From the IMG/VR virus record IMGVR_UViG_3300010368_000035, positions 1 through 37,022 of that record: a stretch of DNA of 37,022 nucleotides; one strand, given 5' to 3'. Of the stretch, positions 1 through 37,022 are shown one piece after another. The translations under genes were made by a program, and so were the position numbers. Source of the DNA: a virus. Within the stretch, counting starts at the first letter, position 1. Every line of letters begins with the position of its first letter. The notes beneath the pieces are model-generated. The model did not search any database. It was not told the DNA's origin and saw nothing but the letters and a program-made list of their open reading frames with translations.

Positions 1-476
1 ACAATGCCTTTTTTCAGGTTTGATTCATCAACAACAAGGTGATGATAGATTCTACCATCTACGTACCAACGTCTAAAGATATCGTGTCCAAGCTCGTTAA
101 AATTAAGCATAGAACAGATACTATCAAATTCATCTTTGATTTGTTTTTTAATTGAATCAGACACGTCCAAATTATCCATATCAATGGTAATTGGATCTTC
201 GCCACCAACAATTGCTTCATTTACGATATCTTCGATTGCCGCATCAACTTCAGGATGCATCGCAACTCCACGATATTTCATAATGAGAGCATGGTTATCT
301 TTAGCGTCTGTGCCGTCTAAGTTAATATATTGGCCATAGTGAGAACCTGATGCGGTAACATAACCGGCACCATCTTCATCACGCGCGGGAACAATCGAAG
401 GAGCTTTCTTCGGATCTTCTTGATCAGCTCTCTTGATTTCAAAACCAAATAATCTAAGTCCGCTATTATCTGCCAT
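1..476 (-). CDS. gp20: Portal vertex protein, gp20-like (partial, N-terminal part)
   Basis: The reading frame runs from ATG at 474-476 off the left edge, giving about 158 N-terminal residues with no stop. It contains the stretch FRRWYVDGRIYHH, close to FRRWYVDSRIFFH of T4 gp20, and before it a helix-rich segment with DAAIEDIVNEAIV, which matches the gp20 pattern. Family knowledge: gp20 forms the dodecameric ring at one head vertex through which DNA is packaged and to which the neck attaches. It follows gp19 as in T4. An AAGGA ribosome site lies about 6 bases before the ATG. The full protein should be around 500-560 residues, so most of it is outside the window. Assignment is firm from motif and gene order. 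Confidence 0.93.
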   Translation of the reverse strand, partial: MADNSGLRLFGFEIKRADQEDPKKAPSIVPARDEDGAGYVTASGSHYGQYINLDGTDAKDNHALIMKYRGVAMHPEVDAAIEDIVNEAIVGGEDPITIDMDNLDVSDSIKKQIKDEFDSICSMLNFNELGHDIFRRWYVDGRIYHHLVVDESNLKKGI

Positions 477-500
477 TTGAATTCCTTATTGAGAATAAGA

Positions 501-524
501 GGAGAGCGGGTAATTCCGCTCTCC
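501..524 (-). terminator. Perfect hairpin between gp19 and gp20 genes
   Basis: GGAGAGCGG (501-509) pairs perfectly with CCGCTCTCC (516-524) around a 6-base loop. Read on the minus strand it is followed by TCTTATTCTC, which is only moderately U-rich. It sits in the 61-base gap between the gp19 stop and the gp20 start. It could be a weak intrinsic terminator that lowers gp20 relative to tail tube expression, or an RNA stability or processing element protecting the gp19 message. The stem is clear; the function is inferred. Confidence 0.6.
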
Positions 525-537
525 ATCTATATATTGT

Positions 538-1077
538 TTATTGATCAGTGGTATTTGATGTCCAATACTGATACTGCCAAGTGATCGAAAATCTTTCGAT
601 TGTATCGTTATCACCATAGCTAAGATCGATTGGAGCTACCTCTGAAGGCCAAGCATCTTTGAAGTTATATGTCTTAATGACATTTTCGTCACGATCAAAT
701 TGCTCAACCTTAAGATCAGAGAAGTAAAGATCAGGAGCCTGTGTACCACCGGCATCTGCATGGTTTGCGATGGCATTCATCCAACGCTCCATTGCGTTTC
801 TAATCTTAAACTCTGTATCGTTGATGACTGTTACTGTCCAAGCATCGAATGTACGATCACCAGCAACTTTCAGCTGACGTCCACGGAAAGGAATCACAAT
901 TGTTCCTACCGTTGAGCCAGGGAGCTGTGCTGTTTCACACATAAATGATGCGAAGTCAACATCCAGATCAACACCTAAACCGCCACGTGGGTTGGCAAGC
1001 GTAACCTGAAAGAGGTTACCGCGAGCACCACCGCCGGTCAGCCTTGACTTAAACTCGTCTACACTACCTAGTGCCAT
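538..1077 (-). CDS. gp19: Tail tube protein, gp19-like
   Basis: This 179-residue protein resembles T4 gp19 (163 residues), the subunit of the inner tail tube through which DNA passes. Supporting features are the N-terminus MALGSVDEFKSRL, the segment FASFMCETAQLPGSTVG, the FRGRQLKVAGDRTFD stretch and the TVINDTEFKIRNAMERWMNA stretch, which together are typical of the gp19 / myovirus tube family. It lies between gp18 and gp20 as in T4. An AAGGAGG ribosome site lies just before the ATG in the short gap after gp18, fitting the need for many copies. A hairpin follows the gene. No oddities were seen apart from the slightly greater length. Confidence 0.95.
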   Translation of the reverse strand: MALGSVDEFKSRLTGGGARGNLFQVTLANPRGGLGVDLDVDFASFMCETAQLPGSTVGTIVIPFRGRQLKVAGDRTFDAWTVTVINDTEFKIRNAMERWMNAIANHADAGGTQAPDLYFSDLKVEQFDRDENVIKTYNFKDAWPSEVAPIDLSYGDNDTIERFSITWQYQYWTSNTTDQ

Positions 1078-1096
1078 TGGTTAAATCCTCCTTAGA

Positions 1097-2878
1097 TTAA
1101 AATGCCTGACCGGTAACTTCTTCAAAAGAAACTCCGGTACGAACAGCGACAAAGTTAAGAGTGATGTAGTTAATCGAGCGAGCAGGCTTAATAAAGATAT
1201 TAGCAATGAACTCGTTACGATCAACGACTGCTGGAGTGTTTACTGTTTCATCAGCAACAATCCGGAAGTCTGTAATACCACGACGTCCTTTGACATCGCG
1301 AAGTACAGGCTCGATAATGTTTACGAACTCAGCGCGAGTAAACTCGTCATTGAATTCAAAGAGTACGTTCTTAGCAGCCCGTTCAATAGCCCGTTCCAGA
1401 GTTAGGAACAAACGACGTACGTTAATACGATCGAAAGCAGATGGACGATCTTGTGCAGTTTTATCTCCATAAAGCAGAATACCTGATCCTGGGAGATTTA
1501 CAATTGGATTAACACCAGCTTTATAGAGAGTATCTCTATTAGTTTTATTTGGATTGTAGTTAACCGATGTTACACCAAGTAAGAGACCACGGCGTGTACC
1601 AGCTGGTGAGAACCAAGGAGCGGCTACACGGTCAGTTTCAGCCATCAAGCCAGCAATTGAAGAGCTTGCCGGAATCTCAATATACTGGTCATTGTACTTG
1701 TCGTAAACTTTCAAGTAGTTACCAGCCACGATTGAGTAGCTTGACCGAGTAAAGGTAGCTGAAGTGGTTGTAATATTTGTGGTAGCTGTTGTTTCATTTG
1801 TAACATTTACAACGTCTGCGCGAGCTGGACTTGTTACAACTACACAATCTTTACGATCTTTTGCTGTTGCAATCAGATCATTGGTAACAGTAGTTTGATC
1901 TGCACGAGAGCCCATACCAGGAGCAATCAAGAAATCAATTTCAACAATGTCTTTATCTTCGAAAAGATCAAAAGCACTAAGGTATTGACCAGTTGTCAAA
2001 GTACCAGCATCAGCACCCGAATCAAAAGCAAAGTTAACTACTGCTGAAGTTTGTACTGCATTACCAAGGAAGTCTTTAGCTGTGCCAGAAGTTGTTGCAG
2101 TACCGGCATTACCGAAGTTAGTAAAGTTGGAATCAAAGTCAACAAAATGAACATATTCTGAACGTTCATTCAATACATCTTTGATATAAAGGCTAGATCC
2201 ATCATCAGCATTCTTAGCATCTGTTGCAACTGAAAGAAATGGAAAATATTCAAGAACTGTACCTTTTGTTCCAGAAAATTCACCATTAAGATCAACAACC
2301 GCAACGTGAACTTCATCATTTGTCGCATCACGCGCAGCTGCGTAATCAGAAGTGCTAGGTGCTGCATCAAATGAAGCTTTATAAGTCCAACCGGAAAATG
2401 CAGAATCACCAACAGACGGTGGGCAAATTGAAACGCGAATCGAATTTCCGAGAGTCCCAGGATATCGTGCTACGAATGTGTGACCATCAGAATCTAAAGC
2501 TGAGATCTGAGCGTTAAAATTGTCTTTGTTCTTAACAAGTGGATTTGAATAACCACCAACTGCATAAGAAGATGTTTGCCCGCTTGTAGAAACAGCATTG
2601 TATGTAGTTGAATCTGCAATACGAACAGTTTGAAGAGTGTTTGAATAACGCAGAAAGTACGCTGCGTCATGATAGTTTATTGAGTGTGAAGTATCAGGAG
2701 TGCCAAAAGTCGTCGCGAGGTCTTCCTCGTTAGCAATTAGAGTTCTCTGATCAACAGGTCCCCACATAAACTTGCCTGCGTATGCGCCCGTAGAAGTCTG
2801 AACGTTTGGCACACCGCCAGTCAGATCTATTTCTTTGACTACAACTGCAGGACTTTGAGATGGTGCAAAAAGTGCCAT
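1097..2878 (-). CDS. gp18: Contractile tail sheath protein, gp18-like
   Basis: This 593-residue protein matches the contractile sheath family (T4 gp18 is 659 residues). It begins MALFAPSQSPAVVVKEIDL, the usual sheath N-terminus with a KEID segment. The conserved C-terminal domain holds RRLFLTLERAIERAAKNVL, then FNDEFTRAEFVN and a final region ending in VRTGVSFEEVTGQAF. Subunits form the outer cylinder that contracts during infection. The variable middle domain carries several Asp-Ser pairs, as do other virion proteins here. An AGAGGT ribosome site precedes the ATG, and two late promoter octamers lie 20 and 62 bases upstream, consistent with high late expression. Position between gp17 and gp19 is as in T4. 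Confidence 0.95.
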   Translation of the reverse strand: MALFAPSQSPAVVVKEIDLTGGVPNVQTSTGAYAGKFMWGPVDQRTLIANEEDLATTFGTPDTSHSINYHDAAYFLRYSNTLQTVRIADSTTYNAVSTSGQTSSYAVGGYSNPLVKNKDNFNAQISALDSDGHTFVARYPGTLGNSIRVSICPPSVGDSAFSGWTYKASFDAAPSTSDYAAARDATNDEVHVAVVDLNGEFSGTKGTVLEYFPFLSVATDAKNADDGSSLYIKDVLNERSEYVHFVDFDSNFTNFGNAGTATTSGTAKDFLGNAVQTSAVVNFAFDSGADAGTLTTGQYLSAFDLFEDKDIVEIDFLIAPGMGSRADQTTVTNDLIATAKDRKDCVVVTSPARADVVNVTNETTATTNITTTSATFTRSSYSIVAGNYLKVYDKYNDQYIEIPASSSIAGLMAETDRVAAPWFSPAGTRRGLLLGVTSVNYNPNKTNRDTLYKAGVNPIVNLPGSGILLYGDKTAQDRPSAFDRINVRRLFLTLERAIERAAKNVLFEFNDEFTRAEFVNIIEPVLRDVKGRRGITDFRIVADETVNTPAVVDRNEFIANIFIKPARSINYITLNFVAVRTGVSFEEVTGQAF

Positions 2879-2897
2879 TAGTTTACCTCTTGGGTTC

Positions 2898-2905
2898 TAT
2901 TTATA
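2898..2905 (-). promoter_or_regulatory. T4-type late promoter octamer before gp18
   Basis: The plus strand reads TATTTATA, so the minus strand has a perfect TATAAATA, the T4 late promoter -10 element read by RNA polymerase with the gp55/gp33 late factors. Transcription would start about 6 bases downstream and give a very short leader before the gp18 ATG at 2878. It lies in the 72-base gap between gp17 and gp18. Position and orientation make it the likely main sheath promoter. Confidence 0.85.
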
Positions 2906-2939
2906 TGGAACATAATACGGTTTTTATCACTTACAACTA

Positions 2940-2947
2940 TATTTATA
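2940..2947 (-). promoter_or_regulatory. Second T4-type late promoter octamer before gp18
   Basis: A second perfect TATAAATA on the minus strand sits 42 bases upstream of the first, four bases after the terminase stop codon. A tandem pair before the sheath gene would fit its high copy need. The surrounding sequence is very AT-rich, so chance occurrence is more likely for this copy than for the other octamers. Confidence 0.6.
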
Positions 2948-2950
2948 ATA

Positions 2951-4540
2951 TTACACATTTTCATCGAATTCGATCACCCAATCAGGCTTTTCTATTGTTT
3001 CAATAAAATCTGTACCATCATCAACAAAGCCAAAAGGAACTACATCATCTTCAATAGCTTTCATTCTATCTTCAAACAACATCTTTTTCAAATCGATATT
3101 GGTCATATCATTAAAGAACTGTGTTTGGACAAAATAACCAAACATGACTAGATTCATAACTAAATCATCGTGGTTACCATCAGAAGCTTCATACGACGTA
3201 CCTTTACCGACAAATGTTGATATTTCGAGAATAGTATTCTCATCAACAATCTTTATTTTCTTATTTTCGAGAATATCTTTGAGACCAGAACAACCGAGTC
3301 GTTTGACTTTACGTGTCATGGTAACACCAATAGCATTAGCTTTAATTGCAGATTCTACATGTACATTCTCATATTCTAATTCATGATATAATCCATTTGC
3401 GACCAGAGATCCCTGATCATTTGACTCAATAATGACATAAGCCTTGTTGTAGACATCAGCATACTTATATATAATGTTAGGGAAGAGCAACGGAGAGATA
3501 GTGTTGTTCCGGTATACAGCCACTTGCTCAAAAGGCGTGACGCTAATATCGATTAAAGTAAAAGTAGAGTAGTCCTGACCTCTTCCCTTCCCAACATCAA
3601 CCATCATGATATATTGATGGTTTTTGACGGGACGTTTGTATACAAACCCATCACCATTTTCAATATATTCTTTTGGTTGTGAAGCTCTGAGTTCCATCAA
3701 TGTTTCTGCATTGATCAGAGTATCACCAGTTCCAAAAAATGTATTTCCAAACTCTTGGTCAAACTGAAGTTTGGAAGTATTGGCTATTGTTTGTTCTTTC
3801 CACTCTTCATCACGACCGGGAACATCCCACCAGTCAACTCGAAAAGATTTGAATTCATTTACACCTTGAGTAGATCCTTCCCAAAGCTTATAGAACATAT
3901 TACCAATTCCATTTGCTGTGGAAGTGATAATAACTTTAGTATCTTTACCAGCTGATATAACAGGATATGTGGAAGTATAGAATTCTGCTGCTCTTTCTAC
4001 AAAAGCAAACTCATCAAGATAAAGGAGGTTGATGGAAAGACCACGAATAGAAGACCCAGAGGTCGCAGCAGTAATGATTCGAGAATTATTCCCAAACTCA
4101 AGAGAACCTTTGTTGACAGCTTTTGCTCCCGGTTGAAGAAAGAACGGTAAGTTCTCGAACATAAGGGTAATTCGGCCGAGCATTTCTCTCGCTGTTGCTC
4201 CTTTGTTAGCGAGGATCGCAACAGTTTTCTCCGGATGAAACAACGTGTACCAGAGCAAGTACGCACACGCCGATATCGATTTTCCTGATTGCCGACAGGC
4301 GAGAACAATGTTAAACCGATGCTCATTAAAGTGTCCAAACATTTCTTTTTGATAAGGATATAGATGAAACGAAACTAATCCTTTATCAAGTGATATGACT
4401 TTGACATACGTTTCAGCAAAGTATATAGGATCATCCATACACTTCTTATATTCTTTTAACTTTTCAGGAGTCCATTGCTCCTGAACCCCATCACGCTTGA
4501 GGTTCGGATTCCCGAGGTAAGTCTTTAATTGGTTCAGCAT
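2951..4540 (-). CDS. gp17: Terminase large subunit, gp17-like (packaging ATPase and nuclease)
   Basis: This 529-residue protein is the DNA packaging motor and headful nuclease. In the ATPase domain the Walker A motif is ACRQSGKS near residues 82-88, Walker B is LLYLDEFAFV near 172-181, and the coupling motif ITSTANG is near 205-211. In the C-terminal RNase H-like nuclease, the acidic residues appear in VDVGKGRGQDYS (about 315), IIESND (about 372) and DGNHDDLV (about 458), matching the T4 gp17 D401, E458 and D542 pattern. T4 gp17 has 610 residues. I chose ATG at 4538-4540, behind AAGGTGAT, rather than TTG one codon earlier. It overlaps the end of gp16 by 50 bases. Confidence 0.96.
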   Translation of the reverse strand: MLNQLKTYLGNPNLKRDGVQEQWTPEKLKEYKKCMDDPIYFAETYVKVISLDKGLVSFHLYPYQKEMFGHFNEHRFNIVLACRQSGKSISACAYLLWYTLFHPEKTVAILANKGATAREMLGRITLMFENLPFFLQPGAKAVNKGSLEFGNNSRIITAATSGSSIRGLSINLLYLDEFAFVERAAEFYTSTYPVISAGKDTKVIITSTANGIGNMFYKLWEGSTQGVNEFKSFRVDWWDVPGRDEEWKEQTIANTSKLQFDQEFGNTFFGTGDTLINAETLMELRASQPKEYIENGDGFVYKRPVKNHQYIMMVDVGKGRGQDYSTFTLIDISVTPFEQVAVYRNNTISPLLFPNIIYKYADVYNKAYVIIESNDQGSLVANGLYHELEYENVHVESAIKANAIGVTMTRKVKRLGCSGLKDILENKKIKIVDENTILEISTFVGKGTSYEASDGNHDDLVMNLVMFGYFVQTQFFNDMTNIDLKKMLFEDRMKAIEDDVVPFGFVDDGTDFIETIEKPDWVIEFDENV

Positions 4541-4859
4541 CAATTATATCACCTTGAAGCATACGTTGAATATCGGCAGTAGATCCCAAATAGAAATTAT
4601 TCTGCTGATTCTCAACTTGCTTTACTTCATCTTTTTTCTCAAGATCTTTTTGTTTTTTATTCAGATCCATCAACTTATCATTGACATCTGAAACATTCTT
4701 AATCAAAGTTGATAATACTTCATATGCTCGAGGATGTTCTGATTCTCGAGCTACCTCGATCATACTTTCGAGAGCGTCTTTACCTTTTTCAATTAATTCA
4801 TAATAGGTTTCACGAGAATAATCGTAATCATTCTTAGCATTATCTTTATCATGAGGCAT
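4491..4859 (-). CDS. gp16: Terminase small subunit, gp16-like
   Basis: A 122-residue helical protein sits directly before gp17, where T4 has gp16, the small terminase that recognises DNA and regulates the motor. The sequence shows a charged N-terminus (MPHDKDNAKNDYDYSRETYY), then helices containing DALESMIEVARESEHPRAYEVL and a coiled-coil-like run rich in K, D and E around residues 60-80, matching the helical oligomerisation core of small terminases. The frame is open upstream to 4910, but ATG at 4857-4859 has a GGAG site 9 bases before it and gives an 11-base overlap with gp15. Function rests mainly on position and fold pattern because this family diverges quickly. Confidence 0.85.
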   Translation of the reverse strand: MPHDKDNAKNDYDYSRETYYELIEKGKDALESMIEVARESEHPRAYEVLSTLIKNVSDVNDKLMDLNKKQKDLEKKDEVKQVENQQNNFYLGSTADIQRMLQGDIIDAEPIKDLPRESEPQA

Positions 4860-5643
4860 CACTGTCCGCTCCATAATCAGTACGTGTAAATCCGAAATCT
4901 GAATCAGCAAGGATATTCAATGAAGTCGGATTTGGAGTAATTTGTATAGTATTCAATCTGATGTCCGAATCTGCTAGAGTACCAGCACCAATATCAAAAA
5001 TCTTAGCTCGCGCATCACGAATAACTTCAGACTGCGAGATCTTACCATAATATCTTATTCTCATTTCAAAATCAAGAGTATATATGATAGTTCTACGAGC
5101 ACCTAATTCACTTTCAAAATCATCTTGGAAACTCACACCAGTGATAGTGATTGGAATATCTTCAAGGACATTTGAATAATCAGCAAAAGGTTTTAACGTA
5201 ACTGAATATTGTGGATTAAAAGTTGGAAGTATTTGCTCAACAATTTGAAGAGCGTCATCTTGAGTTTTTGTATATACGTTCAATTGGAATGCTATTACAT
5301 ATGGCACTCCAGTAAAGAATTTATTTCTATTTGTGTCTGCTGTACCAAAACGAGTAAAATTATTTGTCTTCGATAATTGTCTTTGGTTATCATAGGCCAA
5401 TGACGTAATTTCAAAAGACATACGTGGAAGTTTAATTGATACCTTTGTATTTGTATCAAGGTCAGCATTTTCACGAATTCGATCGAGATATTTAGCTTTT
5501 GGAGCATAAGCAAGTGGAACTTTTACTTGAGATGTCGAGGCCCCGGATGCGTTCTTACGAACAACATATATGTTATTGAACAGCTTACCAAAGATAGCAA
5601 CTGCTTTTCTAGTTTTCTCGTGATAAAAATGTCCACTAAACAT
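4849..5643 (-). CDS. gp15: Tail sheath stabiliser / tail completion protein, gp15-like
   Basis: This 264-residue protein resembles T4 gp15 (272 residues), the hexameric ring that caps the tail and joins it to the neck. The N-terminus MFSGHFYHEKTRKAVAIFGK, then LFNNIYVVRK and VPLAYAPKAKYL follow T4 gp15 (LFSNIQIKR, VPITYASKEHF), and LPRMSFEI matches its LPRINLHL. The start shares one base with the previous stop (TAATG). The last 45 residues are unusual: they contain three copies of Ala-Asp-Ser-Asp (ADSD), part of a wider DS enrichment in virion proteins of this phage. Confidence 0.92.
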   Translation of the reverse strand: MFSGHFYHEKTRKAVAIFGKLFNNIYVVRKNASGASTSQVKVPLAYAPKAKYLDRIRENADLDTNTKVSIKLPRMSFEITSLAYDNQRQLSKTNNFTRFGTADTNRNKFFTGVPYVIAFQLNVYTKTQDDALQIVEQILPTFNPQYSVTLKPFADYSNVLEDIPITITGVSFQDDFESELGARRTIIYTLDFEMRIRYYGKISQSEVIRDARAKIFDIGAGTLADSDIRLNTIQITPNPTSLNILADSDFGFTRTDYGADSDAS

Positions 5644-5906
5644 TAGCTATTATATATCTTCTGTAAGTGCGTTTCGAATTGTTCTACTTTATTTAATCGA
5701 TCCGGCCAGAGAATATATTCCTTTTCTGGGTTTTTCTTTAAGTTATTTAAGAGAGGCACAATTGCATTATATAATTTATCTATCTTTTCTTGAGTACTTG
5801 ACGCCATCTGCTCAGCGTCGTTAGCTAGAGCCTGTGTCTTTTGTACCGCTTGTAGTTCGTCTTCGTCAACTGCTGTAAATCCAAAATCGAAAAAATCATC
5901 GCTCAT
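5643..5906 (-). CDS. Small conserved protein between gp14 and gp15
   Basis: An 87-residue acidic protein, starting MSDDFFDFGFTAVDEDE and containing a long predicted helix followed by PLLNNLKKNPEKEYILWPD. I recognise this type as a short protein that occurs in T4-like marine phages in this place, but T4 itself has no gene between 14 and 15. Both its start and its stop are TAATG junctions with its neighbours, so it is translated with neck and tail completion proteins. A role as a minor neck or tail component, or as a chaperone for them, is inferred only from position. No enzyme motif or membrane segment is visible. Confidence 0.8.
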   Translation of the reverse strand: MSDDFFDFGFTAVDEDELQAVQKTQALANDAEQMASSTQEKIDKLYNAIVPLLNNLKKNPEKEYILWPDRLNKVEQFETHLQKIYNS

Positions 5907-6823
5907 TAGTCATTCCCCGATGGATCGCCAAACGGATTAGATTCACTAAAGTCTAAGAAGTCATCACCGAATGATCCAAAGTCCGTATTCTGTTCGTTTT
6001 CAGATATAGTGTTCACTTCACTTACTGCAGTTACTGTAAGATCAGAATCACCAATATAAAGATTAGTTCTTCCGGCAATTGTAATCTTACGTGCAGCAGA
6101 ATCTGTTGTTACAAAGTTATGATATAATCCGTCACTAGCACCAACATGACCTACATAAAGAATTCCATCACTATCCGAATATCTAATCACTTCACCGGTG
6201 ATAGTAACTCCACTTGCAAGAGACTGTGATACTATTTGGCCCGGTAAAGTATAATAACTTGCTGAGTCGAGTGTAAGAGTATATTGGTAAGCGCCTTGAC
6301 GTTCAATATTATCGATAACATCAACGTTTGTATCAAAGTCTTCATCATTATATTCAAAGAGTTGACCACGACATTTATAAACTGGCAGATTCGATAATTG
6401 ATAAAAAGGCTGCTCGTGTTCTACGTGTGTAATTTGAAACATAGAATTAGAGAGTGGTAAGTATATCAGATCACCTTCTCTTGGTCTTTCACTATTGATT
6501 TCATTATCAACTCGACCAATTGTCTGACGCCATCTACGACGAGCCACAACGAAGGTAGCTTCATCTCTAATCTCAACACCGAATCGAGTGAAAAGGTCTC
6601 CTTCTCCATCGAAACCTTCGATGTTGTCAATGTACATTTCTATCTTATAGCTTGAATTAAAACGTGCTGGAATTTCTTCACCAAAGATCCTGTCTTCATA
6701 TACAGTATCTCGAGGAAGATAGTAAACGTCTTGACCGTAGATCTTAAGAGACTCGATTACAATGTCTTCGTACAGATTTTGTTCTGACTTGACATTGTCT
6801 CTAATATAAATGTTCCGTGCCAT
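5906..6823 (-). CDS. gp14: Neck protein, gp14-like
   Basis: This 305-residue protein matches the T4 gp14 family (256 residues), which with gp13 forms the neck that closes filled heads and accepts the tail. The N-terminal region holds ESLKIYGQDVYYLPRD and the segment FTRFGVEIRDEATFVVARRRW, both typical of gp14. ERPREGDLIYLPLSNSMF follows. The extra length comes from the C-terminal half, which includes DSAS, SDSD, DSAA and DSDL, and ends in an acidic, Phe-rich tail (DFGSFGDDFLDFSESNPFGD). That tail resembles the start of the small protein encoded next (DDFFDFGF). Three bases separate this gene from gp13. Confidence 0.93.
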   Translation of the reverse strand: MARNIYIRDNVKSEQNLYEDIVIESLKIYGQDVYYLPRDTVYEDRIFGEEIPARFNSSYKIEMYIDNIEGFDGEGDLFTRFGVEIRDEATFVVARRRWRQTIGRVDNEINSERPREGDLIYLPLSNSMFQITHVEHEQPFYQLSNLPVYKCRGQLFEYNDEDFDTNVDVIDNIERQGAYQYTLTLDSASYYTLPGQIVSQSLASGVTITGEVIRYSDSDGILYVGHVGASDGLYHNFVTTDSAARKITIAGRTNLYIGDSDLTVTAVSEVNTISENEQNTDFGSFGDDFLDFSESNPFGDPSGND

Positions 6824-6826
6824 TCA

Positions 6827-7582
6827 TCACCCCACAAAGAAGTCTGCTGGCATTTCGTGTTCGAGTCTAATCCTTTCTCTGAGGTCCTGTATCTCACCGG
6901 TTGCATCATCAAAAAGTTGTCTACCATTTAGAATAACACCACCCGGCAATTGCATGCCTTCGAATTTCATTAGATTCATACCCCACTGCTGCTTAATCAG
7001 CGCTGTAGTATATTCTTTCAACCACATATCGTTATAGATTGAAGTATGAGTATTTGGATCGATTGTGCTATAATACTCATAAACGATATAATCACCAGCC
7101 ACTACATCTAAATCTTCGAAATGGCCGTGAATATAAATTCTATTCTGTCTACGAGCAAAGTCAACCATTGTATGTCCATTCAATGTCATATCGAGCAATG
7201 AAAGATATTGTTGGATTTGTTCGTAATAAGCGATATCCCCAGCAAACTGAGACATATCAGTAATTTCCGATAAGTGCATTTGATATCGAAGATTAAATAA
7301 GTTCTTCGAAGAAGTAGAGCTAGTAATGAGTGGAAATACTTTTGATACAAAATGTACATTACTTGAAGTTGTAATGTACTTATTTGTAATATCGCTCGAC
7401 GTCAAGACATGAGAAGCATAAGCTCGGTATGTAGCATCCGAGTGAAACTCTTGGTAATACTGAATCGCTTCGTCAACTCTATCTTCGAGTTGATCGTCGT
7501 CTACGTTCACTTCGATGACTGGGTCACCAAGTCTACGTTTACAATAATCGATCAGCGTTTGCCTTGAGTTTGGATTAGCCAT
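6827..7582 (-). CDS. gp13: Neck protein, gp13-like
   Basis: This 251-residue protein resembles T4 gp13 (309 residues), the head-completion or neck protein that docks on the portal. It begins MANPNSRQTLIDYCKRRLG, followed by VIEVNVDDDQLEDRVDEAI and an aromatic-rich helix, which is the usual gp13 N-terminus in T4-like marine phages. A segment IYNDMWLKEYTTALIKQQWG and the closing QDLRERIRLEHEMPADFFVG are also typical. The start overlaps the stop of the fibre-like gene upstream in a TAATG junction. Gene order 13-14-15-16-17-18-19-20 matches T4 apart from the inserted 87-residue gene. Confidence 0.92.
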   Translation of the reverse strand: MANPNSRQTLIDYCKRRLGDPVIEVNVDDDQLEDRVDEAIQYYQEFHSDATYRAYASHVLTSSDITNKYITTSSNVHFVSKVFPLITSSTSSKNLFNLRYQMHLSEITDMSQFAGDIAYYEQIQQYLSLLDMTLNGHTMVDFARRQNRIYIHGHFEDLDVVAGDYIVYEYYSTIDPNTHTSIYNDMWLKEYTTALIKQQWGMNLMKFEGMQLPGGVILNGRQLFDDATGEIQDLRERIRLEHEMPADFFVG

Positions 7583-8946
7583 TAGATACCGGCTCCAATC
7601 ACTGTCTTAAGAGTTGTACCAGCAACGTTCTTAATCGTAAGAGTAGAAGCACTTGCCAGTTGAGTTGAACTAATTGATCCAGCTGTTACTGAAAGCGTAT
7701 GATCGATACCTTCACCAGTAGTTGCTCCAGAACTTGTGATTGTGGAGCTACCAGTAATAGTACCAACATAGTTACCAACCGTATCAGTTCCAAGAGCAAC
7801 TGAGTTAGAAGCAATTGTTGTAGAAATGTTGATATTTGAACCACCATTAAAGCTTGCAGTACCAGTTACATCACCTGAGAGTTGAATATCTCTTGCAGTT
7901 TGTAATGTAGTGGCAGTACCTGCGTTACCACTCACATCACCAGTTACGTTACCAGTTACGTTACCACTGAATGTAGCTGTAATAGTACCAGCGTTCAAGT
8001 TAGCTAAAGTATATCCTGTCGCTCCAGTATTAATAACGTTTGGTGGAAGTGCACTATCAAACGCAGAGTCAATCATATTATTGAATAGATTAAATGATTG
8101 GTCATCAGCATTTCTAAATAAACCAGCGTGTCTTCGCGATCCATCTCGATAATAGTGACCAATAAAGCCAATATCAACTACATCAGAAAGTTCATTACTA
8201 TCAGCAAGATGAATTAATGGGTCATTAATAGTATAAGAAACAGAATTAAATGAAGTTGTGGTACCTGAGACAGTCAGATCACCAGAAACTGTCAATCCAG
8301 CAAAAGTAACAGAATCAGTAGTAGCTACTGGCTGGCCAATCGAGATCTGACCAGAAGATAAGGCAACGCCTGTTCCAGCACTAAAATGTGCACGTACTTC
8401 GGAGGCAGATGGGCCGGTATACGTGAGTTTTCCTAGCGCTGAATCGTATGCGAAAGAGCCATCTCCTCCAGCATCAATTACGTTAATGTGAGCTCTAACT
8501 TCTGAAGCAGATGGTCCAGTATATGTAAATAAACCTGAAGCAGAATCAAAGGTAAGAGAACCATCTCCACCAGCATCTGTTAGTTGAATATGGCTTCGTG
8601 TTCTAGCAGCTGTAGTGAAGAGATTAGTAGAACCTTCAAGTAGATTATCAGTGCTCAGTGTACCGAGAGTTGCGGCAGTTAAACCCGCAGTTGCTCCAGT
8701 ACTGTCTTGAACAGAGAGCTTATTTCCATCAGCTCTCAGTTTGACACCACCAAGATGGATAGTACCAGATGAGAGATAGATGTCTCTAAATTTCAATGAT
8801 GACGTACCAATGTCATACGCCGAATCTGTTGTAGGTGTGATATCACCACCGACTTGAAGAGCGTTGCCCGTTAAATCAAGTCGGTCGCCTGAAGTGATCT
8901 CTCGAATCTGAGATCCTTCAATCACGAGTGGAATACGATCTGCCAT
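7582..8946 (-). CDS. Fibre-like virion protein with repeats (454 aa)
   Basis: A 454-residue protein of beta-rich, low-complexity type, probably a trimeric tail or whisker fibre. The N-terminal part has a module IGTSSLKFRDIYLSSGTIHL, common in T4-like marine phage fibres and also present in the 1093-residue neighbour. Residues 116-183 are two 34-residue repeats ending in YTGPSASE, followed by a partial third (VRAHFSA). A segment LADSNELSDVVDIGFIGHYY and a C-terminal Gly, Thr and Ser-rich region follow. It has about eight DS pairs. A late promoter octamer lies 29 bases upstream. No adhesin tip or chaperone domain is recognisable, so its place on the virion is unknown. Confidence 0.8.
   Translation of the reverse strand: MADRIPLVIEGSQIREITSGDRLDLTGNALQVGGDITPTTDSAYDIGTSSLKFRDIYLSSGTIHLGGVKLRADGNKLSVQDSTGATAGLTAATLGTLSTDNLLEGSTNLFTTAARTRSHIQLTDAGGDGSLTFDSASGLFTYTGPSASEVRAHINVIDAGGDGSFAYDSALGKLTYTGPSASEVRAHFSAGTGVALSSGQISIGQPVATTDSVTFAGLTVSGDLTVSGTTTSFNSVSYTINDPLIHLADSNELSDVVDIGFIGHYYRDGSRRHAGLFRNADDQSFNLFNNMIDSAFDSALPPNVINTGATGYTLANLNAGTITATFSGNVTGNVTGDVSGNAGTATTLQTARDIQLSGDVTGTASFNGGSNINISTTIASNSVALGTDTVGNYVGTITGSSTITSSGATTGEGIDHTLSVTAGSISSTQLASASTLTIKNVAGTTLKTVIGAGI
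8398..8601 (-). repeat. Tandem 102-bp (34-aa) repeats in fibre gene
   Basis: Two adjacent in-frame copies encode residues 116-149 and 150-183 of the 454-residue fibre-like protein. Each has the pattern HI(N/Q)..DAGGDGS followed by DSA and (F/L)TYTGPSASE. The 1093-residue neighbour has a related copy with GPSAAEVRAHFSA. They are likely shaft modules of a trimeric fibre. DNA copies have diverged at third positions, so the duplication is not recent. Confidence 0.85.
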
Positions 8947-8974
8947 TTTTTGATTCCTTAAGTTACCTTTGTTC

Positions 8975-8982
8975 TATTTATA
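8975..8982 (-). promoter_or_regulatory. T4-type late promoter octamer before 454-aa fibre gene
   Basis: The minus strand reads TATAAATA in the 38-base gap between the two fibre-like genes, two bases beyond the stop of the 1093-residue gene. It points toward the ATG at 8946 and the neck genes beyond. The match is perfect and the location intergenic. Confidence 0.85.
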
Positions 8983-8984
8983 CA

Positions 8985-11900
8985 TTAAAGACTGATAGTA
9001 AATTCTGAACTATCAGTGAGTAATACCGTAATAGTATTACCAAAACCGATAGGTGCACCAGTTGTTACTGTTGCTGCCTGAGTGATTGGAATATTAGTAA
9101 TGTCTGAGTCTCTGTCTTTAATTGGAAGTTGGAGACCAGTTGCACTCTGACGAGCACCAACATATGCTGAGTCAATCAGAGTTGTGACAAAATCTCTTGT
9201 CAGAATAATACCAGATGAATCTGGTAAGAGAAGATTATGACTTCCAGTAGGATCCCAATGAAGATAACCATCTCCAGAATCATTTTGGAAATATAATCTT
9301 TGATTTACTCCGAGCTCAACACCACGACGTGTAAGTGCTATTTTTTCTCTATCAAATCCAGCTTGTTTTAAGTGGAATTGAATTTCACCATCTTCTGCAC
9401 CTGCAGTTGCAGTATGAATATGCGATCTGATTGAACCATACTCAACTTCAGAATCAGATGAATTTCTTCCGCGGAATTCAAAATAACCAATCGCGTCAGA
9501 GTCTGCAGGTGAAGCACTATTACGATCAAGAATTAATGTTGGTCCTTGAAGAGCTCCAGCATTAGCATTAATCAATTTAAATTCAGGAGAAGTAATTACT
9601 CGAGCTCTTTCACCTACCCAAGAAGAGTCTATACCAGTACCTTGATAATAGATCAGTCCATCAATTGATAAGTCTATGTTATTTAATAGACTAAGTCGAG
9701 TTGAAGATAAGCGTGAAACAACATCGTACATACCATTATCAAATACGAGAGTTTCAATAATACCATCTTCACTATCGCCAGATGCATCTCCAATAATTCC
9801 ACGAATTTTAGCATATTCTTGAGCATTACCAGAATCATCTTGACCTTTGAAAATAATTTCGCCAATAATGTCCGAATCAGCAGGCGATGTACTATTTCTA
9901 TAGAGAATTAAGCTTGGTCCAGCTGCAGCATCATCTTGACTTTCAGTGATTGTGATATCACCTTCAAAGTTCTTAGCAAATGATGTTACCCAGTCAGAGT
10001 CAATTGTTCTACCATTGATCGCCAACGTGGTAAACGTACCAGAATCAACTGTTAATTGGCTAATTCGAGCGCTATCGTAATTCAGAGAAGAACCTGAAAT
10101 ATTTGTAATGATCGCAGAATCAGAAAGAATCTGAGCGTAATTTAATGTTGTACCAGAGATGTTAGTTATAACACCAGAATCTGCCTGAAGATTTCCAAAC
10201 CCATTGATAATAGTAGAGAATGAATTACCATCTGCAGTATTAATTGTGAATGTTGTAGAAGCAGAATCCCAAGAAGCACTATCAACGCCAGCAACTGTTA
10301 CTGTACCAATACTATCGATAAAGCCTGAAGTATTGACAGTAATGACTGGAATCTCAGTAGCACTACCATATGTACCTGAATCAACTGTAGCAGCTCTAGA
10401 AAGTGTAGTGGTTGCAATACCAGTTACGTTCAAGTTAACAAATGTCGCGGAATCAGCATTTAAATGGCCATCAACATCAACTGCTCTATTGAAGTTAATC
10501 AAATCGCCAGTTGTTACGTATTTCATTTCAGGCGGAGTTGAAATACCAGCTCCACCCATAGTAATACCGGCTCCGTCTAATTCTGCAAGACTTGCGGCAG
10601 AATCAGCTAGAACAAGATTCTTATCATTCAGAGATACAGTAGTTGAATTAACAGTTGTGGTTGTACCTTGAACTGTTAAATTACCACTTACATAAAGAGA
10701 TCCATCAACGTTTGTTGAATCGAGATTTGATACTCCATTGACTGTTAAACCAGCTGCAGTAGCACTGGTAAAGTTACCAGTTCCATAATTGAGTGAAGTA
10801 CCAGATATATTTGTAACAACACCTGAATCAGCATCTAATTGATTTGTTCTCAGAACATTGTTATCAATTGTAGTAATTGAAGCTGAATCTGAAGTCAGTT
10901 GGCTAATCCGACCAGTACCATAATTCAGAGTCGTACCAGAAATATTAGTAACAACACCTGAATCTGCATCAAGAGAATTTGTTCTCAGAGTATTGTTGTC
11001 TATAATACCGATATGAGCAGAGTCTGTTGAAAGTTGACTAATAGTACCAGTTGTCGCATTGATCGTAGCATAGTTTGCAGAGCTACCAGATACATTTGTA
11101 ATTGAAGCGGAATCAGCTTGAAGATTATTAAACCCGTTAATAGTTGCTACAAATGATCCACCATCTGCAGTTGAGATTGTAAGCTGTTCAACACTCGAAT
11201 CCCAAGCTACTCCAGTTACACCAGCAACTAAGACTTCACCGACTGAATCTAATTGACCTTGAGCATTGACAGTAAAGACCGGAATAAGAGTTGATGAACC
11301 ATAAGTTCCAGCACTTACAGTAGTGTTAGTGATGCTAATTGTCTGAGTGGCAGAATCATAAGTAATACCAGTTCCACCAGCAACTGACTGACTGAGATCT
11401 GATTCAAAGTTTGCTTGAGTATAAACTTGTTCGACATCAAAGCTGAATACACCAGTTGATGAATCATATGTTAGATCACCTTGAGCTGAGAAATGAGCTC
11501 TGACTTCTGCAGCACTCGGTCCACGGTATGTGAATACACCATTTGTTGAATCATATGAGAAAGCACCATCACCACCTGAATCAACCGATGAGAAATAACT
11601 ACGAATCGAAGATGTTGATAAACTAGTAGCAAGAGCCGAATCGAACCGAGCTCTTGTATAATATAAATTGCTTCCTTCAGCTAGATCGTCGGTAGTATTA
11701 CCACCAAGATCAAAGGCAGCGATTGTTCCGACAGAATCTCTTACAGTAAATGAAGTTGATTCATCTCCAAGTGTTAAACCACCAAGGACAATAGTATTAC
11801 CAGAGAGATATAGTTTACGCCATTTTTTTGTTGGAGAACCAAGATCATATGTACTGTCAGCATATGGAATTATATGGTTCGTCCAAGCTCTTAATTCAGA

Positions 11901-12266
11901 ATCAAGTAAGCTTAGAGTTCTTTCTGAGTCGAGAGAATTTTGTTCAACATAAGCAGAATCAACAAAGTTTCGACTAGTGCTTTGACCAGTAATAAACTTT
12001 ATGTAATCAGAATCAATGATGAGTTTTATTTCGGCAGAATCAACAGCCAGTGAAATAGTTCTACCAGAAGAATCGAACGTCTTATTAAGACCATAACCGC
12101 CTAAAAGATCGCCAGACTGATAAAGATTAGTTGTCGCGTCATTGATCAGTATTTGACCAGCTGATCTGGCCAAGGCCGAAACAACACCAGACGCCGCTTC
12201 ATTGACGCTGGAAATAGGGCGTCCGATCGAAATACGTTTTACGTAGGTCCTTCTAGTGCCGGCCAT
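8985..12266 (-). CDS. Large DS-rich fibre-like virion protein (1093 aa)
   Basis: A 1093-residue repetitive beta-structure protein, likely a tail fibre or tail-associated adhesin. An N-terminal region with SPTKKWRKLYLSGNTIVLGG is the fibre module shared with the 454-residue neighbour. The middle consists of many short repeats such as ADSGVVTNISGTTLNYGTG. Near residues 780-930 two related blocks carry RNS(T/S)SPADSD followed by an (F/E)FKG or FRG turn, a known pattern in T4-like marine phage fibres. I count about 43 Asp-Ser pairs, several times what composition would give. The start ATG has AAGGATC before it. The receptor-binding part cannot be located. It may be a target of the neighbouring modification island, which is inference. 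Confidence 0.82.
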   Translation of the reverse strand: MAGTRRTYVKRISIGRPISSVNEAASGVVSALARSAGQILINDATTNLYQSGDLLGGYGLNKTFDSSGRTISLAVDSAEIKLIIDSDYIKFITGQSTSRNFVDSAYVEQNSLDSERTLSLLDSELRAWTNHIIPYADSTYDLGSPTKKWRKLYLSGNTIVLGGLTLGDESTSFTVRDSVGTIAAFDLGGNTTDDLAEGSNLYYTRARFDSALATSLSTSSIRSYFSSVDSGGDGAFSYDSTNGVFTYRGPSAAEVRAHFSAQGDLTYDSSTGVFSFDVEQVYTQANFESDLSQSVAGGTGITYDSATQTISITNTTVSAGTYGSSTLIPVFTVNAQGQLDSVGEVLVAGVTGVAWDSSVEQLTISTADGGSFVATINGFNNLQADSASITNVSGSSANYATINATTGTISQLSTDSAHIGIIDNNTLRTNSLDADSGVVTNISGTTLNYGTGRISQLTSDSASITTIDNNVLRTNQLDADSGVVTNISGTSLNYGTGNFTSATAAGLTVNGVSNLDSTNVDGSLYVSGNLTVQGTTTTVNSTTVSLNDKNLVLADSAASLAELDGAGITMGGAGISTPPEMKYVTTGDLINFNRAVDVDGHLNADSATFVNLNVTGIATTTLSRAATVDSGTYGSATEIPVITVNTSGFIDSIGTVTVAGVDSASWDSASTTFTINTADGNSFSTIINGFGNLQADSGVITNISGTTLNYAQILSDSAIITNISGSSLNYDSARISQLTVDSGTFTTLAINGRTIDSDWVTSFAKNFEGDITITESQDDAAAGPSLILYRNSTSPADSDIIGEIIFKGQDDSGNAQEYAKIRGIIGDASGDSEDGIIETLVFDNGMYDVVSRLSSTRLSLLNNIDLSIDGLIYYQGTGIDSSWVGERARVITSPEFKLINANAGALQGPTLILDRNSASPADSDAIGYFEFRGRNSSDSEVEYGSIRSHIHTATAGAEDGEIQFHLKQAGFDREKIALTRRGVELGVNQRLYFQNDSGDGYLHWDPTGSHNLLLPDSSGIILTRDFVTTLIDSAYVGARQSATGLQLPIKDRDSDITNIPITQAATVTTGAPIGFGNTITVLLTDSSEFTISL
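10777..11042 (-). repeat. 135-bp (45-aa) repeats within large fibre gene
   Basis: About two copies of a 45-residue unit appear, with shared elements ISQL, DSA, IDNN.LRTN, LDADSGVVTNISG and LNYGTG. The period is visible in the DNA as CCATAATT at 10783 and again at 10918. Weaker copies extend on both sides of this core. Each unit carries two or three DS pairs at fixed places. They are probable shaft repeats and possible sites for recombination-driven length change. Confidence 0.8.
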
Positions 12267-12275
12267 ATTTGATCC

Positions 12276-12626
12276 TTATGTTACTGATGGCGTAACTTGG
12301 ATCCGGCCTTCAAGGATTCTTTCTACGATAGTATTTTCTGAGCTATCAACGAAAGAAAGTTCTACATCATATACATACCGGCCTTTAGTCAACGCCGCTG
12401 TTTGTGTGCTAGTAAGGCTAAGGTTTACAACTCCGGATGTCGCTGGATCAACAATAATAGAAGTGAAGCTCGTTGCTTCACCAGCACTATCACTGTAACT
12501 TTTCTTCATTGTAGCTGTAACTGTATGAGCAACCAGAGATTTTTTCGCGCCTGTATGATCTACGAGCTCAAGCTCAATAGCCACATCGCTGCCCTGGTCA
12601 ATTGTGAATTCTTCGTACTCAGCCAT
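12276..12626 (-). CDS. Small Ig-like virion protein (116 aa)
   Basis: A 116-residue protein of beta-sandwich type. The pattern FTIDQGSDVAIELELVDHTG, then a SLVAHTVTATMKKSY strand, a VNLSLTSTQTAAL segment and GRYVYDVELSF with a closing RILEGRIQVTPSVT is typical of small structural proteins, resembling the N-terminal domain of baseplate upper proteins, that adjoin fibre genes in tailed phages. It probably sits on the baseplate or fibre. It contains two DS pairs (SDSA, VDSS). A late promoter octamer lies 55 bases upstream, and it is separated from the large fibre gene by only nine bases. Exact position in the virion is unknown. Confidence 0.75.
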   Translation of the reverse strand: MAEYEEFTIDQGSDVAIELELVDHTGAKKSLVAHTVTATMKKSYSDSAGEATSFTSIIVDPATSGVVNLSLTSTQTAALTKGRYVYDVELSFVDSSENTIVERILEGRIQVTPSVT

Positions 12627-12680
12627 GAACTACTCCAATGAGTTCCTTGTCGGTCTTGCGACCCTGCCTCTTATACGATA

Positions 12681-12688
12681 TATTTATA
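12681..12688 (-). promoter_or_regulatory. T4-type late promoter octamer before Ig-like and fibre genes
   Basis: A perfect TATAAATA on the minus strand overlaps the last codons of the preceding radical SAM gene, whose stop is at 12684. It points to the Ig-like gene at 12626 and the 1093-residue fibre gene. It marks the boundary between the biosynthetic chain and the structural genes. Because no strong terminator is visible here, transcripts from the upstream chain may also run through. Confidence 0.85.
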
Positions 12689-13784
12689 CAATTTTCTTTT
12701 TCGGAATCTTAGAATCTGCTGAAGAAACACATGTTTCTGTGATACATGGCATTGGTTTATCAAATAATTTGAAACCAGTTGTGATATTTCCTAATGGTTC
12801 ATCACTACAAGAGTAACTGCGTTTGATATTACCATCAGGTTCGCGAATAATAATGCTACGATAGCCAGACTCGCAATTCCAACCAAGAAACTTATTGAAC
12901 TCAAAGGTATTAAATCGTTCAGCTTGGTCCATATAATACTTATTGCCTTTATCATCTTTCAACTCCACTTGCATATGTTGAGGAACACCAGTTGTTTCAT
13001 AACGAAGATCTAATTCTACTTTTGGCTTTGGTCTGGTAATTTCTTTTTTAATATCGGTAAATCCTCGTTGAGGCATGCCGTTACGTAATCTTTCAAGCAT
13101 TGATTCAGTGTAGCCATCAACAATAAAACTAGCAGTAGGATCAGACTGAGGTTTAAGAGTGACATTGATTCCTCTTTCATGGAAATATAGTGCGTCTTCC
13201 CAACATTGCTCAAACTTGTCTGGTAACATCACTTGGTTAATAGTAACTTGAATATCTTGAGTCTGACAATACTCGAGCTTGTCGGCAAACTCAGCAACTT
13301 TGGCATCAGTGTCGACATGTTCTCTATGACATGATGCAGTGATACTTGCTCGATTAAATTTTGATACAATTTTAGCGTACTCTTCAAACCATTTCATTTT
13401 ACGTGAAATATTAGAAGTCATATGAACTGAATGATAATTACAATTTGGAACATCGTCAGCAAGATATTCCATAATCTCTAAATACTGTGGATGGAATGTA
13501 GGTTCACCACCACTAAAACTAAAATGAAAAGAATTATATCCATTCTCACGAGATTGGCGCTTGATCTCATCAATCGTCATAAGAATCAGATCAATCGGTC
13601 TATGGTCCTTGGTTCGACTTGATGCGTACGGCCAGCAGTAAGAACACGAGTAATTACAGAATCGACCAAGTAACCAACTCACCGTAAACAGATCACGATG
13701 AATCATAGTGCGTTGACCAACACTTACAATATTATCAAATGGTATTTGCGTGAAGTCATATTGACTCCATTTCAAATCAGTCAT
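12684..13784 (-). CDS. Radical SAM protein with C-terminal twitch-like domain
   Basis: This 366-residue protein has the radical SAM cluster motif CNYSCSYC (Cys 43, 47, 50) and the SAM-binding motif SGGEP near 91-95. Family knowledge: such enzymes cleave S-adenosylmethionine at a [4Fe-4S] cluster to start radical chemistry. The C-terminal part begins GWNCESGYRS near residue 301 and includes PDGNIKRSYSC and EPLGNI, with Cys 304, 326, 347 and 352 as likely ligands of an auxiliary cluster. This domain is shared with the proteins at 28140-29090, 34929-35816 and 35807-36730. The ATG overlaps the last SGNH gene by eight bases (ATGACTGA). It is the last gene of the chain. The substrate is unknown. 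Confidence 0.88.
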   Translation of the reverse strand: MTDLKWSQYDFTQIPFDNIVSVGQRTMIHRDLFTVSWLLGRFCNYSCSYCWPYASSRTKDHRPIDLILMTIDEIKRQSRENGYNSFHFSFSGGEPTFHPQYLEIMEYLADDVPNCNYHSVHMTSNISRKMKWFEEYAKIVSKFNRASITASCHREHVDTDAKVAEFADKLEYCQTQDIQVTINQVMLPDKFEQCWEDALYFHERGINVTLKPQSDPTASFIVDGYTESMLERLRNGMPQRGFTDIKKEITRPKPKVELDLRYETTGVPQHMQVELKDDKGNKYYMDQAERFNTFEFNKFLGWNCESGYRSIIIREPDGNIKRSYSCSDEPLGNITTGFKLFDKPMPCITETCVSSADSKIPKKKIV

Positions 13785-14454
13785 ATATAAACTCAGTTTC
13801 TGGCTTAAAATCTAAACGACTTGACATTTTTTTGCCATTCACAGTATCTATAAACATTTCAGCAATAAACTCGTGCGCCTGTTGATTCGGATGACCACAT
13901 GGTAGAGCGTAATCTGTCATCATAATATTATGAGTTGACCACCTGCCCCAAGCCAATTCAGGAAAACCAATATCAATTTCTTTTATATGTGGGTGGCTGT
14001 TTATATATTCAGCAACACCAACAAATTTATTTGATGCGTTTTTCATGCTTGTTTCTATACCTAATGATATTCTTTGATAACATGGAATATTAAAATGACT
14101 ACATAATAATTTTGTTCTTCTTATACTTCGAATAGTTTGATCAATTATATACGTGCCATGTATAGATCTAAATTCATAATCAATAATTGTATCATAATCA
14201 AATACATTAATTCTTGTAGGATTAGTCCAATAAACCATTACTATAATGTCTTTATCACGATTCTCCATTATAGCATCAAATATTCTATTTTCTATTTGCC
14301 CATTGCTACCACCAGCAACTGCAACATTTAACAAATCTATATCTAACTTTTCAGATACTAATGTAGGCCAAGTAAACACTCCATATTTTTCATAATTTTT
14401 TACTCCAGTTTGAGCGGTATTACTACAACCACCAGTAATAAGTAATTTAGTCAT
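13777..14454 (-). CDS. SGNH-type hydrolase-like protein (fifth in the island)
   Basis: A 225-residue protein of the SGNH/GDSL fold. Block I is LLITGGCSNT, with Ser 11 the probable nucleophile and Cys where the family usually has Asp. Block II is AVAGGSNGQIEN. A VYWTNPTRIN segment follows, and block V is GHPNQQAHE, supplying the catalytic His. Members of the fold are esterases, deacetylases or acyltransferases acting on sugars and lipids. I start at ATG 14452-14454 (MTKLLI), which overlaps the previous stop by eight bases, although the frame is open further. The protein ends FIYD, and its last codons contain the start of the radical SAM gene. The actual substrate is unknown. Confidence 0.82.
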   Translation of the reverse strand: MTKLLITGGCSNTAQTGVKNYEKYGVFTWPTLVSEKLDIDLLNVAVAGGSNGQIENRIFDAIMENRDKDIIVMVYWTNPTRINVFDYDTIIDYEFRSIHGTYIIDQTIRSIRRTKLLCSHFNIPCYQRISLGIETSMKNASNKFVGVAEYINSHPHIKEIDIGFPELAWGRWSTHNIMMTDYALPCGHPNQQAHEFIAEMFIDTVNGKKMSSRLDFKPETEFIYD

Positions 14455-15283
14455 ATATGTATAAAGGCTCGCTTGATGAAGCTTCTCCATAGAGTTCTAA
14501 ATATTTATTGATAAAACTGTGAGCAATTAACTGATGTCCATTTTCGTTTGGATGCTGCTCTTCATCGCTAATATAATAATTATGATATAATTCAAAACAT
14601 GATGACCCTAAAGCAAATAAATCAGAATTACCTACGATATTTGTGAATTCAGAAATTTTCTTAAAATATTGATTCTTATTTCTACAAAGCTCAAGTATTT
14701 CTTTTCTCGCTTTTATTCTTTCATCGATACTAATATTTGGTTCTGTAATCCATTCAATACCTCTGAGAATTGAAAGAGCTCTATGGTGTAAGATTTGAAT
14801 GTTTCTATGTTTACAATATTGATCTAACAAATAGATATGTCTCAATGAAACATTAGCGACAGATAACCAAAATTCTTCTTTTGGAATAGCTTTTGGATGA
14901 TCAGATATAGCTAGACGGTATAGTTTTCTCATCTCTTCTTGAACATCAAATTTTGCTGCTCCAAATTTATATTTGGGTCTTGTTGACATGTAATTTGAAA
15001 ATTGTAATTGTGCTGATTCAAGTTCAAATGGAGCAATTCTACATGCTTGTGACCAGTTTGCCATTACAATAATATCACGATTTGAATTTTCTTCAATAGC
15101 ATCAATGACTTTATTGTGAATCCAATCATTACCGACACCACCTTTTGAGATGTTAATAAGATCAACATCAAGATATTCAGCTACAACATCTGGCCAGATT
15201 TTATTGATACCATGTTCTATATAACAATCTTCTTTTGGATGAGACCAACTATCGCCTCCAACAATTAACAATTTTTTAGTCAT
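14447..15283 (-). CDS. SGNH-type hydrolase-like protein (fourth, canonical GDS)
   Basis: A 278-residue SGNH/GDSL-fold protein. Block I is LLIVGGDSWS with the canonical Gly-Asp-Ser (Ser 12). Block II is SKGGVGNDWIHN, the middle block is ANWSQACRI, and block V is QHPNENGHQ. The N-terminal half is paralogous to the neighbours, while the middle carries an insert with a helical LRHIYLLDQYC segment also seen in the copy at 22306-23196. Start at 15281-15283 follows the shared MTKKLL pattern and overlaps the previous stop by eight bases. It ends YIYD. Likely an esterase or acyltransferase within the island pathway; substrate not identifiable. Confidence 0.83.
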   Translation of the reverse strand: MTKKLLIVGGDSWSHPKEDCYIEHGINKIWPDVVAEYLDVDLINISKGGVGNDWIHNKVIDAIEENSNRDIIVMANWSQACRIAPFELESAQLQFSNYMSTRPKYKFGAAKFDVQEEMRKLYRLAISDHPKAIPKEEFWLSVANVSLRHIYLLDQYCKHRNIQILHHRALSILRGIEWITEPNISIDERIKARKEILELCRNKNQYFKKISEFTNIVGNSDLFALGSSCFELYHNYYISDEEQHPNENGHQLIAHSFINKYLELYGEASSSEPLYIYD

Positions 15284-15938
15284 AAGTAAATTCAACTTTT
15301 TTCTTCAATTGATTCATATAACGATCAATCATTATGTTTGCTATTTTCTCGTGACCGCTTTGATCTGGATGACCGTCTATAGGAATTCGTGTATAATCAA
15401 TTCCACCGCTCTCTATTTCTCTCATTGTAAAATTTAGATTATTAAAGTACCAATCACTTCTTATATTTTTATAAGCATTAGCTAAAGAACCTTTCGTTAA
15501 ATTTGGAATATGAAAGTCTCCTAAATAATCCACATATCTTAAACCTAAATTTTCAACAATTGTTTTAGTTCTCCATATAGATCTTAAAGAACATTTTACA
15601 ATTGTATATGGCTTTTCCATATCTTCAATATCTTTAAATTCAATCCATTGATCGTTATACTTAGGATCTACATAACTATAACAATCATTACCATTGAGTC
15701 TTTTTGTATCTGTCCAAAGCGCCATTACAAGAGGATCTTCATCCTTATATTTGAGAGCTGCATCGATAATGCTATTTTCAATATAATGATTACTTGCTCC
15801 TCTTCTTGCAAGATTTAATAATTTCAAATCTAATTCTTGAGCCACAATGACTGGCCAAGCAATAATTCCAAATTCATCTTTATACCATTCGTGCTCAGTA
15901 TTACTACAACCACTGACAATTAATAATCTTTTAGTCAT
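15276..15938 (-). CDS. SGNH-type hydrolase-like protein (third)
   Basis: A 220-residue SGNH/GDSL-fold protein and the shortest of the five. Block I is LLIVSGCSNT (Ser 12, with Cys in place of the usual Asp). Block II is ARRGASNHYIEN. The ALWTDTKRLN segment follows, and block V is GHPDQSGHE. It begins MTKRLL at ATG 15936-15938 and overlaps the previous stop by eight bases (ATGACTAA). The C-terminus is VEFTYD. Its closest resemblance in the window is to the copy at 13777-14454. It is a likely hydrolase or acyl-transfer enzyme; it may differ in mechanism from the two GDS copies. Confidence 0.82.
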   Translation of the reverse strand: MTKRLLIVSGCSNTEHEWYKDEFGIIAWPVIVAQELDLKLLNLARRGASNHYIENSIIDAALKYKDEDPLVMALWTDTKRLNGNDCYSYVDPKYNDQWIEFKDIEDMEKPYTIVKCSLRSIWRTKTIVENLGLRYVDYLGDFHIPNLTKGSLANAYKNIRSDWYFNNLNFTMREIESGGIDYTRIPIDGHPDQSGHEKIANIMIDRYMNQLKKKVEFTYD

Positions 15939-16743
15939 AAACAAAATTTTCCATAGAACTCATATGAGCTCCATCATATGGTAATTGATTTGATTCCATT
16001 AGCAACATAAAAGATTCTTTTATGGATTCATGACCTTTTTGATTTGGATGACCATTATTTGGAATTTTCATAGAAACATCTTCGGTCCATTTCATATTTT
16101 TAGTATACGGTTGGCTCTTGAAATAGTCATAAGAAAAATATCTATTCTTTGGAGTATTCTCTATTAAGATTCTTTCTCTCTCCATTTGTTCTAATAATTG
16201 ATTTTCAGTAATGTCATCATCATAATATGGAGCAATCCATACAATTCCAGCGCATGGACTATAAACATGTGTATGATAAAATTTTATATTGTGCTGTTTT
16301 AGAAAATTATCTAATCGCCATACACATCTTAAATTAAAGTTCACTGCTCTTAGATCAAAATTTTCATCCCAAAATTCGTCATTAGTTAACATATAATCTC
16401 TTAAAGCTTTATGTCTAAGTCTTAACGATTCGTTGATATTAATTGACTCAGAATTAGATGTTAAGACGTGGCCATCAACATCAAAAAAATTTAGTCGATT
16501 ACTACCTGTCCATAAAACACAAACAATAATTTCTCTATCTAAATTATCAACTACTGCGTCCATCACAGAATTACTAATATAATCGTTTGATGCTCCTTTT
16601 TGAGCAACGTTGAGAAGTTCAACATTTAGCTCTTTAGCTAAAAGTTCAGGCCAAACTTCAATATTATGATCTTTGTATATTGTATATTTTGGATCTGAAA
16701 AACTACAACCAGATGTAATTAATAATCTAGAAGACTTTGACAT
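15931..16743 (-). CDS. SGNH-type hydrolase-like protein (second)
   Basis: A 270-residue SGNH/GDSL-fold protein. Block I is LLITSGCSFS with Ser 14, block II is AQKGASNDYISN, the middle block is VLWTGSNRLN, and block V is GHPNQKGHE. Between them is a longer region with LRCVWRLDNFLKQHNI, similar to the copies at 14447 and 22306. I start at ATG 16741-16743 (MSKSSRLL), which overlaps the carbamoyltransferase gene by 17 bases; the longer open frame adds nine residues that no paralogue has. The protein ends NFVYD, and those codons give the start of the next gene. Substrate unknown. Confidence 0.82.
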   Translation of the reverse strand: MSKSSRLLITSGCSFSDPKYTIYKDHNIEVWPELLAKELNVELLNVAQKGASNDYISNSVMDAVVDNLDREIIVCVLWTGSNRLNFFDVDGHVLTSNSESININESLRLRHKALRDYMLTNDEFWDENFDLRAVNFNLRCVWRLDNFLKQHNIKFYHTHVYSPCAGIVWIAPYYDDDITENQLLEQMERERILIENTPKNRYFSYDYFKSQPYTKNMKWTEDVSMKIPNNGHPNQKGHESIKESFMLLMESNQLPYDGAHMSSMENFVYD

Positions 16744-18049
16744 TATATCTTTTTTCCCATGATTTAGCATGTTCTAATGTGTCAATCATTGGTTCACCCT
16801 TGATATTTAGGCTTGTGTTAAGTAGCATCGGACAACCAGTTAATTCGTACCATTCTTCAAGGATTGGTCGAATTACTGATCGACAATCAGGTTTGACTAC
16901 TTGTACTCTCGCAGTTCCATCTACATGAGTAACAGAGTCATAATCATGAAGAGCCTTTGCCACAAACTGCATGTACTCGTTCATCGGTCCGCTAAAAAAT
17001 TTGGTGGAATATTCTTCGAGGATGGCTGGTGCAAAGGGCCTAAATCTTTGACGTCTTTTGATGTCGTTGACTGTGTCTTGTATGTCCAATCGTGGATCCG
17101 CCAAAAGACTACGATTCCCCAAAGCACGAGGGCCGAATTCAGCCCGACCGTTGGCCACGCCAGCCACCCCATGAGTGCTAAGGTAGCTTGCAACTTCTCT
17201 CGGGTTGAGAGTGCGATCGATGTTTGTTCCAAGATAAGGTCCTTTCCAATTGAGTTTCTTTCCATAGTGTCTTGCTGCAGCTCCAAGTGATGAACCAGCA
17301 TCTCCCGGATTTGGCATGATCCATATATTCTTACCATATATCTTTGAATTAGCCACACAGTTCAAAGCGCAGCCACCCATTAAAATAAGATTCTTATGCT
17401 TACAATGTAATTTTACTAGATCATGTAGCCATGTCTCATATGCGTATTGAATAGAAGCAGCAATATCTTCAGGTCTTCCTTTTGGTAATTCAATTCCTTT
17501 ATGACAATTTTCTAAATATAGATCTACGAAATGCCAATACTGAGGGTCACCATAAGCAGCTAAACCCATCACTATATATTCTTCTTCCATTGGTTTATAA
17601 CCAAGACCAGCAGTAACGGCAGAATAAGCTAGACCAAGACTATAAGGATATTTCATTTCCCAAGTCTGAGTAAAGACTCCATCTCTGACTTGAAATGCAG
17701 CTGCAGTTTCTTTTTCGCCAATAGCATCAACACAAAGAATATCGCAATCATCAAATGGAGATGTCGCCCAACCAGCCCAAGCATGAGTCTCATAATGGTT
17801 GTACTCATAATCAACATCGATATTTTTTGGTTGTGGATCTTGACCAGCTTCTCTACGTCTTTCGGCTAGACGTTCTTTATTCTCATGACCAATAACAACA
17901 TCCCAGCCGGGAAGCTTCTTGGCTGGTATCCATTTTTCATTCTTATTTCGAGTATGACGTTCGGCATGATGAGCTTCTAAGATCTCACCATTTTCAACTA
18001 AACACCATGCGGCATCGTGGCTACCTTCTGATATACCTAAAATCTTCAT
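16727..18049 (-). CDS. NodU/CmcH-family carbamoyltransferase
   Basis: A 440-residue enzyme of the family that transfers carbamoyl from carbamoyl phosphate, through carbamoyl-adenylate, to a hydroxyl on sugars, antibiotics or, in some phages, modified bases. The N-terminal ASKHA-like domain starts MKILGISEGSHDAAW and has HHAERHTRNK and NHYETHAW. GGCALNCVANSKI lies near residue 225. The YrdC-like C-terminal domain carries EFGPRALGNRSLLADPR near 304-320, RFRPFAPAIL near 336, THVDGTARVQ and LLNTSLNIKGEP. It is shorter than NodU because the extreme C-terminus is reduced. Start is ATG 18047-18049, in a four-base overlap with the radical SAM stop. Bases 17090-17230 are GC-richer than their surroundings. 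Confidence 0.92.
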   Translation of the reverse strand: MKILGISEGSHDAAWCLVENGEILEAHHAERHTRNKNEKWIPAKKLPGWDVVIGHENKERLAERRREAGQDPQPKNIDVDYEYNHYETHAWAGWATSPFDDCDILCVDAIGEKETAAAFQVRDGVFTQTWEMKYPYSLGLAYSAVTAGLGYKPMEEEYIVMGLAAYGDPQYWHFVDLYLENCHKGIELPKGRPEDIAASIQYAYETWLHDLVKLHCKHKNLILMGGCALNCVANSKIYGKNIWIMPNPGDAGSSLGAAARHYGKKLNWKGPYLGTNIDRTLNPREVASYLSTHGVAGVANGRAEFGPRALGNRSLLADPRLDIQDTVNDIKRRQRFRPFAPAILEEYSTKFFSGPMNEYMQFVAKALHDYDSVTHVDGTARVQVVKPDCRSVIRPILEEWYELTGCPMLLNTSLNIKGEPMIDTLEHAKSWEKRYNVKVF

Positions 18050-18957
18050 ATCCACTCTTTACAATTTTTACATAATTCTAAAGGCTCATCAAACAATTCT
18101 TCGAAAAAACTATTTTGAAGAATGTCGTCATATTCATATGAATTCAAATTATTATTAAGAGCAAATAATTCTAATTCTTGAAACATTTCTGGATGAGTGG
18201 ATATAGAAGGCATATAACAACATTGCCATACATTACCCCACGCATCAATTTGAGCTTGTCTTCTTTTTCTCCACTGGCATCGATGATTATCGTCGTATTC
18301 TTCTGGAAATTCAAGTCTTTTTATTTTCCAATTATATAATTCGTCTATTGCAATTCTTTTAACTATACTTTCTGAAAAATTTTTATATTGCTTTTGATAT
18401 ATTTCATCTTTGTAAGATTCAAATACTTGAAACGATTCAAATCCAAGATCACGTGCTAATTGACTAGCAATTTCAATTTCATGTTTATTGTGTTCAAACA
18501 TAATATACTTCCATCTGGCTCTTCCTCCAGATTGAATAAACGCTTTAGCATGATCTAAAACTTTTTCAATATCAACACCTCGTCTATATAAATGATTTGT
18601 TGATATACCATCAATCGCAAAACTTACTCTTGCAGTAAATTCATTTAACTTTTTAGCTAATTGTTTCCACCATTCTATATTTCTTGCTCCACCATTTGTT
18701 GAAAAATCGACAACGACATGTCTAGGAATAGAATCAATTAATTCAATAGCATTAGGGTGCATTGTAAAATCACCATATGCACCATTAAAGTATATCGTTT
18801 TGATATCACTAAAATTTATTTTTTTAAAAGTGTCGAGTGGAAGATGAACTAATTCAACACATACTTCGCCTCCATCGATATTTCGAATACATCCACCACA
18901 ATGACTATTACAATACGTAGTAATATCAACTTGTAATTCGGCTACTTTCATGTCCAT
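18046..18957 (-). CDS. Radical SAM protein, GNxGDP-type subgroup (divergent)
   Basis: About 300 residues. The cluster motif is CNSHCGGC, immediately after a short strand at the N-terminus. Where the two neighbours have CGNxGDP, this protein has NGAYGDFTMHP. The C-terminal domain contains CQWRKRRQAQIDAWGNVWQCC and ends with LCKNCKEWI, giving Cys for an auxiliary SPASM-like cluster. The pattern of a strand with DxWGN.W.CC is usual for enzymes that act on peptides or other bulky substrates. Two ATGs compete: 18955-18957 (MDMK), which overlaps the previous gene by ten bases, and 18949-18951, in a four-base ATGA overlap. Either is possible. Substrate unknown. Confidence 0.85.
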   Translation of the reverse strand: MDMKVAELQVDITTYCNSHCGGCIRNIDGGEVCVELVHLPLDTFKKINFSDIKTIYFNGAYGDFTMHPNAIELIDSIPRHVVVDFSTNGGARNIEWWKQLAKKLNEFTARVSFAIDGISTNHLYRRGVDIEKVLDHAKAFIQSGGRARWKYIMFEHNKHEIEIASQLARDLGFESFQVFESYKDEIYQKQYKNFSESIVKRIAIDELYNWKIKRLEFPEEYDDNHRCQWRKRRQAQIDAWGNVWQCCYMPSISTHPEMFQELELFALNNNLNSYEYDDILQNSFFEELFDEPLELCKNCKEWI

Positions 18958-20012
18958 TGAGCCACAAACGGATCGAATCCTATATTACATTTAGTGCCAC
19001 AGGTTTTCATTCTCCCTTGACTAACCCCATGTATATCCCACGAATTTTCAATCGCCTTAAAGAACTCGCCTTCAAGGATTTGCTCCAAAGGAGTGTGATG
19101 GACATTAATTCGTTCAAACCCGCCAGTTTTTTGTATGATTTTATATTCCTGCGAAGTTTCTATAGGTCTCCACCATTTGTACACTTGCCCCGCAAGCCAA
19201 CAACACGGAAAGACAAGACCTTCGGCTGAAACGTATATCTCTTTTTTCTGGACGCATTTCGGTTTGATTTCGGCAATATCAATAAATTTATCCATTGAAC
19301 CATAGGTCTTGACGATCTTTTCATAGTCCTCATCAATCGCTTTGTTTCTGTACTGGGGAGATTGCGGTGGTGCAAGCCGTGTTGAATCTTTACCCCTGAA
19401 TACTGCTTGGTGTTCATCTTTTTTCCTCAAATCTGCTGTATTGATATATCGTCCAGACTTCTTGACAATAAACTCTTTCACTCCAAGAATCTGCGAAAAC
19501 ATTTCTGCTTGTTTCACTTGATGTTCGTTATAATTGAATACAAGGAATGTCCACTTGGCATAACCACCGGCATCACAAAAGGCAGCCATGTTTTCTTCAA
19601 CATGTTCCCATTTTACACCTTGTCGATAAAAGTGATTTGTGTCTTGTAAACCATCAACAGAGAAGTTGACAAATGAAACTACCTTGGCTAGTCTTTCCCA
19701 CCACTCAGGTTTTCGAGCACCACCATTAGTAGTAACAAACATATGAATATCAGGATTACACTCACGTACGTACTCTGCTTGTTCTAGCATATCAGGAGCA
19801 AAGATAGGATCTCCATGATTGCCACAAAAGTAGAATGTTTTCAGTTGTGATAAAAACTCTGGTGAAAAGGCTTTCTTAAAACCTTCCAACGTCATTGACT
19901 CATCTTTCAGATGTTGATTGACTTCACCACCATTCTTATTCCTATCACACATAGGACAAGAAGCTTGGCAAAGTTGAGTTGGTTCAAAGTGAACCATTTT
20001 CACATTATACAT
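18948..20012 (-). CDS. Radical SAM protein, GNxGDP-type subgroup
   Basis: A 354-residue protein with cluster motif CQASCPMC (Cys 15, 19, 22) and CGNHGDPIFAPD in place of the common GGEP motif. FSVDGLQDTNHFYRQG in the centre is nearly identical in pattern to the next gene. The C-terminal SPASM-like domain holds CVQKKEIYVSAEGLVFPCCW and a final CGTKCN. It is a clear paralogue of the gene at 20005-20997. The start ATG lies in an eight-base overlap with the previous stop (ATGTATAA). The protein ends AQWT, and its final codons contain the next start. Role: radical SAM modification of an unknown substrate. Confidence 0.9.
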   Translation of the reverse strand: MYNVKMVHFEPTQLCQASCPMCDRNKNGGEVNQHLKDESMTLEGFKKAFSPEFLSQLKTFYFCGNHGDPIFAPDMLEQAEYVRECNPDIHMFVTTNGGARKPEWWERLAKVVSFVNFSVDGLQDTNHFYRQGVKWEHVEENMAAFCDAGGYAKWTFLVFNYNEHQVKQAEMFSQILGVKEFIVKKSGRYINTADLRKKDEHQAVFRGKDSTRLAPPQSPQYRNKAIDEDYEKIVKTYGSMDKFIDIAEIKPKCVQKKEIYVSAEGLVFPCCWLAGQVYKWWRPIETSQEYKIIQKTGGFERINVHHTPLEQILEGEFFKAIENSWDIHGVSQGRMKTCGTKCNIGFDPFVAQWT

Positions 20013-20997
20013 ATTGAAGTTTTACCGTATCCTGTTTCACATTACATTTAGCCGAACAAACGAACGGCTTATCATCAGTATCCCATCGTTCAAAAATATT
20101 TTCGAACCATTCGATAGCTTTATTTATTCCGACTTCTTTAGCATTATTATCTACAAGCATAGATCGAATATCCAGCCTCTCTTCCAAAGAAATATTTTGA
20201 GAGCTAACAAGGGACGTGTGGGCCCAGCAACATGGAAATACATGTCCTGTAGCTGCCACATAAATTTCTCTATTTTTGACACATTTCGGAGAGATAGCAA
20301 CATGTTCTCTATCCTTTAACGGGTTGTTCACTACTTCACTTTGGTATTTCTCTTGCTTTGGTGGCTTTAAGACTTCTTGTTCTTTTCCTCTCCAGTATGT
20401 TTGCCATGCTGGTCTTTGTTTATCATAACGGTTTGTCGTCTTTGGACGGAATTCCACAAATCCAAGTTCTTTTGATAATCGTTCTGCCAATTCGATTTGA
20501 TGTTCATTGTGCTCAAAGACCAGATAATCCCACTTTGCTTTTCCACCGGCATTGATAAATTCCTTTACGTTATTGATTATATTATACCATGAAACACCTT
20601 TTCTGTAAATATGGTTTGTGTCTTCTAACCCGTCTATTGAAAATGTAACATGATTTGTTAGATTTGCTAGGTTCCTCCAAAACTCAGGTTTACGAGCTCC
20701 GCCATTTGTATTCATAGACAGATAAATGTTTGGATTGATTTCACGAAAATATTCAAAGATCTCAAGACAGTCAGGTGCCATCATTGGATCTCCAAGATTA
20801 CCACACATATACATTTCATTGAGTTGTTGAATAAATTCTTTCGAAAAGATATTCTTTACATCTTCGAGTGATAACGATATATTGTTTATATTTGGATTCA
20901 GCTCTCCATCTAATGTAACACGATCGCACATTGGGCACATAGCTTGACATAACTGAGTAGCTTCTATATGTAGTCGTTTAATATCATAAATCTTCAA
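20005..20997 (-). CDS. Radical SAM protein, GNxGDP-type subgroup (TTG start)
   Basis: A 330-residue paralogue of the preceding entry. The cluster motif is CQAMCPMC (Cys 17, 21, 24), followed by CGNLGDPMMAPD and FSIDGLEDTNHIYRKG. The C-terminal domain has CVKNREIYVAATGHVFPCCW and a final CSAKCN. No ATG precedes the cluster motif in this frame, since the first Met lies inside it. I therefore use TTG at 20995-20997, which restores the strand IYDIKRLHIEATQLC that aligns with the paralogue. It overlaps the methyltransferase gene by 14 bases. Tandem position and similarity suggest that the two act on related substrates or form a complex. Confidence 0.88.
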   Translation of the reverse strand: MKIYDIKRLHIEATQLCQAMCPMCDRVTLDGELNPNINNISLSLEDVKNIFSKEFIQQLNEMYMCGNLGDPMMAPDCLEIFEYFREINPNIYLSMNTNGGARKPEFWRNLANLTNHVTFSIDGLEDTNHIYRKGVSWYNIINNVKEFINAGGKAKWDYLVFEHNEHQIELAERLSKELGFVEFRPKTTNRYDKQRPAWQTYWRGKEQEVLKPPKQEKYQSEVVNNPLKDREHVAISPKCVKNREIYVAATGHVFPCCWAHTSLVSSQNISLEERLDIRSMLVDNNAKEVGINKAIEWFENIFERWDTDDKPFVCSAKCNVKQDTVKLQYV

Positions 20998-21607
20998 AAT
21001 CGCTCTCGTGCCATGCGTGTTTCATTTTTCCATATATTATAAATGGTTCAGCTTCTTTTGGTAAATCACCAGTTCTTATGTGACTTGGCCAAGCTGGAAT
21101 ACCGATATTAAAATCTACAATATTTCTTGTGAGAACAACTGAATGATCGCCGATTGTATTGATTTTCCAATCTAAATCATCTTTGAGAAATTCTGTAACT
21201 TGCCAAGTTACTTCTGGCCATTTTCTATGAAAATAATCATCAACAATAATAACATCTGTTGTGATAGCTGATACAAGTTCTAAATCATTATATGTCAGCT
21301 TTTTATCACCATCTAGATGCGACAATGTAACAAACGGTAAATTTTCAGGTTTAAGATCTCTGCTATCTCTTTCGATATATTTTACGTTATCAAAATATAT
21401 TGGTTCATATCCAAACCAAGGATCAATAGCATAAACATCATTAGTATGATCAAGTAAAGTAAGTAATGAACCTCCATGACCTACACCAATTTCTAGCATA
21501 GGTTCATCACTATAGTTTTTGACTATTTTGTCATAAATATACCAATCTAATCCAGTCTTACCCGGCCTCGGTAATTTCTTTGAAAATTGATCACTGAGTA
21601 TACTCAT
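20984..21607 (-). CDS. Class I SAM-dependent methyltransferase-like protein
   Basis: A 207-residue Rossmann-fold protein. Motif I is MLEIGVGHGGSL near residues 37-48, followed by the acidic strand VYAIDPW and later VIIVDDYFHRKWPEV. This pattern resembles the group of small methyltransferases found in glycan and antibiotic clusters (for example Methyltransf_24-like or cephalosporin hydroxylase-like proteins). It would move a methyl group from S-adenosylmethionine to a small molecule or sugar. I start at ATG 21605-21607 (MSILSDQF), giving a 17-base overlap with the PP-loop gene; the frame is open 20 codons further, but inside that gene. Acceptor unknown. Confidence 0.82.
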   Translation of the reverse strand: MSILSDQFSKKLPRPGKTGLDWYIYDKIVKNYSDEPMLEIGVGHGGSLLTLLDHTNDVYAIDPWFGYEPIYFDNVKYIERDSRDLKPENLPFVTLSHLDGDKKLTYNDLELVSAITTDVIIVDDYFHRKWPEVTWQVTEFLKDDLDWKINTIGDHSVVLTRNIVDFNIGIPAWPSHIRTGDLPKEAEPFIIYGKMKHAWHESDFEDL

Positions 21608-22313
21608 TGAACGCCCAGTCTCTTTCCATACACCACCAGCATTCTCCGCATTCTTCAGTAAACCCATGTGTCATATAATCCCAACCTTCACATGATCGAG
21701 TCAATGGAAGTAATGTATTGACTAAATCATATTTTTTATAGAGTTCAGCAATGTGACCTTTATGGTGTTGAACGAATGGGCAACAATGAATAATATTTCT
21801 TTTTTCATCATCATCTACTTCTGATCTATAACCTCTCATATCCCAGTCACGGTGTTTTTCTCGGCATTCCCATACGTGTTCACCAAAAACTTTAGATGAT
21901 CCCCAAAAGATTTGACCAATTTCTTCTGGTGGATTTGCTGTTACACCATTAAAGACTTGAGTATATTCACCAATACGTTTGACAGTATCATCAATTAGAT
22001 TCTCTTGAAAATCCACATATCTATTTTTATGTTTTGGATTAACTGGAGCTCCACCCGGGTCTTCACATAACATTGATTGTAATGGAGCAAACTTTACACT
22101 AGTTCTCCATTGATCTTGCATCCAATCATATACTTGCTGAGCGTGATAGTTTTGCCAATTACGTACTCCATGAACCACGGTGATTGGCCAGACCGTAAGT
22201 GGTTTCTTTGCCTTGGTCCATTCGTTACAGATCATCCATAAAAGTAAAGCACTGTCAGCTCCACCTGATAGACGGATGATAACGTTTTCTGTTTGTACTG
22301 GAATTTTAATCAT
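21591..22313 (-). CDS. QueC-like PP-loop ATP pyrophosphatase family protein
   Basis: A 240-residue protein. The PP-loop RLSGGADSALLLW (SGGADS at 16-21) binds ATP pyrophosphate in enzymes that adenylate a substrate for amidation or thiolation. At the C-terminus Cys 208, 222, 225 and 228 (SCEGW, then ECGECWWCMERDW) match the zinc site pattern of QueC, which makes 7-cyano-7-deazaguanine. No QueD, QueE, FolE or transglycosylase is recognisable in the window, so a role in base modification is not shown. QueC-like proteins also serve in other pathways, including defence systems. I start at ATG 22311-22313 (MIKIPV), in an eight-base overlap with the SGNH gene (ATGATTAA). Confidence 0.85.
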   Translation of the reverse strand: MIKIPVQTENVIIRLSGGADSALLLWMICNEWTKAKKPLTVWPITVVHGVRNWQNYHAQQVYDWMQDQWRTSVKFAPLQSMLCEDPGGAPVNPKHKNRYVDFQENLIDDTVKRIGEYTQVFNGVTANPPEEIGQIFWGSSKVFGEHVWECREKHRDWDMRGYRSEVDDDEKRNIIHCCPFVQHHKGHIAELYKKYDLVNTLLPLTRSCEGWDYMTHGFTEECGECWWCMERDWAFNEYTQ

Positions 22314-23196
22314 AGACATATATAGGTCTCTCAAATTTTTTTACATTTAACGATTCTACATTCCCACTGGTAATAAAGTTATGTATAAGATTTCCTAAAA
22401 GCTCATGCCCTTTGGCATTTGGATGATGATCGTTTCTATTTACTACTAGATTGTGTTGTTTAATATAATGATGAGCATCCCAAGAGAAGCCAATATATTT
22501 TTTACTTTTCGATAGTTTCTTATACCATGCACTTTCATTCTTAATTTTTGTAGATCCTTTTTCTATTTCTTCACTAAAAGATTTTATTTGATAAGAATAT
22601 TTTTGATGTGATGTCAATGCCCCAACAAAAGTCTCATCTGCTATTGGAGATATACTAGAGAAATGATAAAATTCTATTCCTCTTAAAACGCAATATTCTT
22701 CTAGAAGATACATAGTGCGTAATGAATGTTCTACTATTTTAAAATAGATGTCAGATAAAGAAATATCTTTTTCTTTTGACTCATCAATACATTGTGAAAT
22801 TACACTAGTGAGTTGTAAAGTTCTGGTAAGATATTTTCGCATATCTTCTACATATTCTTCAGTAACATTAACACCTTTATCTCTCACTTTAGATTCAAAT
22901 CTTTGAATGAGCTCTTCTTCGCCTTCTAGCATTCCACTCGTAATATCGAATAAGTTAATACGTAAAACATCTGACCAATTAGCAATGACTACAATATCCC
23001 TATCACTATATTTTTCAATTGCATCGATTGCTTTATTGAAAATGTAATAGTTAGATGCTCCACCTTTGCCCAGATTAATATGATCCCAATCTGCTAATTC
23101 AGCAACATATTCTGGCCAGACTTTAGGAATGAACGAATATAATTTTGGATCAGTAAAACTATCACCTACTGCAATAAGTAATTTTTTAGTAGACAT
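22306..23196 (-). CDS. SGNH-type hydrolase-like protein (first, canonical GDS)
   Basis: A 296-residue SGNH/GDSL-fold protein, separated from the other four copies by six genes. Block I is LLIAVGDSFTDP with canonical Gly-Asp-Ser (Ser 13). Block II is GKGGASNYYIFN, the middle block is ANWSDVLRIN, and block V is HHPNAKGHE. An inserted region of about 100 residues with LRTMYLLEEYCVLRGIEFYHF resembles the copies at 14447 and 15931. It starts in an 11-base overlap with the radical SAM gene and ends YVYD, giving the ATG of the PP-loop gene. Possible roles are ester hydrolysis, deacetylation or acyl transfer in the island pathway. Confidence 0.84.
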   Translation of the reverse strand: MSTKKLLIAVGDSFTDPKLYSFIPKVWPEYVAELADWDHINLGKGGASNYYIFNKAIDAIEKYSDRDIVVIANWSDVLRINLFDITSGMLEGEEELIQRFESKVRDKGVNVTEEYVEDMRKYLTRTLQLTSVISQCIDESKEKDISLSDIYFKIVEHSLRTMYLLEEYCVLRGIEFYHFSSISPIADETFVGALTSHQKYSYQIKSFSEEIEKGSTKIKNESAWYKKLSKSKKYIGFSWDAHHYIKQHNLVVNRNDHHPNAKGHELLGNLIHNFITSGNVESLNVKKFERPIYVYD

Positions 23197-24370
23197 AATC
23201 GAAAATCTTTGGAGCTAATTCGCTCGCATCCCTATTATAAAGTTGATCTTGTAGTTTTACAATCTCTTTGAATGTTTCTTCTGGTATTGTTCTTTTTCCA
23301 TGAGTGAGTCTCATTTCAAATTCACGAGTAAAATCATTATAAGTCAAGTTTTGTAGAATCTTTTTCTTTGTGTCTTCTGCTAAGTTAACAACATCAAGTC
23401 CTTCTGGCCAGTGAACAAAGGTAGTTCTATATTTTACTTCTACATTATACAATCTTTCGAGATCTTCTTTTAACCAATAAAGATCTTCACTAATCTCATT
23501 CATATAGAAAGCATGATAAGCAGTAGTAGTACAAACTAAGAGAAGTTTTTCAATCTTATCTGTTCTATTCAACATGTCATGAATATTTTCTATAACAGAT
23601 TCGTAATCCCCACCTTGTCTAAAGTAATTGAATAGCTTACCAGTTCCATCCATGCTGACAGTAATATCTGCTCTTTTAAAATGTTCCCATAATTTAACAA
23701 TGTCATAGTTCTTAAACTTAGTCATTGACATATTGGTATTATAAACAAGAGTGATTTTGCTTGTATCAATCTTTGGATCTGCGATCATTCGTTCAAGGAA
23801 ACGATACATCTCAACATGAAAGAAAGGTTCACCACCAGAGAACTCAATACGTTCTACTGTTGGTAATATATTCTCAAATAAATGGTCGATGACTTCAGGA
23901 GTTGGAATATCAATTTGGTGATCGTGCCTTTCAATGACATGATCAAAATGATGATCGGTCCAAAGCTTTTGGCCTACTTCTGGATTTTGTTTCCCGATCT
24001 TAATGAAATTAGAGTTGCTAGCAACCGTGCAATGCCGGCATGAATAGTTACATGCTCGGTTAAGTTTGAGTTGGAGATCTCTGACGACGATTTCCGTGTT
24101 ATGATAATCCGGTTCCGAAACGAGTAAATCTTCGGATCTTTGTCTGTACGATTTGATTCCATTTTCTTCTTGAATCCTGCAATCTACGCACTCTACTGGC
24201 CATTCATCGTTCATCAACTGTTGGCGTATACGTATCCATTCAGATGAATTCACATCTGGAACATCTGGTACACTACCAAATTGATGACCATTATGTAGCT
24301 TAAATCGAAAGCATGGGGCATAACCACCGGGCTTAAAATCTAAATGGCTCCAAGCAAATTTACATTTCAT
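23186..24370 (-). CDS. Radical SAM protein with N-terminal twitch-type domain (copy 6)
   Basis: A 394-residue protein. Before the radical SAM barrel is a Cys-bearing N-terminal domain: Cys 3, Cys 20 in GGYAPCFRF, and CVDC at 61-64 followed by QEENGIKSYR. The barrel motif is CNYSCRHC (Cys 107, 111, 114), with SGGEP and DGTGKLFNYFRQGGDYESV downstream. The four N-terminal Cys probably bind an auxiliary iron-sulfur cluster. This domain order is, as I recall, known as N-terminal twitch radical SAM proteins of phages and marine bacteria with unknown substrates. ATG at 24368-24370 overlaps the previous gene by 11 bases. It has one Cys where most copies have a CysCys pair. Confidence 0.88.
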   Translation of the reverse strand: MKCKFAWSHLDFKPGGYAPCFRFKLHNGHQFGSVPDVPDVNSSEWIRIRQQLMNDEWPVECVDCRIQEENGIKSYRQRSEDLLVSEPDYHNTEIVVRDLQLKLNRACNYSCRHCTVASNSNFIKIGKQNPEVGQKLWTDHHFDHVIERHDHQIDIPTPEVIDHLFENILPTVERIEFSGGEPFFHVEMYRFLERMIADPKIDTSKITLVYNTNMSMTKFKNYDIVKLWEHFKRADITVSMDGTGKLFNYFRQGGDYESVIENIHDMLNRTDKIEKLLLVCTTTAYHAFYMNEISEDLYWLKEDLERLYNVEVKYRTTFVHWPEGLDVVNLAEDTKKKILQNLTYNDFTREFEMRLTHGKRTIPEETFKEIVKLQDQLYNRDASELAPKIFDYVY

Positions 24371-25541
24371 CTATCAAATCACAATAATAACAGTCACGAG
24401 TTTCAGGCCGAATGTGAGCATCCACATATCGTTTTGTATTTATTCTTAGTGCTTCAGCTAATTCTGGATTATAATCTTTCAAATCCATATTATAATATTG
24501 ATCAAAAATATCGATTGTGTGTAATAATCTATGCCATCTAATATGATCATATTTACGTTTCTTAAAAATATTGCGAAGCTTCTGATTATTATTTTCTAAC
24601 AATACCCATTGTTCAAACCAATCTGGTGCGTAAAGAAATGAGAATTGATAATCATCGTATGACCATGATATTGTGTCGCAATATTCTTTATATAGTTTAA
24701 GTGACTTATTCAAATGATTTATATTCAACATAGTAAATGTTTGATGAATAGTCATTCTTCTATTTTCTAATAAATCACCATAACTCAAAAAATTCTGCAT
24801 ACTTTTTGACCAGTCAGATCCAACTCTTTGATATTCAGATGTTCTTGGTAATCCATCAAAACTACCAGATAACCGAATAAATTTGAATTGATTTAAAATC
24901 TCTACCATTTCATCCGAGAGCTCGGTAGAACAATTAGTTACAATCTCTAGTTGAACTTTTGAAATGTCTGTCCTCATATCAAGAAAATATAGAAAGTCAA
25001 GAAAGTTAGGAGAAAGAAATGGTTCACCACCAAGCAGTTTTACACTACGAAGTTCTGACCAATCAATCTTAAGATCTTTCAGTGTTTCATATCTTGACTT
25101 TTGAACTTTAGCCACATGGAAATCAAGGTGTTCATGATTCTGAACTAACCATTGATCTCTTTTCAAAAGCTTTGATGAGAATTGACTTGAACACATACGA
25201 CATTGGTAATTACACGTATTATCAAGACTGAGTTCAATATGAGTTAACTTACGAAAATTAGAAGTGAGATCATCTATCTTAAACTCAAGACCATGAAACT
25301 CATTCGCTGCGGTACGCATACTTGGATTACCACTTGCTTCTTCCTCAAAACATTTTGAACAACGTGGATCTTTCTTTCCAGCCAACATGTCTTCTCGTAA
25401 TTGTCGAAAAGCATTCTCATAATTTTCCATACCTACTGCTTCTTGAGTCGGAAAACGACAACAAGGACGAATCTTATTCTTCATAGTCACAGTAAAAGAT
25501 TCCCATGGAAGCATACATATTGTATCAGACGACGAAGCCAA
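24360..25541 (-). CDS. Radical SAM protein with N-terminal twitch-type domain (copy 5, TTG start)
   Basis: A 393-residue protein with N-terminal Cys 9 (TICMLPWESF), RPCCRF at about 26-30, CSKC at 61-64 followed by FEEEASG, and the radical SAM motif CNYQCRMC at 110-117. LLGGEPFLSPNFLDFL and GSFDGLPRTSEYQRVGSDW follow. The Cys in xCxLPW is conserved in most copies of this group. The first ATG in frame lies after it, so I use TTG at 25539-25541, which overlaps the oxygenase-like gene by 17 bases. Function: a radical SAM enzyme with an auxiliary cluster; substrate unknown. Confidence 0.87.
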   Translation of the reverse strand: MASSSDTICMLPWESFTVTMKNKIRPCCRFPTQEAVGMENYENAFRQLREDMLAGKKDPRCSKCFEEEASGNPSMRTAANEFHGLEFKIDDLTSNFRKLTHIELSLDNTCNYQCRMCSSQFSSKLLKRDQWLVQNHEHLDFHVAKVQKSRYETLKDLKIDWSELRSVKLLGGEPFLSPNFLDFLYFLDMRTDISKVQLEIVTNCSTELSDEMVEILNQFKFIRLSGSFDGLPRTSEYQRVGSDWSKSMQNFLSYGDLLENRRMTIHQTFTMLNINHLNKSLKLYKEYCDTISWSYDDYQFSFLYAPDWFEQWVLLENNNQKLRNIFKKRKYDHIRWHRLLHTIDIFDQYYNMDLKDYNPELAEALRINTKRYVDAHIRPETRDCYYCDLIDEM

Positions 25542-26067
25542 TTAAAAAATCCTTCCAAGCACTTTGATTAAATCTTCGAGCTGAATGTAATTGCTTACAA
25601 TCAAAAATAAATGCTTTCTCTTTATCCCATTCAAAAATCATATCAACTGAATAATACCCCAAATGAAGATATTCTAATTCACCAGTATCCTCATATCGAA
25701 TCTGGTTTGATCCAGCGTATATGACTCTTCGATCATACCAACGTTTATACATGATAGTTGCTGGTTGATGTCCTCCCCAATCAATTGGAACAATACAACC
25801 AAGATCTCCATCATTACCGGGAATAGTATCGGTATGATATAGAACATTCACATCAGAATGAAAGTACTCAAATACCCACCGACCTTGGAAACAATCCATC
25901 TGCTTGTTCATATATTCCTGAGCAGCATCTGGTAATTTTCGTACCCAATTTCTTTTCTCTTGGCCAAGATATCTACGGTCATCTGGAGTATTTTCGAGAA
26001 TCATATCAATGGTATCCATATCAAATGGATTGTCAATGATTCTATTCTTCGTTTCTTTCGATTTCAT
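25525..26067 (-). CDS. 2OG-Fe(II) oxygenase-like protein
   Basis: A 180-residue protein with the facial triad pattern of 2-oxoglutarate/iron oxygenases: His 78 and Asp 80 in LYHTDTIPG, and His 161 in QLHSARRF, followed by Arg 164 or 165 and a closing strand WKDFLIGFVV. GCIVPIDWGGHQPATIMYKRW is the strand after the HxD loop. Such enzymes hydroxylate or otherwise oxidise amino acids, nucleobases or small molecules. ATG 26065-26067 has GAGG five bases before it and overlaps the aminotransferase-like gene by 26 bases, the largest overlap in the chain. Pairing with that gene suggests consecutive steps on one substrate. The family assignment rests on spacing and motifs. Confidence 0.75.
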   Translation of the reverse strand: MKSKETKNRIIDNPFDMDTIDMILENTPDDRRYLGQEKRNWVRKLPDAAQEYMNKQMDCFQGRWVFEYFHSDVNVLYHTDTIPGNDGDLGCIVPIDWGGHQPATIMYKRWYDRRVIYAGSNQIRYEDTGELEYLHLGYYSVDMIFEWDKEKAFIFDCKQLHSARRFNQSAWKDFLIGFVV

Positions 26068-26956
26068 TTAATCCTCTATCAGTTCCTCTTATATCATATT
26101 TACCTTCAATTAGCATTCGAAGTGGAGTACGAATTCCGTAATATTCTCCATCAGGCCCCCATGCTACATGAATAGAATCTGATTCTAATAAACCAAAGTC
26201 AGCACAAACTTTTTCGTATTGTTCTTCAAAATTCTTCCACCAATAATCAGTACCAAAATATTTCATTGCATGTACGCCTATCCAAGCATCCGAAACATTC
26301 TGATAACCATAATCATTTGCAATCTTAATTGGACCATTCTTATTATATCTACAATATCGAATGCCAATACGTTGAGATCCCATACCAAATGCTTTTGAGA
26401 GAGATACTGAAACTGACTTAATTGCTGGATGACTTACATCAAGTTCAAAGTCACGGCACTGCCCGAACCATGCTCCATCAATATGAACTGAGATCTGTTC
26501 GCCATAACAGTAATCAAGTAATAGATTAAAGTCTGGTATAGAATTTGTTGTAATACACGATGGCATTGAAACCACAAAGACATCACCAGCTTGTAATTCT
26601 AAATAATCTGTAATTTGTCTTATATTACCATTTGTGAGTCGCCTATGATATTTGTATTCACCTTCCCAGACAACTAGTCGATCTCCATATCGCATATGTA
26701 ATTCATCGAGTGTTTGAGTAACACCAAGAATACAGTGATGAAATGGTAAAGCATCAAGACCAATATACTTTACACGTTCATGGCTTCGAATCCATTTATC
26801 AATAGTTGGTAAAAACACATCATTAATATATGTATTTGGGTCGTGCGGATATGTCCTCATATTCATACCAGCTCTAAAATTATGAAAGTCACTCAAATAC
26901 ATTGGACGTTGCCGTTTAGTACCTAAGTCATCAAATGAAAGATCTTCGTATCTCAT
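26042..26956 (-). CDS. PLP-dependent fold type I aminotransferase-like protein
   Basis: A 304-residue protein. SVHIDGAWFGQC includes Asp 160, expected to contact the pyridine nitrogen of PLP, and SVSLSKAFGMGSQRIG includes Lys 188 as the probable Schiff base residue. An upstream GDVFVVSMPSCITT strand fits the substrate-side Rossmann-like fold. It is shorter than usual fold type I enzymes (about 380-430 residues), mainly because the small C-terminal domain is reduced. Possible reactions are transamination, decarboxylation or aldol cleavage. It starts in a four-base ATGA overlap with a twitch radical SAM gene and overlaps the oxygenase-like gene by 26 bases. The sequence is intact and not obviously decayed. 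Confidence 0.82.
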   Translation of the reverse strand: MRYEDLSFDDLGTKRQRPMYLSDFHNFRAGMNMRTYPHDPNTYINDVFLPTIDKWIRSHERVKYIGLDALPFHHCILGVTQTLDELHMRYGDRLVVWEGEYKYHRRLTNGNIRQITDYLELQAGDVFVVSMPSCITTNSIPDFNLLLDYCYGEQISVHIDGAWFGQCRDFELDVSHPAIKSVSVSLSKAFGMGSQRIGIRYCRYNKNGPIKIANDYGYQNVSDAWIGVHAMKYFGTDYWWKNFEEQYEKVCADFGLLESDSIHVAWGPDGEYYGIRTPLRMLIEGKYDIRGTDRGLNEIERNEE

Positions 26957-28152
26957 ATTAAACTCGCAAACTCAGGAACAACTTCTTTGAAATTTTCTCC
27001 ACGAGCAAGATCTAAACGACGCGTATAGTCTTTGAACTTTGGAAGAAGATGTGAATTGTCCTCATTGTACATATAATTGATTATCTGATCAAAGTTGTCT
27101 TGAACTTTTTTCGATGGTGCAGAGTATGATAGTTTTTCTGCCACCATATCTTTTGCCCATTTTGGTAATACTGTAATCGATAAGAAGTTTGGTTCTGACA
27201 CAGCTACAAAATTGAGCCAGCTATCTTCACTAAACCCGTGATATTTATCTTCCTGTTCGGCAAACCAATGAGCGATACCAGACATATTGAGAACATTATA
27301 GATTGTAATAGTAGATCTAACTCCGACCCAAGAATTCGGTATCTCCATGAGATCATCCATCACTTGTTTGACATCACACCATTTAGTTGGATACCGTTGA
27401 TATTCTTGGAAATGACCTATTCCATCAAGTGAAGTGGCAAACATTATTTTTTCATATTTCTGCCAAAGTTCTTTGAGTCTTTTCTTTGGTCGGACAGTAA
27501 GGTTAGTACTGTAATTCAACCACATACCTTCAGCATTGCCAATCTCATCAATTCGTTCGAGAATTTGTTGATATTCCGGAATGATAAACGGTTCTCCTCC
27601 AGTCATTTTGACCATGCGTAAGTTTGGAATATGTTCATCTAATTCCGAAATATCAAACCCCTGTGGCTTATTACCATTTGTTGATAACCATGCTTCAATA
27701 TCATCTCGTTTTTTACCAACACCCGGTATACCAAAAGCATACTCATTTACTGCTACCCAGTCTTGATACCAGTTTGTAGAATAAAAAGGTCCACACATGC
27801 GACAACGAATATTACAACGGTTTGAGAATGCTAATTCTAACCAACGTATTTTCGGGTTGTTTGGATCTAAATCAAAAGTCATTGGATAATTAAATCCATC
27901 AACTTCAAGATGTATCTGTCTCAAAGATCTTTTTCGGCCAGCATCTTCTTCTTCCCAACACTTTCGACAGCCGGGATGTCGCTTTCCTTCCATCTTATAT
28001 TTGCGGAGTTCTTCTATAAATTGATTATAGTTATTATGGTCGATCTCGGGATATAGAAATCGAGAGCAAGGCTTTTTAATTTGCTCAGGTCCGATATAAG
28101 AATGATTAAAAGGCATCGGACAAAATGTCGGAGAAAAGTCTAAAGTTTCCAT
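26953..28152 (-). CDS. Radical SAM protein with N-terminal twitch-type domain (copy 4)
   Basis: A 399-residue protein. N-terminal Cys 11 (TFCPMPFNHS), Cys 29 (KPCSRF), and Cys 62 and 65 (GCRKCWEEEDAG) form the expected auxiliary site; the radical SAM motif is CNIRCRMC (113-120). MTGGEPFIIPEYQQIL and SLDGIGHFQEYQRYPTKW follow, both shared by the group. I start at ATG 28150-28152 (METLDF), whose ATGG lies within the Lys-Trp codons at the end of the previous gene, a 13-base overlap. The longer open frame adds 12 residues that no paralogue has. Substrate unknown. Confidence 0.89.
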   Translation of the reverse strand: METLDFSPTFCPMPFNHSYIGPEQIKKPCSRFLYPEIDHNNYNQFIEELRKYKMEGKRHPGCRKCWEEEDAGRKRSLRQIHLEVDGFNYPMTFDLDPNNPKIRWLELAFSNRCNIRCRMCGPFYSTNWYQDWVAVNEYAFGIPGVGKKRDDIEAWLSTNGNKPQGFDISELDEHIPNLRMVKMTGGEPFIIPEYQQILERIDEIGNAEGMWLNYSTNLTVRPKKRLKELWQKYEKIMFATSLDGIGHFQEYQRYPTKWCDVKQVMDDLMEIPNSWVGVRSTITIYNVLNMSGIAHWFAEQEDKYHGFSEDSWLNFVAVSEPNFLSITVLPKWAKDMVAEKLSYSAPSKKVQDNFDQIINYMYNEDNSHLLPKFKDYTRRLDLARGENFKEVVPEFASLI

Positions 28153-29090
28153 TTTGTCGTACGAATATCGCAATAATCTAAACACCACTGTTTAGTACAT
28201 GTCACAGGTTCAATTGGAAAAGTAAAATTATCATCATTCAGATTACCAATCGGTCCACCAACAGCACAGTTACCAACCGAGACTCTACCAAGTGGATCGA
28301 TATTACATTGCTCGATACCAGCCATACATGACCAACCAGTATATGAATGTTGATTATTCAAAGTGATTAATTCATAGTTGACTTCTTTTTCAGATCCATC
28401 TTCAAACGTTTGAACGATGTTAGATGTTTGTTTACCATACTCGTCATACCATGATTCCATCACTTTGATTTGTTCATTACTATAAAATGATTCACCATTA
28501 AATAGCTTTACATTTCGAAAATCAATCTTATGAATGTTAGCCATCATCAGTTCTTGATACATATCATCGATCAATTTCATATGCTTTGGATTCACAATAA
28601 ATCGTGCAGTTAAACTTTGATCTGGTCTACGTTGTTCTTCAAGAGCAATCAATTTCTCAATATATTCATCAGGATTTTTCGAAACATAATCCATGTGTAA
28701 TGACATAACCATACCATCAAGATCTTCATATAACTCAAGAATCTTCTTTTCTGGAAGAGATCCATTTGTGCAAATTGTTAGGTCATACGGATTTGTTTCT
28801 CTAATATATTTTACGAGCTTTGGAAGATCCTTAATGATAGTCGGTTCACCACCGCCAAGACCCCACTCAATATGTGTTCCTTTGTGAGCAATAATCTTAT
28901 CCACATAGGATTTCATAATATCAAATGTCGGAGGTTTACTTACATCGTCATGGTAATAAGACCACTTATTGTCAGGATCCCATGGCATACAATAAACACA
29001 ATCAAAGTTACATCTTGGTGTCATGTACCATTGTACAGCAAACGGAGTCTCAGGTGTTCTCCAACTAATTCTTTGAGCTACTTGTTTCAA
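28140..29090 (-). CDS. Radical SAM protein with C-terminal twitch-like domain (TTG start)
   Basis: A 316-residue protein with radical SAM motif CNFDCVYC (Cys 27, 31, 34) and GLGGGEPTI near 77-85. The C-terminal domain starts GWSCMAGIEQC (about 252) and includes DPLGRVSVGNC and GPIGNLN, then CTKQWCLDYC, with six Cys available for auxiliary clusters. It is related to the proteins at 12684-13784 and to the two on the plus strand, not to the twitch-first genes around it. The first ATG comes only four codons before the cluster motif and would remove the first barrel strand, so I use TTG at 29088-29090, in a four-base TTGA overlap. Its last residues are TKWKL. Confidence 0.87.
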   Translation of the reverse strand: MKQVAQRISWRTPETPFAVQWYMTPRCNFDCVYCMPWDPDNKWSYYHDDVSKPPTFDIMKSYVDKIIAHKGTHIEWGLGGGEPTIIKDLPKLVKYIRETNPYDLTICTNGSLPEKKILELYEDLDGMVMSLHMDYVSKNPDEYIEKLIALEEQRRPDQSLTARFIVNPKHMKLIDDMYQELMMANIHKIDFRNVKLFNGESFYSNEQIKVMESWYDEYGKQTSNIVQTFEDGSEKEVNYELITLNNQHSYTGWSCMAGIEQCNIDPLGRVSVGNCAVGGPIGNLNDDNFTFPIEPVTCTKQWCLDYCDIRTTKWKL

Positions 29091-30409
29091 AACAATCCCT
29101 CATATTGTGGCACTACATCTAGAATATTCTGGCCACGTATCAAATCAAGTTTCTTTGTATGGTCAATAAACTCTTGTAAATGATCTGTCGCAAAATCTTC
29201 GGAATTCATAAAATCCATAATTCCATCGAGAATCTCAACAAATTTTTGTTTCACATGGTCAGAATGATTTGAATCCATTACCCAATCAATATACTCCTGA
29301 TATGTATCACAGACTTCATCCTTCAACATTTGTGGTAGGACTTTTACATTATAATATTTTGGTGAATGGCACATGTGCTGAGTAATAATAGGACGTGGAC
29401 CAGTAATAGGATTAAACCGTGTCAAACCAGATTCTTCGAGTTTCCACTTCATAAACTCTGGCAAATGAAATACATTAAATGGTGTTACCGTAAAAGCAAA
29501 CCAACCTTTGAGATTGATATTTGGATTATCATTCAGTTTCTTCATGTTCTTATAAACTGATGGCCACTTAGCCGGTGTTCTCTGATATTCAAAGACATCA
29601 CCATAACCATCAATCGACACACCAATCCGAACCTGTTGAAAGTTCTCCCATATCTTCATAATCCGATCGGTGACGTTAGTCAAGTTACTATTGTATTCGA
29701 TCTGAATATCTTTTGATCTACCTGCAGCAATCAATCTTTCAAGAGATTCAAAGTGCTCTTCAATAATCAGTGGTTCACCACCTACAATATAAAGCTTCTT
29801 TGCTTTTGTTGTATGTTTCTCAAAGTTATTCCAGTAGAAGTTTGAGTTCTTAAACCAATCATATTGATTTGTTGACCATTTACCTTTTTCATTTTTAGTC
29901 AATTGAATTAGATCATGAGTGTCTTTGTACCGAGTAGTGTTATAGAGTTTGACGTGGTCTTCATACCACATGTGAGAATCAGTGGGTCCACACATTCGGC
30001 ACTTGAGGTTACAAAAGTTCCCATAGCGAATATCAAAAAACTCGATATCAAAATCAAGAGGATTGATACTGCCATCGTTATTAGTATAAGCTTTAGCATC
30101 CTCGAGAGTGAGGTCCCAGTCTTCACATTCATATTCTCTCCTTGATCGAATACCGTTGATCTCTTCTTGGCGGCAACGTTCACATTCAGGATTCCATTCT
30201 CCTTTCATCATTGAAACACGAACTTCTTTGAGAATCTCAGCATTACGTGCTTCATTCAAGTCGTCACGGCCGGCATTGTATGGTGTACCATCTGCTTTAC
30301 GCATGATACCTTTCTTCGGACTATAGCTGTTTGTATTACAACAAATCCGAAGATCGCCATTATTTCGTAGATTAATTGAGTTCCAAGCTAATGGACAAAA
30401 GGTACTCAT
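29087..30409 (-). CDS. Radical SAM protein with N-terminal twitch-type domain (copy 3)
   Basis: A 440-residue protein. The N-terminal domain has Cys 5 (TFCPLAWNS), the CysCys pair at 23-24 (LRICCNTNSYSP), and CERC at 76-79 followed by QEEINGIRSRR. The radical SAM motif is CNLKCRMC (133-140), then VGGEPLIIEEHF and SIDGYGDVFEYQRTPAKW. The design is almost identical to the gene at 31583-33010, including a short Asp- or Glu-rich insert between the two domains. It starts in an ATGA overlap with the previous gene and ends VVPQYEGLF, similar to the ending VVPEFASLI of the copy at 26953. Substrate unknown. Confidence 0.9.
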   Translation of the reverse strand: MSTFCPLAWNSINLRNNGDLRICCNTNSYSPKKGIMRKADGTPYNAGRDDLNEARNAEILKEVRVSMMKGEWNPECERCRQEEINGIRSRREYECEDWDLTLEDAKAYTNNDGSINPLDFDIEFFDIRYGNFCNLKCRMCGPTDSHMWYEDHVKLYNTTRYKDTHDLIQLTKNEKGKWSTNQYDWFKNSNFYWNNFEKHTTKAKKLYIVGGEPLIIEEHFESLERLIAAGRSKDIQIEYNSNLTNVTDRIMKIWENFQQVRIGVSIDGYGDVFEYQRTPAKWPSVYKNMKKLNDNPNINLKGWFAFTVTPFNVFHLPEFMKWKLEESGLTRFNPITGPRPIITQHMCHSPKYYNVKVLPQMLKDEVCDTYQEYIDWVMDSNHSDHVKQKFVEILDGIMDFMNSEDFATDHLQEFIDHTKKLDLIRGQNILDVVPQYEGLF

Positions 30410-31593
30410 TCTATATCCTCAAGCATTTCATGACAGATTGGATGATAATCTTTCAAGTATTTATTGCGCGCGAAATCTTGTATTCCAGTCAAATATTTTA
30501 ATGTTTTGATGTGTTCTGAATTTGTTTCTTTTGACAACATGCTGTCAAAAATATGTTTATTCTTATCATAACTATTATTCTGTTTAGCTATATCAATTGC
30601 TTTTTCTTTCCATTTTGGTGTCATATATCCAGGACAGTGCTGAAAAGGTACAACTACTAATTCAGGATTACTTTCAGATATCCAAGGAGTTTCATCTATC
30701 AGCTGACCCAATTCCCAAAAATCAAATATATTATAATTCATTACTACTTGGCCTATGTCTAAATGTAATTTATCGTTCCAAGACATTTCAGATATTTTTT
30801 GAATATTTTCCCATATCTTTTTACCATTAGAATTTCCTCTAATATATTCTAGTCGATTCGGATGAGAATCAAATGAAATGCGTAAGCGTACATTATCAAA
30901 TTTTGTAAGTAGTTTATAGAATTCGTCTTGTGCGTTTGTGCCGTTTGTCACAACTCTAATTGATACTGAAGTGTTACCAATTTCAATAAGTTTTCGTAAT
31001 AATTGTTTTACTTCAGGTTGTACTGTAGGTTCTCCACCAAGAATCCTTACATATTTAATAAACTCAGCTTCTTCAAGAAGTCCATCTATATTTTTAGTTT
31101 CTCCTAAACTTAATTTAAATTCTTTATCGTACTTTTCCCAATGAGGATACAACTCTGGAATAGCTTCTGCTTCTTTTACAAGCTGTGAACTTGATTCTGG
31201 TGAACACATTCTACAGGCAAGATTACAAACATTATTAAATCTTAAATCATAAGAAAATGGAGCGCCAAAAACATTACCTTGTTTGATATCAAGAGTAGGA
31301 CTTCCACTTTCTTTCCATATATCATTAATCATTCTTCTGAATGAATAATTTCCTAAAGATTCTTCATATTTGCAGTGACGACATTCTTCTAACCATCCAT
31401 CGCCATTTAACATAAAGTCTCTGACTTTTTGATAATCGTCGCCTTCCCAATCTTCTAAATCAAGTAGTATTTCTTGATGTTCGTTATTTACATTAGTTGT
31501 TGGCCATCTGTCAGACCAACAACAAAGAAATTTTTTTCCTTGTGTTGATATGAACTGATGAATAAAAGGAGCAGCACAAAAATTATTTGCCAT
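30406..31593 (-). CDS. Radical SAM protein with N-terminal twitch-type domain (copy 2)
   Basis: A 395-residue protein. N-terminal Cys 6 (NFCAAPFIHQF), CysCys 24-25 (FLCCWSDRW), CRHC at 71-74 with KYEESLGNYSFRR, and the radical SAM motif CNLACRMC at 123-130. ILGGEPTVQPEVKQLL and SFDSHPNRLEYIRGNSNG follow; the usual SIDG sequence is changed to SFDS here. It begins in an 11-base overlap with the first gene (ATGGCAAATAA) and its base composition is more AT-rich than that of the first gene. The protein is expected to carry two iron-sulfur clusters. Substrate unknown. Confidence 0.89.
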   Translation of the reverse strand: MANNFCAAPFIHQFISTQGKKFLCCWSDRWPTTNVNNEHQEILLDLEDWEGDDYQKVRDFMLNGDGWLEECRHCKYEESLGNYSFRRMINDIWKESGSPTLDIKQGNVFGAPFSYDLRFNNVCNLACRMCSPESSSQLVKEAEAIPELYPHWEKYDKEFKLSLGETKNIDGLLEEAEFIKYVRILGGEPTVQPEVKQLLRKLIEIGNTSVSIRVVTNGTNAQDEFYKLLTKFDNVRLRISFDSHPNRLEYIRGNSNGKKIWENIQKISEMSWNDKLHLDIGQVVMNYNIFDFWELGQLIDETPWISESNPELVVVPFQHCPGYMTPKWKEKAIDIAKQNNSYDKNKHIFDSMLSKETNSEHIKTLKYLTGIQDFARNKYLKDYHPICHEMLEDIE

Positions 31594-33010
31594 ACCACTC
31601 CAACCAATCTAAGTCTGGAAAGACTTCATTGAAATCAAGAAATCTTTGCTTTGCTACTTTATAACACCATTCTGCAGTCTCTGGCAATCTTTCGGTCCAA
31701 TCATCAGCTTCCATGAAATTCAACAATCCTTCGAGGCGTTCAATACCATATTCAGAACTACGCCATGTATCATAGTCAACATCATCGATTCCAGTACATT
31801 TTCTCCAATTCTTTTCGAGGTATGGGTAAAGTTCATCTTCAAACTTTTGTCTTACTTCTGCTTTGAACCAATCAGGTAGGACTTTCACATTGAGTTGTGG
31901 TGGCCAATAAGCAAGATGGCAATTAAAAATACCAGCTCCATTCGGCCATTTATTCAGAATCTTAAAGTTAGATTCTAGTTTCCACTTGATAAATTCAGGC
32001 ACATAGAATATATTGAGTGCCATAATTGTAGTGGCAGTAGTCAATGTAAGATTACCATATGGATAATCATCCATCTTACGAATTGACGCTTCAATATCTG
32101 GCCAGAAAGATGGATAACGAATGAAATGATTACGAAGCATAATATCATCTATACTAAAGTGAAAGATAACATTACGAAACTCTTTCCACAAGTCAAACAA
32201 ATCATCACGCCATTCAATACCATTTGAGTTATAACGTAGTTCGATCTGTGGAGCTAACCCATCTTCAATACATTTTTCGAGCAACATGTAATGCTCATCC
32301 ATAATCAATGGTTCACCACCAGCAAAGTACAATTGACGTAGATGCGGAAGTGTTTCGTATAGCTCATCCCAGAACTTTGGATTCTTCTTATGCCAATTAT
32401 AGGAACCACCTGACCAAGCTAGCTTGCCAGATTCCTTTTCCCATATCATTGACTTTTTGAGATTTTCATTCTCAAGTGTTGGATAGATTTGTTTGTATTC
32501 TTTTACCCAATTAGAGGAATCATGAGGAGAGCACATAACACATGCAAGCTGACACTTACTCCCAAGGCGTAGGTCGATATAACGAATCCTTGGAGCCACT
32601 GATCCATCTTCACCTGTACCTTCAATGATTGATTCGATTCCACCTTGGTCTTTAATCCATTTGCGAGTTTCCCATATTCGTTTTGAGATATGACCTGCCT
32701 CTTCTTCTTTATAACACTTAGTACATGATTGTGGTTTTTCGCCATTGAGCATCATCCTCCTAACACCACGCATATATTCATTATTCCAAGATTCCATCAA
32801 ACCAGTTGTGGCAAGGTTAGATGGTTTACCATCATCATTACGAAGTACACCGGATTCTGAAACTGTTTTGTTTGTCGAGTCAGCATTCACTGCAACGCCT
32901 GAGGCATTAGCAGTACAACACACTCTCATATGTCCATTTGGTCTTGTTGAAAGGTGCATCCACGGAAGAGCACAAAAAGTTTCAGAAGGGAATTGATCGT
33001 CAATACTCAT
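31583..33010 (-). CDS. Radical SAM protein with N-terminal twitch-type domain (copy 1, first gene of the chain)
   Basis: A 475-residue protein, the longest of the group. The N-terminal domain has Cys 13 (TFCALPWMHL), CysCys 31-32 (MRVCCTANASG), and CTKC at 96-99 followed by YKEEEAGHISKR. The barrel motif is CQLACVMC (153-160), then FAGGEPLIMDEH at about 230. The usual SIDG.G turn is SIDDIML in this copy, so the barrel's substrate side may differ. It is the first gene behind the late promoter octamer at 33040-33047, with AGGAT as ribosome site before ATG 33008-33010. It heads 21 overlapping genes. Substrate unknown. Confidence 0.91.
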   Translation of the reverse strand: MSIDDQFPSETFCALPWMHLSTRPNGHMRVCCTANASGVAVNADSTNKTVSESGVLRNDDGKPSNLATTGLMESWNNEYMRGVRRMMLNGEKPQSCTKCYKEEEAGHISKRIWETRKWIKDQGGIESIIEGTGEDGSVAPRIRYIDLRLGSKCQLACVMCSPHDSSNWVKEYKQIYPTLENENLKKSMIWEKESGKLAWSGGSYNWHKKNPKFWDELYETLPHLRQLYFAGGEPLIMDEHYMLLEKCIEDGLAPQIELRYNSNGIEWRDDLFDLWKEFRNVIFHFSIDDIMLRNHFIRYPSFWPDIEASIRKMDDYPYGNLTLTTATTIMALNIFYVPEFIKWKLESNFKILNKWPNGAGIFNCHLAYWPPQLNVKVLPDWFKAEVRQKFEDELYPYLEKNWRKCTGIDDVDYDTWRSSEYGIERLEGLLNFMEADDWTERLPETAEWCYKVAKQRFLDFNEVFPDLDWLEWYGK

Positions 33011-33039
33011 AATAAATCCTGTGATATATAGTAACGAGG

Positions 33040-33047
33040 TATTTATA
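33040..33047 (-). promoter_or_regulatory. T4-type late promoter octamer for the 21-gene chain
   Basis: The minus strand reads TATAAATA in the 37-base gap between the divergent chains, 30 bases before the first ATG of the minus-strand chain. It is a perfect match to the T4 late -10 element and points toward the radical SAM genes. It also touches the ribosome-site region of the plus-strand glycosyltransferase gene. This is the sequence basis for calling the biosynthetic chain late-expressed. Confidence 0.85.
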
Positions 33048-33737
33048 ATGGACTTTTATACACTAAAATGGGGCGACAAATATGGTGCCGAATACGTGAA
33101 CCGCCTTTATGGCAGTCTAAAAAAGCATTACAAAGAACCCTTCGCGCTTACATGCTATACAGATAATTATAACATGATTCGCGAAGAAGTAAACATAAAA
33201 AATATCGAATCATTAAGAAAATTTGATACTGATCGAGTGTTTACTTACGAAAAACTAATTCTCATGGAGAAGCATGAAAAAGGTGTATGGCTTGACCTTG
33301 ACATCCTCATTCATGATGAGATTGACTTTATTGACGATTCAGATTTCAAAATGATTTGGAATTATTGGCATCCTTATAGTCGAAGTTATACATGGTATGG
33401 TAAAGGTGGATCTTGCCATGTAAATAGTTCTTTTTGTAAATTTGAAAATGCTGAGTGGTTGATAAAATTTACAAATGATAATTGGGAGAAGATTGAGTGG
33501 ACTTATAAATCACTTGACAAATATCTCTTTTACCAACATCATAGAAATGAACGACTTAAGTTTTGGGATCAAGGTATTGTGACAAACTATAATCATGGTG
33601 GATTTGGATTGAAAGGTAAGATCTCGCTCTTCAACACATCACATAAATACAATAATAAAGGTATTGTTGAAGAGTCTTATGAGCTACATGAGGCTGATCC
33701 TGAGACTGTGAAGTTGTGGGAAAGCTATGAACATTAA
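33048..33737 (+). CDS. GT-A-type glycosyltransferase-like protein
   Basis: A 229-residue protein starting MDFYTLKWGDKYG. The feature WLDLDILIHD (Asp 83 and 85) matches the DxD metal and nucleotide-sugar site of GT-A enzymes such as the GT8 or GT32 types, and the preceding VFTYEKLILME fits the strand that positions it. GWxxxQ-like parts are less clear; FWDQGIVTNYN may be the acceptor-side loop. The frame is open nine codons further, but ATG 33048-33050 has CGAGG before it. It begins the plus-strand chain and overlaps the next gene by 11 bases. It would add a sugar to an unknown acceptor. A second protein of this type starts at 36721. Confidence 0.8.
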   Translation: MDFYTLKWGDKYGAEYVNRLYGSLKKHYKEPFALTCYTDNYNMIREEVNIKNIESLRKFDTDRVFTYEKLILMEKHEKGVWLDLDILIHDEIDFIDDSDFKMIWNYWHPYSRSYTWYGKGGSCHVNSSFCKFENAEWLIKFTNDNWEKIEWTYKSLDKYLFYQHHRNERLKFWDQGIVTNYNHGGFGLKGKISLFNTSHKYNNKGIVEESYELHEADPETVKLWESYEH

Positions 33738-34152
33738 ACATATCACCATGAATTATGATAAGGTTCTCTATCTAGCTTGTAATGATATACGCGAAGATCT
33801 AGAAGAACTCAATTCGTTTGATATCGACGCAAAAGCTATTGATTACGATCCAAAGTTTAAAGATGTTGAATACTACGTCAATAAAGATTTTGTGTTTGAT
33901 GATGTAGATTTAGATGCTGACTTGACTATTCATATGAATGTTGAGAAGACTTATCCGGTCAAGTTATCTGGTGATGTGATTTTACGTGGAGACAATGAAC
34001 ACCACAATGGAGATTGTTGTCCTATTACGTCATGTGAACAACTGATTGAAATGTACAATCTCAAAGAAGTTTATCAACAAGAAATCACGTCTCAAAGAAA
34101 AACTTTACTCAATGGCATCGGTCACTTTATTGTTTACGGAAGAGCGGCATGA
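33727..34152 (+). CDS. Short methyltransferase-like protein lacking a Gly-rich SAM motif
   Basis: A 141-residue protein not recognised as a named family. Its order of elements parallels the protein at 34303-34938: a first strand VLYLACNDIRED in place of the Gly-rich motif, then AKAIDYDPKF, an NKDF segment, DLTIHMNVEKTYPV and ILRGDNEHHNGDCCPI followed by EQLIEMYNLKEVY. I infer that the two are distant paralogues and that this copy may not bind SAM. It could be a non-catalytic partner. ATG 33727-33729 lies in an 11-base overlap with the glycosyltransferase gene, and its stop is an ATGA overlap with the small membrane gene. Confidence 0.6.
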   Translation: MNIKHITMNYDKVLYLACNDIREDLEELNSFDIDAKAIDYDPKFKDVEYYVNKDFVFDDVDLDADLTIHMNVEKTYPVKLSGDVILRGDNEHHNGDCCPITSCEQLIEMYNLKEVYQQEITSQRKTLLNGIGHFIVYGRAA

Positions 34153-34313
34153 AGTTAATTGACTACTTTGTAATTTACTTTTTTACGTATATGATATCTT
34201 CGCATCTTATGTTAATCATGCTGCAGCATTATTTTATTGGTGCCGGTGGTGTGTGGTTATTCTGGACACTATTCAATATTTACTGTAACTGGAGAGCAAC
34301 GAATGCAACTTGA
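34149..34313 (+). CDS. Small membrane protein (54 aa)
   Basis: An ATG in a four-base ATGA overlap with the preceding stop opens a 54-residue frame ending at TGA 34311-34313. It begins MKLIDYFVIYFFTYMISSH and continues with hydrophobic runs to FWTLFNIYCNW, so one or two membrane helices are likely. It fills what would otherwise be a 150-base gap in a chain where all other genes overlap, and it overlaps the start of the next gene by 11 bases. A membrane anchor for the glycosyl- or methyl-transferase steps is possible. No homologue is recognised and expression is unproven. Confidence 0.6.
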   Translation: MKLIDYFVIYFFTYMISSHLMLIMLQHYFIGAGGVWLFWTLFNIYCNWRATNAT

Positions 34314-34938
34314 ATACGCTGAAATGATGAAGTGGCTTCGTCATAATCACCCAGATAAATTTGATCGTTGGATTGATTCTTTGCATCCGAATCAAATTAA
34401 ATGTAAAGAATGGCTTGTTTATGATGGACTAAATAAAGTACAAATTCCTCGTGATGAAAACAGAAATTTTCGTATAGAAATCATTGGTGGATGGTATGGG
34501 TTTCCTCTTATTCAGTTTCTAATGGATGATTGGAATATTCAAATTCGTGAGATTGATATTTTTGAGATTGACTCATGGGCTTGTAAAATGATTTGGAAGT
34601 ATTGCGATATCTTTGGCTATGACAACGTACGTATTTTTAATCAAGACTACTTTACTTATACAGAAAAAAGACGTACACATCTGGTAATCAATACGTCTTG
34701 TGAACATATGTGGAACATGGACACAATGAAAGAGTATTACGAAGAACCTGAACGTACTCTTTTGGCTCTGCAATCAAATGACAAGACAAACGAGCCAGAC
34801 CATATCAATTGTGTCAAGACCGGTCAAGAACTCGCTGCTCAAGCTGGTGTCAAAGAACTCTATGGTGGTAAGATGAGATTTAACGAAGGCACACCAGATC
34901 AATACACTCGATATATGATATTAGGCAAATGGAAATAA
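34303..34938 (+). CDS. Class I SAM-dependent methyltransferase-like protein
   Basis: A 211-residue protein. FRIEIIGGWYGFPLIQFL near 57-73 is a motif I-like Gly-containing loop, REIDIFEIDSWA gives the acidic residue after the second strand, and THLVINTSCEHMWNM is the fourth strand, with the NTSxEH signature that I recall from a family of marine phage proteins. A long LALQSNDKTNEPDHINCV segment and a closing YMILGKWK strand complete the fold. I start at ATG 34303-34305, with GGAG eight bases before it, rather than TTG at 34237. The end GKWK carries the ATGG start of the next gene. Methyl acceptor unknown. Confidence 0.72.
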   Translation: MQLEYAEMMKWLRHNHPDKFDRWIDSLHPNQIKCKEWLVYDGLNKVQIPRDENRNFRIEIIGGWYGFPLIQFLMDDWNIQIREIDIFEIDSWACKMIWKYCDIFGYDNVRIFNQDYFTYTEKRRTHLVINTSCEHMWNMDTMKEYYEEPERTLLALQSNDKTNEPDHINCVKTGQELAAQAGVKELYGGKMRFNEGTPDQYTRYMILGKWK

Positions 34939-35816
34939 TTAACTCAAATCCGGATTGCTGTATTGTCTCGTTGTTTGTCCATAATGTCTGTAATTTTAAT
35001 TGTAGTTATTGTAGTGATGAACATCGTGACGGGTCGTACCGTTGGCCAACAAAATGGGATGGTTACCTTGATCTAATTGATGAGATTAAAGAGAAAAAGA
35101 AATACGTGTATGTTCAAATTCTTGGTGGTGAACCAACACTCTGGCCAAAATTCCATGACTTTATAGATTATATTAGTGATGATAGAACATATATTGAATA
35201 TGCTACAAATGGTAGTAGAACAAAAAGATATTGGGAAAGTTTACCAAAACATACAGCAACCGCTCTCTTTAGTTGGCATCACGAAGAAGTAGATGATGAC
35301 CATTATCTTGATGTTCTTGAGATCATGCAAGATAAAGCTACTTGTGTAGCTACATTCTTATTGACTCCGGATAATTATGAAAGAGGAAGAGAAGTATATT
35401 ATAAGATAGTTGAGAGAAAATTAAGAGTTGAAGCAATTCCAAAGTTTACTCGTGTAGTAATTGATGGACCAGACTATTTTGAATATACGAGTGAACAAAA
35501 AAATTGGATTCAGTCTCACTATTGGAACAATACTCAATCTGGACCAAATTTTGTTTTACCACTTGAATGCAGCGCCGGCAAGTTATCAGAAATGATAGTG
35601 GCTGAGAATTATTGGTTTCAAAATTGGAAATGCCATGCTGGTATAGATAGAATCTTTGTAGAACTTGATGGTGAAGTGTACCGTTGTACAAAACGAGTAG
35701 GTGGAAGTCTAGGAAATATCAATACGTACTTTGAACTTCCGAAAGATCCAATCGTCTGTGATACGCATAAGCCTTGTACTTGTCGTCTTGAAACTGTATT
35801 GACAAAATGGACATAG
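34929..35816 (+). CDS. Radical SAM protein with C-terminal twitch-like domain
   Basis: A 295-residue protein with radical SAM motif CNFNCSYC (Cys 21, 25, 28), ILGGEPTLWPKFHDF near 64-78 and ATNGSRTKRYW. FSWHHEEVDDDHYLDVL is shared with the next gene. The C-terminal domain contains NWKCHAGIDRIFVELDGEVYRC and GSLGNIN, then CDTHKPCTC, which would bind an auxiliary cluster. Start is ATG 34929-34931, in a ten-base overlap (ATGGAAATAA). It is a tandem paralogue of the next gene and related to those at 12684 and 28140 on the other strand. Substrate unknown. Confidence 0.9.
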   Translation: MEIINSNPDCCIVSLFVHNVCNFNCSYCSDEHRDGSYRWPTKWDGYLDLIDEIKEKKKYVYVQILGGEPTLWPKFHDFIDYISDDRTYIEYATNGSRTKRYWESLPKHTATALFSWHHEEVDDDHYLDVLEIMQDKATCVATFLLTPDNYERGREVYYKIVERKLRVEAIPKFTRVVIDGPDYFEYTSEQKNWIQSHYWNNTQSGPNFVLPLECSAGKLSEMIVAENYWFQNWKCHAGIDRIFVELDGEVYRCTKRVGGSLGNINTYFELPKDPIVCDTHKPCTCRLETVLTKWT

Positions 35817-36730
35817 ATAATCATATGAGAATTACAAACAATAATCTAGATTGTGGTATTGTGAACATTATGCTCCATGACGTGTGCAATTATAAATGTA
35901 CGTATTGCTCGCCGTATCATTATGGTGGAAAACACAGATGGCCTACTAATTGGGAAAATTATGTCGATCTTTTAGAAGATATGGAAGAGCATAACAAATA
36001 TTTGTTAATATCTTTGCTTGGTGGTGAACCAACACTCATGCCAAAGTTTGATGAATTCTGCAAAAGAATTAATGCTCCGAATAGAATTATTGAAATTTGT
36101 ACAAATGGAAGTCGCACTTTACGATACTGGAACAACTGGCCCGAAGACCTGAATGTTTACATTGTATTCAGTTGGCATTCAGAATTTGCAGATGATGACC
36201 ATTTCTTTAATGTGATTCAAGCCATGCAATCAAAAGGAGAAATAGTTGCTAATTTACAAGTGACTCCAGAAAATTTTGATAGAGCTCGAAAATTAGCTGC
36301 AAGAATTATAGAAAGCGAAGCCACTGTTACTGTAAATCCTAAACTCACTCGAGTAAATATTCAAGGTGATGGTAAGCTAATGGATTATACTCCTGAACAA
36401 ATTAAGTGGATTAATAAACCAAGAATAGAAAGACATATTCCATTAAAAGTTAATTGGCCGTATCCTTGGAAAATCTATATTGATGGAGAAGAACGATTTC
36501 ACCCTGACATGATCGCTAATAATGAAGTAGATTTTCGTGGTTGGAGTTGCATGGCTGGAATAAAAAGTATATCTGTTGAAAAAGATGGCACTATTCGAAG
36601 ATGTTGCGCCGGTGCTGGCTTTCCTCTTGGAAATATTAACACAGTTTGGCAATTACCTACTCAGCCACACGTATGTGAAATTATTTCATGCCATTGTAAA
36701 CTTGATACGATGGTTGAAAAATGGAAATAG
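35807..36730 (+). CDS. Radical SAM protein with C-terminal twitch-like domain (tandem paralogue)
   Basis: A 307-residue protein. The motif is CNYKCTYC (Cys 27, 31, 34), with LLGGEPTLMPKFDEF and FSWHSEFADDDHFFNV following the same order as its neighbour. The C-terminal domain has GWSCMAGIKSISVEKDGTIRRC, GFPLGNIN and CEIISCHC. GWSCMAGI is identical to the sequence in the minus-strand gene at 28140, which links the two chains. The start ATG 35807-35809 lies in a ten-base overlap (ATGGACATAG), with a second Met at position 7. The tail EKWK holds the start of the next gene. Substrate unknown. Confidence 0.9.
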   Translation: MDIDNHMRITNNNLDCGIVNIMLHDVCNYKCTYCSPYHYGGKHRWPTNWENYVDLLEDMEEHNKYLLISLLGGEPTLMPKFDEFCKRINAPNRIIEICTNGSRTLRYWNNWPEDLNVYIVFSWHSEFADDDHFFNVIQAMQSKGEIVANLQVTPENFDRARKLAARIIESEATVTVNPKLTRVNIQGDGKLMDYTPEQIKWINKPRIERHIPLKVNWPYPWKIYIDGEERFHPDMIANNEVDFRGWSCMAGIKSISVEKDGTIRRCCAGAGFPLGNINTVWQLPTQPHVCEIISCHCKLDTMVEKWK

Positions 36731-37022
36731 TACTACTCAACACTCCACCAGCATATGGACAATCATATTGGGTACACAATATAGAATATATGTTAGAGAA
36801 CGTAGGAGCTCAATATGACAGACTACACGTTATGGACGATGTTCTATATGGTGGTGTCTATGATAAGCTTCGTCTCTTTGATTTGTTTAAGGAGAGTCGA
36901 TATCTTTATTTTGATCTCGATATTCTTATTAGGGGTAGTATCGATGATCTTTGGCGCGATCAATTTACACTTCTTCATGCTTGGTGGAGACAGCCTTTTC
37001 ACACTCCTCTAAATAGTTCTAT
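36721..37022 (+). CDS. GT-A-type glycosyltransferase-like protein (partial)
   Basis: An open frame of about 100 residues runs off the right edge. It starts MEIVLLNTPPAYGQSYW at ATG 36721-36723, in a ten-base overlap with the radical SAM stop (ATGGAAATAG). YLYFDLDILIRGSIDDL includes Asp 65 and Asp 67 as the DxD site and matches the WLDLDILI segment of the glycosyltransferase at 33048. YDKLRLFDLF precedes it in the same place as YEKLILME. It is therefore a second sugar-transfer enzyme in this chain. The C-terminal part and any further genes of the chain are outside the window. Confidence 0.82.
   Translation, partial: MEIVLLNTPPAYGQSYWVHNIEYMLENVGAQYDRLHVMDDVLYGGVYDKLRLFDLFKESRYLYFDLDILIRGSIDDLWRDQFTLLHAWWRQPFHTPLNSS

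Follow-up and report, generated by a model that had tools for sequence, protein, structure and literature searches.

The region from VrlC to gp14 of pelagimyophages has been named the host recognition cluster (PMC7029224); it shares with the island analyzed here a T4-like backbone, the VrlC-to-gp14 site, and fibres together with glycosyltransferases, and, like the island, it holds radical-SAM cassettes that differ between relatives. The accessible part of that report gives these cassettes one sentence and does not mention 13 radical-SAM genes, an r1/r3/r11 core, a late promoter, or relatives in Bdellovibrionota. For the marine T4-like TARA_ERS488813_N000010, PMC5332604 gives 12 radical-SAM genes along with an Fe-S A-type carrier, a pattern that, compared by description only, is that of one relative below (G001; r1 island plus PF01521). 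The paper treats this set as Fe-S metabolism and proposes neither an island architecture nor a function. The literature searched for phage radical-SAM modification systems otherwise offered, for such phages, only the passing mentions in these two papers. Vibrio phages K566 and K567 (OZ196521 and OZ196593) cluster N-twitch radical-SAM genes as the island does, at least five of them, but their proteins share about 20-30% identity with the island proteins, and r1 was absent from the GenBank phages searched. Peptide-modifying maturases (PqqE, mycofactocin, sactipeptide, and ranthipeptide) resemble the island enzymes in combining radical-SAM with twitch/SPASM-like auxiliary cysteines and in weak profile similarity, yet the island matches fall far below equivalog cut-offs and a precursor peptide was not found. 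For the N_Twi_rSAM family (NF033640), we know of no established product.

Gene order and enzymes of the island

The window, that is, the whole 37,022-nt stretch analyzed (IMG/VR record IMGVR_UViG_3300010368_000035), is a fragment of a T4-like (Pantevenvirales) myovirus, with gp13 to gp19, a T4-type terminase (73% identical to that of Phage C48C1), and T4-type late promoters; no DNA-level match to it was found among phages. From position 12684 to the contig end lies an island of 28 genes, 21 on the minus and 7 on the plus strand, that overlap at their junctions; ORF calling upheld the two overlapping chains of the initial annotation. The minus chain runs from 33010 down to 12684 and overlaps at 20 of 20 junctions, by 4-17 nt when the most plausible starts are taken. 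Junctions of the plus chain overlap too, its count of seven including a 54-aa membrane ORF (34149-34313) and a GT8-like gene cut at the contig end. The genes are as follows.

12684..13784, minus: r1, radical SAM, the most widespread gene of the system (profile match, relatives)
13777..14490, minus: s1, SGNH/DUF6071-like, likely start 14454 (weak Pfam or motif)
14447..15295, minus: s2, SGNH-like, GDS block (motif)
15276..15944, minus: s3, SGNH-like, GCS block (motif)
15931..16770, minus: s4, SGNH/DUF6071-like, GCS block (weak Pfam or motif)
16727..18055, minus: NodU/TobZ-type carbamoyltransferase (profile match)
18046..18957, minus: r2, radical SAM/SPASM-type (profile match, motif)
18948..20012, minus: r3, radical SAM/SPASM-type, core family common to Bdellovibrionota (profile match, relatives)
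20005..20997, minus: r4, radical SAM/SPASM-type (profile match, motif)
20984..21667, minus: mt1, class I methyltransferase-like (weak)
21591..22334, minus: QueC-like PP-loop ATPase, SGGADS and C-terminal CGECWWC (profile match, motif)
22306..23196, minus: s5, SGNH hydrolase-like, GDS...HPN (motif)
23186..24370, minus: r5, N-twitch radical SAM (NF033640 above cut-off)
24360..25541, minus: r6, N-twitch radical SAM (NF033640 above cut-off)
25525..26067, minus: 2OG-oxygenase-like protein, H78xD80...H161 (motif only, no Pfam match)
26042..26956, minus: plp, fold-type I PLP enzyme (D160, K188), HisC/CobD-like fold (AlphaFold pLDDT 90, aminotransferase/CobD match)
26953..28188, minus: r7, N-twitch-type radical SAM, likely start 28152 (profile match, motif)
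28140..29090, minus: r8, radical SAM (MoaA/viperin-like profile matches below cut-off, motif)
29087..30409, minus: r9, N-twitch radical SAM (NF033640 above cut-off)
30406..31593, minus: r10, N-twitch-type radical SAM (profile match, motif)
31583..33010, minus: r11, core-family N-twitch radical SAM that opens the 21-gene chain (NF033640, 8.5e-118)
33021..33737, plus: gt1, GT-A-like as read from the sequence, with 33048 the probable true start (no profile match)
33727..34152, plus: u141, small conserved protein with no assigned function (conservation in relatives)
34149..34313, plus: 54-aa membrane microprotein, 85% identical in relative L005 (ORF, relative comparison)
34237..34938, plus: mt2, Rossmann methyltransferase fold, true start probably 34303 (predicted structure, pLDDT 87)
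34929..35816, plus: r12, radical SAM (profile match, motif)
35807..36730, plus: r13, radical SAM (profile match, motif)
36721..37022, plus: GT8-like glycosyltransferase, cut by contig end (sequence match)

All 13 of the proteins first read as radical SAM enzymes match Pfam PF04055 and retain an intact CxxxCxxC motif, which places them in the superfamily. In an NCBIfam scan of the radical-SAM proteins other than r7, r10, and r13, the full-length matches of r5, r6, r9, and r11 scored above the curated NF033640 cut-off of 170 bits and those of r1, r3, r4, r8, and r12 below it. Among the other enzymes, the QueC-like PP-loop protein (profile match, SGGADS motif), the carbamoyltransferase (NodU-type, 1e-44), the PLP enzyme (AlphaFold model with a pLDDT of 90, fold-type-I aminotransferase/CobD match), and the methyltransferase fold of mt2 were confirmed as annotated. 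Other assignments held in part: mt1 is weakly methyltransferase-like; the HxD...H motif of the 2OG oxygenase is present with no Pfam match; and the five SGNH hydrolases stand as SGNH/DUF6071-like proteins with weak Pfam matches or the motif only. The C-terminal ...YD common to the SGNH proteins was rejected as a recognition tag, because the 8-nt overlap with the next ATG largely dictates the YD-stop and accounts for most of it; an aromatic-x pattern precedes this terminal YD. Among solved structures, no meaningful match by sequence was found for r9, the QueC-like protein, or the PLP protein.

Recurrence in uncultured viruses and in Bdellovibrionota

The same island, with variable content, was found in 29 further IMG/VR contigs. 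Judged by sequence, it is more than a chance ORF pattern, because 29 IMG/VR loci share r9 and its neighbours; across these loci r9 is 62-94% identical (mean column identity, 75%), and no cellular relative was confirmed among 84,980 species genomes searched with patterns. The anchor gene r1 had at least 565 IMG/VR viral matches and none among 50,697 GenBank phages. Going by these predicted proteins, hundreds of uncultured ocean viruses carry the island core gene. Genes of the island recur together in related phages, where a lack of co-occurrence would have spoken against the first interpretation, but the "complete pathway" first proposed is unsupported, because accessory enzymes change from phage to phage and the gene set differs strongly among relatives.

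At 75 viral loci, 468 of 764 island genes were radical-SAM-like (about 60%), a density unmatched, to our knowledge, in any known phage system. Other island proteins of relatives matched Asp/Asn hydroxylase (8), nitroreductase (8), B12-binding plus radical SAM, and methyltransferases, and gt1 travels with u141 and mt2. An AMP-ligase is present in the island of relative G020, and a gene reading as ThyX-like lies inside that of L024. In other phages with the island, a conserved 74-aa protein (f33) is often encoded between mt2 and r3; the window does not have it. An Fe-S A-type carrier was encoded in 15 of 27 island-bearing contigs and an IscU-type protein in 6 of 27; the corresponding counts among environmental genomes are 14/1,352 and 6/1,352 (PMC5332604).

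Three of the radical-SAM genes, r1, r3, and r11, also lie side by side in Bdellovibrionota chromosomes, with identities of 54-62% for r1 and about 50% for r11 (50-61% for r11 in distant phages). There the core lies at a distance from phage genes (a 936-kb contig is one example), and its product therefore need not be part of a virion. That Bdellovibrionota retain the core without phage genes would fit a released small molecule or peptide natural product, with f33 or another short ORF as a possible precursor or carrier. The recurrence of f33 as a small protein and the radical-SAM, nitroreductase, B12-radical-SAM, AMP-ligase (G020), and 2OG enzymes, which recall peptide tailoring sets, point the same way. 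We nevertheless consider such a product unlikely: no precursor-like ORF, peptidase, or exporter was recognized within the window, and a late operon amid fibre genes is an odd site for a released metabolite. No precursor candidate for a RiPP cluster emerged in the window, where very short ORFs were covered incompletely and the only extra small ORF was the 54-aa membrane protein. As a precursor, f33 was not adopted; it is conserved throughout, lacks the usual variable C-terminal core, and is missing from the window.

Fibre neighbourhood and late promoters

The surroundings of the island comprise the following features.

538..8946, minus: T4-like neck/tail/packaging block: tail tube, sheath, TerL, TerS, gp15, gp14, gp13, structural protein (profile matches)
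8985..12266, minus: 1093-aa repetitive fibre-like protein (position and sequence character, no profile match)
12276..12626, minus: L-shaped tail-fibre assembly protein family (phrog_3304), adjoining the island downstream (profile match)
12681..12688, minus: TATAAATA, late promoter ahead of the fibre chaperone gene (exact match)
33040..33047, minus: TATAAATA, T4-type late promoter, 37 bp upstream of r11 (exact match)

In the window, the fibre chaperone, fibre, gp13, and gp14 thus adjoin the island. Relative G001 has the order phrog_358 proteins, fibre-like genes, island, and then chaperone, fibre, and gp13-gp14. We infer the phrog_358 proteins to be VrlC-like; in the host recognition cluster, too, variable genes accompanied by fibre genes fill the stretch from VrlC-like genes to gp14, and the island occupies this place. 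Among other phages, 16 of 18 contigs had an Mtd_N fibre gene no more than 20 kb from r1 (8.1 expected), a count that lends modest support only, because the Fisher-combined test of fibre distance was not significant (p = 0.15); kinship of the phages partly explains the association. The window's fibre is enriched in the dipeptide DS (43 in 1093 aa). As a motif marking a fibre substrate the DS repeat was rejected, since its occurrence did not follow that of the island: the island-less C48C1 has DS-rich virion proteins too, and G008 and G020 show no DS enrichment.

The window contains five TATAAATA sites. Each of them precedes a gene on its own strand by 27-69 bp, a placement expected for 7% of random positions, and the site ahead of r11 is kept in relatives G001 and G023, at 40 and 39 bp. 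These sites support the late expression proposed at the outset. Enrichment of CTAAATA, the cyanophage late motif, was looked for and was absent.

Candidate functions of the island

Position and late promoter lead us to favour, at slightly less than even confidence, a mobile tailoring pathway that acts late to decorate a product, with receptor-binding virion fibres as the likeliest target. In such a late-expressed pathway, lodged in the tail-fibre region of marine T4-like and larger phages, r1, r3, and r11 would perform the common steps, acting either on a carried precursor or on a substrate of ribosomal origin. Phage-specific radical-SAM, PP-loop (adenylation/amidation), and PLP (HisC/CobD-like) steps would then elaborate the substrate, with 2OG/Asp-hydroxylase, methyl-, carbamoyl-, and glycosyl-transferase, and SGNH proteins as further phage-specific steps, and the finished group may be attached to late virion proteins, with the neighbouring receptor-binding fibres as the likeliest acceptors. 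The attachment to a virion protein envisaged in the initial annotation draws on fibre neighbours in several phage groups, and has against it the failed DS motif test and the phage-free Bdellovibrionota core.

Because glycosyltransferase-like genes recur, a glycan product is possible: a polysaccharide or lipopolysaccharide decoration of the infected cell or its debris would be made or altered, which would keep competing phages, or the phage's own progeny, from being trapped. Glycans are commonly decorated by carbamoyltransferases, methyltransferases, and SGNH proteins, GT8-like genes stand at the window end, and K566 and K567 interleave N-twitch radical-SAM genes with genes that read as glycosyltransferases. 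Glycosyltransferases of the host recognition cluster are read in PMC7029224 as modifying the O-chain. We give this alternative a rather low probability, since profile searches of the window recovered no nucleotide-sugar dehydratase, epimerase, synthetase, flippase, or polymerase, the 130 unassigned island proteins of relatives yielded almost no nucleotide-sugar genes (one cytidylyltransferase only), and the late promoter would be late timing for superinfection exclusion. No LPS, O-antigen, or capsule cluster was found in the window or among the relatives' island proteins, and we know of no glycan locus with anything near 13 radical-SAM enzymes.

DNA hypermodification is unlikely. Phage base-modification loci, too, can contain radical-SAM, PLP, 2OG, and QueC-like PP-loop enzymes, and the ThyX-like gene of L024 would suit a hypermodified base built for and attached to the phage's own DNA; even so, that scheme is very improbable, given that the operon is late and inside a tail-fibre block, that the core is found in Bdellovibrionota chromosomes, and that the window, itself a genome fragment, showed no recognizable deoxynucleotide hydroxymethylase, DNA-base kinase, or DNA glycosyltransferase.

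Returning to fibre decoration, we suggest, more tentatively, that the island may represent a modular chemical-diversification system, undescribed so far, in which an r1/r3/r11 core and exchangeable radical-SAM/PP-loop modules endow the receptor-binding surface with phage-specific decoration. Besides fibre sequence, the surface chemistry of host contact could then vary from phage to phage. Ocean viral contigs commonly carry the system, which is missing from 50,697 sequenced phage records and also occurs in Bdellovibrionota. If fibres are decorated, chemistry would join sequence as a means of varying host contact; in either case, the islands are a sizeable, still untapped reservoir of radical-SAM chemistry built around a conserved core.

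Gene content and late promoters of the island

The window record, a linear IMG/VR fragment of 37,022 bases, encoded a T4-like structural block followed by two chains of island genes. Its TerL shared 73% identity with that of Phage C48C1 (Kyanoviridae) and 47% with those of cyanophages.

Left third, minus strand: T4-like block of tail tube, sheath, large and small terminase, gp15, gp14, gp13 and a structural protein
Same block, minus strand: long fibre-like protein and fibre-assembly protein
From 12684, minus strand: chain of 21 genes, overlapping at 20 of 20 junctions
After this chain, plus strand: 7 genes, including a conserved 54-aa membrane ORF and a GT8-like gene truncated by the end of the contig
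Minus strand, exact T4 late promoter element TATAAATA: two sites at the sheath gene and one each at the structural gene, the fibre chaperone gene and r11 (31583..33010, first gene of the minus chain)

The 13 radical-SAM proteins (r1 to r13) claimed in the initial annotation were borne out: they account for 13 of the 28 island genes, CxxxCxxC was intact in every one, and r5, r6, r9 and r11 exceeded the N_Twi_rSAM cut-off. The other assignments also stood, although less firmly for the SGNH proteins, the 2OG protein and mt1, one of two methyltransferase-like proteins; the second, mt2, had a class I methyltransferase fold. The PLP assignment was strong (HisC/CobD fold, AlphaFold pLDDT 90, Asp160 and Lys188 invariant among 24 aligned sequences). 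All five SGNH proteins (13777-16770 and 22306-23196) ended in aromatic-x-Tyr-Asp, and in three of them block I read GCS instead of GDS.

All five TATAAATA copies in the window were on the minus strand, 27-69 bp upstream of a gene start, a placement shared by 7% of random positions; none preceded the plus chain. The r11 site was conserved in the relatives G001 (40 bp) and G023 (39 bp), and the larger relatives G008 and G020 showed the same pattern at 9/10 and 12/15 sites, respectively. Because such sites lie upstream of genes and are kept in relatives, the minus chain is treated here as a putative late operon, its 21 genes presumably forming a single transcript.

Distribution in viruses and bacteria

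Searches with r9 recovered 29 IMG/VR loci in two sets, one of T4-like relatives with the window's backbone and a second in which the window's terminase was undetectable. The order r11-r9-(r12-plp-2og)-r6-r5-queC-r4/r3-r1 was mostly conserved, and the presence of other island genes varied. The r1 gene occurred in at least 565 viral stretches of IMG/VR (contigs up to 382 kb) and in 0 of 50,697 phage records. A genome scan found relatives (54-62% identity) in Bdellovibrionota chromosomes; r1 was often accompanied by r3 and r11, and 16 of the 25 genome loci carried all three. A single strongly supported group in the r1 tree united all 35 viral rows with five MAG contigs of other phyla, and Bdellovibrionota rows lay outside it. 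At least one of the five agreed in length and range with an IMG/VR virus record (L066, L119; these look like one record). Islands with a phage-type r1 were present on MAG contigs labelled Rickettsiales, Gammaproteobacteria, Chloroflexi and Acidimicrobiaceae (L066/L119, L067, L078, L086, L091); these contigs probably belong to phages and were sorted into bacterial bins. Elusimicrobia and related contigs (L093-L108) each held several distant r1/r12/r13-like radical-SAM genes.

Radical-SAM-like genes made up 468 of the 764 genes counted across 75 viral islands. In a nonredundant sample of 130 unassigned island proteins, the commonest matches were Asp/Asn beta-hydroxylase and nitroreductase, then radical SAM, B12-binding and methyltransferase proteins. 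An Fe-S A-type carrier was present in 15 of 27 island contigs, including G001, and an IscU-type protein in 6 of 27, compared with 14 and 6, respectively, of 1,352 marine viral genomes (PMC5332604); because sampling differed between the two sets, these figures hint at enrichment but do not measure it. One T4-like genome in that study had 12 radical-SAM genes plus the carrier (PMC5332604). A far larger island in G020 (150,961 bp; about 48,000-97,000, L060-L062) encoded several QueC-like, B12-binding radical-SAM, nitroreductase-like and 2OG-like proteins and an AMP-binding enzyme. Island phages outside the window's clade had a conserved 74-aa protein, often between mt2 and r3 (L021:1742-1966, L185:1387-1611, L186:2763-2990 and others), possibly a carrier or precursor. 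Genes reading as ThyX (flavin-dependent thymidylate synthase) lay within radical-SAM islands at L024:8643-9302 and L030:8604-9305.

Candidate targets of the island enzymes

In G001, the closest long relative (123 kb), genes for phrog_358 and fibre-like proteins bordered one end of the island, and those for the chaperone, fibre, gp13 and gp14 bordered the other; C48C1 lacked the island and had three small genes at this place. Of 18 contigs, 16 had an Mtd_N fibre gene no more than 20 kb from r1, versus 8.1 expected, yet support for a fibre target is only modest because the combined distance test gave p = 0.15. The fibre-like protein at 8985-12266 was very rich in Asp-Ser (43 in 1,093 aa), on repeats.

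Enzymes of the island's kinds often act on peptides. Given this and the location of the putative late operon among fibre genes, we tentatively favor modification of the virion: the enzymes would modify a late protein, most simply the adjacent fibres. Against this, no substrate was recognized in the sequences, glycosyltransferases recur and the core is chromosomal in Bdellovibrionota. A host glycan as product or target is less likely, and sugar-nucleotide enzymes were nearly missing from the 130 sampled proteins; a free product is slightly less probable still, and modification of DNA seems very improbable. What probability remains belongs to something outside these four readings.

The island's place and the many radical-SAM genes of such phages had already been noticed in 2017 and 2020. 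In the open literature and a few subscription journals, preprints excluded, no mention was found of the r1/r3/r11 core, the Bdellovibrionota link, the late promoter or the absence from sequenced phage records. Vibrio phages K566/K567 carried at least 5 N-twitch radical-SAM genes (OZ196521.1 161548-178915, L189) interspersed with genes that read like glycosyltransferases, and these phages may offer a tractable model for the N-twitch radical-SAM family.
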